From NCBI GenBank assembly GCA_934675095.1, contig CAKUPC010000010.1, forward strand, positions 1-45,256: a stretch of DNA of 45,256 nucleotides. The letters run 5' to 3'. Each line of letters begins with the position of its first letter. Positions within the stretch are counted from its first letter, which is position 1. Below are positions 1 to 45,256 of the stretch, in pieces. The translations under genes and the position numbers were made by a program. This stretch comes from an uncultured Bacteroidales bacterium. Lineage in GTDB: Bacteria; Bacteroidota; Bacteroidia; Bacteroidales; UBA932. Below the pieces are notes generated by a model that saw only the letters and a program-made list of their open reading frames with translations, was not told the DNA's origin and did no database searches.

Positions 1-375
1 GTCGCTCTTGTCGTCATGGCTCTCAAGTCTCCGGAGCGACGTCGCAAGAAAATGGGGAAATCGATTACCTGCCGGGGATGCGGGGTCACTGGGGATATGA
101 AATATGTCCGTTCCGAAGTCATCGAGTCGGCTTCATCGGTAAAGACCGGGAGACTGAGGAACATATATGTCTGCAACCGCTGCGGTGAGGAAAACTATAT
201 TGACGAAATCATCCCGCGTAGGCCTTCCGGTGGTGGCGGGCACGGCGGTTCCGGTTTCGGCGGCGGCAGGCCGGGAGGTCTCGGAGGCTTCGGCGGAGGC
301 TCTTTCGGAGGCGGTTCATTCGGTTCTTTCGGCGGCGGAATGACGGGCGGCGGCGGGGCTTCGACGCGGTTTTAA
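1..375 (+). CDS. C-terminal part of a probable TPM-domain (YgcG-like) membrane protein, truncated by the window edge
   Basis: The frame is open to base 1, so the first visible ATG at base 16 is probably not the start. What is seen: the end of a hydrophobic stretch (VALVV), a basic cluster (RRRKKMGK), a zinc-ribbon-like domain with CRGCG and CNRCG pairs about 30 residues apart, and a Gly/Ser/Phe-rich tail with GGGSFGGGS repeats. YgcG-type proteins with an N-terminal TPM domain, one membrane helix and a Gly-rich tail end this way. The TPM domain itself lies outside the window, so the family call is inference. The low-complexity tail alone would also fit other surface or membrane proteins. Confidence 0.5.
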   Translation, partial: VALVVMALKSPERRRKKMGKSITCRGCGVTGDMKYVRSEVIESASSVKTGRLRNIYVCNRCGEENYIDEIIPRRPSGGGGHGGSGFGGGRPGGLGGFGGGSFGGGSFGSFGGGMTGGGGASTRF

Positions 376-391
376 CCAGTATTTGTGTATA

Positions 392-420
392 TGACCCCTC
401 CCGTCCCCTCGAGGGGGAGT
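392..420 (+). repeat. GC-rich palindromic repeat, copy 1
   Basis: The sequence TGACCCCTCCCGTCCCCTCG is followed by AGGGGGAGT. CCCCTCGAGGGG (405-416) is a perfect palindrome able to form a hairpin. The first 20 bases recur exactly on the minus strand at 13261-13280. There is no T-tract, so it does not look like an ordinary intrinsic terminator. Confidence 0.6.
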
Positions 421-448
421 CGTCTCTTGTCTGCAAAATTGTAAGGCA

Positions 449-1087
449 ATGAAAATAATAAGGATAAATACGGAAAGCCAGCTGTATGCGGAGACGGAGA
501 GAATCTGGCTCGGAAGTTTCCCCGAGAATGAACGCCGTGATGTCAGTCTGCACCGGGCGGCCGTTGACGGGGACGGGCGTTTCTTCTATAATGCTGTGAT
601 TGAGGATGATTCCGCCGGCGATTGTTGTGACGCGGACGATGCGGCGACAGTCTCAAAAGCTCAGAGTCCGGGTGGGGAAAAGACAAACTGTGCCTCCTCG
701 GAAATCGTTGGCAGATGCCGTGTGATAGGCATGATAAGCTGGTGGACGCTGGACGGAATGGCCTACGGGGAACATTTCGCGATGAGCCCCTCCGTCCGCG
801 GACAAGGCCTCGGCGAGAAGGTCTTCAAGGAAGTGACAGGAAAGTTTCTTGCGCAGGGTCTGCCGTTCGTCTTCGAGGTTGAGGCTCCTTCGCCCGACAA
901 CCCGATAGCGGACAGAAGAATCCGCTTCTACGAGCGCTGCGGGATGCACCTGCTTGACTATCCCTACTTCCAGCCGCCGTATCGCAAGGACGACGCTCCT
1001 GTCCCCATGCGCCTGATGTCCTCCGACCCGTCAATAGCCCCCTCTCTCGCCGCCGCCCTCATCCGGACCGTCTATCCGGCCTTGTAG
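449..1087 (+). CDS. GNAT-family N-acetyltransferase
   Basis: The 212-residue protein transfers an acyl group from acyl-CoA to an unidentified amine substrate, by family. The acyl-CoA binding motif A is clear: FAMSPSVRGQGLGEKVF, with the R/QxxGxG loop RGQGLG at residues 117-122. The C-terminal RFYERCGM (about 159-166) is the typical beta-alpha end of the fold. Between the first strands there is a poorly conserved-looking acidic insertion (about residues 52-85, many D, E, S and two adjacent Cys) that most GNATs lack. It stands alone and converges on the rubrerythrin gene. Confidence 0.85.
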   Translation: MKIIRINTESQLYAETERIWLGSFPENERRDVSLHRAAVDGDGRFFYNAVIEDDSAGDCCDADDAATVSKAQSPGGEKTNCASSEIVGRCRVIGMISWWTLDGMAYGEHFAMSPSVRGQGLGEKVFKEVTGKFLAQGLPFVFEVEAPSPDNPIADRRIRFYERCGMHLLDYPYFQPPYRKDDAPVPMRLMSSDPSIAPSLAAALIRTVYPAL

Positions 1088-1124
1088 CTTTTGCATTCCT
1101 GGGCCTACAAGTTTTGGATTTTTT
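1081..1124 (+). terminator. Possible intrinsic terminator after the acetyltransferase gene
   Basis: CTTGTAG (1081-1087, overlapping the stop codon) pairs with CTACAAG (1105-1111) around a 17-nt loop, followed by a T-rich run. The stem is short and the loop long, so the call is tentative. Confidence 0.4.
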
Positions 1125-1249
1125 ATAAAAGTTCCGGTGAAAGAAAACGAGATGACAATCATTTTTGCATCATCGAAGACAGAAAGGGAGGGCGTGTCAA
1201 ATCCGCTCTCCCAGTCTATAAAGTTCTTCCCGGCTTCAATTGTTGCCTA

Positions 1250-1789
1250 TCAGTAGTTTTCCTTGTGAATCTCGAAATATGCCTTCGGGTGTGCGCAGAC
1301 CGGGCAGATTTCCGGAGCCTTCGTGCCGACTACGATATGTCCGCAGTTGCGGCATTCCCAAACCTTTACTTCTGACTTCTCGAAGACGGCCGCCGTCTCG
1401 ACGTTCCTGAGCAGTGCGCGGTAGCGCTCCTCGTGGCGCTTCTCTATGGCCGCCACGGCGCGGAACCTTGCGGCGAGCTCCGGGAAGCCCTCCTCTTCGG
1501 CGGTCTTTGCGAAACCCTCGTACATGTCGGTCCACTCGTAGTTCTCGCCGTCGGCGGCCGCAGCGAGGTTCTGCGCCGTGTCACCGATGCCGTTAAGTTC
1601 CTTGAACCAGAGCTTCGCGTGCTCCTTCTCGTTCTCGGCCGTCTCGATGAACAGCGCCGCTATCTGCTCGAATCCCTCCTTCTTTGCCTTTGACGCGAAA
1701 TAGGTGTATTTGTTGCGTGCCTGCGACTCGCCGGCGAAAGCCGCCTCCAGATTTTTCTCGGTCCGTGTTCCGGAATACTTTGTTGCCAT
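1250..1789 (-). CDS. rbr: Rubrerythrin, peroxide-scavenging diiron protein
   Basis: Full-length rubrerythrin of 179 residues, which reduces hydrogen peroxide in the cytoplasm of anaerobes using electrons from a rubredoxin domain. Diiron ligands are visible: E21 (in ESQARNKY), E54 and H57 (ENEKEH), the EEE cluster at 98-100, and E116/H119 (EKRH). The C-terminal rubredoxin-like site has C146-x2-C149 and C162-x2-C165. All expected metal ligands are present. It is monocistronic and convergent with the acetyltransferase gene. The usual role is oxidative-stress defence. Confidence 0.97.
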
Positions 1790-1853
1790 AATTATAAGAT
1801 GTTAAAAGTTAATTGTTTCATTCAAGTCTCGACTTCACCTTGGGGCGTAGTTC

Positions 1854-3326
1854 TTATTTCAGAATCTCCCAATGTCCGCCTTTCTTTCCTACGCGGAGCA
1901 GGATTCCGTCCTTTTTTAATTGTTTTATGTGGTATCTTATACCGTCTTCCGATAATTTGCAGATGTGTGCCAACTCTTCAACCGTTATTGCCGGAGTTGA
2001 ACGAATGGACCTGATTATTAGATTCCTTACACTTACATTTCTACTGTTTTTTGTGCTAGTTTTATCGGTAGTTTTATCGGTAGTTTTATCGGTAGTTTTA
2101 CCGGTAGCCTCCATGCCGCCTTGCCCCATATTTCCGGATCGTTTCAGGTAGTATGTCACGGTGGAATATGTAATGTCGCTGCTGAACGCGACATCCTTGC
2201 CCGTAAGTTCCGTCCACTTCCGGATTTTGTCGATTCCATAGCCCGCATTCTCACCCAGTTTCGCAGCCCTGAACAGCTTGATAATCGAGGGATTACGAGG
2301 CTGCGATATTGCCTCGGACACCAGTCTGTCGAGCGGAATGTGGAAACCTCCGGGATTTTGGAGTTCAATCCTGTCCGTATAGACCCGGATTGTCGGATGC
2401 ATCGGACTGAAATAGTCGGAATGGGCAAGAAAGTTCACCAGTCCTTCCTTCAGCGCATACAGTTGCGAGTCATCTTCGGGTGAAACCCCTTCGGGAGTGG
2501 TTGTGAACGGATTGTCCGTATATAGCCTGAACCTCTGGATGATTACCTTATAGTACTCCCAAAGGTTTTCCTGCTCCTGCATCCTGAATGTATATCTCTG
2601 TGCGGCATCATTATACGATGTCCCCGGAATCTCGATGTAATCAACCCAGAAATTAGGAATGAACCGATGGATGCTGTCAAGTTTTCCGAGCATCAGCAAG
2701 CCTCCCAGACACAGTTCCGAACTTCCCCGTGCAAATATTCCCGTCTTTCGGCAGAATGTTTCGTTTTCAGCGTCGGCATAGGGATAACTTTCGTTGAATA
2801 GCTTTATGTGGCGTCTGAATGTGTCGAAAGACCCCGGGTCGATGTCGTCAAACGATGTCCCGACAGCAGGTTCGTCGGACTTTATCCCGAAGGCCTGGTC
2901 TCTCAGCATCGCGTTGATTTCCATTTCCGTGGCGCGCCTGTCTCCAGAGCCGGAACGGATGAATGTGTTTGTTATGTTGTTGAACCACACCGGTTTGAAC
3001 GGCGACGACGGAATGTAGAAAGCCAGCACGGTCTTTCCGTCAATTGAATACTTCTTCGAAACCGGGAGAATCGGATGGTTCATCTTGTTTCCGGAACGCA
3101 ATGTGTTCAAAAAGTCGGATTCAATCTTCTCTCCGTTTTCGACGCCTTCAATCTCGAATTTCTTCCCGTTCTGCGCCACGCCGAACACAATCCACCCTCC
3201 GGAACAGTTGGCAAAAGCACTTACGCTTTCCCAAATGTTCTTCGGCAGTTCGTTATGCGCACTCTTCACTTCGAAATCTTCCCATTCGATGTCGTCAAGC
3301 CGCTCAATCAGTTCCTCTTTCGTCAT
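1854..3326 (-). CDS. AlbA_2 (Schlafen-type) domain protein with C-terminal winged helix
   Basis: The protein is 490 residues from the ATG at 3326, preceded by GGAGGG about 6 bases upstream. A TTG nine codons earlier is a less likely start. The N-terminus has the divergent AAA-4/AlbA_2 signature FEVKSA...FANCSGGWIVFGV (about residues 20-50). A GHKL-like region carries RNPSI and AGYGID (about 345-370). A Thr/Lys/Asp linker follows, encoded by a 12-bp tandem repeat, and then a winged-helix domain (ITVEELAHICKLSEDGIRYHIKQL). Such proteins are annotated as putative transcriptional regulators or ATP-binding proteins and are common accessory genes. Lower GC than the housekeeping genes suggests transfer. 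The exact function is unknown. Confidence 0.8.
   Translation of the reverse strand: MTKEELIERLDDIEWEDFEVKSAHNELPKNIWESVSAFANCSGGWIVFGVAQNGKKFEIEGVENGEKIESDFLNTLRSGNKMNHPILPVSKKYSIDGKTVLAFYIPSSPFKPVWFNNITNTFIRSGSGDRRATEMEINAMLRDQAFGIKSDEPAVGTSFDDIDPGSFDTFRRHIKLFNESYPYADAENETFCRKTGIFARGSSELCLGGLLMLGKLDSIHRFIPNFWVDYIEIPGTSYNDAAQRYTFRMQEQENLWEYYKVIIQRFRLYTDNPFTTTPEGVSPEDDSQLYALKEGLVNFLAHSDYFSPMHPTIRVYTDRIELQNPGGFHIPLDRLVSEAISQPRNPSIIKLFRAAKLGENAGYGIDKIRKWTELTGKDVAFSSDITYSTVTYYLKRSGNMGQGGMEATGKTTDKTTDKTTDKTSTKNSRNVSVRNLIIRSIRSTPAITVEELAHICKLSEDGIRYHIKQLKKDGILLRVGKKGGHWEILK
2058..2105. repeat. 12-bp tandem repeat, four units, inside the AlbA_2 gene
   Basis: AGTTTTATCGGT is repeated at 2058, 2070, 2082 and 2094, the last with one mismatch. 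On the coding strand it encodes a T-D-K-T repeat in the linker before the winged-helix domain. Because 12 is a multiple of 3, copy-number change would alter linker length without a frameshift. Confidence 0.9.
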
Positions 3327-3537
3327 GTCCGACCCTCCATTTGTTCTCTGCAAAAATAGTCATAATAATCAGAATCCAATAGGAAAATTCATCGGATTGT
3401 ATGACCATTCATGGGATTGTCTCTAACGGGACTGAATTTGAATGGATTGAGAATGAAACAATCAGGCAGGGTGAAAAACTTGTTCCCACCCTTCCTGATC
3501 GTCTGCCCGGGAATCTGTCGCAGCAGTGACAAGTTAT

Positions 3538-4080
3538 CTATTGCCGCTGAATGTTCCTCGTCTGGTCAACCCAGATCAGCTTCGATGTGTCGTAGCCTCT
3601 TCGTGCCGCTTCCGTTGTCACCTTTTCTGCGGCCTCCCGCGTGATGGACGGCGTTCTGGAGAGAATCCACAGGTATTTGCCGCTCGAACTTCCGACGAGT
3701 GCAAGACTGTAGTCGTCGGCGAGCATCAGTATCTTGTAGTCGGAATAGAAGAAAAGGAAAAACGAGACCTTCAGATGGGCGGGTTCCGTTGCCGGATTCG
3801 GCTGTTTGGCCTTTCCGTGTGCCGTTTTCATCTTGCCGTCCTTCCATCCGGAGTTGATGACATCGACCTTGCCGTCTTCGCGGAGGATATATTCCGCCGT
3901 GACGTCGGTCATTCCCTTTTCAAACGAATGGTTGAACCTTGCGATTTCGTACCATGTCCCGAGATAGCGGGACAAATCTAAAGAAGCAACGGGGGTGTTG
4001 TCCACCGGCCCTGCGCATGAGCATAGCGGGAAAGCTGCCAATGCTGCTCCCACCGCACACAGACATAGAATACTTTTCAT
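3538..4080 (-). CDS. blc: Lipocalin-family outer-membrane lipoprotein (Blc-like)
   Basis: The 180-residue precursor has a lipoprotein signal peptide; LCSC places the lipidated cysteine at C22. The lipocalin signature GTWYEIARF starts at G41, and the conserved SRTP turn (in ILSRTPSI) and YDTSKLIWV tail match bacterial lipocalins. The family binds lipids such as fatty acids or lysophospholipids in a beta-barrel and helps maintain the envelope. It is monocistronic. The ligand and any stress induction cannot be read from sequence. Confidence 0.9.
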   Translation of the reverse strand: MKSILCLCAVGAALAAFPLCSCAGPVDNTPVASLDLSRYLGTWYEIARFNHSFEKGMTDVTAEYILREDGKVDVINSGWKDGKMKTAHGKAKQPNPATEPAHLKVSFFLFFYSDYKILMLADDYSLALVGSSSGKYLWILSRTPSITREAAEKVTTEAARRGYDTSKLIWVDQTRNIQRQ

Positions 4081-4249
4081 GTTACTTGTGTTTAATGGTG
4101 AGACTTAGGAACAGTCCGCATCCACGGATTGCTCCGTAAATTATTGCAGGGCAAATGTTTGCAAAGACAGTGCCGCGTGATTAATTTCTCTTTTGTCATT
4201 TCCGATTCTTCATTCGCTCTCAAAAAAAACAGTTATAAGTTCTGACTTT

Positions 4250-4957
4250 TTAGTCGCCTTCACTTTGAGCAACAATCGGAAATTCGGAGAACAGTTTAAG
4301 GGCGGAGGCCGTTTCTTGAATCAGGCGAGTCTTGATGAATGTTCTGGATTTCGCGTCATCAATAACCTCTCCAAGTCCCTGCATCAGCAGTTTGGGACTC
4401 GTATCTTGCAGTCGCTCCGCGCACCATGAAGCATATTCGGAGACAGTCTTGCCTGTTCTCTCCTGTATTATGTTGCCGTTGATTTCCGTATGGTTTTGGA
4501 GGAAGAAATACACGTCAAACACATCTCTCGGAGAAAGCCGTTCTCCCATGGCGCACAGCTTGTGGGCGAACATATCCGGCATAATCATGACACGGACATC
4601 TGTCCCGGCCAGTGTGCGGAGTTCGTAGTGATTGTCATATAGTCTGGCTGAAATTTCGATTTTCAGCATACGTTCTCCTTTGCCATAGTCAAGGACCAGT
4701 ATAAGACCATAATTTTTCTTCGCCTCATCGTCAATTTTGCCGAACCGGAGCAGGATGTTCTTTATTTTGTCATAGACAATATCCGCCTTTGTCGGGTCAA
4801 GAAGATTGAAGTCAAGGTCGGTTGAAAATCTCGTCAGTCCATGGAAGAACATGAGGGAGGTACCACCTTTGAATGCAAGCACGTTGCACAGTTCTTTGTC
4901 CTTGAATATCAGGGTGAGAATCTGTGCCATATAGAATCTGTGCTTCTGTTTATCCAT
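4250..4957 (-). CDS. AbiEii-like nucleotidyltransferase toxin
   Basis: The 235-residue protein has the AbiEii/DUF1814 hallmark: KGGTSL (residues 30-35) followed by FSTDLDF (44-50), the nucleotidyltransferase GG(S/T) plus DxD metal site (D47, D49). Family toxins add nucleotides to RNA targets and act in type IV toxin-antitoxin or abortive phage-infection systems. It starts one base after the stop of the antitoxin gene (TAAgATG), so translation is probably coupled. Low GC and the accessory context suggest horizontal acquisition. The catalytic motifs look intact. Confidence 0.88.
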   Translation of the reverse strand: MDKQKHRFYMAQILTLIFKDKELCNVLAFKGGTSLMFFHGLTRFSTDLDFNLLDPTKADIVYDKIKNILLRFGKIDDEAKKNYGLILVLDYGKGERMLKIEISARLYDNHYELRTLAGTDVRVMIMPDMFAHKLCAMGERLSPRDVFDVYFFLQNHTEINGNIIQERTGKTVSEYASWCAERLQDTSPKLLMQGLGEVIDDAKSRTFIKTRLIQETASALKLFSEFPIVAQSEGD

Positions 4958-4958
4958 C

Positions 4959-5537
4959 TTATTTGGTGAGATTCAATAAATTATATACACGTTTTGTCAG
5001 AACCTTTGAGTTGTAGAGAGGTGCCAGTGCCATCACTTTTTTTTTGTCAAGTGGCCTCAGGTTGTCGAATGAACAATTTCCCGCACTCAAATAAAGCATG
5101 TCAAGAAAAGCGCGTTCGGGAGATGCCATGCATATATTGTCCTGTTGTTCAATGCCTTCCATTCCGCACCATATTTGCCGACTGATGTTCCTGAACAGAT
5201 ATTCTATTCCGTCAACTGATAACATTCTGTTCAGATAGCTGACACACGTCACAGTGTCGTCGTATTGAAAAATTATGCCGTGGCGCTGAAGCACGTACTC
5301 CAAAGATATGTAGGACGGACGGAATATGCTGCAGGCCAATTCCTTTTCATCGTATCTGTCCTTTGTGTATATGCCACGGCGCGGATTCCTGATTCTTCCT
5401 GTTTCCACATAATAATGTAGAGACCGGGACAATTTCTGTGCATTGCCACATCCGGACAACATCATCAGTGACTGCGTGTTAAACACTGTCCTATGATTCT
5501 TGAGTATGATTTCCAATATATTGTTCTGTGAACTCAT
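4959..5537 (-). CDS. AbiEi-like antitoxin/transcriptional repressor
   Basis: The 192-residue protein begins with a winged-helix region (FNTQSLMMLSGCGNAQKLSRSLHYYVETGRI, split over residues 19-50) followed by RNPRRGIYTKD. This is the N-terminal layout of AbiEi-type antitoxins that bind their own promoter. The C-terminal half (PERAFLDMLYL, about 137-147) matches the domain found in these proteins. It is the first gene of the pair, and the toxin follows with a 1-nt gap. Regulation is probably by self-binding upstream, where a 33-bp-period repeat array lies about 95-170 bases before the start. Confidence 0.85.
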   Translation of the reverse strand: MSSQNNILEIILKNHRTVFNTQSLMMLSGCGNAQKLSRSLHYYVETGRIRNPRRGIYTKDRYDEKELACSIFRPSYISLEYVLQRHGIIFQYDDTVTCVSYLNRMLSVDGIEYLFRNISRQIWCGMEGIEQQDNICMASPERAFLDMLYLSAGNCSFDNLRPLDKKKVMALAPLYNSKVLTKRVYNLLNLTK

Positions 5538-5630
5538 AATACAAAATATTGTTATTAACAGTTCTCAAATATGAGCATAAAATACGAGTTTTCCAAGCAT
5601 TTTCCGAATAAGCAATTCTTTGTTTCGAAA

Positions 5631-5710
5631 TCCCCCGCGATTTTATTTCGTGTTTTGCCTATTTCCCCCGCGATTTTTCTTGTGACATTCGTTACTTCCC
5701 CCGCAATCTT
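5631..5710. repeat. 33-bp-period repeat array upstream of the AbiE pair
   Basis: TCCCCCGCGATTTT starts at 5631 and 5664, and TCCCCCGCAATCTT at 5697. The intervals are exactly 33 bp, and the ~19 bp between cores are not conserved. On the strand of the AbiE genes the core reads AAAATCGCGGGGGA. The array lies in the 5' region of that operon. Confidence 0.85.
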
Positions 5711-5739
5711 GCACGGATTTTGCGTAATCTGCGGCTGTT

Positions 5740-5758
5740 TGCCCGGCCTGACCGGGCA
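5740..5758. other. GC-rich hairpin between the AbiE operon and the thioesterase gene
   Basis: TGCCCGG (5740-5746), loop CCTGA, CCGGGCA (5752-5758): a perfect 7-bp stem. It has no T-tract on either side and sits about 40 bases before the thioesterase start. It may be a regulator site or a remnant terminator. Confidence 0.45.
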
Positions 5759-5798
5759 GGTTGTGTGAGGAATTGTTTGTGAATAAAATGATGGGGAT

Positions 5799-6545
5799 AT
5801 GATGGAACCGAGACACTATAAATATACGGTAATTCCGCAGGAGATTGACTTTACCGGGAAGGCGCGCTTTTCGACGATTGTCAGCGCGATACTGAACACG
5901 GCGGGGGAGGATGCCCGGGTGAACGGGTTCGGGATTGACGTGCTGTCGGGGATTAACCTCGGGTGGGTGCTTTCCAGACTTGCTGTGGAACTCGACCGCA
6001 GGCCGCTGGAGCAGGAGGAATACGTCGTGGAGACATGGGTCACGGAATATGCGTCGCTGACGACTACCCGATGCTTCCGCTTTCTGGACTCCGAGGGGAA
6101 ATGCTTCGGACGCGCCGTGTCGAACTGGTGTCTGATTGATTTTGCGCAGAGAAGGCTCGCTCCGATGTCGAAGATTTCGGACATCGCGGGGCACACGACG
6201 ACAGACAAGCCTTTGCCTTGTGCTGTGCCTGTGAAGCTGAAACCTTTTGAAGCCGAGCCGTGTTCATCCCATAAGGTCAAGTATATGGACATCGACTTCA
6301 ACCGTCACATGAACACCCTCCGCTACATCGACCTTCTCGCTGACGAACTTCCGATAGAACTCGTCGCCGCCGACCGTCACATCCGCGTCGATATCCATTT
6401 CGTCAAGGAATCCGTCTATGGCGATGTCCTCAACATATTCAGCCTTCAGGAAGCTGACAGCTCCGATGATGTCGCCAAATACCGTATGGCAATCAAAAAG
6501 GAGGACGGAACCCTCAGTATTCTTGCACACATAGAGTCAAGGTAG
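5799..6545 (+). CDS. Acyl-ACP thioesterase
   Basis: The 248-residue double-hotdog protein of the FatA/FatB-like bacterial acyl-ACP thioesterase family hydrolyses acyl-ACP to free fatty acid in the cytoplasm. The first hotdog includes WVLSRLAVEL (56-65), and the second has the catalytic-region motif DFNRHMNTLRYID (166-178, N168/H170/N172). The length matches the family. Two adjacent ATGs (5799 and 5802) could start it. It is transcribed on its own, with a structured repeat element directly downstream. It may tune membrane lipid composition, but no partner gene is visible. Confidence 0.9.
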   Translation: MMEPRHYKYTVIPQEIDFTGKARFSTIVSAILNTAGEDARVNGFGIDVLSGINLGWVLSRLAVELDRRPLEQEEYVVETWVTEYASLTTTRCFRFLDSEGKCFGRAVSNWCLIDFAQRRLAPMSKISDIAGHTTTDKPLPCAVPVKLKPFEAEPCSSHKVKYMDIDFNRHMNTLRYIDLLADELPIELVAADRHIRVDIHFVKESVYGDVLNIFSLQEADSSDDVAKYRMAIKKEDGTLSILAHIESR

Positions 6546-6578
6546 CCTGAAATAAACTCCCGGGAGCAAAATTTCAAT

Positions 6579-6678
6579 AAAAAGATGAGATGCAAGGCGT
6601 GCGGCGAAGCCAAATACCGCAGCAACCTGATGGTTGTGAGGATTTTGGCAAGACGTGCAACGCGGCAGATCGCTTTTT
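6579..6678 (+). repeat. Structured repeat element, copy 1
   Basis: This 100-nt element is shared with 34711-34809. The conserved frame is AAAAAG...GATGCAAGGCG...AGCAACCTGATGGTTGTGAG...GCAACGCGGCAGATCG...CTTTTT. Pairings visible here: outer AAAAAG (6579-6584) with CTTTTT (6673-6678), variable arm GCCAAA (6609-6614) with TTTGGC (6644-6649), and apical CAACC (6623-6627) with GGTTG (6632-6636) around TGAT. The arms differ from copy 2 but still pair. It lies 3' of the thioesterase gene in sense orientation and could end its transcript. Confidence 0.75.
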
Positions 6679-6747
6679 CTTAAATTTTGGATGCAATGTT
6701 TTGAAAAAGTGGGATTATATATTCGGAAACAAAGAAAAACGAATATT

Positions 6748-7512
6748 ATGAAAGCAAGAAACATCATCCTTATGGCGGCGATTGCGGTGCTTTCGCTGTC
6801 ATGCTCAAAGAACACGACGGATTACTCCAAGTACTATCCGAATTATCTCCTGACCTGCAAGACTGACGACGCGGGGACATTCTATCTCCAGCTCGACGAC
6901 AAGACCACCGCGCTTCCGAAAAATGTCAGCAAGCCTCTCTTCGGCGGCAAGGAAGTCAGGGCTTTGGCAAACATCACTGACCTCGGCGAGGGAAACAAGG
7001 AAAACGGCGGCGAAGGCTTCGACAGGGTCGTTGAAATCAACACCATAGACAGCATACTCACCAAGAAGCCGGTTCCGACGCTCGGAAGCGTGGCCGAAGA
7101 CGAGAAGAAATATGGCAAGGACTATGTCGCGATCATTGACCTCTGGGCGACCGGAATTGAGGACGGCTATCTCAACCTCTGCTTCGACGCGGCGTGGGGA
7201 CGCTACGGACGGGTTCACTACATCAACCTCGTCACCGGCACCGACCCGGCCGACCCTTACACTCTGGTGCTCAGACACGACGCCAACGGTGACGATTACA
7301 TGAACGGCTCTTATGTCGCGCGTTCTTTAGTGGCATTCAGTCTGCGCGAACTTCCTGATACACAGGGCAAGACGGTCGATCTCACGTTGAAATACGACAC
7401 CCGCGACGGGCAGAAATCCGTGAAGTACAAGTACAGCAGCGGCAAGTCTGAGGACGAAACTCAGAAGCAGTCCGTGCTCAAGGGTGTTGACCTGAGCCTC
7501 AAGATTGAATAA
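6748..7512 (+). CDS. NigD-like lipoprotein
   Basis: The 254-residue protein is read from the ATG at 6748, which gives a proper lipoprotein signal peptide (MKARNIILMAAIAVLSLSC, lipidated C19). A longer frame starting upstream lacks a signal. The body matches NigD-like proteins of Bacteroidales: FYLQLDDKTTALP, an N-terminal OB-like part, GGKEVRALANITD, then INTIDSILTKKPVP and a C-terminal beta-sandwich with NLVTGTDPADPYTLVLRHD. The biochemical function is unknown. A NigD-like gene next to an ECF sigma factor and a membrane-spanning anti-sigma protein fits an envelope role. Confidence 0.85.
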   Translation: MKARNIILMAAIAVLSLSCSKNTTDYSKYYPNYLLTCKTDDAGTFYLQLDDKTTALPKNVSKPLFGGKEVRALANITDLGEGNKENGGEGFDRVVEINTIDSILTKKPVPTLGSVAEDEKKYGKDYVAIIDLWATGIEDGYLNLCFDAAWGRYGRVHYINLVTGTDPADPYTLVLRHDANGDDYMNGSYVARSLVAFSLRELPDTQGKTVDLTLKYDTRDGQKSVKYKYSSGKSEDETQKQSVLKGVDLSLKIE

Positions 7513-7646
7513 GACTGCGAAAAACAGTTTCTGTCGGTGAGGCAGTTGAACGAAATTTGCATTATGTTTTGAGGACAGGTTTGTTGGGCAGCGAAGTGCG
7601 CTTGCCGTACATGGCTGTGGAGAAAATAAATACAGACCCAAGAGAT

Positions 7647-8222
7647 ATGCAAATACGGGAACAGGAACTCATAAAATCTTCGATACGGGGAGACGCTGAC
7701 GCACGCCGGGCATTGTATGGCCGCTACGTTCAGTATCTCTCCGCCGTCTGTTCCCGCTACATCACCGGCCGCGACGACATTAAGGACATCCTTCAGGAGT
7801 CTTTCATAAAGATTTTCCGTTCGCTCGACGGCTTCGAATGGCGCGGCGATGGCTCGCTGAAGTCGTGGATGACGCGCGTCGTCGTCAATGAATGCCTCAA
7901 ATTCCTGAGGGACAATCGAAGGCTTGATATGTTCGTGACTATGCCGGAACTGCCGGATGTGCCTGAGGAAGAGGACGATGACGAGGGGCTATCCGTCGAG
8001 GACGTGCCTCCGGAGGTCGTGCATTCGATGATACGCGAACTCCCCGACGGCTACAGGACGGTCTTCAACCTCTTCGTCATCGAGGGGCGGAGTCATCGGG
8101 AAATTGCGAAAATGCTGGGAATCAGCGAGGCGACGTCGGCCTCCCAGTTTCATCGGACGAAGAAGATTCTCTCGAAAAGGATTCGGGAATATGTTTCCGG
8201 GGCAGGAGCGCAGGGCAAATGA
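7647..8222 (+). CDS. ECF-type RNA polymerase sigma factor
   Basis: The 191-residue protein is read from the ATG at 7647; a TTG-started extension of 30 codons lacks family similarity. Region 2 is YGRYVQYLSAVCSRYITGRD then DIKDILQESFIKIFRSL, with the usual DILQE-F motif for core binding and -10 recognition. Region 4 is ELPDGYRTVFNLFVIEG followed by the helix-turn-helix SHREIAKMLGISEATSASQF. An acidic linker (EEEDDDE) separates them. The next gene begins about 25 bases downstream and encodes the likely cognate anti-sigma factor, so this is a sigma/anti-sigma pair controlling envelope genes. Confidence 0.93.
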   Translation: MQIREQELIKSSIRGDADARRALYGRYVQYLSAVCSRYITGRDDIKDILQESFIKIFRSLDGFEWRGDGSLKSWMTRVVVNECLKFLRDNRRLDMFVTMPELPDVPEEEDDDEGLSVEDVPPEVVHSMIRELPDGYRTVFNLFVIEGRSHREIAKMLGISEATSASQFHRTKKILSKRIREYVSGAGAQGK

Positions 8223-8247
8223 AAAATAGACTTTGGGATATAGCTTC

Positions 8248-9771
8248 ATGAATATGAAAGAGGATTGGTTGAACAGAATACGCGAAAGTCAGGCGGATTT
8301 CTCCGAACCGGAACCGGAAGGGCTCTGGGAGGGGATTGAGGCTGGGCTTGCGACGGAGGACGGCGGGGCTTCGGCAGGCATTGAGCAGGCCGGGGCTACG
8401 ACATCGAGGGTTTCGGCCGAAAGAGCACGGACTGGAGCTTCGGATGCCGGGACTTCGGTTGAAATGGCGTCGCGTGGAGAGGCTGCGGCTTCTCGCAGGA
8501 GGCCGTCTCGCTGGTGGTGGGCCGCGCTGCCTGCCGCCGCTGCGGTGGCATTGGTGCTGTTCCTTTCCGTCCCCGGACATCGGGACGCTCCGGACGACCC
8601 GTTGAGGTCTTCTGCTGTTGCCGCCGTTGCGCCAGCTGTCCCAGTTGAATCTGCTGACTTTGCTGCACAGATTGTCCCAGTTGAGCCGGATGACTTTGCT
8701 GCCTCCATCGATTCTGCTGAACTCAAGACCACGACTGAACCGGAGCCTTTTGATGTTGTCCCACATAATGTTGCCTCCTCCGTTCCTGCCAATCTTCTGG
8801 CATATTCGGCGACACCTCCGGCTTCCGGGGCGGACATTGCCATTGAAAAATCTTCTGGAGCGTTTGCCTCCGCCGAAACCTCGCGGCAACATACCGACGC
8901 GACTGCTGGTGAGCCCGCCAAGGTTTCCGAAGAGTCTCCGAAACGGCAGGAAACCTCTTCGTGGAATAATGCTCAGAGTGACGGGTCTTCGGAAAGCCTA
9001 CTTTCGGAAAGCCAGCCCTCAGAGAATTGGCCTTCGGAAAACGACCGGTCGACCCGCAGGGCACGTCGGAGCGGTTTCAGTCTCGGTCTCCTGGCCTCGA
9101 ATGTCGCCGGCAGCCGCAGTTCCGCCTCCGAGTATGCCGCGTTATACGGCTCGACGGTCACCAAACAGATTCATGGTTTCTCTGAAACATCGGCGGATTT
9201 CCCTGACAGTCAGGGATATGCCTGCGTGATGCGCAGCAACTCCGGCAACGAGATTTCCTCCACTGTCAGGAACTGGCAGCCGGTTCAGGCCGGGGTGAGC
9301 GTCGCATACTCCTTCACGGACAGGCTTTCCATTGAAAGCGGGCTGACATATTCCTGCCTCGTCTCGGACTTGTCTTCTGGCACGCCGTCGGGCAACTACG
9401 ACATACGTCAGACACTCCACTACATCGGCCTGCCGTTGTCCCTGAAGTATGAGTTTTTGAAAGTCAAGGGATTCAGCCTGTATGCTTCGGTCGGCGGTCA
9501 GATGGAAAAATGTGTCGCCGGGAAGACGCGCACGGATTATTTCATTGACGGGAAAAAGGTCTCTTCGGAGAACGGGCGCATAATGGTGGAGCCTCTGCAA
9601 TGGTCGGTAGGTGCATATGTGGGGGCGCAATACAGTTTCAACCGTCTGGTCGGGCTGTATGTCGAACCCGGCGCCGCCTATTATTTCCGCAACGGTTCGC
9701 CCGTAAACTGCATCTATAGCGAGCGTCCTTTCAATTTCAGCCTTCGGGCGGGACTCAGGTTTTCTTTGTGA
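8248..9771 (+). CDS. Membrane-spanning anti-sigma factor with C-terminal outer-membrane beta-barrel
   Basis: The 507-residue protein has three parts. The short cytoplasmic N-terminus (MKEDWLNRIRESQADF...EGLWEGIE) is of the kind that binds ECF sigma factors. A basic stretch (SRRRPSR) precedes one transmembrane helix (WWWAALPAAAAVALVLFLSV, about 89-108). A long Ser/Ala/Glu-rich linker then leads to a beta-barrel domain from about residue 280 to the C-terminal F-S-L. The architecture suggests it crosses both membranes, with the barrel sensing the outer membrane. Proteins of this design in Bacteroides are called dual membrane-spanning anti-sigma (Dma) factors, as I recall. Two internal ATGs (8248, 8254) are both possible starts. 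Confidence 0.8.
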   Translation: MNMKEDWLNRIRESQADFSEPEPEGLWEGIEAGLATEDGGASAGIEQAGATTSRVSAERARTGASDAGTSVEMASRGEAAASRRRPSRWWWAALPAAAAVALVLFLSVPGHRDAPDDPLRSSAVAAVAPAVPVESADFAAQIVPVEPDDFAASIDSAELKTTTEPEPFDVVPHNVASSVPANLLAYSATPPASGADIAIEKSSGAFASAETSRQHTDATAGEPAKVSEESPKRQETSSWNNAQSDGSSESLLSESQPSENWPSENDRSTRRARRSGFSLGLLASNVAGSRSSASEYAALYGSTVTKQIHGFSETSADFPDSQGYACVMRSNSGNEISSTVRNWQPVQAGVSVAYSFTDRLSIESGLTYSCLVSDLSSGTPSGNYDIRQTLHYIGLPLSLKYEFLKVKGFSLYASVGGQMEKCVAGKTRTDYFIDGKKVSSENGRIMVEPLQWSVGAYVGAQYSFNRLVGLYVEPGAAYYFRNGSPVNCIYSERPFNFSLRAGLRFSL

Positions 9772-9800
9772 ATATATAAATATAAATAAATCAATTGATT

Positions 9801-10295
9801 ATGAAAAAGTTAATATTTATGATTATGAGCGTGGCCGCGCTGTGCAGCTGCGGAAGCGGAAAGAAAGTTGATGCGTCAAAGGCGATTCTCGGGGACTGGG
9901 AAATCGTCGATGCCGGCGGAAAGGCGGTCGCGCCGGGCTTTGACAAGGCCACAATTTCATTTGACGAAAAGGGCGGCGTCCACGGAAACACGAGTATCAA
10001 CTATTTCTTCGGCGAGTACAGCGTGAAGGGCGACGGAATCAGTTTCGGCAATGTCGGGCTCACCAAGATGATGGGGCCTACGCCGGATGTCGAGAGGGCT
10101 GTCGTCGATGGGCTCAACACCGGAGTGAAGCTGAAGTTTGAGGACAATGACAATGCGGTCGTGCTTTCAAAGGACGGCACTGAGGTTCTGAAGCTCAGGA
10201 GAACTGAACTCAAGGAGGAAGAGAACGGCGGGACTCCTGTAGAAAGCGCCGGAGAACCGGTCGCCGCTGACCAGAAGGCCGTGGTGGTTGAATAA
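9801..10295 (+). CDS. META-domain-like lipoprotein
   Basis: The 164-residue protein starts at the ATG at 9801 with the lipobox LCSC (C17). The body (LGDWEIVDAGGKAV..., ATISFDEKGGVHGNTSINYFFGEY, then ISFGNVGLTKMMG) matches the META/HslJ-type fold, including the G-N-x-x-N-x-F-x-x-Y pattern and the TKMMG motif. The Glu/Val-rich tail is low complexity. It lies 29 bases after the anti-sigma/barrel gene and is probably in the same transcript, so it may belong to that regulon. The molecular function of META lipoproteins in Bacteroidota is unknown. Confidence 0.8.
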   Translation: MKKLIFMIMSVAALCSCGSGKKVDASKAILGDWEIVDAGGKAVAPGFDKATISFDEKGGVHGNTSINYFFGEYSVKGDGISFGNVGLTKMMGPTPDVERAVVDGLNTGVKLKFEDNDNAVVLSKDGTEVLKLRRTELKEEENGGTPVESAGEPVAADQKAVVVE

Positions 10296-10339
10296 TCAGA
10301 ATAACTGGACAAAAATATCTTCTAACCTTGCGGTTTAGC

Positions 10340-11539
10340 ATGAAGAAACTTGGGATATTATTGATTCTTTTTGCGTTGAGCGCCGATATGCTCTCTGCCC
10401 AGACAGTGGACAGGGAGCATATCGGCGTTTCCGCATTTGCCCGCGGCGGTCATCTGATGGACGGGATGGGCATCTATGAAAACCTCATCGAGACGCGCGA
10501 CTTCGCCTCTGCCGGAGTCATGGTCGGGCTGAACACGCGCCCTGAGGATGAAGACTGGTATGCCTGGGCATATAATTTTCCTCATTACGGAGTAGGCTTT
10601 TCCTACGCGAACATGAGCGGGGTGAAGTGCCATCCGGAGTCGGCCTCGGGCCTCGGCGATGTCTACACTCTTTTCGGCTATGCGCACTTCGACTTCTTCA
10701 AGACACGCCGTTTCTCGTTCGGTCCCAATCTGGAACTCGGCACCTCGTTCATGACCCGCAAGTGGGACGCGGTGACGAACCCTAAGAACTGGTATGTCGG
10801 CACCTCCGTGCTCATTATGGTCGGAGCCGGACTTGAGGCTGCGTTCCACATCACTCCGAAGTGGACTGCCGGCGCCAATGTCATGCTTACCCACCGCTCC
10901 AACGGAATGCTCCGCACGCCGAACTTCGGTCTGAACGAGCTTGCCGCCGGCGCGTTTGTCCGCCACGACCTGGCCGACAGGCACCTCGGGCGCAGGGGCA
11001 AGGCTCCGGAACGCCCGGACTTCAGGAAATGGCTGTTCGACATCTATTTCTCCGGCGGGGTGCACAGCTGCGACGCGGAGCGGGGAGTCTATCTTGACCA
11101 TGTGCTCAAGGAGGGCGAGGACAACCGCTGGGGCTCGTTCCGCCCATGGCTGCGCCTGAACCTCGGAGGCACTGCAATGTACCGCTACCATCCGATTTTC
11201 GCGACCGGAGTCGGCGTGGATGTTTCCTACACACAGAACTGGAGACGCCTCGGGGAATACTACGAACTCGTGCACGGAACAGCGGCAAAAACCTGCCCCG
11301 TCTATGTCGGAGCCTATCTCCAGCAGTCGTTCTTCTACCGCAACGTCGAGGTCGGCATAGGCCTCGGAGTCTATCTTTTCAAGAGACTCGGCATCGAGGA
11401 CTCGACCTGGAACTACCAGCGCGCCCTCATCCGCTGGCACCTTCCGAAAGCCGCCGGCATCTTCCTCGGCTTCGCGATGCGCGCCCACCGCTTCGACCGC
11501 TCCGACACCCTCGAATTCTCCCTCGGCAAGCGTTTCTGA
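10340..11539 (+). CDS. Acyloxyacyl hydrolase, PagL-like lipid A 3-O-deacylase
   Basis: The 399-residue precursor has a signal peptide ending near SADMLSAQ. PagL enzymes are outer-membrane barrels that remove an acyl chain from lipid A. The catalytic pattern is visible: H185-x-S187 in LTHRSNGML, with E200 thirteen residues after the serine in FGLNELAAG. The protein is longer than classical PagL (about 170 residues) but typical of Bacteroidota members, which carry extra barrel strands. The ATG at 10340 gives a clean signal peptide; a TTG at 10328 is less likely. It follows the META lipoprotein gene by 44 bases and may be co-transcribed. A perfect 13-bp inverted repeat spans the signal-peptide codons. 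Confidence 0.85.
   Translation: MKKLGILLILFALSADMLSAQTVDREHIGVSAFARGGHLMDGMGIYENLIETRDFASAGVMVGLNTRPEDEDWYAWAYNFPHYGVGFSYANMSGVKCHPESASGLGDVYTLFGYAHFDFFKTRRFSFGPNLELGTSFMTRKWDAVTNPKNWYVGTSVLIMVGAGLEAAFHITPKWTAGANVMLTHRSNGMLRTPNFGLNELAAGAFVRHDLADRHLGRRGKAPERPDFRKWLFDIYFSGGVHSCDAERGVYLDHVLKEGEDNRWGSFRPWLRLNLGGTAMYRYHPIFATGVGVDVSYTQNWRRLGEYYELVHGTAAKTCPVYVGAYLQQSFFYRNVEVGIGLGVYLFKRLGIEDSTWNYQRALIRWHLPKAAGIFLGFAMRAHRFDRSDTLEFSLGKRF
10381..10427. other. 13-bp perfect inverted repeat inside the signal-peptide region of the PagL-like gene
   Basis: CGCCGATATGCTC (10381-10393) is the reverse complement of GAGCATATCGGCG (10415-10427), with a 21-nt loop. In mRNA it would form a stable hairpin about 40 bases into the coding sequence. 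Confidence 0.8.
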
Positions 11540-11566
11540 CCCCCTCCCAGCGACCTGATGGCATCT

Positions 11567-11667
11567 ATAGTTGTGCGCTAACCCGATTTTTCAAGGCGTT
11601 AGCGCACAACTATTTTATTTATTGTTGTGCGCTAACGCATTTTTTGAACCACTTACCGCAAAACAAT
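11567..11667. repeat. Two tandem inverted-repeat units upstream of the HigBA-like pair
   Basis: Unit 1: ATAGTTGTGCGCTAAC (11567-11582) and its perfect reverse complement (11598-11613), loop 15 nt. Unit 2: ATTGTTGTGCGCTAAC (11621-11636) and an imperfect partner (11652-11667, three mismatches), also with a 15-nt loop. The half-sites alternate in orientation every 27 bp exactly. Unit 1 is followed by TTTTATTTATT and could also terminate the PagL-like transcript. Confidence 0.85.
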
Positions 11668-11775
11668 AATGGCAGATGACGCTCGACGATTTGTTCAAAC
11701 CTTTGTAAAAAATCCGGGCCGTTTTATGTTATGACTATGGTTGTATTATATTGAAACTTTTTATATTTTTGCACC

Positions 11776-12104
11776 ATGACACGACGAATTGTCAGCTACG
11801 GCGGATACTTTGAAGTTTTATGGAGACATTGACACCAAAAGAGCAGGAGAAAATCAAATATGGCTTGCTTCTGCTTAAGGCTCAGAATCGAATATCCACA
11901 AAATTTGTCAAGCATCTTAGGGATGGAATCTATGAATTGAGGACATTGTACGAAGGAAATATCTTTAGGGTATTCTTTATCTTTGATGACGGAAACATAG
12001 TTGTCCTATTCAATGGATTCAAGAAGAAGTCGCGGAAAACGCCGTTGGGGGAGATAGAAAAGGCAATAAACATTAAGAATGAGTATTATGCAGACAAACA
12101 ATAA
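11776..12104 (+). pseudogene. HigB/RelE-like toxin with an apparent frameshift near its start
   Basis: The open frame beginning at the ATG at 11820 encodes 94 residues (METLTPKEQEKIKYGLLLL..., LRDGIYELRTLYEGNIFRVF, FIFDDGNIVVLFNGFKKKS), a phage-derived Gp49/HigB-type mRNA interferase. Family members normally begin about 15 residues earlier. Those residues (MTRRIVSYGGYFEV) are encoded from 11776 in a different frame, and one extra T in the TTTT run at 11816-11819 would join them. It is therefore a frameshifted toxin, a sequencing error, or a toxin expressed from the internal ATG. The antitoxin gene overlaps its 3' end. Confidence 0.7.
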
Positions 12105-12399
12105 TCAAATCGTTGATTATGACACTGTTCTTGACAGCGAGTTTGGCGCTGTCGGCACTCCGGAGCGGGCGAGAGCTGAGGAACGGGCATACGGCTTCTA
12201 TTCCGGTCAGATTATTTTGGAGGCGAGAAAAGAAGCGAGGATGACGCAGAGTGCGGTCGCCGACAAGATAAACGCTTCGAAATCCTATATCTCAAGAGTC
12301 GAGAAGGGCGCAATAATTCCGAGCGTCGGGACATTCTACAGGATTGTTAATGCCCTTGGAATGCGGGTCGAGATTGTGCCCGAACACTCCATGGCTTGA
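12079..12399 (+). CDS. HigA-like XRE-family antitoxin
   Basis: The 106-residue protein has a Cro/C1-type helix-turn-helix: ARMTQSAVADKINASKSYIS (about 54-73), then RVEKGAIIPSVGTFYRIVNAL. This is typical of HigA antitoxins that neutralise HigB and repress the operon. The toxin-first order and the overlap of its start (ATG at 12079 or 12088) with the toxin stop at 12104 are the standard HigBA arrangement. The antitoxin looks intact although the toxin frame is disturbed. Repeat arrays flank the pair on both sides. Confidence 0.88.
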   Translation: MSIMQTNNNQIVDYDTVLDSEFGAVGTPERARAEERAYGFYSGQIILEARKEARMTQSAVADKINASKSYISRVEKGAIIPSVGTFYRIVNALGMRVEIVPEHSMA

Positions 12400-12440
12400 T
12401 TTCCTTGTTTTCGATTGATTATTAAATATTTAAGAGCAAA

Positions 12441-12532
12441 TTCGGTAGATTATGACAAATCCGTTCGGTAAGTTGGGACTGTTTCGTTCGGTGATTTGTG
12501 ACCTATTTGTTCGGTAGTTTGGAGATGACGGC
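12441..12532. repeat. 23-bp-period repeat array between higA-like gene and aroK
   Basis: TTCGGT occurs at 12441, 12464, 12487 and 12510, exactly 23 bp apart, each followed by a partly conserved spacer (commonly A/G-rich, then TT, then GAC near the middle of the first three). The last unit covers the final codons of aroK, so the array overlaps coding sequence. The orientation of the array and its owner gene are unknown. Confidence 0.8.
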
Positions 12533-13162
12533 GGCGATTTGGTTGATGGAGAGGCCGTCTGTTGAGACCGTGTGGCGGGCGGTCGCTTCGTAGACGGGTT
12601 CGCGCCGGGAGAGCAGTGCCGTGATGCGCCGGAGAAGCAGCTGGCCGGGGGCTTTTAATGAGATACTTGGGGCGTTCTTTGACGAACTGGGGTGAGAGTT
12701 CGGGAGCGTGACTGTCTCCGTGTTGCCGGTGCTTGTTCCCGCGTCGCAAGTGCTTGTTTTTGTGTCGGTGGGGTTTAGCATCGGGCGGGTTGCGGATTCG
12801 TGTTCGAGGTGCGCGAGGAGTGTGGCGGGGGAGGCTTTCAGATAGATGCAGAATGTGCGGGCGGAGACGAGTTCCGCGCACTCCGGAGTTGTGAGCGTGC
12901 CGCCGCCGAGGGCGAGGATCATATTGTTTTCGTGGTCTGGCTCTGAGTCGGCTGCTTGAGACAGGATTTCCTTCAGCGCCTCCAGTTCCATCTTCCGGAA
13001 CGCCGCCTCTCCCTCGCTCTCAAAAATATCCCGGATGCTTCGTCCCTCGCGGCTCTCGATGTATTCGTCCAAATCGACGAAAGGCAGCGAAAGCAGCCCC
13101 GACAGTTCCCTGCCGACGCTGCTCTTTCCGCATCCCATCATTCCTGTTAATGCTATTATCAT
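12503..13162 (-). CDS. aroK: Shikimate kinase with an insertion in the lid region
   Basis: The 219-residue cytoplasmic enzyme phosphorylates shikimate to shikimate 3-phosphate in aromatic amino acid and chorismate synthesis. It has the Walker A motif GMMGCGKSS (7-15), substrate residues D30 and D32 in FVDLDEY and R56 in FRKMELEAL, and GGG (86-88). RPML (126-129) is normally followed closely by the lid and adenine-binding helix. Here a Thr/Ser/Asn-rich insertion of about 40 residues intervenes before LLRRI and SRREPVYEATA. The start is the ATG at 13162; the longer open frame upstream only runs through a repeat. It follows the parC-like gene after 115 bases. Confidence 0.9.
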   Translation of the reverse strand: MIIALTGMMGCGKSSVGRELSGLLSLPFVDLDEYIESREGRSIRDIFESEGEAAFRKMELEALKEILSQAADSEPDHENNMILALGGGTLTTPECAELVSARTFCIYLKASPATLLAHLEHESATRPMLNPTDTKTSTCDAGTSTGNTETVTLPNSHPSSSKNAPSISLKAPGQLLLRRITALLSRREPVYEATARHTVSTDGLSINQIAAVISKLPNK

Positions 13163-13250
13163 CTTTATATGTTTTTTACGACAAGGCGCATCAGCGCCGT
13201 GCGGAGAACAGCGAAGCGTTGGCATTGTGTGATGGTGCGCACGAAGCACC

Positions 13251-13280
13251 ACTTCCCCTACGAGGGGACGGGAGGGGTCA
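13251..13280 (-). repeat. GC-rich palindromic repeat, copy 2
   Basis: On the minus strand TGACCCCTCCCGTCCCCTCG is followed by TAGGGGAAGT. The first 20 bases are identical to those at 392-411. The TGA is the stop codon of the parC-like gene. Further downstream on the same strand lie smaller dyads (GGTGC-TTCGT-GCGCACC and GGCGC-TGAT-GCGCC), so the element may extend to about 13180. Confidence 0.65.
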
Positions 13281-16160
13281 AAATAAAGTAGGTTCATCAT
13301 CCAAGTTGAGGTCCAGCGGCTCGTCCGGGTTCACCTGCACTACCGTCGCTTCGCTCCTGCCCGAATCCTTTGCCGCCGCTCCCGCCTGAACATCCTGTGT
13401 CTCGGCTGCTGCGTCAGTGCCTTCAGCATCCTCCGGTTCCTCCGTCTCGTCCTCCGGCTTCACAAGCGGCTCGACAAAGCGCACCTTCTTGACATCCATC
13501 GCGCTGACCTTCTTGCCCTTCGCCGCAAGCCCCTTCTTCGCTATGAACTCCTCGGCATCGACCTTCTCGGGTTCGCGGTGCGCGTGCTTTCCGCCGAAGA
13601 CAATCTCGAACTGCGGGTGTCTGTCCTCGCTCAAGGCGACGAGGTAGGATCCCTTGCTGTCCGCGATGAACGGAACGGGGTTGTTGTCGCTCACGTCGAA
13701 GGAGAACCGCTTGACATAGAACGACTTCGCCGCCTTGTCGTAGTAGAGCGCGGTGAAGGTCTTGCCGACCTCGTATTTCTCGATGAGGAGAAGCTCGCCC
13801 TGGTAGCGGCTGCTCAGGTCGAAGCCGGTGGTGTAGTAGGTTCCGTCCTTGAACACCGCGAGGATGTGGTCGCCGGTGTTGAACTGGCCGAGATACTGCC
13901 CGCGCTCCTCGTCGTTGAGCTTCTGGATGTCGGCGTCGAACCAGATGTCCTTGCCGCCGATGGTCGATGCCCCCCTGGACTTGAGCGCAATCTTCTGCAC
14001 GGCGTTCTTCTTCGCGACGACGTTTCCGCGGGAGCCTCGTCCCTTGATGTCGAGCTGCGAGAAGTCATATTCGTCGATGAGCTTCTTCAGCTTAGGCTTC
14101 GCCTTGAGATAGACCTTCACAGTCTCCGCCTCGCCGTTCGGATTGACCGTAAGCCACTGAATCACTGAACCCGGCGTGCCCTGCGTGATGTCGTAGTCCT
14201 TGTCGCGGGTAATCGACGTGAGCGCGAACCTCTTCGCGTAGCTGACCGGACCCTTGCCGTCGCGGTAAATCACATTGTAAATCGTCCGCTCGTCGCCTCG
14301 GTTGAACAGCCCCACATAGAGGAAATCCTGACCGACATAGACCTTCTCCCCGACCTTCATCACCTTGTACTTGCCGTCCTTCATAATCACGACAAATTCG
14401 GACATATCAGAGCAGTCGCAGACAAACTCCGTGTTCTCGTCCTTCTTCAGCCCGATTCCCACGAATCCCTCGACGCGGTTGGCATAGAGCTTCGCGTTGT
14501 TGTTCACGACCTTTGTCGCGGCGATGCTCTCGAAGCCGGTGATTTCCGTCTGCCTCGGCCAGTCCTTGCCGTATTTCTTCTTGAGGTTGCTGAACCACCT
14601 TATCGTGTATTCCGTGAGGTGTTCGAGATTATTGCGGACCTCGTCCATCTCGTCCTCGATGCCCCGGATCTTCTCGTCAACCGCCTTCGTGTCGAACTTT
14701 GAAATCTTGCGCACAGGCTTCTCGACAAGCTTCAGGATGTCCTCCATGATGATTTCGCGCTTGAGAAGGCTCTGATATTCCTTCATCTTCGCGAATACCT
14801 CCTTCAGCTGGATTTCCCATGTCTTAGCGTCGTCCTTTTCGAGAATCTTATAGACCCGTTGCTCAAAGAATATGCGTTCGAGGGAATTGTAGTGCCAGTC
14901 GCTTTCGAGTTCTCCGAGACGAATCTCAAGTTCCTGACGCAGAAGGTCTTTCGTGTGCAGAGTGTCGTAGCGCAGGACTTCATCGACCCCGAGGAACTGA
15001 GGCTTCTTGTCGACGATGACGCAGGTGTTCGGGGATATGGAGACCTCGCAGTCCGTGAAGGCATAGAGCGCGTCTATCGTCTTGTCCGGCGAGACGTCGT
15101 TCGGGAGATGAATCAATATCTCCGCCTTCTCGGTGGTGAGGTCCTCGATTTTGCGAATCTTTATCTTGCCCTTGTCCTTCGCCTTGAGAATCGAGTCAAT
15201 CAGAAGGTGGGTCGTCTTGCCGTAGGGGATTTCGGTAATCGCGATGGTGTTCTTGTCAATCTTCTCGATTTTCGCACGAACCTTTATCACACCGCCGCGC
15301 TTTCCGTTGTTGTATTTCGAGCAGTCCGCGTAGCCGCCGGTAGGGAAGTCAGGAAGAATCTCGAACGGCTTGTCCTCCAGTATGGCTATCGACGCGTCAA
15401 TCAGCTCGTTGAAGTTGTGCGGGAGAATCTTCGAGGCAAGACCGGCGGCGATTCCCTCCGTGCCCTGCGCGAGCAGCAGCGGGAATTTCACCGGCAGTTC
15501 CACCGGCTCCTGGTTGCGGCCGTCGTATGAGGTCATCCACGGGGTCGTCTTCGGATTGAACACTACCTCCTTGGCAAACTTGCTCAGGCGTGCCTCTATG
15601 TATCGCGGAGCGGCGTTGGCGTCGCCCGTGATGATGCTTCCCCAGTTTCCCTGACAGTCAATCAGCAGGCCCTTCTGGCCGAGCTGCACGAGGGCTCCCC
15701 CGATTGAGGCGTCGCCGTGCGGGTGGTACTGCATGGCCTGTCCGATGATGTTCGCGACTTTGGTGTAAGCCCCGTCGTCAATCTTGTACATCGCGTGCAG
15801 CACACGCCTCTGCACAGGCTTCAGTCCATCGACTATGTGCGGCACCGCCCTGTAAAGGATGGTGTAGGACGCATAGTCCAGATACCATTCCTTGAACATT
15901 CCGGACAGCTTGAAATGCCGACTGTCCTCCCCGAGAAGCTTGTCAAACTTCCCGGAGGCCTCCCCGTCGGGAACCTCGGCGTCAGTTTCCTCCGTTCCGT
16001 CATTCTCCGGAGCATCCTCATCCTCCAAATCCTCGGCGGACTCTTCGTCAGAAGATGTCATTCCGTTTTCGGAATTGTCGTCAGATGAAGCCATATCCCC
16101 GGAAACTCCGTTCTCAAGTTCCTCGTTTTCCGGCGTTTCCAAATCGTCCTTCTTGCTCAT
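13278..16160 (-). CDS. parC: DNA topoisomerase IV/gyrase A-type subunit
   Basis: The 960-residue type IIA topoisomerase A subunit makes and rejoins the double-strand break for chromosome decatenation or supercoil control. The catalytic tyrosine is Y187 in AAPRYIEARLS. Upstream are YRAVPHIVDGLKPVQRRVLHAM-type core residues (103 onward) and YHPHGDAS (145-152). The C-terminal third has the beta-propeller repeats, for example RGSRGNVVAKK. It lacks a clear gyrase-type GQRGG box, which favours parC over gyrA. The first 75 residues are an unusual Glu/Asp/Ser-rich extension, and the C-terminus is also acidic. It follows era by 16 bases. No parE is visible in the window. Confidence 0.9.
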   Translation of the reverse strand: MSKKDDLETPENEELENGVSGDMASSDDNSENGMTSSDEESAEDLEDEDAPENDGTEETDAEVPDGEASGKFDKLLGEDSRHFKLSGMFKEWYLDYASYTILYRAVPHIVDGLKPVQRRVLHAMYKIDDGAYTKVANIIGQAMQYHPHGDASIGGALVQLGQKGLLIDCQGNWGSIITGDANAAPRYIEARLSKFAKEVVFNPKTTPWMTSYDGRNQEPVELPVKFPLLLAQGTEGIAAGLASKILPHNFNELIDASIAILEDKPFEILPDFPTGGYADCSKYNNGKRGGVIKVRAKIEKIDKNTIAITEIPYGKTTHLLIDSILKAKDKGKIKIRKIEDLTTEKAEILIHLPNDVSPDKTIDALYAFTDCEVSISPNTCVIVDKKPQFLGVDEVLRYDTLHTKDLLRQELEIRLGELESDWHYNSLERIFFEQRVYKILEKDDAKTWEIQLKEVFAKMKEYQSLLKREIIMEDILKLVEKPVRKISKFDTKAVDEKIRGIEDEMDEVRNNLEHLTEYTIRWFSNLKKKYGKDWPRQTEITGFESIAATKVVNNNAKLYANRVEGFVGIGLKKDENTEFVCDCSDMSEFVVIMKDGKYKVMKVGEKVYVGQDFLYVGLFNRGDERTIYNVIYRDGKGPVSYAKRFALTSITRDKDYDITQGTPGSVIQWLTVNPNGEAETVKVYLKAKPKLKKLIDEYDFSQLDIKGRGSRGNVVAKKNAVQKIALKSRGASTIGGKDIWFDADIQKLNDEERGQYLGQFNTGDHILAVFKDGTYYTTGFDLSSRYQGELLLIEKYEVGKTFTALYYDKAAKSFYVKRFSFDVSDNNPVPFIADSKGSYLVALSEDRHPQFEIVFGGKHAHREPEKVDAEEFIAKKGLAAKGKKVSAMDVKKVRFVEPLVKPEDETEEPEDAEGTDAAAETQDVQAGAAAKDSGRSEATVVQVNPDEPLDLNLDDEPTLF

Positions 16161-16176
16161 AGTCAGTACATTTTAT

Positions 16177-17085
16177 TTACCATTCGTAGCCGAACCTCTT
16201 CAGTTCCTTCTTGCTCTCCCTCCAGCCGTCATCGACCTTGACGAAGAGGTTGAGAAAGACCTTCTTCTGGAAGAAATCCTCCATGTCGATGCGTGCCTGC
16301 GTGCCGACCTTCTTCAGCATCGCGCCTCCCTTTCCGATGATGATTCCCTTCTGGGACTCCCTCATCACATAGATTACGGCGCTGATTTCATATCTCTCCT
16401 CGCCCTCCTTGAACTGCTCCACGACGACCTCGCAGCTGTACGGCACCTCCTGGGAATAGTTCAGGAAAATCTTCTCCCGGATAATCTCCGATGCGAAGAA
16501 TCGCAGGTTCTTGTCCGTGAACACATCCTTGTCATACCACGGCGGAGCAACGGGCAGTGCGGCGACAATCGCGTCATAGATGTTTTCGAGATTGAACCTT
16601 TCCTGTGCCGACGCCGGGAATATGGTCGCCTTCGGCAGCCTTTCCTTCCACCACGCCATCAGCTCCAGCACCTTTTCCTGCGTGCTTATGTCTATCTTGT
16701 TGATGACCAGCACAATCGGGCATTCGAGTCTCTGGAGCTTCGCAATCCACTCCTCGTTCTTGTCAGGCTTCTCCACGGTGTCCGTCACATAGAGGATGAT
16801 GTCCGCGTCGCCGATTGCCGTCTCCACGAAATTCATCATGCTCTCCTGCAGGCGGTAGTTCGGCTTCAGGATTCCCGGGGTGTCGGAATAGACAATCTGG
16901 TAGTCGTCCCCGTTCACTATTCCCATAATCCTGTGCCGCGTCGTCTGTGCCTTGGCCGTGACTATGGACAGCTTTTCACCGACAAGGGCGTTCATAAGAG
17001 TGGATTTGCCGACATTCGGATTCCCGATGATGTTGACAAATCCAGCCCTGTGCCTTGTGGTTACATTATTCTTGTTCTCGCTCAT
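16177..17085 (-). CDS. era: GTPase Era, 30S ribosome assembly factor
   Basis: The 302-residue Era binds 16S rRNA and couples small-subunit maturation to growth. GTPase motifs: G1 GNPNVGKS (21-28), the AQTTR switch I (46-50), G3 DTPG (68-71) and G4 NKID (129-132). The C-terminal KH domain is present (GIIIGKGGAMLKKVGTQAR, about 245-265). The length is normal. It sits 12 bases after the pseudouridine synthase gene and 16 before the parC-like gene, so this is a tight operon pairing ribosome biogenesis with a topoisomerase. Confidence 0.97.
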   Translation of the reverse strand: MSENKNNVTTRHRAGFVNIIGNPNVGKSTLMNALVGEKLSIVTAKAQTTRHRIMGIVNGDDYQIVYSDTPGILKPNYRLQESMMNFVETAIGDADIILYVTDTVEKPDKNEEWIAKLQRLECPIVLVINKIDISTQEKVLELMAWWKERLPKATIFPASAQERFNLENIYDAIVAALPVAPPWYDKDVFTDKNLRFFASEIIREKIFLNYSQEVPYSCEVVVEQFKEGEERYEISAVIYVMRESQKGIIIGKGGAMLKKVGTQARIDMEDFFQKKVFLNLFVKVDDGWRESKKELKRFGYEW

Positions 17086-17097
17086 GACTTGCGCGGA

Positions 17098-18558
17098 CTA
17101 AATGTACGCGCCCATCTTGAGGATATTGACCTCGCCCTCGGTGAGGTAGCGCCAGTCGCCCCTCTTGAGGTTCTTCTTGGTGAGGCCCGCGAAATAGACC
17201 CTGTCAAGCGCCTTCACGTCGTAGCCGAGCGATTCGAAGATGCGGCGGACGATGCGGTTCTTGCCGGAGTGGATTTCGATTCCTATCTTGCGGTGGTCGT
17301 TCTCCTCGATGTAGTCGAGGGCGTCAGCCGCGACATCTCCGTCTGAGAGAGTCACGCCTGAGAGAATCTTGTCGTAGTCCTCCTGCGAGAGGTCCTTGTC
17401 AAGCGAAACCTGATAGATTTTCTTCTTGTCGTATGCAGGGTGCGTGAGCCTTTCGGCAATCTCCCCGTCGTTGGTGAACATCAGCACTCCGGTGGTGTTC
17501 TTGTCGAGCCGTCCCACAGGGAATACCCTCGCGGTGCATTTCTTCAGAAGGTCCATCACGGTCTTCTCGGCGTGCGGGTCGGAAGTCGTGGTCACGAAGC
17601 CCTTGGGTTTGTTCATAACGATATAGACCTTCTCCTCGCCGTGAAGCCTCTCCCCGTTGAAGCGGACATCGTCCTTGGTGACGTTGATTTTCGTTCCGAG
17701 CTCGGTGACCACGCTTCCGTTGACGGTTACGCAGCCCGCGAGTATGAAGTTGTCGGCCTCGCGCCTTGAGCATATTCCGGAATTGGCGATGTACTTGTTC
17801 AGACGGCACTCCTCCTTGAACGGAATTGCCACGTTGTCGTTGTCGGACAGCCTCTCCTGCTCGAATTCCTTCCTCCTGTTAATCATCTGCCCGATTCCGC
17901 TCTCGTCCTCGGCGCGGAACATCGGCTTAGGTGCAGGACGCTTCTTGCCTCCTTTTGCTCCCGGCTTTGCCGCCTTCTTGAATCCCGGTTTCTTGTCTCC
18001 GTTGAATGAAGGCTTGCGGTTATCACCGTATGACGGCTTCCTGTTCTCGCCGAAACCGCGACGCTCTCCGGAAGGTCTCTCGCCGCCGAACGACGGCTTC
18101 CTGTCCCCGTAGGAACGACGCTCCCCGTAGTTGTTCTCGCCGTCTGCCTGGCGGAATTGCCTGCGCTCTCCGGAGTTTCCGTATGACGGTTTTCTGTCTC
18201 CGTAAGGTCTCCTTTCACCGCCGAACGAAGGCTTCCTGTCCCCGTAGGAACGGCGCTCTCCGTGACTGTTCTCGCCCTCTGCGGACGAGCGGTATGGCCT
18301 TGCCGGCCTGTCACCGTAGCTTCTTCTCTCCCCGTAAGGTTTTCTTTCTCCGTAAGGACGGCGTTCACCCCTCTCGGCGAAGGCCTCTCCGCTGTCCGAT
18401 GACGTGATGTACGGGCGGTCCTCCCTTTTGCCCGTGATGATGCGGCGGCGTCTCCCGCCATTCTCTGAATGTGACCTGTAAGGTCTTGATTCGTTGTTGC
18501 CGTACTCCCTACGGCCTTCAGTGCTGTGGTCGTTGCCACCTCTTTCGTTGTTCTCCAT
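17098..18558 (-). CDS. rluB: RluB/RsuA-type pseudouridine synthase with a long Arg/Gly/Tyr-rich N-terminal tail
   Basis: The 486-residue protein isomerises a uridine in ribosomal RNA. An S4 RNA-binding domain (CRLNKYIANSGICSRREADN) is followed by the catalytic domain with GRLDKNTTGVLMFTNDG, whose Asp is the nucleophile, and KKKIYQVSLDKDL. The first ~230 residues are low complexity and highly basic, with repeats such as GERRSYGDRKPSFGGERRPY that are repeated at DNA level as well. The tail is probably disordered and RNA-binding. Tails like this are common in Bacteroidota homologues. It is the first gene of the rluB-era-parC operon. Confidence 0.92.
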   Translation of the reverse strand: MENNERGGNDHSTEGRREYGNNESRPYRSHSENGGRRRRIITGKREDRPYITSSDSGEAFAERGERRPYGERKPYGERRSYGDRPARPYRSSAEGENSHGERRSYGDRKPSFGGERRPYGDRKPSYGNSGERRQFRQADGENNYGERRSYGDRKPSFGGERPSGERRGFGENRKPSYGDNRKPSFNGDKKPGFKKAAKPGAKGGKKRPAPKPMFRAEDESGIGQMINRRKEFEQERLSDNDNVAIPFKEECRLNKYIANSGICSRREADNFILAGCVTVNGSVVTELGTKINVTKDDVRFNGERLHGEEKVYIVMNKPKGFVTTTSDPHAEKTVMDLLKKCTARVFPVGRLDKNTTGVLMFTNDGEIAERLTHPAYDKKKIYQVSLDKDLSQEDYDKILSGVTLSDGDVAADALDYIEENDHRKIGIEIHSGKNRIVRRIFESLGYDVKALDRVYFAGLTKKNLKRGDWRYLTEGEVNILKMGAYI

Positions 18559-18626
18559 TTTCTTTGCCTTTCCGGCGTTTAAAGATTAAATATTCCTGAC
18601 TTCACGTCAGCCTGATATGATTTGTT

Positions 18627-19421
18627 CTATTTTAATTTAAATATATATGTAATCGTTCCGTATTGCTTCATCTTCGTCACGTCCGTGGTCTTCGAGAACC
18701 TCGCCTCCATCGCCGCGTTCCGTGCCGCGTTCCACAGAGTCTTGTCCGTGACGGTCGTCCCGTCGGCTCCCGGTATCGCCTCGATGACCTTGCCGTTCTG
18801 ATCGACCGCTATCCTGACAACGACCGTGCCTTCCTTCTGGATGTTGTAGGCCGGCCGTGCAAGATGCCCGACCACGCTGCGTCCCTCAAGCCTCGCGTTC
18901 GGCTCTCCGGAAATCTTCCCGCGTTCCACATTTCCGCTCGCGTGCCCTGTCTCCAGCTCGTCGCTTGCGGTGTGTGCGCTCTGCGGCGCGAGCGTGTCCT
19001 TCGCCTCCGGATTGTCCGCGGCATGGAACAGCGCCCTTCTGTTTATCTCCTTCTCGCGTTTAGGCTCGTTCACCTCCACGTCCCCGTCCGGCCCTACGGT
19101 AGCCTCCTGCGCGACATTCTGTTTCTTCCCCTCCATCTGTGCCTTCGACATCTTCACCGTCTCGTCCGGTCTTGTCCTGTCAGGCTCCGGCGACTTTACC
19201 CGTGTCCGGCTCCATCTTCTCTCGGGCTTCACCTCCTCGACCTCCGGGTCGTCAAAATCAATCAGAATCTCCTCCCTCTCCGGAGGCGGCGGGTCCAGAT
19301 ATGTCATTCCGGCAAAGCACGCGCAGGACAACGCCACAGCATGCACCGCCACCGTCAGCCCTATTCCGGCCGCCCGCGACAGCTTCCTCTGCTTTTCCCT
19401 GTCCTGCTTGTACTCTTCCAT
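18627..19421 (-). CDS. tonB: TonB energy-transducing protein
   Basis: The 264-residue periplasm-spanning protein transmits proton-motive force from ExbB/ExbD to outer-membrane receptors. It has a cytoplasmic KQRKLSRA segment and one transmembrane helix (about 17-40, AAGIGLTVAVHAVALSCACF). A Pro/Glu/Lys-rich spacer follows, starting YLDPPPPEREE. The C-terminal TonB domain (about 185-264) contains GTVVVRIAVDQNGKVIEA and AAMEARFSK. It starts one base after the exbD stop, so it is translationally linked. Confidence 0.9.
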   Translation of the reverse strand: MEEYKQDREKQRKLSRAAGIGLTVAVHAVALSCACFAGMTYLDPPPPEREEILIDFDDPEVEEVKPERRWSRTRVKSPEPDRTRPDETVKMSKAQMEGKKQNVAQEATVGPDGDVEVNEPKREKEINRRALFHAADNPEAKDTLAPQSAHTASDELETGHASGNVERGKISGEPNARLEGRSVVGHLARPAYNIQKEGTVVVRIAVDQNGKVIEAIPGADGTTVTDKTLWNAARNAAMEARFSKTTDVTKMKQYGTITYIFKLK

Positions 19422-19422
19422 T

Positions 19423-19833
19423 CTATTCTGGCTGTGTTGCCATTATCACTTTATAATGATTGCGTTTCGCAATGTTCATCACCTGCACCACTTCCTTGAT
19501 CGGAACCGTCTCGTCCGCATAAATCGAGAAAGTCGGGTCGTCCTCGCCCTGGAGCAGGTCAATCAGGTCGTCCTCCACCTCGCCGAACGGAACCGGGTTC
19601 CTGTCCCCGTTTATATGATAGGTGTAGTCCCCGTTCCCGTGGTCGGCAATCGAAACGCTCACCGTGGCCTTCGCCGACACCTGTCCCGTGCTCTTCGGGA
19701 GCAGGAGCTTCAGCGCGTTCGGACTTATCAGCGTCGATGTGACCAGAAAGAATATGAGGAGCAGGAACACGATATCCGTCATCGACGACATCGAGAATCC
19801 CGAATCCACCTTTGTTGTTCTCCTTATAGCCAT
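19423..19833 (-). CDS. exbD: ExbD/TolR biopolymer transport protein
   Basis: The 136-residue inner-membrane protein has one N-terminal transmembrane helix with the conserved Asp of the proton channel (SMTDIVFLLLIFFLVTSTL, about 17-35), and the periplasmic domain KLLLPKSTGQ...SIYADETVPIKEV. It works with ExbB and TonB in energising TonB-dependent import. It lies 44 bases after exbB and immediately before tonB. Confidence 0.94.
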   Translation of the reverse strand: MAIRRTTKVDSGFSMSSMTDIVFLLLIFFLVTSTLISPNALKLLLPKSTGQVSAKATVSVSIADHGNGDYTYHINGDRNPVPFGEVEDDLIDLLQGEDDPTFSIYADETVPIKEVVQVMNIAKRNHYKVIMATQPE

Positions 19834-19877
19834 ATTCTCTAAAGTATCTGTATTCTCAAAATATCAGTCGCTTACCT

Positions 19878-20591
19878 TTATTTCTCGCTCTCCGCAGGCT
19901 CGTGAAGAAGGTCCATGAAGTCAATCGTGACGGACTCCATCTTGAACACGAGGTTTGAAATCTGCGAGGTCAGGTAGTTGTAGGCGAAATATGCGAGGAT
20001 TCCGACGACGAGACCACCGACGGTCGTCACCATCGCCTCGTAAATACCTCCGGCGAGCAGCGATATGTCGATGTTGCTGCCTGCGGTGGACATATTGAAG
20101 AATGCCCGGATCATTCCGGTCACCGTTCCGAGGAATCCTATCATAGGCGCGCCGCCGGCGATTGTCGCCAGCATAGGCAGCCCCTTCTCAAGCCTTGCAA
20201 CCTCGACGCTGCCCATGTTCTCGACGGCAGTCTGAATGTCCTGGAGCGGTCTTCCGATTCTTTCGATTCCCTTCTCGACAAGCCTTGCCGACGGAGTGTC
20301 ATATTTCTGGCACAGCGAAACCGCCGACTTTATCTTTCCCTCATGAATGAGATCCCGGATTTCATTCATGAAGTTCTTTTCCACCTTCCCGGCCTTGTGA
20401 ATCATCCACCATTTGCTCGCGAAGATATAGACCGCCACGATTGAGAGCAGAAGCAGCACAATCATCAGCCATCCGCCGGCCTTCGCCAGTTCGAAGTAAG
20501 ACATCTTCACCTCCTGCTGTACAGGAGCCGCCACGACCTCCGAAACCGTAGCCGCCGTGTCCGCAATGCTCTGAAGTAAGCTTAATGACAT
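19878..20591 (-). CDS. exbB: ExbB/TolQ/MotA-type proton channel subunit
   Basis: The 237-residue membrane protein has three helices: GGWLMIVLLLLSIVAVYIFA near the N-terminus, then the MotA/TolQ/ExbB region GLPMLATIAGGAPMIGFLGT with the conserved GTVTGMI turn, and TTVGGLVVGILAYFAYNYL. It forms the proton-driven motor with ExbD for TonB-dependent uptake. It heads the exbB-exbD-tonB operon. A TATCTTTG -7 box lies about 45 bases upstream. Confidence 0.95.
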   Translation of the reverse strand: MSLSLLQSIADTAATVSEVVAAPVQQEVKMSYFELAKAGGWLMIVLLLLSIVAVYIFASKWWMIHKAGKVEKNFMNEIRDLIHEGKIKSAVSLCQKYDTPSARLVEKGIERIGRPLQDIQTAVENMGSVEVARLEKGLPMLATIAGGAPMIGFLGTVTGMIRAFFNMSTAGSNIDISLLAGGIYEAMVTTVGGLVVGILAYFAYNYLTSQISNLVFKMESVTIDFMDLLHEPAESEK

Positions 20592-20634
20592 ATCCCTTAA
20601 ATTTTAAATTTTTTCAAAAATTCCAAATAACCTG

Positions 20635-20642
20635 CAAAGATA
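20635..20642 (-). promoter_or_regulatory. Bacteroidota -7 box for exbB
   Basis: On the minus strand TATCTTTG matches TAnnTTTG, about 45 bases before the exbB start. I do not see a good -33 box. Confidence 0.5.
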
Positions 20643-20688
20643 CAAATTTTCTCGAAATCTTGCCGATGAAAGTTACGGCATCGCGCCA

Positions 20689-21816
20689 TCACAGTAGCCA
20701 TTCAGTCCAGTTGTCGGGAGTGACGATGGCGGTCTGCTCGACGTCATAGGTTTCAAGGAATGCTTGGGGCAATTTAGTTGAGGCTTTTTTCGGGTTGAAC
20801 TTCATCTCGAATAAGGTGAAGCGTCCGTCTTTCTCTTCTACATAGTCAATTTCCTGCTGCTGGGTGGTGCGCCAGAAATAGCTTTTCGCTAAATTCCCGG
20901 CATAATGATTCTGTTTCATCCGTTCTCCTATCACAAAGTTCTCCCACAGCGCTCCTGTGTCCTGACGCATGGAGAGGGGGGCGAAGTTCTGAAGAATTGC
21001 GTTACGGATGCCGTTGTCGTAGAAATATATCTTCTTGCTTTTTTTTAGTTCTGTCCGCAGGTTACGGCTGAATCCGTTGAGGCGAAACACGACGAAACAC
21101 TTTTCCAGCAGGTCAATGTATTTCTCCACTGTCTTGTTGTCCGTTCCTATGGTCTGGGCGAGTTCGTTGTAGGACACTTCGGATGACAGCTGCAGGGCGA
21201 GGGCGATCAGAAGCTTTTCGAGCAGGGCGGGTCTGCGGATGTCCTCTATGGCAAGCAGATCTTTATATAGGTAGCTCCCTGCGATGTCCATCAATATCTT
21301 CTTCGATTCTTCCGGGCGGGAGAAAACTTCCGGATATGATCCGTAAATCAGTCTCTGTTCAAGAGTCTGTCTGACAGGGAGCAGTCCTTCTGATGCACAA
21401 ATCTCTGCGGATGAAATTGGAAAAAGCTGATACTCAAATTTCCTGCCTGTCAGAGGCTCATTCAATTTGTTCCTGAGTTCAAATGAAGATGAACCGGTGA
21501 CAAGCAGCTGAATGTCGGGAAAATTGTCAACTATGCGCTTCAGTGTCATTCCGATTCCCGGAACCGACTGGGCCTCGTCAATCATCACAATCTTGTTATT
21601 TCCGATGAGCAGCTTCAAGTCCGATGTACCGGCATCCGTCAGCAGAGTCCTGACTTCGGGCTCGTCACAATTCATTCGGAGAACAGGCTCGTCGCGGTGC
21701 TCCAGAAGCATCTTGAACAAAGTGCTTTTCCCGACCTGCCTGGCTCCGATGACAATGATCGCCTTTCCTTGAAACATGTCATTCTCTATCACGTCCTGTA
21801 AAGTGCGCCTTATCAT
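20689..21816 (-). CDS. AAA ATPase with DUF4143 and C-terminal nuclease-like fold
   Basis: The 375-residue protein has Walker A GARQVGKST (24-32) and Walker B IVMIDEAQ (D80, E81), then RLNGFSRNLRTELKKSKKIYF and DTGALWENFVIGERM. This is the AAA_14 plus DUF4143 layout. Near the C-terminus QEIDYVEEKDGRFTLFEMKF shows the D...E-x-K spacing of PD-(D/E)XK nucleases. Such genes are numerous in Bacteroidota and behave like mobile accessory genes with unknown function. It is an isolated gene with an inverted-repeat array just upstream. Confidence 0.85.
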   Translation of the reverse strand: MIRRTLQDVIENDMFQGKAIIVIGARQVGKSTLFKMLLEHRDEPVLRMNCDEPEVRTLLTDAGTSDLKLLIGNNKIVMIDEAQSVPGIGMTLKRIVDNFPDIQLLVTGSSSFELRNKLNEPLTGRKFEYQLFPISSAEICASEGLLPVRQTLEQRLIYGSYPEVFSRPEESKKILMDIAGSYLYKDLLAIEDIRRPALLEKLLIALALQLSSEVSYNELAQTIGTDNKTVEKYIDLLEKCFVVFRLNGFSRNLRTELKKSKKIYFYDNGIRNAILQNFAPLSMRQDTGALWENFVIGERMKQNHYAGNLAKSYFWRTTQQQEIDYVEEKDGRFTLFEMKFNPKKASTKLPQAFLETYDVEQTAIVTPDNWTEWLL

Positions 21817-21856
21817 ATCCTTATGATTTTAATTGTTGTAGCAAAGGTAAGTAATC

Positions 21857-21924
21857 GGGACTATAATCCCAAATTTTATGTGAATTTTGGGATTACAATC
21901 CTAAAATTAAGCATAATTTTGGGG
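21857..21924. repeat. Inverted-repeat array upstream of the first AAA ATPase
   Basis: GGGACTATAATCCC (21857-21870) and GGGATTACAATCCT (21889-21902) are dyads 32 bp apart, and a third GGGG half-site follows about 32 bp further (21921-21924). AATTTTGGG-like sequence is shared between units. The array ends about 40 bases upstream of the ATPase start. Confidence 0.65.
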
Positions 21925-22043
21925 TTGATGATGTAAATCCGAAATCATCGCAAATGCAATACCTGCTTTCACAGTTGGCATAAAAGAGAATCGCGCTTGA
22001 TTCACACCGAGCGCGATTCAAATTCTAACCTAAAACTTAACCT

Positions 22044-22112
22044 ATGAAAAAACTATTCGATGGGATTCATTTGCAATGTCTGTGCCAAAACTGTGAAAAA
22101 TTGCTAAAATAA
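22044..22112 (+). CDS. Possible 22-residue peptide, uncertain
   Basis: ATG at 22044 with a complete frame of 22 codons ending in TAA: MKKLFDGIHLQCLCQNCEKL and two more residues (L, K). It follows AACCTAAAACTTAACCT and the 10-bp hairpin, and its 3' half overlaps the right arm of the long inverted repeat. Three cysteines are clustered. No Shine-Dalgarno sequence is obvious. It could be a leader peptide, a tiny protein, or chance within a structured RNA. Confidence 0.2.
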   Translation: MKKLFDGIHLQCLCQNCEKLLK

Positions 22113-22185
22113 ACGAAAATCTGCGTTTTTTCTTGAAACTAGTGTGATCTTTCCGAATAATGGCAAGAAAAATCGCGTTTCATTT

Positions 22186-22878
22186 TCAGAAACGGCTGAT
22201 GATGCGGGGCACATCCATTATTGATTCGGCTTCAAAGACCCTGTCGGAGTCCGGCATCTCGGCGAACTCGTGCGCCCAGACCATCTCGTGCGGGACATGA
22301 ATCGCGCGGCCTCCGATCTCAATCACCGGGACGATGTCCGACTTGACCGAGTTGCCGACCATCACCAGTTCTTCGGGGGAGAGGTCGAACTTGCGGCAGA
22401 GTTCGAGATAGTTTCTCCTGTCCTTGTTCTCCAGCACCTCGATGTGGTGGAAGTAGCCGTCGAGCCCGCACTGGCGGTACTTGCCCATCTGCTCCGTCAG
22501 GTCGCCCTTCGTCGCCACGGCCATCTCCCAGCCCATTCCGCGCACGGCCTCAAGAGTCCGCTCCACTCCTTCTATTATATGGAGCTCATGGAAGGCGAGT
22601 TCCGTGATGATTTTCTTTATTCCATAATATATCTCCTTACGCAGATTTCCGCCGCAGAGCTCGACTGCCGTGTCCGTCATTCCGAGCATATAGGTCTTGG
22701 AACCGTAGCCGAAGAGGGGGATGTTTGCCTCCTGCTTTTCCCAGAGAGTCTGCTGTATGGCTTCCGCCTCGGCGTCCTTGTTCAGGAGCCCGGCAAATTC
22801 CTTTTCAGCGTTTCTGAAATAGCCCTCGTTTTCCCAGAGCGTGTCATCGGCGTCGAAAAAGATTATTTTTCTCGTCAT
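22186..22878 (-). CDS. HAD-superfamily hydrolase
   Basis: The 230-residue cytoplasmic phosphatase has motif I DADDTLW (D9 nucleophile, D11 acid/base), motif II VATKGD (T123), a Lys at about 152, and motif IV GNSVKSD (175-181). A helical cap lies between motifs I and II. It resembles YjjG-like or phosphoglycolate-phosphatase-like HADs; the substrate cannot be inferred. It follows the peptidyl-prolyl isomerase gene by 18 bases and is probably co-transcribed from the promoter near 23703. Confidence 0.88.
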   Translation of the reverse strand: MTRKIIFFDADDTLWENEGYFRNAEKEFAGLLNKDAEAEAIQQTLWEKQEANIPLFGYGSKTYMLGMTDTAVELCGGNLRKEIYYGIKKIITELAFHELHIIEGVERTLEAVRGMGWEMAVATKGDLTEQMGKYRQCGLDGYFHHIEVLENKDRRNYLELCRKFDLSPEELVMVGNSVKSDIVPVIEIGGRAIHVPHEMVWAHEFAEMPDSDRVFEAESIMDVPRIISRF

Positions 22879-22896
22879 TTCCTTTCCTCCCGCCGC

Positions 22897-23652
22897 TTAG
22901 TCTTCAACTTTTGTTTCCGCCGCAGTGCTGTCGGCATTCTGAAACGCGGGGCTCTCCGTTTTCGCGAGGCTGTCGGCCGCCTGAACTCCGGCGCTGTCGG
23001 CAGGTTCCTCCTGCGGCGTCTCGACCGGCCTTATCGTGATGATGCGTATGTCATTCACCGGCCTGTCCCTCCTGTCCGTCGGCGCGGCGGCAATCCTGTC
23101 TATGACGTCCAGGCCGTCGATTGTCTCTCCGAACACGGTATATTGCCCGTCGAGGTGTATGCAGTTCATCTCGTCCTGGACTATGTAGAACTGCGAGCCG
23201 CTTGAGGACTTGCGCGGATTGGCGACATCACCGCGCCGCGCGGCGGCGAGCGCTCCCTTCTTATGGTAGTATTCGTTCACGAACTCCGCGGGAATGGTGT
23301 AGTCCGGACCGCCCTGCCCGTAGAGCTCGGTCTTGGAGCTGTCGCGGGTGTAGGGGTCGCCCGTCTGAATCATGAAGCCGTTGATGACCCTGTGGAAGAG
23401 CAGGCTGTCATAGTAGTGCTCGCTCACGAGCTTGCAGAAATTGTCCCTGTGCCTTGGGGTCTTGCTGTAGAGTTTCACACGGATTGTTCCCTCCGTCGTG
23501 ACGATGTCGAATTCCGGTTCGCTGTTCTGTACCATAATTATACTGTCTTTCTGTTCTTCCGCAACTTTTTTTCCGCCTTTGCGATTGCCGCATGAGGCAG
23601 CACATAAGCATATAGTTATGGCTGCCGCTAAAATGAATCCCGTTCTTCTCAT
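22897..23652 (-). CDS. Cyclophilin-type peptidyl-prolyl isomerase lipoprotein
   Basis: The 251-residue protein is read from the ATG at 23652; the upstream extension is non-coding. It has a lipoprotein signal (MRRTGFILAAAITICLCAASC, C21), so it acts in the periplasm or at the outer membrane. The cyclophilin core includes TPRHRDNFCKLV, FHRVINGFMIQTGD, GSQFYIVQ and LDGQYTVFGETIDGLDVID, with the catalytic Arg in FHRV. It catalyses cis/trans proline isomerisation during folding. The C-terminal tail is Ala/Glu-rich. It is the first gene of a two-gene operon with the HAD hydrolase. Confidence 0.92.
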   Translation of the reverse strand: MRRTGFILAAAITICLCAASCGNRKGGKKVAEEQKDSIIMVQNSEPEFDIVTTEGTIRVKLYSKTPRHRDNFCKLVSEHYYDSLLFHRVINGFMIQTGDPYTRDSSKTELYGQGGPDYTIPAEFVNEYYHKKGALAAARRGDVANPRKSSSGSQFYIVQDEMNCIHLDGQYTVFGETIDGLDVIDRIAAAPTDRRDRPVNDIRIITIRPVETPQEEPADSAGVQAADSLAKTESPAFQNADSTAAETKVED

Positions 23653-23702
23653 ATATGGCCTTATGATTTGCGCGGAGGGACTGTCCTCCGGATTTTGACG
23701 TG

Positions 23703-23732
23703 CAAAGTTAGAAAAAACCATTTGCTCCGCAA
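23703..23732 (-). promoter_or_regulatory. Promoter for the peptidyl-prolyl isomerase/HAD operon
   Basis: On the minus strand a TTG box (23730-23732) is separated by 19 bases from TAACTTTG (23703-23710), a good match to the Bacteroidota -33/-7 consensus. It is about 50 bases before the start codon. Confidence 0.6.
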
Positions 23733-23740
23733 GGGGTGGC

Positions 23741-23773
23741 TTGTTAAAAATATATAAAAATTGACTAATTTTG
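23741..23773 (+). promoter_or_regulatory. Promoter for the flippase gene
   Basis: TTG (23741-23743), 22 bases, then TAATTTTG (23766-23773), matching TAnnTTTG. It lies about 50 bases before the flippase start, divergent from the isomerase promoter. Confidence 0.55.
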
Positions 23774-23825
23774 CGCCGATGAAAAGAATGCTTCGGCTAT
23801 ATATTATATATAGGTATATGTCATA

Positions 23826-25394
23826 ATGGCAAAGAATCCTCTGAAACAGCTTGCCGGCGAGACCGCCGTCTATGGGCTGAGCACGATACTCGCCCGCATA
23901 ATAAATTTCATGTTTGTCCCGTTCTACACGAGGCTGCTCACCACGGCGAACTATGGCGTGGTGACCGAGTTCATGGCCTACATAGCCGTGCTGCAGGTGG
24001 TTCTCGTCATGGGGCTGGAGACCGGATGCTTCCGCTTCGCCAACAAGGAGGGAGCGCAGCCGAACAGGGTATATTCGAGCGCCCTCGCCATGGTCAGCGC
24101 GGAGAGCTTCGCCTTTCTCGCGCTCATGATTGTCTTCGCGAAGCCGCTCGCGCATCTTCTGGGCTACGACGGCTACGGGAGCTGCATGATGTATATGGGT
24201 GGAATACTCGCGCTCGACAGCATCACGGCCATCCTCTTCGCGAAACTCCGGCAGGAGCACTGCGCCGTCAAGTTCGCGGTGTTCAAGACCGTGAAGATTC
24301 TGGTGGAGACGGGCGCGAACATCCTGCTGTTCTTCCCGTTCGTCTCCTTCTGTTCCCGCCGGGCGGCCGCTCTCGGGGTCGAGGTCTCGCAGCTCACCCC
24401 TTCCGACGTGTGGCTGCTGCATTTCATAAGCCCGACTCCCGACTTCAGCTATGTGATTTTCGCGATTTTCCTCAGCTGCATAGTCTGTGCGCTGCTTTTC
24501 ATTCCGGATCTCATACGCCTGAACTTCGAGTTCGACGGACGGCTGCTCCGACAGATGCTCGCATATTCCCTCCCGCTGATGGTCGCGGCTCTCCCCGGAA
24601 TAGTCAACGACTTTCTCGACCGCATACTCTTCCGTTTCCTCGACACCAACGCGGAGCAGTGGCAGTCGAGCCTCGGCGTGTTTCAGGCGGCGGTGAAGCT
24701 TGCGGTCATCATGAACCTCTTCATCCAGATGTTCCGTTTCGCGGCCGAGCCGTTCTTTTTCCAGCGGGCGAAGGACCGGGGCAGCAAGGAACTCTACGCG
24801 AGGGTCATGGAACTCTTCACGGCGTTCTGCGGACTCGTGTTCCTCGGCGTCATATATTATATAGACATCATCTCGCTGCTTCTCGGACGCGATTTCCGCA
24901 GCGGGGTCGGCGTGGTTCCGATAATGCTCTTCTCCTATATGATTTTAGGGATGCTCTTCAACGTGTCGATGTGGTATAAGCTCTCCGGCAAGACGAACAT
25001 GGCAATCTGGATAACATCAGCGGGGCTTGTCGTGACAATAGTCGTCAATCTCGTCTTCATGCCGAAGTATTCCTACTGGGCCGCGGCCTTCGGACATCTC
25101 GCCAGCTATGTGACGATGTTCGTTCTCAGCGCGGTACTCGGGCAGAAGCACTGGCCGATTCCCTACCGCTGGGGCCGCATCCTCGGCACCCTCGCCCTGA
25201 TGTTCCTCTTCTACGGCGTCGCGGCTCTGATTGACACCCAGCTTTTCCACTTCGCCGGATGGGACACCGACCGCCGCCTCCTCTGGTGGAAGCTCGGGGT
25301 CCACACCGTCCTCCTCCTCGGCTACCTCGCCTCCGCCTGGGCGCTCCTCCGCAAGGGCATTCCGACGACAGACGGTCAGACCGTCACTGACTGA
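23826..25394 (+). CDS. Wzx-like lipid-linked oligosaccharide flippase (MOP superfamily)
   Basis: The 522-residue integral membrane protein has about 14 hydrophobic segments along its whole length. The N-terminus (LAGETAVYGLSTILARIINF, then FVPFYTRLLTTANYGVV) is the polysaccharide-biosynthesis flippase signature, and ALPGIVNDFLDRILFRFLD lies mid-protein. It should move undecaprenyl-linked sugars across the inner membrane for O-antigen, capsule or exopolysaccharide. No glycosyltransferases surround it, so the substrate is unknown; in Bacteroidota such solitary genes are frequent. Its stop lies 3 bases from the stop of the convergent ATPase gene. Confidence 0.9.
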   Translation: MAKNPLKQLAGETAVYGLSTILARIINFMFVPFYTRLLTTANYGVVTEFMAYIAVLQVVLVMGLETGCFRFANKEGAQPNRVYSSALAMVSAESFAFLALMIVFAKPLAHLLGYDGYGSCMMYMGGILALDSITAILFAKLRQEHCAVKFAVFKTVKILVETGANILLFFPFVSFCSRRAAALGVEVSQLTPSDVWLLHFISPTPDFSYVIFAIFLSCIVCALLFIPDLIRLNFEFDGRLLRQMLAYSLPLMVAALPGIVNDFLDRILFRFLDTNAEQWQSSLGVFQAAVKLAVIMNLFIQMFRFAAEPFFFQRAKDRGSKELYARVMELFTAFCGLVFLGVIYYIDIISLLLGRDFRSGVGVVPIMLFSYMILGMLFNVSMWYKLSGKTNMAIWITSAGLVVTIVVNLVFMPKYSYWAAAFGHLASYVTMFVLSAVLGQKHWPIPYRWGRILGTLALMFLFYGVAALIDTQLFHFAGWDTDRRLLWWKLGVHTVLLLGYLASAWALLRKGIPTTDGQTVTD

Positions 25395-25397
25395 CTA

Positions 25398-26750
25398 CTA
25401 CAGCAGCCCTGTCATGTACAGCGGCAGATAGACAATCCCGTCATCGGACTTAAGGTCGGCTGTGTGCAGCACATAGGGGACGGAAAGATAGTCGCCGTAC
25501 TTTGCCATGCATTTCTTGAGCGACGTGAGAGTGTATCTGCTTGTGGATTTCACTTCTATCGGTGAAATGTTATGTTTCGCAGTGATTGTGTCCTTGGCAA
25601 TCAGAAAGTCCAGTTCCATCCTTTCTGACGCATCGTCCTTATTATATTTGGAAAAGAAATATAGTTTATGCCCGGCGGAGCGAAGCATCTGAGCCACGAT
25701 GTTTTCAATCACCATACCGCCGTTAAACTCCAGCTTGTCCGTAAGGAGTCTGTTATATAGATTTTCGGCAACGATGGTGTTTTCGTTGAATGCATGGCTT
25801 ATAAGCAGGCCGGTGTCGGCCATATAGCATTTCAGCGTGGTGTCGTCGGTATTCAGACCGAGTCCGATGCTGGGCTCTGTAGTGTTGTAGGCCATATTCA
25901 CAATCATCGCGTCGGACAGCCAGAAAAACGAGGTTTCATAGTCCCGCATCCTTGCGCCTTCGGTGAGAGCCTTCAGCATAAACTTCTTCTCGTGTCTCTG
26001 GAGCTGAGAAGGGATGGTGTCAAAGACCTTGGTGACCTTTGATGCGTATGTGGAGGCATATTTCTGTATATCATTGCGATAGAGAGTCAGGATCTGACGC
26101 TTTATGTGATCGGCTTTCCTGAAATCCCGCGTCTCAGCATATTTCGCAACCGCCTGCGGCATTCCGCCGACAATCAGATACTGTCTGAAATAGTCCATTG
26201 CCTTGCGGTGCATCACCTGCCCCATCTCATGCCGGGTCTCGAAGTTCCTGCGGACAAGGGGCATGAGCGTCTCGTTGTCCATAGCCCAGAGAAATTCCTC
26301 AAAGTCCATGGGGAACATCAGGATTTCCTCCTCTTCCGACGGTATCATTATATTTTCCACATTCTTCTTGATGGAGACCAGCGACCCCGTCTCTATGTAG
26401 TCGTAGCGCCCGTCTTCCACCAGATATTTGATAGCCGCACGCGCCCTCGGATAGAGCTGTACCTCGTCGAAGATTATCACCGACTCACGCGGGTAGAGCG
26501 TGGTGTTGGCATAGCTGCTCAGATACATGAAGAATGTGTCCAGGTCATCCAGGTAGGTGTCGAAGAGTGATCTGACATCATTCCCGACTTTGTTGAAGTC
26601 AATCAGGATGTGACTCCTGTATTCGTTCCGTGCGAACTCCTTGGCGATGTAGCTTTTGCCGACACGCCTCGCCCCGTTGATGAGGGCAGCGCTTTCCCCG
26701 TTCTTTTCTTCTTTCCATTTCAGAAGACTGTCGTATGCCTTTCTTTTCAT
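25398..26750 (-). CDS. AAA ATPase with DUF4143 and PD-(D/E)XK-like C-terminus
   Basis: The 450-residue protein has Walker A GARRVGKSY (26-34) and Walker B VIIFDEVQ (D95, E96). An alpha-helical middle includes FRQYLIVGGMPQAVAKY, typical of AAA_14/DUF4143 ATPases. The C-terminus has MELDFLIAKD and, about 10 residues later, SPIEVKST, a D...E-x-K nuclease-like site. The function is unknown. It is only distantly similar to the ATPase at 20689, so the two are not recent duplicates. A four-unit 33-bp-period array begins 8 bases before its start codon. Confidence 0.87.
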   Translation of the reverse strand: MKRKAYDSLLKWKEEKNGESAALINGARRVGKSYIAKEFARNEYRSHILIDFNKVGNDVRSLFDTYLDDLDTFFMYLSSYANTTLYPRESVIIFDEVQLYPRARAAIKYLVEDGRYDYIETGSLVSIKKNVENIMIPSEEEEILMFPMDFEEFLWAMDNETLMPLVRRNFETRHEMGQVMHRKAMDYFRQYLIVGGMPQAVAKYAETRDFRKADHIKRQILTLYRNDIQKYASTYASKVTKVFDTIPSQLQRHEKKFMLKALTEGARMRDYETSFFWLSDAMIVNMAYNTTEPSIGLGLNTDDTTLKCYMADTGLLISHAFNENTIVAENLYNRLLTDKLEFNGGMVIENIVAQMLRSAGHKLYFFSKYNKDDASERMELDFLIAKDTITAKHNISPIEVKSTSRYTLTSLKKCMAKYGDYLSVPYVLHTADLKSDDGIVYLPLYMTGLL

Positions 26751-26758
26751 GTTTTCTG

Positions 26759-26874
26759 CACCTATCCGCGATTATTAAAATCCATGTTTTACACCTATCC
26801 GCGATTATCGAAACTCGAATTTCACACCTATCCGCGATTAAGTCCGACTGCAAAATTACACTAATCCGCGATTA
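26759..26874. repeat. 33-bp-period repeat array directly upstream of the second AAA ATPase
   Basis: CACCTATCCGCGATTA at 26759, 26792 and 26825 is identical in all three copies at 33-bp intervals, with a variant CACTAATCCGCGATTA at 26859 (34 bp). The ~17-bp spacers differ. On the coding strand the core is TAATCGCGGATAGGTG. The nearest unit ends 8 bases before the ATG, so the array occupies the leader and probably the promoter. Confidence 0.93.
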
Positions 26875-26954
26875 TTGTCAAGAGTATCTGCTTTTATCTG
26901 TCAAAATTTGCCTGTTTTTGACAGATGGAAAGTCTTCTGTCAAACCTTTCCCCG

Positions 26955-28076
26955 TTACCAGAAGAAGCTGCTGCCGAAGGCGAGGAGGAGGGAGTGGTTT
27001 AGGGGGAGCATGAGGTTGTACTCGGTGTGGAGCTTCAGGCGGAAGTTGCAGCCGAGGCGGATGCCTAAGGAGCCGCCGCAGAGGAACTCGCCGTAGCCTC
27101 TGTTTATCAGCGGCTTCATGGCTTCGGGACAGCGCGGGCTGCGGTAGCCGCCGCCGACCAGTGCGCCGGCCTCGGCATAGAGGACCTTGGCAAAGGGCCA
27201 GTTGAAGACGGCCCCGGCGAGGTAGTCGTAGAAATTTGCTGTCAGTCCGAGTTCAGAGGCGGTTTCGGAGGCGGTGTCACGGTCGCGCAGGGAGTTGATG
27301 CCGAGGCGGATGCGGGCGGAGACTCTGGGACGAAGCGGGATGTCGGCCTGAATGGCGGCGAGACCTCCCGAGAGCTGGCCGTGCGGGCCTATGCCGTAGC
27401 GGTGGCCGTAGAGAGATTCAAGGGAGTAGTAGCTCAGGGACTTGTCCTCGTCGAACCGGAGCGGTTCCCATGCGTCGGAGATGTTCTTCTTCTTGAAAAC
27501 CGCGTCGTTGATGAGGTAGCCGAACTCGACCGAGCCGACACCTATGAGCGCTCCTCCGAGAATGTCGGTGTGCCAATGCCTGTGGTTCATTATCCTTGAT
27601 GCTCCGGTTATGGTCGCCGCAGCATAGCCGGCGAAACTTATCCACGGGGAGCGCCAGCCGTACTCCTTGTGAAGCATCGTCGCGCACATGAACGCCGTCG
27701 CGGTGTGTCCCGACGGAAATGAATTGCGGGTGCTCTCATCCGGACGCAGCCGTCTGACGCTGTACTTTATCCCATTTACGGCAATGGCCATGATTCCGGC
27801 TGAGAACGCCTCCGCGCTGAGCCAATGGCCCCATCCGCCGTTTCTTCCTTCCACTCCGCAGGCACGCATGACCACCATCGCCGCAGCGGGGGATAGCTGG
27901 AGGTAGTCATCGTAGCTGTATCTGAACGTCGGGATGTCGTTAAGCCTTATGTTCCGGATGTCATTGTCCCAGTCGATTTTCTGCCCCACAGTCTGCGCGG
28001 ACATATAAATTCTGCCTCCCCCGACAGGGAAAATTCCGAAAAGGAGAATAAACGTCACAAATATGAGTCTTTTCAT
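26955..28076 (-). CDS. PAP2-family phosphatase with a C-terminal barrel-like domain
   Basis: The 373-residue precursor has a signal peptide (first ~27 residues). The phosphatase motifs are complete: KYSVRRLRP (104-112), PSGH (121-124) and SRIMNHRHWHTD (160-171, with H167 and D171). The family dephosphorylates lipid or soluble phosphates at the membrane or in the periplasm, for example lipid A or undecaprenyl pyrophosphate. From about residue 215 the protein alternates hydrophobic and polar residues and ends in FGSSFFW, as outer-membrane barrels do. It follows rodA by 15 bases and may share the cell-shape transcript. The substrate is unknown. Confidence 0.82.
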   Translation of the reverse strand: MKRLIFVTFILLFGIFPVGGGRIYMSAQTVGQKIDWDNDIRNIRLNDIPTFRYSYDDYLQLSPAAAMVVMRACGVEGRNGGWGHWLSAEAFSAGIMAIAVNGIKYSVRRLRPDESTRNSFPSGHTATAFMCATMLHKEYGWRSPWISFAGYAAATITGASRIMNHRHWHTDILGGALIGVGSVEFGYLINDAVFKKKNISDAWEPLRFDEDKSLSYYSLESLYGHRYGIGPHGQLSGGLAAIQADIPLRPRVSARIRLGINSLRDRDTASETASELGLTANFYDYLAGAVFNWPFAKVLYAEAGALVGGGYRSPRCPEAMKPLINRGYGEFLCGGSLGIRLGCNFRLKLHTEYNLMLPLNHSLLLAFGSSFFW

Positions 28077-28091
28077 TTTTCTGCAAACACG

Positions 28092-29564
28092 CTAAAAATA
28101 TTTCCTCTCGTTCTTGTCCAACGCCATGAAGATGAAGAACATCAGTGAAAATGACAGCAGGGACGAGCCTCCGTAGCTTATGAACGGGAGCGGGATTCCG
28201 ATGACAGGCATGAGGCCTATGGTCATTCCGACATTGATGAAAAGGTGCATGAATATGCAGCCGGCGAAGCAGTATCCGTAAATCCTCGTGAATCCCTCGC
28301 GGCTGTGTTCGGCGTCGCTGACGATTCGCCAAATCATCAGGGCATATATGAGTATGACGGCCGCCGAACCGAGAAATCCCCATTCCTCTCCGACGGTGCA
28401 GAAGATGAAGTCGGTGCTCTGCTCGGGGACGAATCCGTAGGTGGTCTGCGTGCCCTGGAGATAGCCCTTGCCGGCGAACCCTCCCGAGCCGATGGCAATC
28501 ATGGACTGGTTCACGTTGTAGCCCACGCCGGCCGGGTCGTCCTTGAGTCCGAGCAGAACCTCGATTCGGCTGCGCTGGTGGTCCTGAAGTATGTCGTTGA
28601 AGATGAAATCGACCGAATAGGTGAATGCTATGCCGGCAAAGAGCGCTCCGACGGCGATGTAGGTGTAGAAATGCCTGTTGCGGAACGCCGAGCGAATTGC
28701 GAAGGGCACCGCGACGAGTATGGTGAGGAACAGCAGATAGACAGGGCGGATTTTCATGAAGAAGGAGTCCGGGTTGTCGATGGCCTGTGCAATTTTGCTG
28801 AAAATTGTCGGAATGAATGCGAAAAGCAGGGTCACGGGGATGCCGATGAACAGGAGAAGCTTTGTCTTTCCCGACTTCAGCGCGATGTACGCCGTAACGA
28901 CGACCGCGAGCGAGAGAATCGCCGCGTAGGGGCTGAGCGTGAGGGTGAGAATGAATATGATTATGGCCATCCCCGCCGTCACGATGAACCATCCGGAGAG
29001 GCCTTCGCGGTAGAGCATGAATATGAATCCGCAATAGACGAGCGCGGAGCCGGTTTCCTTCTGGGCCACGATGATTGCCATCGGGACGAGGATGATTGCC
29101 GCCGTGAGGAGAAAGTCCCGTGCCTTGTTTATCCTGTAATCCACCTGACTCATGAGCGTCGCGAGCATCAGCGAGGTCGTGGTCTTTGAAAGTTCCGCGG
29201 GCTGGAAGCTTATCGGGCCGAGCGTGAACCACGAATGTGAACCCTTTACGTCATGACTGAGGAAAATCACCGCCACGAGCAGAACAAGCATCAGGAGGTA
29301 GAGCGGCAGCGAGAATCCCTCATATATTCTCGGAGGAATCGCGAACAGGACGAGCGAGCCTACGCCGAGCGAAATCAGCAGCCAGATAATCTGCTTCCCG
29401 CTGCGCAGCGATGGGTCGAAGATGTTGCCGCCGTCAACTGAATGTACGGAGGCGTAGATGTTCAGGATGCCGATTGCCACGAGCACGAAATAGCAGCCTA
29501 AAAGCCACCAGTCGATGGTCTTCGCGAAGCTGCGCCTGTTTGTCCTTGTGTCGTAGAGTCCCAT
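28092..29564 (-). CDS. rodA: RodA, SEDS peptidoglycan glycosyltransferase
   Basis: The 490-residue polytopic protein polymerises lipid II during cell elongation together with PBP2. SEDS features: GSHSWFTLGPISFQPAELSK, AQKETGSALVYCGF, GVGYNVNQSMIAIGSGGFAG and the C-terminal FISYGGSSLLSFSLMF. It is longer than E. coli RodA (about 370) because of extra residues in the middle (ILQDHQRSRIEVLLGLKDD region). This is usual for Bacteroidota. It begins 2 bases after the mrdA stop. Confidence 0.95.
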   Translation of the reverse strand: MGLYDTRTNRRSFAKTIDWWLLGCYFVLVAIGILNIYASVHSVDGGNIFDPSLRSGKQIIWLLISLGVGSLVLFAIPPRIYEGFSLPLYLLMLVLLVAVIFLSHDVKGSHSWFTLGPISFQPAELSKTTTSLMLATLMSQVDYRINKARDFLLTAAIILVPMAIIVAQKETGSALVYCGFIFMLYREGLSGWFIVTAGMAIIIFILTLTLSPYAAILSLAVVVTAYIALKSGKTKLLLFIGIPVTLLFAFIPTIFSKIAQAIDNPDSFFMKIRPVYLLFLTILVAVPFAIRSAFRNRHFYTYIAVGALFAGIAFTYSVDFIFNDILQDHQRSRIEVLLGLKDDPAGVGYNVNQSMIAIGSGGFAGKGYLQGTQTTYGFVPEQSTDFIFCTVGEEWGFLGSAAVILIYALMIWRIVSDAEHSREGFTRIYGYCFAGCIFMHLFINVGMTIGLMPVIGIPLPFISYGGSSLLSFSLMFFIFMALDKNERKYF

Positions 29565-29566
29565 GT

Positions 29567-31405
29567 CTATTTCTTTACCTTATGCATCAGGTCTCCGGAG
29601 AGCACCCTCTGCTCCAGCGGCCTTCGCGAGTCCGAAATCTCCCCGTTGAGATACTTCTCCACTAAAAGCGATGCTATCGGAGCCGCCCAGGTCGCCCCGA
29701 ACCCTCCGTTCTCCACATAAGCCGCCACGGCAATCTTCGGATTGTCCTTCGGCGCGAAGCAGATGAACACCGAGTTGTCGTCCCCGCGCGGGTTCTGTGC
29801 CGTTCCCGTCTTTCCGCATATATCCAGTCCGGGCACCGCTGCCACGCTTGCCGTTCCCCCGGAGCCGTAGCCGCTGTTCACGGCGCGGTACATTCCGTTG
29901 ATGACCTTAGGGAAATGAACCGTATCGACCTTGGTGTAGTGCCGCACCCGGTACTTGTCGTCAATCCTGTGGTTCTCGGAGTCCTTTATCATGTGGGGAA
30001 TGTAGTAGTACCCCCTGTTGGCTACGGTGGCGCATAGGTTCGCGAGATGGAGCGGCGTGCAGCCCAGCTCACCCTGCCCGATTGACAGAGATATGACGGT
30101 GAGCGACTTCCATCCGCCCTTGCGGTAGCGCTTGTCGTAGTATTTCGAGTCCGGCACGAATCCCCCGAGCTCCGACGGGAAGTCGCTGCCGAGCTTCTGC
30201 CCGAAGCCGAAGCTCTTCACGTAGGCGTTCCATGCGTCCAGCCCCTCGGCGACGTTGGCGTATTTACGATTGTCGAGAATGTCCCGGAGCACATAGCAGT
30301 AGTAGGCGTTGCAGGACATCATGATTGACTCCTCAAGGTTCAGAGGGGACTTGTGCACATGACAGCCGAGCTTGTTCTTTCCGAAATGGTAGCCCTTGCT
30401 GCACGGGTGCGTCGTTGCCGGAGTGACCACTCCTTCCTGAAGCCCTATCAGCGCGTTCACGAGCTTGAACACGGAGCCGGGTGGGTAGGGAGCCTGCACG
30501 GCCCGGTTGAACATCGGCTTGTAGGGGTTGCCGAGAATCTCGGAGTAGTGGTTGCCTATGTCCGCGAGCATATCCACGTCTATTCCGGGGCTTGACACCA
30601 TCGTGAGAATCTCTCCGGTGGAAGGCTCGATTGCCACCAGCGAGCCGACCTTGTGGTCCATGAGCATCTGCCCGTAGTGCTGAAGCTCCGCGTCGATGGT
30701 CGTGGTTATGTCGTTGCCCGGCACGGCCTCCCGGTCCATCTCGCCGTCCCTGAAGCGCGTCTGGATGCGGTTGCTGGAGTTGCGTAGGTAGATGTTGTAG
30801 CCCTTCTGCCCGCGAAGCTCCTCCTCCATGGCCGCCTCTATTCCCGTCTTGCCGGCATAGTCGCCGCTGCGGTACTCGTCCGGGTGCTTCTTCAGAAAGT
30901 CAGCATCCACCTCGGACACATATCCAAGAAGGTTTCCTCCCGCATTGTACGGATACTCCCTGACGCTTCGGGCCTGCCCCCTGAATCCCGGGAACCTGTA
31001 CTCGACTTCGGCGAACTTCATGTACCTTTCGGGCGGCAGCTGCTTCAGGAAAGGCAGCGTCTGCCAGCCGATTTTCGTTCTGAACCGGCGGTACTCGGCC
31101 ATTTTCTCCCTTACGAAGGTCGTGTCTATGTCGAGCACGGCGCAGAACGCGAGGGTGTCGAATTCCGTGACCTCGCGCGGGGTGACGAGAAGGTCATAGA
31201 CCACCTTGTTGCCGACGAGAATCCTGTCGTTGCGGTCGTGGATGATGCCTCGTGTGGGATATATCGTGGAATACACCATCGAATTGTTCGACGAGTCAAT
31301 CTTGTAGCGGTCGTCGATTATCTGGATTACGAAAAGCCGGACCAAGAGGACGAGCACCGCCGTCCCCAGACCAATCAGCAGCTTGTTTTTCCTGTCCAGA
31401 ACCAT
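29567..31405 (-). CDS. mrdA: Penicillin-binding protein 2, elongasome transpeptidase
   Basis: The 612-residue class B PBP crosslinks peptidoglycan with RodA. It has an N-terminal membrane anchor (KLLIGLGTAVLVLLVRLFVI), the dimerisation domain with TRGIIHDRNDRIL (51-63), catalytic S311-x-x-K314 in PPGSVFKLVN, S364-C-N366 in MMSCNAYYC, and a KTG box in ICGKTGTAQNPRG. All three transpeptidase motifs are present. It begins 3 bases after the mreD stop. Confidence 0.96.
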   Translation of the reverse strand: MVLDRKNKLLIGLGTAVLVLLVRLFVIQIIDDRYKIDSSNNSMVYSTIYPTRGIIHDRNDRILVGNKVVYDLLVTPREVTEFDTLAFCAVLDIDTTFVREKMAEYRRFRTKIGWQTLPFLKQLPPERYMKFAEVEYRFPGFRGQARSVREYPYNAGGNLLGYVSEVDADFLKKHPDEYRSGDYAGKTGIEAAMEEELRGQKGYNIYLRNSSNRIQTRFRDGEMDREAVPGNDITTTIDAELQHYGQMLMDHKVGSLVAIEPSTGEILTMVSSPGIDVDMLADIGNHYSEILGNPYKPMFNRAVQAPYPPGSVFKLVNALIGLQEGVVTPATTHPCSKGYHFGKNKLGCHVHKSPLNLEESIMMSCNAYYCYVLRDILDNRKYANVAEGLDAWNAYVKSFGFGQKLGSDFPSELGGFVPDSKYYDKRYRKGGWKSLTVISLSIGQGELGCTPLHLANLCATVANRGYYYIPHMIKDSENHRIDDKYRVRHYTKVDTVHFPKVINGMYRAVNSGYGSGGTASVAAVPGLDICGKTGTAQNPRGDDNSVFICFAPKDNPKIAVAAYVENGGFGATWAAPIASLLVEKYLNGEISDSRRPLEQRVLSGDLMHKVKK

Positions 31406-31408
31406 GAC

Positions 31409-31930
31409 CTAATCCCGCGCGTTTCGTGTTGAGAAGATGTGGATGACTATCGCCATGAGAGGCAGGCTTGCCGCGAGGGAGCATCCGAACCGCGCCGCGG
31501 TGAATCCGAACGACCGTTCCCCGGCCCCGTCGAGAACCACATAGATGAGCAGGAAGACGGCTGTCGCCACAGTGACCAGCGCGAGCATCCTCATCCATCC
31601 GCTTTTCCCGACAGAAAGGGCTTCTGTCCTGACGACCGTGTCCTCGCCGATGAACAGCCTCACGAGAGGCTTCTGCATGAGGGCGACCGGCACGAGCGCG
31701 GCCATGTTCAGTCCGAGCACGCCGTCCGAGAGCCAATCCACGGCGAATCCCGCGGCGAAGGCAATCAGCATTGAGACCTCCGTCCTTGTGTAGAGCGGGA
31801 GGAACATGACAAGAGCCGGCAGCATGGTCACCGTCACCATCGGGCCGAGGAAGATGCAGTCGCAGATGACAATCTGGCACACGACCAGAAGAATCCATGT
31901 CACTATGAATTTCGTGTCGGTCTTGACCAT
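31409..31930 (-). CDS. mreD: MreD, rod-shape membrane protein
   Basis: The 173-residue protein has five or six hydrophobic segments (for example IVTWILLVVCQIVICDCIFL and ALVTVATAVFLLIYVVL). MreD is poorly conserved in sequence, so the call rests on size, topology and position between mreC and mrdA. It anchors the elongation complex in the inner membrane. Its start lies 1 base after the mreC stop. Confidence 0.85.
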   Translation of the reverse strand: MVKTDTKFIVTWILLVVCQIVICDCIFLGPMVTVTMLPALVMFLPLYTRTEVSMLIAFAAGFAVDWLSDGVLGLNMAALVPVALMQKPLVRLFIGEDTVVRTEALSVGKSGWMRMLALVTVATAVFLLIYVVLDGAGERSFGFTAARFGCSLAASLPLMAIVIHIFSTRNARD

Positions 31931-31931
31931 A

Positions 31932-32750
31932 TCACCTGTCCTCCTTTTCCAATGATTCCAATTCCTCCGCGTCGGGGTTGCTCACGATAGTGACGTGCTT
32001 GAGGCTGCTGAAGTCCTCGAACAGCCTTACCTCCAGATTGTAGGTCGCCCCGTCCTTGAGCTTCGAGCCTACGGTCACCCCGAGCGGGATGTCCCTCGGG
32101 AATATGGCGGAGAAACCGCTCGTATAGACCGTGTCCCCGAGTCCTTCCACGAGGTGGTGGGGGATTTCCTCAAGCACGGCGTTTCGGAAGCCGTCCCAGC
32201 TCATCGGCCCCACGGGACCTTCTTTCCCGAGCCTTGCGCTGACGCTCATGTTGTAGTTACGGAAGCTGATTCCGTAGCTGTAGTGGGCGCTCACGTTCTC
32301 GACGATTCCGACGACTCCCTTCTCGGTTATGACCCCGGCGCCTTCGAGAATCCCGTCCTCGGCTCCCTTGTCGAGGATTATGTAGTTGTGCTGGCGGTTG
32401 TTGCTGAGCTTCACGATTTCCGCCGGCGTGAAGCGGAACCGTCCGTTGGCTCCTCGGATGTCCTCCCTGACTGCAACTCCGGCGGCCGCGACGTTGTCCT
32501 CAAGGCAGCGCAGGCGTGCGGCGAGTCTCGCGTTCTCGGCCGCGAGCGAATCGTTTTGGGCCGACAGGGAAAAATATCCCCTCACTTTCTCACCGCCGCC
32601 CCAGAGCACGGACATCACGCTGTGCCCCGCGTTCGAGAGCCAGCTTCTCTGAAGTTCGTTGCTGTAATGCAGAACGGCAATCGCAGCCGCCTCCAGAACA
32701 AGGAAGACGACTGCGGTCACTAATCCGGATATGGGACTGCGCTTCTGCAT
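31932..32750 (-). CDS. mreC: MreC, rod-shape determining protein
   Basis: The 272-residue protein has one N-terminal transmembrane helix (ISGLVTAVVFLVLEAAAIAV). A coiled-coil follows (SLAAENARLAARLRCLED), then the periplasmic beta-rich domain with NYIILDKGAEDGILEGAGVI and KGVVGIV. It links MreB to the peptidoglycan synthases. It follows mreB by 9 bases. Confidence 0.95.
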   Translation of the reverse strand: MQKRSPISGLVTAVVFLVLEAAAIAVLHYSNELQRSWLSNAGHSVMSVLWGGGEKVRGYFSLSAQNDSLAAENARLAARLRCLEDNVAAAGVAVREDIRGANGRFRFTPAEIVKLSNNRQHNYIILDKGAEDGILEGAGVITEKGVVGIVENVSAHYSYGISFRNYNMSVSARLGKEGPVGPMSWDGFRNAVLEEIPHHLVEGLGDTVYTSGFSAIFPRDIPLGVTVGSKLKDGATYNLEVRLFEDFSSLKHVTIVSNPDAEELESLEKEDR

Positions 32751-32759
32751 CCTGTGCGC

Positions 32760-33782
32760 CTATCTCATGAGGAACGAGTAGTCGTCGGTGTGCTTGAGCG
32801 CGGTGCAGGTTCCGCGTGCCACGGCCCTGAGCGGGTCTTCCGCGACATGGAACTGGATGTTCACCTTGTCGCTCAGACGCTTCGCGAGTCCTCTGAGCAG
32901 CGCTCCGCCGCCGGAGAGATAGATTCCGCCCTCGACTATGTCCGAGTAAAGTTCAGGAGGGGTCTGCTCAAGGACGTGCAGCACTCCGGCCTCGATTCTC
33001 GCGATGGACTTGTCGAGGCAGGTGGCGATTTCCTGATAGGTCACCGTCGCCTCCACGGGGTGCGCCGTCATGAGGTTAGGCCCGTTCACCTTCATCGGCT
33101 CCGGCTCTTCCTCAAGCTTGGTGAGCACCGAGCCGACGCGGATCTTTATCTGCTCCGCCGTGCCTTCGCCGACCTTGATGTTGTGCTGCTGGCGCATGAA
33201 CTGCATGATGTCCCCGGTGAGCACGTCACCGGCCACCTTTATGCTGTCCTGCACCACGATTCCGCCGAGCGAAATCACCGCAATCTCCGTAGTGCCTCCT
33301 CCGATATCGACAATCATGTTGCCCCGTGCCGCCTGCACATCAAGGCCGATTCCGACCGCCGCGGCCATAGGCTCGTAAATCAGGTAGAGGTCCCTTCCGC
33401 CAGCGTGCTCCGAAGAGTCTCGCACCGCACGCTTCTCCACCTCCGTGCTTCCCGAAGGTATGCCGACGACCATCTTGATGTTCGGCTGGAAGAGCGACTT
33501 GCGCGTGCTGTTAATCTGCTTGATGAATCCCCTGATCATCATTTCGGCGGCGTCGAAGTCCGCAATCACTCCGTCCTTCAGCGGCCTGACCGTCTTGATT
33601 TTAGGGTTTTCCTTTCCCTGCATCGTCTTGGCCTTCTGTCCCAGGGCAATGGGCTTTCCGGTCACGATGTCGATTGCCACGATGCTCGGTTCGTCCAGCA
33701 CAATCTTGTCGTTCTGGAATATGACGGTGTTCGCCGTCCCGAGGTCAATCGCAAGTTCCTGCGTCAAAAATGAAAAAGCCAT
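32760..33782 (-). CDS. mreB: MreB, actin-like cell-shape protein
   Basis: The 340-residue cytoplasmic filament protein positions cell-wall synthesis along the cell body. Actin-fold motifs: phosphate 1 AIDLGTANTVIF, the KPIALGQKAKTM region, phosphate 2 IVDIGGGTTEIAV, and the adenosine loop GGGALLRGL. Length and motifs are complete. It is the first gene of the mreBCD-mrdA-rodA-PAP2 operon and diverges from ispD. Confidence 0.97.
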   Translation of the reverse strand: MAFSFLTQELAIDLGTANTVIFQNDKIVLDEPSIVAIDIVTGKPIALGQKAKTMQGKENPKIKTVRPLKDGVIADFDAAEMMIRGFIKQINSTRKSLFQPNIKMVVGIPSGSTEVEKRAVRDSSEHAGGRDLYLIYEPMAAAVGIGLDVQAARGNMIVDIGGGTTEIAVISLGGIVVQDSIKVAGDVLTGDIMQFMRQQHNIKVGEGTAEQIKIRVGSVLTKLEEEPEPMKVNGPNLMTAHPVEATVTYQEIATCLDKSIARIEAGVLHVLEQTPPELYSDIVEGGIYLSGGGALLRGLAKRLSDKVNIQFHVAEDPLRAVARGTCTALKHTDDYSFLMR

Positions 33783-33864
33783 ATCGTAGTCTATTATAAT
33801 TCATTTGTATGTAAGATTCATTTTTATGTGGCATCGTCGTTTTATGTCGATGTCGTCAAAAATC

Positions 33865-33895
33865 TTGTAAAATTAGGCAAAAAAACTCATATTTG
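33865..33895 (+). promoter_or_regulatory. Candidate promoter for ispD
   Basis: TTG (33865-33867), 20 bases, then CATATTTG (33888-33895), one mismatch from TAnnTTTG. It is about 22 bases before the ispD ATG. The mreB promoter on the opposite strand was not clear. Confidence 0.4.
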
Positions 33896-33916
33896 CGAAT
33901 ATTCATCGAAAGATAT

Positions 33917-34630
33917 ATGAACGAAAGAAAAAAATATCTCGTCGTCGTCGCAGGGGGGCGCGGGCTCAGGATGGGCGCGGACCTGCCGAAGCAGTTTCTC
34001 AGGATAGGGGAGCGCTCCGTCCTTCACCGCACGATTGACCGCTTCGTCGCCGCCTGCCCGGACATAAGGGTGGTGACGGTGATGAACTCAGATTATGTTG
34101 ACTTTTGGAAGAAATATTGTCTCAGCTCGGCCATGGTCGTGCCGCAGACCATCGTCAGTGGCGGAATGACCCGTTTCCATTCCGTGAAGAACGCGCTCGC
34201 GAAGATTCCCGACGGCGCGCTCGTGGCGGTTCATGACGGAGTGCGTCCGTTTGTCTCGGAAGAACAGATAAGGAATATGTTCATGGCTGCCGCGGATGTT
34301 CCTGCTCTCGTCCCGGTCATCCCCGCGGTCGATACGATGCGTGCCCTCTCAAAGACGACGGACTCTTCCGGCCGGGAAATTCTTGAAAGCCTTGACATTC
34401 AGCTCGACCGCTCTCTCCTGTACGCCGTCCAGACCCCGCAGATTTTCCACTCCGAAGTCCTAAGGGTCGCATATTCCCAGCCCTACGACCCCTCCTTCAC
34501 CGACGACGCCTCAGTAGTGGAGCGCTCCGGCATCCCCCTCTCCTTCATTCAAGGCGAACGTCTCAACTTCAAAATCACGACAAAAGAAGACCTTCTCCTC
34601 GCCCGCGCAGTTTTCAATCTTTCCAAGTAA
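33917..34630 (+). CDS. ispD: IspD, 2-C-methyl-D-erythritol 4-phosphate cytidylyltransferase
   Basis: The 237-residue enzyme of the MEP isoprenoid pathway forms CDP-methylerythritol from CTP and MEP. Visible motifs: VVVAGGRGLRMG near the N-terminus, LPKQFL, the VHDGVRPFV loop, QTPQIF, and FTDDASVVE. The ATG at 33917 gives the standard N-terminus; an upstream TTG is less likely. It stands alone, divergent from mreB, with structured repeat copy 2 downstream. It supplies precursors for the undecaprenyl carrier used by the neighbouring wall-synthesis genes. Confidence 0.95.
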   Translation: MNERKKYLVVVAGGRGLRMGADLPKQFLRIGERSVLHRTIDRFVAACPDIRVVTVMNSDYVDFWKKYCLSSAMVVPQTIVSGGMTRFHSVKNALAKIPDGALVAVHDGVRPFVSEEQIRNMFMAAADVPALVPVIPAVDTMRALSKTTDSSGREILESLDIQLDRSLLYAVQTPQIFHSEVLRVAYSQPYDPSFTDDASVVERSGIPLSFIQGERLNFKITTKEDLLLARAVFNLSK

Positions 34631-34710
34631 TAGTTCTTCCTCCCCATCTCCATTTAAATTTTTCAGATTTGGAAAAGCAGAACCAGAAAGCTTAGGGGAA
34701 GGGGATGCAT

Positions 34711-34809
34711 AAAAGGATGGGATGCAAGGCGCACTGGAAAATTCAACCCGGAGCAACCTTATGGTTGTGAGGACTTGAATTTTTCATGCAACGCGGCAGA
34801 CCGCCTTTT
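34711..34809 (+). repeat. Structured repeat element, copy 2
   Basis: This 99-nt element aligns over its full length with 6579-6678. Outer stem AAAAGG (34711-34716) with CCTTTT (34804-34809); variable arm AAAATTCAA (34738-34746) with TTGAATTTT (34775-34783); apical CAACC (34754-34758) with GGTTG (34763-34767). Both the outer stem and the arm differ from copy 1 on both sides, preserving pairing. It lies 3' of ispD in sense orientation and extends to just before the convergent lrp-like stop. Confidence 0.75.
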
Positions 34810-34819
34810 AGGCGCCCCG

Positions 34820-35317
34820 CTATCTCTTGCGAGAGGTAAAGATTGTGTTCTTGTACTCATTGACCCACACCTGCCGCTCAATCGGCTGATCCAGCGAAAT
34901 CATCGTGTCCGTCGACTGCACGTAAGGCAGTTTCTGAATGGTGTTCACAAGCACCTGCATGAGGTGGTCGTGGTCGAAGCAGTATAGCTTCACGAGCAGC
35001 GCGTAGCGTCCGGTAACAAAGTGGCATTCAACCACTTCCTGAATGTTTTCCAGAGCCTCGACAACCTCCGGGTACTTGTTTCCCTCGGAAATGGATATGC
35101 TCACGAACGCGCAGATGTTCAGTCCTATCGCCTGCGGTTTCACCATCACCCGCGACCCGGTGATGATTCCGTTGGTCTCCAGCCTCTTCACCCTCTGGTG
35201 GATTGCCGCTCCCGACACTCCGCACTCCCGCGCGATTTCAAGGAACGGCGTCCTCGCGTTCTTTATAAGAAAAGACAGTATCTTCTGGTCTATCTCGTCA
35301 ATGTGGTAGTTGATCAT
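34820..35317 (-). CDS. Lrp/AsnC-family transcriptional regulator
   Basis: The 165-residue protein is read from the ATG at 35317. The N-terminal helix-turn-helix is DEIDQKILSFLIKNARTPFL followed by EIARECGVSGAAIHQRVKRL. The C-terminal RAM/AsnC ligand domain contains SEGNKYPEVVEAL, VTGRYALLVKLYC and LPYVQSTDTMISL. Such proteins sense amino acids and bind DNA as octamers or dimers. The effector and targets are unknown; many Lrp members regulate themselves. Confidence 0.93.
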   Translation of the reverse strand: MINYHIDEIDQKILSFLIKNARTPFLEIARECGVSGAAIHQRVKRLETNGIITGSRVMVKPQAIGLNICAFVSISISEGNKYPEVVEALENIQEVVECHFVTGRYALLVKLYCFDHDHLMQVLVNTIQKLPYVQSTDTMISLDQPIERQVWVNEYKNTIFTSRKR

Positions 35318-35344
35318 GGTTACCAATTATTAAAAAATCTGCAG

Positions 35345-35377
35345 CGAATATAACAATATTTTTACGAAATCCCGCAA
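35345..35377 (-). promoter_or_regulatory. Candidate promoter for the Lrp-like gene
   Basis: On the minus strand TTG (35375-35377), 22 bases, TATATTCG (35345-35352). The -7 box deviates by one base from TAnnTTTG. It is about 30 bases from the start codon. Confidence 0.35.
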
Positions 35378-35441
35378 AAAACTTACAAACTGCACGCAGA
35401 CGGCATCGAAATGAATTTTATGCAAAAAGAATTATTAAATT

Positions 35442-36206
35442 TCAATAATCAAGAACATCTCCGGCATCGGTTGTCATCTTCACTGTAATGGTGTATTCTC
35501 CACTTTCGGCAGGTCGTGACTCGAAACACAGGATTCCGATAGGCCATGTCCAGTCATGCCCGAGAAGAATGAGGTCTTCCTGTCGCAGTTCATTCACCAT
35601 CTTGTCAATTGGATGGCAGGTGGCGTCGGTTTCGCCGCGGAACCATTCTTTCCCGAAATATATGGGCATCACGGACTTGAATGATTCGGAAACATCACTT
35701 GAGTTATAGTGATAGTATCGGGAATATCCGCTCCTGATAAATCTGTATGGAGACCATGACATAAAACGGACTATGTCAGACAATCTTGTTCCTGCCAGAT
35801 GATTCGAGTCGTAGTCTTTGTCGGAGATTATCTCTATTGATGTGAAATCCTTGTCGATATATTCCAGACTTTCGGATGCGAGATTTCCAAGGAAATCGCG
35901 GTATTTGTTGTAATTCAAGTCATCGTGTTTCCTGCAAAGTCTGTCATACTCCTCTTTTTCTTCCCCGGTGCTGAAAAGGCTGAATTCCACCATAGGTATG
36001 TCATTTCCGGGGCAGATTAGGATGCATTTCAGACTCGGCGGTATCCGAGACGCTTCGTTCTCCTGTATCGGCAGCAGCCTTATCGTTCTGAGATTGCTGT
36101 AGCATGAAACATAAGACCGGCACAGCCTCGGCTTATACACATCACATCCGCAAAGCAGCAGAACCGCAAGAATCCAGCAACTAATTATTCGGTTGGCCCG
36201 ATTCAT
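35442..36206 (-). CDS. Uncharacterised lipoprotein
   Basis: The 254-residue protein has a clear lipoprotein signal (MNRANRIISCWILAVLLLCGC, C21). The rest is soluble-looking with many Tyr, Ser and Asp, and includes LKCILICPGNDIPMVEFSLF and IYFGKEWFRGETDATCHPID. I do not recognise the family. The frame extends upstream into topA without stops but is non-coding there. It begins 17 bases after the topA stop on the same strand, so co-transcription with topA is possible. Its lower GC suggests a later arrival. Confidence 0.75.
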   Translation of the reverse strand: MNRANRIISCWILAVLLLCGCDVYKPRLCRSYVSCYSNLRTIRLLPIQENEASRIPPSLKCILICPGNDIPMVEFSLFSTGEEKEEYDRLCRKHDDLNYNKYRDFLGNLASESLEYIDKDFTSIEIISDKDYDSNHLAGTRLSDIVRFMSWSPYRFIRSGYSRYYHYNSSDVSESFKSVMPIYFGKEWFRGETDATCHPIDKMVNELRQEDLILLGHDWTWPIGILCFESRPAESGEYTITVKMTTDAGDVLDY

Positions 36207-36223
36207 ATACTTCCCTATAGTGC

Positions 36224-38542
36224 CTATTTCCGTCCGCGGGGGCGTCTGCGGCCGGTGGGCTCGGTGGTCTCGATGATGGACTTGCAGTCGGCTTCGGTGA
36301 GCTTGTAGGCGTCGGTCTTGGGCGGAATCTTGTAGTTGCCGCCGTTGAACTTGATGTACGGTCCGTAGTTGCCGTTGATGACGGTGATTCCGCTGTCCTT
36401 GAACTCGGCTATGATTTCGTTCGCCTTCTTGTTCTCGCTCTCGTCGATGACGGCTATGCATTCGTCGAGCGTGATGGAGAGCGGGTCGGACTTCTTAGGG
36501 AGGGAGACGTTGCGGTCGCCGTATTTGAGGTACGGGCCGAAGCGCCCCTTGGTGCATACTATCGGGATTCCCTTGTATTCTCCGACCGTGCGCGGAAGCT
36601 GGAAGAGCTTGAGCGCCTCTTCAAGCGTGAGGGTCTCGATGAGCTGGCCCGGCGCGAGGTTCGCGAACTGACGGCCTTCGCCCTCGCCCTTCTGGACATA
36701 CGGGCCGAACTTGCCGAACTTCGCCACGAGGGGCTGTCCGTCGGCAGGGTCAGTGCCGAGCTCGCGGCTGACATGGCTGTACTCGTTGTTGTGCAGGCAT
36801 TCCTCCACGGTCTTGTGGAACGGGGCGTAGAAGTCGCCTATCACCCTGTTCCATTTCAGCTCGCCTTCGGCAATCTCGTCAAGCTCGTTCTCAACGTTCG
36901 CAGTGAAGTTGTAGTCGAGAATCTCGCTGAAGTTCTTCACGAGGAAGTCAGTGACGATGACCCCGATGTCCTGCGGAAGAAGTTTGCCCTTTTCCGCGCC
37001 CACCGTCTCCGTGCGGTCAATCGCCGAAATCACCCCGTCCCTCATCTTGAGGTCGGTGACCTTGACCTCCGTGCCCGGCTTGTCGCCGATTGTGACATAT
37101 CCCCTCGCGCGGGTAAGGGTTCCGACGATGGTCGAGTAGGTCGATGGACGGCCGATTCCCAGCTCCTCGATTTTCTTGATTATCGTCGCCTCGGAATAGC
37201 GCGGCGGCGCGGCGGTGAACCGGCATTCCGCGGTCATCTCCACCTGCTGCACCCTGTCGCCGACCTTGATGTCCGGGATGACGGTCATCTCGTCGTCGTC
37301 CTGCTGCTCGTCGTCGCGTCCCTCGATGTAGAGCCTGAGGAATCCGTCGAACTGAATCTTCGTGGCCTGCGCCGTGAACTTGCCCTCGGTCTTGTCGGAC
37401 GAGAGCCTCACGTCTGTCCTGAGAGTCTTCGCGTCGGCCATCTGTGAGGCTACGGTGCGCTTCCAGATGAGCTCGTAGAGCTTCTTCTCCTGCGCTGTGC
37501 CGTCGATGGTGACGCGGTCTATGTAGGTCGGGCGGATGGCCTCATGGGCTTCCTGTGCGCCCTTGGACTTTGTCTTGTAGTTGCGCACCTTGGAGTACTC
37601 GGCCCCGTATTCCTTGCAGATGTACTCCTTGGCGGCGTTTATCGCGAGTCCGGAGAGGTTGGTGGAGTCGGTACGCATATAGGTGATGAGCCCGCTCTCG
37701 TAGAGATTCTGGGCAATCCTCATGGTCTGGCTCACCGGCAGGTGCAGCTTGCGTGAGGCCTCCTGCTGGAGGGTCGAGGTCGTGAACGGAGCCGCCGGCG
37801 TGCGCGTGCCTTCCTTGTTTTCGATGTCGCTCACCGCGAACTGTGCCCCGATGCATTTGCCGAGAAATTCCCGCGCCTCTTCCAGCGTGGCGAACTTCCT
37901 GTCCAGCACGGCCTTGAGGAATGTTCCAGTGCCGGTGTTCTCCGGGTGGAAAAGAGCCTCGATGCGGTAGAACTGCTCCCTCTCGAACGCCTGAATCTCC
38001 CTTTCCCTATCGACGATGAGCCTCAGCGCCACGGACTGCACGCGGCCTGCGGAGAGCTTCGGCTGCACCTTTCTCCAGAGCACAGGCGACAGCTCGAATC
38101 CGACCAGACGGTCGAGCACGCGGCGGGCCTGCTGCGCGTCAACGAGATCCATGTCGATGTCGCGCGGGTTCTCCACGGCGTTGAGTATCGCGGACTTGGT
38201 GATTTCCTGGAACGTGATTCTCCTCGTGTTCTCCTTCTTCAGCCCGAGCGTCTCGTAAAGGTGCCATGAGATTGCCTCTCCTTCGCGGTCGGCATCGGAC
38301 GCGAGCCACACGGTCTGCGCGTCGGCGGCGAGCTTCTTCAGTTCTGAGACCAGCTTGCGCTTGCCCGCCGGAACCACATATTCCGGTTTGAACCCGTCCT
38401 TTATATCGACGCTCAGCTCATTGTCGTGCAGGTCCCTGATGTGTCCTTCGCTCGACTTGACGACATATTTCCCCTTTCCCAGATATTCCTGAATCTTTTT
38501 CGCTTTCGTCGGAGACTCGACAATTACAAGATTTTCCGCCAT
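36224..38542 (-). CDS. topA: DNA topoisomerase I
   Basis: The 772-residue type IA enzyme relaxes negative supercoils. It is read from the ATG at 38542 (MAENLVIVESPTKAKKI); an ATG five codons earlier is also open. TOPRIM residues are VIVESPTKAKKI and WLASDADREGEAISWHL. The catalytic tyrosine is in ESGLITYMRTDSTNLS. Instead of zinc ribbons the C-terminus has repeated Toprim-C modules: KFGKFGPYVQKGE, KGRFGPYLKYGD and NGNYGPYIKFNG. This is typical for Bacteroidota. The tail is Arg/Lys-rich (TGRRRPRGRK). It is divergent from the PBP1A gene. Confidence 0.96.
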   Translation of the reverse strand: MAENLVIVESPTKAKKIQEYLGKGKYVVKSSEGHIRDLHDNELSVDIKDGFKPEYVVPAGKRKLVSELKKLAADAQTVWLASDADREGEAISWHLYETLGLKKENTRRITFQEITKSAILNAVENPRDIDMDLVDAQQARRVLDRLVGFELSPVLWRKVQPKLSAGRVQSVALRLIVDREREIQAFEREQFYRIEALFHPENTGTGTFLKAVLDRKFATLEEAREFLGKCIGAQFAVSDIENKEGTRTPAAPFTTSTLQQEASRKLHLPVSQTMRIAQNLYESGLITYMRTDSTNLSGLAINAAKEYICKEYGAEYSKVRNYKTKSKGAQEAHEAIRPTYIDRVTIDGTAQEKKLYELIWKRTVASQMADAKTLRTDVRLSSDKTEGKFTAQATKIQFDGFLRLYIEGRDDEQQDDDEMTVIPDIKVGDRVQQVEMTAECRFTAAPPRYSEATIIKKIEELGIGRPSTYSTIVGTLTRARGYVTIGDKPGTEVKVTDLKMRDGVISAIDRTETVGAEKGKLLPQDIGVIVTDFLVKNFSEILDYNFTANVENELDEIAEGELKWNRVIGDFYAPFHKTVEECLHNNEYSHVSRELGTDPADGQPLVAKFGKFGPYVQKGEGEGRQFANLAPGQLIETLTLEEALKLFQLPRTVGEYKGIPIVCTKGRFGPYLKYGDRNVSLPKKSDPLSITLDECIAVIDESENKKANEIIAEFKDSGITVINGNYGPYIKFNGGNYKIPPKTDAYKLTEADCKSIIETTEPTGRRRPRGRK

Positions 38543-38652
38543 ATCGTATATACCCATTAAATTTTAATCTCTATACCTTAATTATATAGTGCAAATTTCA
38601 TTTGCGGCTGCAAAGTAACGGACAATTCGTCCATATTTCCAAATTTATTGAC

Positions 38653-38660
38653 TAATTTTG
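38653..38660 (+). promoter_or_regulatory. Bacteroidota -7 box for the PBP1A gene
   Basis: TAATTTTG (38653-38660) matches TAnnTTTG and lies about 75 bases before the PBP1A start. The surrounding ATTGACTAATTTTG is the same as at the flippase promoter (23760-23773). A -33 box is unclear. Confidence 0.5.
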
Positions 38661-38732
38661 TGCCTTTGTACGAAAAAAATGTGCCCGACTCATGAAAAAT
38701 CGGGACTGATAAAACGAAAAAAACGGGGATAT

Positions 38733-41108
38733 ATGACCGAAAACACGAAAAAGAAGATAGTGCATTGGTTCTGGGGACTGTTTCTCGCACCGATATGCCT
38801 GCTTGTGCTGATGATTCTGCTCGTCTGGGCCTTCGCCGACATCCCTTCGTTCGAGGAACTGGAGAATCCGGACAGCAAACTTGCCACGCAGGTCATCGCG
38901 TCCAACGGCGACATTCTGACGACCATCCATGACGAGAACCGCCTGTTCGTCAGCTACGATGAACTGTCGCCATATCTCGTCCAGGCGGCGGTCGCAACCG
39001 AGGACTCCCGCTTCTACAGCCATTCCGGGATTGATTTCTGGAGCCTCGGGCGCGTGTTCTTCAAGACCCTTCTCGGCCGCGACTCAAGCCAGGGCGGAGG
39101 AAGCACCATAACCCAGCAGCTGGCCAAGACCCTTTACCCGAGGGCGGACGTGAGCAGCAAGGTGCCTGGGTGGTCGAAGGTGAAGATGGTGTGGATTAAG
39201 CTGAAGGAGTGGATTACGGCGGTGAAGCTGGAGCGCAACTACACCAAGGACGAGATTATGGACATGTATATGAACGCCGTGTTCTTCGGGAGCAATGCCT
39301 ACGGGGTGAAGGCGGCGTCGAGGACGTTCTTCGCGAAGAATCCGTCCGAACTTACTGCCGAAGAGAGCGCGACTTTGGTCGGGATGGTGAACAAGCCTAC
39401 GCGCTACAATCCGGTCCTCAATCCGGACAAGTCGCTGCAGCGCAGGAACTTCGTGCTTTCCCAGATGGAGAAGGCCGGCTATCTCACGAAGGATCGGTGC
39501 GACTCGCTCCAGCAGATTCCGATTAACGTGTCGTCCCATCAGGTCATGGACCACAATGCAGGTCTCGGGCCGTATTTCAAGGATATGCTCATACGCACCA
39601 TGAAGGCCTCCAAGCCTCGCCGAGGCGACTACTACTATGCCGAGGACTATGCCGCCGACTCGCTTCGCTGGGAGACTGACGGACTTTACGGCTGGCTTGA
39701 CAAGAACCGCAAGGCCGACGGCTCGAAATATGACCTCTACCGCGACGGGCTGCGGATTTACTCGACCATAGACAAGAATATGCAGCGCTATGCGGAGGAG
39801 GCAGTGGCGGAGCATCTCGGAAAGGACCTGCAGCCGACTTTCTTCCGTGAGCTGCGGCGAAAGCCCAATGCTCCTTTCGCGTCGGACGTTGATGCGGCGA
39901 CGAGGGACCGTCTCATGAAGCAGGCACGCCGCTGGAGCGACCGCTACCGCATGATGAAGAAGGACGGCGCGTCGGAGTCGGAAATCATGAAAAGTTTCGG
40001 CGTGAAGACCCAGATGAGGGTGTTCTCATGGAAGGGGAAGGGATATATCGACACTCTGATGACTCCGGACGACTCCATAAGGTACTACAAGTCTTTCCTC
40101 CGTGCGGCTTTTGTGGCCGTTGAGCCGAACACCGGGTTCGTCAAGGCTTATGTCGGCGGCCCCAACTACCGCTGGTTCAAGTACGACAACGCGCGTCAGG
40201 GCAAGAGGCAGGTCGGCTCGACCATCAAGCCGTTCCTCTATTCGCTCGCCATGCAGGACGGCCTCACACCATGCACCGAGGTAGTGAACGTTCCGCAGAC
40301 ATTCATCGTCGGGGACGACACCTGGACTCCTCGAAGCACAGACAAGGACGAGTGGATTGGGCTTACGGTGACTCTGAAGTGGGGACTTACGAAGAGTTCG
40401 AACAACATCTCCGCCTATCTGATGAAGCAGTACGGCCCTCATGCCATGGCGGAGATGATGCACAAGATGGGCATAAACGGCCATCTCGACGAGGTTGAGT
40501 CGCTCTGCGTGGGTTCGACCGACCAGATGCCTTACGACATGATTGCCGCCTATAACACCTTCCCTTCGAAGGGAATGGCAATCACCCCTCTTTTTGTGAC
40601 GCGCATTGAGGACAACACCGGCAACACGCTCAGTGAGTTCACGAACCACAAGAAGGTGGCGATAAGTGAATATACGGCATACGAGATGGTGGATATGATG
40701 CGCTCTGTGATCGATCACGGCACTGGAATCAGGCTTCGGGCGAAATATGGTCTGAAGGGCGAGATTGCCGGAAAGACCGGAACTACGAACGACAACTCGG
40801 ACGGATGGTTCATCGGCTACACCCCGACGATTACCGCGGGCGTGTGGGTCGGCGGCGAGGACCGTCAGATTCACTTCAATTCGACGGCTCTCGGAGGCGG
40901 CTCGAACATGGCCCTGCCTATTTGGGGACTGTTCATGAAGAAGGTTCTGCGGGACGGTACGCTTGGAGTGAGCGAGGATGACCGCTTCATCCAGCCGTCC
41001 GGTGTCGTGATGAACATCGGCTGCGACGCGCTCGCCACCAAGGCTCCGGGCGAAAAGAAGGCCGTTGAGACACAGGAGGCGGCTGAAGAGGATTACTACT
41101 TTGAATAA
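38733..41108 (+). CDS. mrcA: Class A penicillin-binding protein 1A
   Basis: The 791-residue bifunctional peptidoglycan synthase has an N-terminal membrane helix (VHWFWGLFLAPICLLVLMIL). The glycosyltransferase domain has catalytic E90 in VATEDSRFYSHSGID and QGGGSTITQQLAKTL. The transpeptidase domain has GSTIKPFLYSLAM (SxxK), KSSNNISAYLM (SxN) and GKTGTTNDNS (KTG). The start is the ATG at 38733, preceded by ACGGGGAT; an upstream alternative lacks a sensible N-terminus. It is followed closely by ddl, giving a small peptidoglycan operon. Confidence 0.96.
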   Translation: MTENTKKKIVHWFWGLFLAPICLLVLMILLVWAFADIPSFEELENPDSKLATQVIASNGDILTTIHDENRLFVSYDELSPYLVQAAVATEDSRFYSHSGIDFWSLGRVFFKTLLGRDSSQGGGSTITQQLAKTLYPRADVSSKVPGWSKVKMVWIKLKEWITAVKLERNYTKDEIMDMYMNAVFFGSNAYGVKAASRTFFAKNPSELTAEESATLVGMVNKPTRYNPVLNPDKSLQRRNFVLSQMEKAGYLTKDRCDSLQQIPINVSSHQVMDHNAGLGPYFKDMLIRTMKASKPRRGDYYYAEDYAADSLRWETDGLYGWLDKNRKADGSKYDLYRDGLRIYSTIDKNMQRYAEEAVAEHLGKDLQPTFFRELRRKPNAPFASDVDAATRDRLMKQARRWSDRYRMMKKDGASESEIMKSFGVKTQMRVFSWKGKGYIDTLMTPDDSIRYYKSFLRAAFVAVEPNTGFVKAYVGGPNYRWFKYDNARQGKRQVGSTIKPFLYSLAMQDGLTPCTEVVNVPQTFIVGDDTWTPRSTDKDEWIGLTVTLKWGLTKSSNNISAYLMKQYGPHAMAEMMHKMGINGHLDEVESLCVGSTDQMPYDMIAAYNTFPSKGMAITPLFVTRIEDNTGNTLSEFTNHKKVAISEYTAYEMVDMMRSVIDHGTGIRLRAKYGLKGEIAGKTGTTNDNSDGWFIGYTPTITAGVWVGGEDRQIHFNSTALGGGSNMALPIWGLFMKKVLRDGTLGVSEDDRFIQPSGVVMNIGCDALATKAPGEKKAVETQEAAEEDYYFE

Positions 41109-41114
41109 TGAAAT

Positions 41115-42137
41115 ATGAAAAATTATAAAAATATAGCCGTGATTTACGGCAGCGACTCCTCAGAATGGGAGGTTTCATGCCGTAGCGGAAAGTTCACTGC
41201 ATCGAAGATTGACGGGGCAAGATATGATGTATATGAAATCTTTGCCCGTTTCGGCTCATGGAGCGTCGTCGCGATGCGTCCTAAGGGCTGCGGGAGGGTC
41301 GAGTTTGCCGAGGCTGATGCCCCTCAGGTCGATAAGACAGACTTTTCGGCAGTGATTGATGGTGTTCGGGTCAAGTTCGACTACGCCTACATCATGCAGC
41401 ACGGCATCCCGGGGGAGAACGGGCAGATGCAGGGCTATCTCGAAATGCTCAGCGTCCCGTTCAGCAGCTGCAGCGCGTTCGTCTCAGCCATCACCTTCGA
41501 CAAGTTCTCCTGCAAGAACTACCTGAAGGACGTTGATTTCGTGAAGGTCGCGAAGGATATGTTCATCCGCAAGGGCGAGCGCACTGAAGGGCTGGCTGAT
41601 AGGGCGGTGGCGAAGTTGGGACTTCCGATGTTCGTCAAGCCTACCGACGGCGGCTCAAGCTTCGGGGTGACAAAGGTCAAGACTGCCGAGGATTTCGACA
41701 GGGCGGTGGCCTTCGCCTTCGAGGACAGCGGCATGGTCATCGCGGAGGAGGCCATAGTCGGCCGTGAAATCACCTGCGCGGTCTATTTCGACGGAAAGTC
41801 TGCGGTGGCTCTTCCTGTCATAGAGATTGTCACGGACCGCGAGTTTTTCGACTATGATGCCAAGTACAACGGCTTCAGCGAGGAAATCTGCCCCGCGCCG
41901 CTCGATGCGCAGACTACGGCTATGGTTCAGGAGGCTTCTAAGAAAATTTATGCCCGTATTGGCTGCTCCGGAATCGTCAGAATGGACTATATCCTTGCTC
42001 CGGACGGGCTCTATTTTCTCGAAATGAACACGATTCCGGGCATGACCGCCGCGTCACTTGTTCCTAAGATGGTACGCACCGCAGGCATGGAGATGACGGA
42101 TTTCCTGAATGTTATAATAGATAATTCTGCCCGGTAG
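41115..42137 (+). CDS. ddl: D-alanine--D-alanine ligase
   Basis: The 340-residue ATP-grasp enzyme makes the D-Ala-D-Ala terminus of the peptidoglycan precursor in the cytoplasm. Motifs: the N-terminal NIAVIYGSDSSEWEVS, HGIPGENGQMQGYLEML (the HGxxGEDG-like loop, here GENG), FVKPTDGGSSFGVTKV, and the metal-binding FLEMNTIPGMTAASLVPKM. It starts 6 bases after the PBP1A stop. The EMNT(I/L)PG pattern is intact. Confidence 0.95.
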   Translation: MKNYKNIAVIYGSDSSEWEVSCRSGKFTASKIDGARYDVYEIFARFGSWSVVAMRPKGCGRVEFAEADAPQVDKTDFSAVIDGVRVKFDYAYIMQHGIPGENGQMQGYLEMLSVPFSSCSAFVSAITFDKFSCKNYLKDVDFVKVAKDMFIRKGERTEGLADRAVAKLGLPMFVKPTDGGSSFGVTKVKTAEDFDRAVAFAFEDSGMVIAEEAIVGREITCAVYFDGKSAVALPVIEIVTDREFFDYDAKYNGFSEEICPAPLDAQTTAMVQEASKKIYARIGCSGIVRMDYILAPDGLYFLEMNTIPGMTAASLVPKMVRTAGMEMTDFLNVIIDNSAR

Positions 42138-42221
42138 TCAATGCCTTGCTGTCAATCGGATGGCACTTTCATTTCGGGGATATTGTCATTTCGACTGAAA
42201 CGGGAAATCTTTGCGTAAATC

Positions 42222-43160
42222 ATGTGGCTGAAAGATTTATATAATAAAGGACGCGAACTTACGGCAGGCGAATACCCGGACGCCCGCGAGCGCGACAGCC
42301 TGCTCAACATCCTTCTGGAGGACGTCCTGCACCTTCAGCGATACACCGTTCTCACCGACCCGTTTCAGAACGTCAGCGGACATGACTGCGACCTGTTTCT
42401 CGGCTGTGCCCGCCGCCTTGCATCCGGCGAGCCGGTTCAGTACATCGTCGGCCGGACGGAGTTTTACGGGAGGCACTTCAATGTTACCCCCGATGTGCTT
42501 ATTCCCCGTCCCGAAACCGAGTACCTGTGCCGCGAAGTCATTGAAAGGGCACGGCTCACCTTTCCGGACAAAACAGGATGCGTCATGCAATCTGAAACCT
42601 TCCCGCCTGAGCAGCCCCGGCTGCGTATTCTGGACCTGTGCACAGGCTCCGGCTGCATCGCCTGGACTCTTGCGCTTGAACTTCCGGGCTCCCGCGTCAT
42701 GGGCGTGGACATATCTGAAGCGGCGCTGGGAGTCGCCGAAAGTCAGAACCTTATGTCCTCTCAACCTGCGGGCGGTGTGCCGGGGCGTGCCCTGTGTCCG
42801 GAATTTTTGAAATACGATGTTCTCCTCGGTCCCGGGTCTTTCGACTGCGAGTATGGCGAGTTTGATGTCATCGTCTCCAATCCTCCCTATGTCCGTGATA
42901 GCGAGCGTCCTATGATGCGGCGCAATGTCCTTGACCATGAGCCGTCACTCGCGCTCTTTGTGCCTGACGGAAACCCCCTGAAATTCTACAGGGCCATCCG
43001 TGACTGGGCAGACTCGTTCCTTGCTCCCGGAGGACTGCTGTTTCTGGAGGGGAACGAGGCTCTTATGGATGAGACAGAAGCACTTTTTTGTGATTTTTCC
43101 GAGCACGGAACTTTCAGCGACTGTTTCGGAAAACCGCGCTTTGTCTTTGCCAAAAAATAG
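42222..43160 (+). CDS. prmC: PrmC, release-factor glutamine methyltransferase
   Basis: The 312-residue SAM-dependent enzyme methylates the GGQ glutamine of peptide-chain release factors. The N-terminal helical domain contains GEPVQYIVGRTEFYGRHFNV and LIPRPETEYL. The methyltransferase core has the SAM loop DLCTGSGCIAWTLAL and the substrate motif VSNPPYVRD. The region between NLMSSQPAG and DVLLGPG is slightly longer than usual. It follows ddl by 84 bases and ends at an intrinsic terminator. Confidence 0.95.
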   Translation: MWLKDLYNKGRELTAGEYPDARERDSLLNILLEDVLHLQRYTVLTDPFQNVSGHDCDLFLGCARRLASGEPVQYIVGRTEFYGRHFNVTPDVLIPRPETEYLCREVIERARLTFPDKTGCVMQSETFPPEQPRLRILDLCTGSGCIAWTLALELPGSRVMGVDISEAALGVAESQNLMSSQPAGGVPGRALCPEFLKYDVLLGPGSFDCEYGEFDVIVSNPPYVRDSERPMMRRNVLDHEPSLALFVPDGNPLKFYRAIRDWADSFLAPGGLLFLEGNEALMDETEALFCDFSEHGTFSDCFGKPRFVFAKK

Positions 43161-43167
43161 TGTTACA

Positions 43168-43190
43168 GCCCTGTCGGGCGGCGTTTTTTT
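43168..43190 (+). terminator. Intrinsic terminator after prmC
   Basis: GCCC (43168-43171), loop TGTC, GGGC (43176-43179), then GGCG and seven T. The stem is short but GC-rich, followed by a clear T-tract eight bases after the prmC stop. Confidence 0.6.
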
Positions 43191-43293
43191 GATGTTCTGT
43201 CCCGGTTCGTACAGCGAAAAAGTTTGCGCAAACTTTTCCCGTTTCAATCAGACGAATAGGCCTTGCAGACGGTTCCACGCCCGATTATTCATA

Positions 43294-43324
43294 TTAGCCG
43301 CTGAATATTTCATTCAACGGCTAA
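43294..43324. promoter_or_regulatory. Long palindrome upstream of the unknown lipoprotein gene
   Basis: TTAGCCG-C-TGAAT (43294-43306) pairs with ATTCA-A-CGGCTAA (43312-43324) around a 5-nt centre, with 12 of 13 positions complementary. It ends 8 bases upstream of a TTTCTTTG (-7-like, 43332-43339) and 37 bases before the ATG, the usual place for an operator or a 5' regulatory hairpin. Confidence 0.5.
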
Positions 43325-43361
43325 TTGGTTGTTTCTTTGTGGCGGATAAAAATTTATTGCC

Positions 43362-44648
43362 ATGAAGAGTTTGAAACTTATTGCGGGAATCATTTTCCTG
43401 CCTGTGCTATTCTCCTGCGAAAAGGAGATCCATGTGAAGTCTGCCGAAACGGCGGGAAGTCCGGTCGCGCTCGACATTGTCGCCGAAATGCTTTCGGAAC
43501 TGCCGCTTGAACCGGAGCATTTCCGGGAGGTTCATTCCGCGGTAGAGTCCTCGTCCGGAAACGGTTACGACGAGGAATACACGATGGCGGACCTCTTTTC
43601 CTCCCCTGGAAAGGGCGTGGGGGACACCCCGACCAAGACCGCGTCGGCATCAAAGGCCTTTTCCCGTCCGCTCCGCGAGCTGATCCGCGAGCACGTCCGT
43701 TCGTCCGTCGCCACCAAGGCGGGAGGGGATTCCGCCTACGGAGACGACGCTGATGCCTACCTCTCCGCCCTTGAGTCCTCTGATGTGCAGATTTATTGGC
43801 CCTACTCCGAAAACTGGGACGGGAAGGCTTCGCCGGTCTTTACCTTTGACCCCGGAGACGATTCTGAGGTGAATATCGGCTACCGTGTCCTGAAGAACGA
43901 GTTCGGGGAGACGAGCGTGGAGAAGATGGAGGTGACGGAGGACTATGCCGAGAAGAACCCTGTCTGGGTGGTGAACCGCAACTCGGACTGCGGCTTCACG
44001 TCGCTTGAAATCATGCGCCGCGAGCATCCCGAATGGGATAACGGAGGCGGTGCATTGATTGTCGGCGGCAGGAGGCAGGGCATCACTCCGCAGGATTGTG
44101 TGTCGCTTCGACCTTTAGCTTCCGGGGACAGTCCGTCAAATACCGCGGGCACAAAATCCGGAGGAACGGGGCTCAAGACACTTGTGCTCAAGGAGTTCAC
44201 CATGAAGCGCAATTATGACTGCTGGTTTGCCGGCGGCTCGGAATTTTTTATCAAGGCCGGCTCTGTCTCCGACTTCTGCGCCGCCACCGAGGCCGAGCTG
44301 CGGCTCTACAGTCCTATGATTACCGACTTCATGATTGTGGTAAAGCGGAAGCAGAAGGGCCAGGCCCTGCCGTTCAACACGGTAATCGTTTCCGACTGGT
44401 CGGAGCAGCTGACTCATGTGGCGTTCATGATTGCCGAGGACGACGGCGGCCGCATCGAGCAGTGGAAATGCTCTGCCGTGGTCAAAATCAAGTCCAAGAG
44501 CTACGGCTTCGACATTTCTCTCCCGTTCAACTCCCGCGACGACATTGTCTGGCGCGGCCAGCTCAGCCGCCGCTACATCGACGCCACCAGCAACCTCGTC
44601 GGCCACTTCGGCGACGTGGACATCACCTTTGAGGTCCTGGAGTACTGA
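43362..44648 (+). CDS. Uncharacterised Bacteroidales lipoprotein
   Basis: The 428-residue precursor has the lipobox LFSC (C19 in MKSLKLIAGIIFLPVLFSC). Residues about 25-130 are Ser/Glu-rich and probably extended. A middle domain contains DVQIYWPYSENWDGKASPVF and NPVWVVNRNSDCGF. A C-terminal domain (about 275-428) contains LKEFTMKRNYDCWFAGGSEF and ends in a beta-rich segment, HFGDVDITFEVLEY. I do not recognise the family. The preceding long palindrome suggests specific regulation. It is convergent with the U32 peptidase gene. Confidence 0.8.
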   Translation: MKSLKLIAGIIFLPVLFSCEKEIHVKSAETAGSPVALDIVAEMLSELPLEPEHFREVHSAVESSSGNGYDEEYTMADLFSSPGKGVGDTPTKTASASKAFSRPLRELIREHVRSSVATKAGGDSAYGDDADAYLSALESSDVQIYWPYSENWDGKASPVFTFDPGDDSEVNIGYRVLKNEFGETSVEKMEVTEDYAEKNPVWVVNRNSDCGFTSLEIMRREHPEWDNGGGALIVGGRRQGITPQDCVSLRPLASGDSPSNTAGTKSGGTGLKTLVLKEFTMKRNYDCWFAGGSEFFIKAGSVSDFCAATEAELRLYSPMITDFMIVVKRKQKGQALPFNTVIVSDWSEQLTHVAFMIAEDDGGRIEQWKCSAVVKIKSKSYGFDISLPFNSRDDIVWRGQLSRRYIDATSNLVGHFGDVDITFEVLEY

Positions 44649-44654
44649 CGGGGC

Positions 44655-44686
44655 GCAGAAAAAGCGGTCTGCTGCGCTTTTTCTGC
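44655..44686. terminator. Bidirectional terminator hairpin between convergent genes
   Basis: GCAGAAAAAGCG (44655-44666) and CGCTTTTTCTGC (44675-44686) form a perfect 12-bp stem with an 8-nt loop, providing T-runs on both strands. It starts 7 bases after the lipoprotein stop and ends 17 bases from the U32 stop. On the minus strand CGCAGCAGACCGCTTTTTCT closely resembles the 3' end of the structured repeat elements at 6661-6680 and 34791-34810. Confidence 0.7.
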
Positions 44687-44703
44687 ATCCCCTCTTGACC
44701 CAG

Positions 44704-45256
44704 TTATTTTGACAAGATTATCATCTCGCAGTTTTTGCAGTCAAATTTCATACGGAGGAAACGGCCGTTGTTGCGGAGGTAGAGACCTTCACTGATGTCG
44801 TTGGCGGCGGCGAGGGCGGTGTAGGCTGGAGTATTGCGGCAGAGCCCCAGCTCGTGGAGCAGGCAGTACTTGCTGCGCATGAGCTCTATATTGGCATCGT
44901 TGTTCTGTGCCTGCCTGCCGTCCGATGAGGGTGTTCCGTCGGGATTTCCGATTTGCAGCCCGCGTTTTAGTGCCTCGTAGGCCGGCTCTATTGTTTCAGC
45001 CCCGAGACGGCGGTAGAGCGAGGCCGCGAGGCTGTTGGCCACGTCGCTTTTGTAGCTGATGCGCTCCGGAAATTTCAGGGTGTCAGGGAGATTGCCGCTG
45101 ATTGTGGCTTTGTTCAGAGACCTTGCCTTGTACGGCATCCTGTCAAGACTCTCGGCAATCTCGCGGCGGATGGCGTTGAGTTGTGCGGCACTCATCATGG
45201 GGATGTTGCCTTCCGCCTCGCCTCCAACAGTTCTTCCTTCGTTACTGCTGATGTCA
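44704..45256 (-). CDS. C-terminal part of a U32-family peptidase, truncated by the window edge
   Basis: The frame is open to the right edge: 19 further codons precede the first visible ATG at 45198, so the gene continues outside. The end has the U32 C-terminal signature: MRSKYCLLHELGLC followed by LYLRNNGRFLRMKFDCKNC, with Cys pairs that bind metal or an Fe-S cluster in this family. Family members include collagenase-like peptidases and tRNA hydroxylation or ubiquinone hydroxylation factors. Which subfamily this belongs to depends on the missing N-terminus. Confidence 0.8.
   Translation of the reverse strand, partial: DISSNEGRTVGGEAEGNIPMMSAAQLNAIRREIAESLDRMPYKARSLNKATISGNLPDTLKFPERISYKSDVANSLAASLYRRLGAETIEPAYEALKRGLQIGNPDGTPSSDGRQAQNNDANIELMRSKYCLLHELGLCRNTPAYTALAAANDISEGLYLRNNGRFLRMKFDCKNCEMIILSK

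Follow-up and report, generated by a model that had tools for sequence, protein, structure and literature searches.

Gene-specific repeat arrays before DUF4143 ATPase genes as probable operators of their own products

Tandem repeats stand directly before the effector gene in type III toxin-antitoxin systems (ToxIN-like). Some ATPases also bind repeated DNA sites, examples being Orc1/Cdc6 at origins and STAND activators like MalT. The operators of AbiEi are described as inverted repeats in its own promoter (PMC7319586). PMC12988326 ranks PDC-S01 fourth in frequency among prokaryotic defences and describes it as an ATPase fused to a PD-(D/E)XK member, with validation pending for most such defence candidates. 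In the open-access literature, as far as the texts were available, no description of arrays upstream of PDC-S01/DUF4143 ATPases was found, and open-access sources yielded nothing on how PDC-S01 works.

The window analysed here, a stretch of 45,256 nucleotides from an uncultured Bacteroidales bacterium, carries two ATPase genes of this kind (Table 1). PADLOC PDC-S01 models matched both ATPase 1 (E 8.8e-164) and ATPase 2 (E 8e-110), and by this model match the two genes are regarded as candidates for phage defence. AAA_14 and DUF4143 scored above the Pfam gathering score in both window genes and in four relatives. The Pfam matches were these two, with AAA_22 additionally in ATPase 1, and not a ToxN-like effector. 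Among 23 sequences, E379, E399 and K401 (an E-x-K arrangement) were invariant and D381 was conserved in at least 90%; judged from these residues, the C-terminus is of PD-(D/E)XK type and nuclease-like. The fold resembled the archaeal ATPases 2qen and 2fna, CED-4 and NLRs, and Orc1/Cdc6 on origin DNA was among the Foldseek matches. That other families are missing from the fold list is no evidence against them. The fold of the ATPase together with a winged-helix part placed the protein among STAND/Orc-like proteins. Compared with Orc1/Cdc6 and MalT, the likeness lies in the ATPase fold family and in ATPases on repeated DNA sites, which is predicted here; the differences are the C-terminal nuclease-like domain and gene-specific sites before the protein's own gene. 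Compared with the PDC-S01 candidates as described, the strong model match and the combination of ATPase and PD-(D/E)XK are the same; upstream arrays found no mention in the open-access texts covered.

Table 1. Coordinates of the genes and repeat features considered in the window
Feature	Position	Strand	Description	Basis
ATPase 2	25398..26750	-	AAA_14 + DUF4143, PADLOC PDC-S01, clade 1	domain match, tree, model
ATPase 1	20689..21816	-	AAA_14 + DUF4143, PADLOC PDC-S01, clade 2	domain match, tree
ATPase 2 array	26759..26874	-	four cores	re-measured by shuffling
Pair before ATPase 1	21857..21902	.	palindromic, GGGACTATAATCCC / GGGATTACAATCCT, 32 bp apart	weak alone
Orphan array	5631..5710	.	33 bp, three units: TCCCCCGCGATTTT, third copy TCCCCCGCAATCTT	
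AbiEi antitoxin gene	4959..5537	-	adjoins orphan array	
AbiEii toxin gene	4250..4957	-		
Alternating 13-mers	11570..11636	.	upstream of HigBA	
HigB-like toxin	11820-12104	+	Gp49 family	domain match
HTH antitoxin	12079-12399	+	beside HigB-like toxin	domain match
23-bp array	12440..12515	.	cores ATTCGGT x1 + GTTCGGT x3	

The original prediction had placed repeat arrays at five places in the window. When each was re-tested with dinucleotide-shuffled versions of its own stretch as background, the repeats at all five proved to be real, with details differing from place to place. The four predicted units at 33 bp before ATPase 2 were recovered at 26859-26874, 26825-26840, 26792-26807 and 26759-26774, spaced by 34, 33 and 33 bp, with a score of 14/14 reached in 0/300 shuffles. 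On the coding strand three of these cores read TAATCGCGGATAGGTG and one reads TAATCGCGGATTAGTG. Immediately after the first core lies TAATTTTG (26851..26858, minus strand), a candidate -7 box; a TTG is found 20 bp farther upstream, at 26879-26881. On the AbiE side, three units at 5631, 5664 and 5697 showed the exact 33 bp spacing proposed, with a three-copy score of 12/14 (0/300 shuffles); this array has AbiEi on one side and an acyl-ACP thioesterase gene on the other. Downstream of HigBA the four units at 23 bp were likewise recovered, with GTTCGGT at 12463, 12486 and 12509 and ATTCGGT at 12440 (0/300 shuffles); they are flanked by the HTH antitoxin gene and by a shikimate kinase gene, whose 3' end is the nearer one.

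The other two places agreed with the prediction in part. Upstream of HigBA, where four half-sites had been described, perfect 13-mers were found at 11570 (+), 11598 (reverse complement) and 11624 (+), but the fourth was weak. The inverted pair matched at 13/13 positions (0/60 shuffles), and the first pair of 13-mers forms a strong hairpin (-28.5 kcal/mol, z -6.2) about 28 bp past the end of an open reading frame. This large hairpin was missing from a simple terminator scan, probably because its loop exceeds the length allowed by the scan. Before ATPase 1, the repeat of about 32 bp consisted of two clear units at 21857 and 21889, which were palindromic (0/60 shuffles), but as a direct repeat it was weak, being equalled in 13/300 shuffles. 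This palindromic pair resembles the clade-2 arrays of relatives. Scanning the entire 45 kb at a score of at least 11 returned the AbiE-side and ATPase 2 arrays only, and none was returned at this score in three block-shuffled windows. The earlier remark that housekeeping operons are without arrays therefore held at a score of at least 11 and at that threshold only, since the ATPase 1 repeats and those on both sides of HigBA score below 11.

Repeated, gene-specific cores before DUF4143 ATPases were found to generalise well beyond the window. The relatives were drawn from among the matches listed, with at most five candidates scored per genome in two surveys and at most seven in another. In clade 1, 67/112 genes carried three to seven copies at 32-34 bp, and 0/2240 shuffles reached the threshold. 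In both clades the core was about 14-20 bp long, and the array lay shortly before the start codon. For the clade-1 count one gene was dropped (113 to 112), and 69 first three-copy calls were reduced to 67 by leaving out L090, whose 18-bp period was a false call from distal repeats, and L003 (42 bp). The other 45 genes, among which both of these pass the two-copy test, showed a proximal two-copy repeat in 29 cases, about 1.4 being predicted by shuffles; 16/112 genes failed both tests. The thresholds were picked while viewing the first sets and were fixed only for a test of 48 further Bacillota genes, which comprised 40 regions chosen from match lists and nine loci, one of the 49 being left out for its short upstream region. 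Forty-two of the 48 passed, 24 with three copies (shuffles 8/2400) and 18 with two (shuffles 104/2400), and six failed. These genes are not fully independent, because many come from genomes already sampled for paralogues, and L306 and L343 have the same array. In clade 2, the two-copy test was passed by 21/37 genes, mostly at 32 bp (8/1110 shuffles), and the cores were often palindromic as judged by eye; the 16 failures include the window's ATPase 1, a near miss. Many DUF4143 genes outside both clades were without an array (39/121 in all, after one gene with less than 200 bp upstream was dropped from 122). Up to about 20 DUF4143 genes were found per genome.

Arrays were rare before other genes. 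Control upstream regions gave 0/70 in a first set and 2/164 in a second, from which eight DUF4143-like controls had been taken out; both hits were the window's AbiE-side array, counted once from each gene beside it. Controls overlapping DUF4143 upstream DNA were counted apart and gave 1/10 at a score of at least 11 (first set) and 4/18 (second set).

The cores proved to be specific to their genes. Distant genes had different cores while close relatives often shared them, paralogues within one genome differed in core, and three cores searched genome-wide had exact matches in their own arrays only. Conservation was higher in cores than in spacers. With a mask that takes only columns already alike among the copies in the first sequence, identity in cores versus spacers was 54/56 versus 33/68 between the window and L179, 81/87 versus 54/88 between L159 and L160, and 43/48 versus 29/47 between L149 and L156; the pair of the window and L001 was weaker (39/55 versus 35/67). 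Core similarity tracked ATPase residues 246-260 and 236-250 even with overall identity accounted for (max-corrected p 0.015 and 0.019), a weak covariation (partial r 0.19) from which the permutations only partly remove shared ancestry.

We consider that the ATPase-side array is probably a tandem operator to which the STAND/Orc-like ATPase encoded by the same gene binds. The ATPase would bind the cores as double-stranded DNA, the clade-1 cores serving as asymmetric sites and the clade-2 cores as dimer-like sites. Once bound, the protein, with its winged-helix-like region and PD-(D/E)XK-type C-terminus, would repress its own promoter, and the differing cores would prevent cross-regulation among the many paralogues of one genome. 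The proposed likeness to the autoregulatory operators of toxin-antitoxin systems such as AbiEi is that of a product acting on repeated sites in its own promoter; here, however, the arrays are direct, with two to seven cores mostly at 32-34 bp, are paralogue-specific and belong to a single-gene system. A CRISPR array would be expected to come with cas genes and many near-identical repeats; the arrays here have two to seven units with short cores.

An unlikely variant is that each private array is a self-address, at which the ATPase-nuclease would be held in an inactive, ordered STAND row and activated when infection disturbs the stretch, address and reader changing together. If this were true, up to about 20 DUF4143 genes could share one genome without cross-talk.

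Whether the units are repeated protein sites or RNA sites had been left open in the original prediction, and the comparison favoured DNA, RNA sites being the less likely. That the repeats act as RNA, either as a leader with repeated binding sites or as a type III antitoxin-like RNA, is quite improbable. What resembles type III systems is the length of the tandem repeats and their place directly before a putative effector gene, and leader RNAs folded slightly better than their shuffles (mean z -1.03; 17/67 below -2). Positions relative to the likely promoter, as marked by a -7-like box, were examined in 46 presumed Bacteroidota arrays, selected by the route through which their loci had been collected; ten arrays were without such a box. 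Most copies lay downstream of the box in 6/36 boxed arrays, including the window gene, and L001, L179, L006 and L180 were also of this type, which speaks for RNA. However, taking the box closest to the start, all copies were upstream of it in 19/36, and all but one in 11 more. In contrast to type III repeats, conservation was confined to the core, and the arrays of the presumed Bacteroidota set lay mostly upstream of the likely promoter. The palindromic clade-2 cores, together with the L086 motif, which is the reverse complement of that of L193/L194, fit DNA binding. On the grounds of box positions, palindromes and core-only conservation, an RNA repeat system was not favoured.

Binding by a different host protein instead of the ATPase is doubtful to a similar extent as RNA repeats. 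HTH genes do occur near several loci, but since the core differs between paralogues of one genome and, in three genome-wide searches, matched exactly in its own array only, one general regulator does not fit, and core similarity tracks part of the ATPase itself.

The wider proposal that AbiE, HigBA and the ATPases share a single regulatory or mobility system is very unlikely to hold. The AbiE-side and ATPase 2 arrays do share a 33-bp period and AATCGCGG; this match is real but uninformative on kinship and was rejected as a sign of it, as some 8-mer was common to 139/2211 array pairs and the AbiE-side array shared one with 3/67. Period and symmetry vary by place. Scanning of relatives, in which the DUF4143 ATPase clades carried arrays as anticipated, gave upstream arrays in 0/18 AbiEi relatives and in 0/25 evaluable HigB relatives (30 loci, four without a start and one short being left out), and the common system was not supported. 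Only one AbiEi relative, L221, is close, at 53% identity (E 1.9e-84); it and L220 are one gene. The remaining 17 are distant (E 8.5e-16 to 8.4e-6), L238 lying in an odd 450-aa frame. AbiEi had no match in plasmids, and the AbiE region none in phages.

Neutral tandem duplication without function is exceedingly improbable: L149 and L119, nearly identical in cores and spacers, differ by exactly one unit, indicating that units are gained or lost, but spacers diverge where cores stay similar, whether copies of one array or whole arrays of relatives are compared, and the arrays are clade-specific with a narrow period.

The array core was also considered as a phage target, a reading that was rejected. 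The AbiE-side core pair had no match in viral contigs. The exact 16-mer of ATPase 2 had one, with no array around it; it lies within a long open reading frame resembling a phage portal gene.

With most genes of a large clade preceded by an array of their own, each protein has a predicted DNA ligand. This would provide dozens of protein-site pairs from which to learn what lets this fold recognise DNA and what keeps paralogues from cross-talk.

Every repeat place in the window was re-measured against dinucleotide shuffles. The original prediction of short cores at constant intervals held on the AbiE side, 3' of the HTH antitoxin gene and before the ATPase gene at 25398, but before the ATPase gene at 20689 just two clear units were found, both palindromic. 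When the whole window was scanned, three-copy scores of at least 11 (out of 14) fell into two clusters, 5628-5712 and 26754-26878, and no such clusters were observed in three block-shuffled windows. Profile searches confirmed AbiEi, AbiEii, a Gp49-family toxin with its HTH antitoxin and two AAA_14-DUF4143 ATPases, both of which matched the PADLOC phage-defence candidate class PDC-S01. The HTH antitoxin gene is separated from the end of a shikimate kinase gene by the 23-bp array, whose period is that of the arrays of two other DUF4143 loci, L017 and L027. At 2057-2107, inside a minus-strand open reading frame, TAGTTTTATCGG is repeated in tandem (12-bp unit, 4.2 copies, 97% match). Many short direct repeats at 17986-18369 in the coding sequence 17098-18558 suggest a repetitive N-terminal region in the predicted protein.

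Repeat arrays of the window measured against dinucleotide shuffles
Feature	Coordinates	Period and units	Shuffles reaching the observed value
AbiE-side array	5631-5710	33 bp, three units	0/300
Array 3' of HTH antitoxin gene	12440-12515	23 bp	0/300
Array before ATPase 25398		33 bp	0/300

A genome scan provided four loci as first relatives. In place of the window's TAATCGCGGATAGGTG, the arrays at the same position in the nearest relatives of ATPase 25398 had other cores, namely TAATCTAAGTTAGGTG for Segatella copri (L001) and AAAATTCCTGGAATCGTG for a Bacilli MAG (L002); the repeats of another locus, L003, were less regular than these three. Further DUF4143 genes in those genomes either had 33-bp arrays of still other cores or lacked an array. 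The first survey drew on the window, four seed genomes and 60 searched Bacteroidia genomes, 28 of which matched; together these gave 121 DUF4143 genes. An array was defined as a three-copy repeat of at least 11/14 within 300 bp before the start. It was found in 39 of the 121 genes versus 0/70 control genes of the same loci, and in 1/10 controls sharing DNA with a DUF4143 upstream region. In a FastTree tree the arrays clustered in particular clades; in that of window gene 25398 (clade 1), 26 of 35 tips were labelled array-bearing, the label of L090 being wrong.

Clade 1 was then represented by Bacteroidia (41 of 295 genomes matching), Bacilli (92 of 247) and named records. The expected excess of arrays before DUF4143 ATPases over other genes was borne out: a three-copy score of at least 11 was reached by 69/112 clade-1 genes (shuffles 0/2240) versus 2/164 in the larger control set, where both scorers were the AbiE-side array of the window viewed from its two neighbours; controls sharing DNA with a DUF4143 upstream region scored in 4/18 cases. 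In 67/69 scorers the period was 32-34 bp, with 3-7 copies. Among the remaining 45 clade-1 genes, 29 had a two-copy repeat of at least 13/16 at 32-33 bp near the start (shuffles 0.03 per gene). With thresholds fixed, the test was replicated on 48 evaluable Bacillota genes, none used earlier, many being paralogues within previously sampled genomes. It was passed by 42 (24 three-copy and 18 two-copy), all with periods of 32-34 bp; shuffles passed in 8/2400 and 104/2400 cases, respectively. Three-copy arrays were present in 7 of 11 named loci (Segatella, Agathobacter, Collinsella, Glaesserella and two gut phage-collection scaffolds), so the array spans phyla. L183, L185, L187 and L188 failed the three-copy test, L187 having two copies. 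L179 and L189 are clade-1 ATPase genes with arrays on human-gut scaffolds deposited as phages; these scaffolds may be true phage DNA or bacterial contamination.

In the clade of ATPase 20689 (clade 2), the two-copy test was passed by 21/37 genes (shuffles 8/1110), with a period of 32 in 17 of them, and the three-copy test by 8/37 (shuffles 1/1110). By eye, the cores were often palindromes differing from gene to gene, such as TATTCACC...GGTGAATA or GGGGATTATAATCCCC. The window gene scored 13/16, narrowly below the two-copy pass; its GGGATTATAATCCC-like units fit this class. Outside both clades, arrays were seen before the DUF4143 genes L017 and L027 (23 bp), L104 (22 bp), and L131 and L033 (33 bp), and TCCCTCATTGAGGGA was a palindromic core among them.

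That such arrays would also accompany related AbiE and HigBA genes was not supported on the upstream side, where the same test gave 0/18 for AbiEi relatives, one being close, and 0/25 for HigB relatives. The AbiEi operators described in PMC7319586 are inverted repeats, and, as predicted from these, the likely promoters of the AbiEi relatives L223, L226, L227 and L237 have short inverted repeats around them, as judged by eye (e.g. GTTTCTGTTTATTT...AAATAAATAGAAAC). The repeats upstream of HigBA were perfect 13-mers in alternating orientation. Because the hairpin formed by the first pair, ~28 bp past an ORF end, is strong (-28.5 kcal/mol, z -6.2) and carries a U-rich tail, its plain reading is a putative terminator. 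The AbiE-side array has the same period as the clade-1 arrays with no adjoining ATPase gene; it may be the remnant of a lost module, the target of a DUF4143 protein acting in trans, or a feature of another kind.

Cores and spacers were compared with a mask of only those columns alike among copies in the first sequence of each pair, which biases toward cores; so measured, matches between the window and L179 (proteins 86% identical) were 54/56 in cores and 33/68 in spacers. The corresponding values were 81/87 and 54/88 for L159/L160, 43/48 and 29/47 for L149/L156, 52/56 and 24/35 for L122/L178, 51/59 and 36/63 for L179/L001, and 39/55 and 35/67 for window/L001. L149 and L119 were near-identical in both and differed by one unit. 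The L179 array has the window core three times, one copy changed, and a fourth copy, TAATCTAGGATAGGTG, intermediate toward the L001 core. In whole-genome searches with three cores, exact matches occurred only within the own array, and all off-array matches had three mismatches (first core, 12 versus 21 for the reversed control; second core, two versus none). Core wording was common to close relatives, and the TTACCCTnAnTTTGTnACA type to one subclade; this sharing ruled out a core private to one gene everywhere. The core pattern points to what would be selected sites, with a reader travelling with the gene.

That the repeats are bound as RNA is the less likely reading. Folded as RNA, the leaders had a mean z of -1.03, slightly more stable than their shuffles, and 17/67 fell below -2. 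A putative -7-like box, TAnnTTTG, precedes the start in 36/46 presumed Bacteroidota arrays. Relative to the box nearest the ATG, all copies lay upstream in 19 of these 36, all but one in 11, and fewer in 6, including the window gene. The L086 motif is the reverse complement of that of L193 and L194. DNA sites would account better than RNA sites for the box positions, this reversal and the palindromic clade-2 cores.

PMC12988326 ranks PDC-S01 fourth in frequency among the defences of prokaryotes and describes it as a fusion of an ATPase with a PD-(D/E)XK member, validation being given there as pending for most candidates of this kind; in a rumen survey it was the most frequent single locus (PMC13356809). 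No mention of arrays before DUF4143 ATPases was found in searches of open-access papers. We conclude that these arrays are real, common and clade-specific, and they are most likely tandem operators bound by the proteins whose genes they precede, a reading we hold with fair confidence. Operator arrays that serve autoregulation are an established concept; new here is the tie to the DUF4143 family, together with a core that differs between one gene and another.
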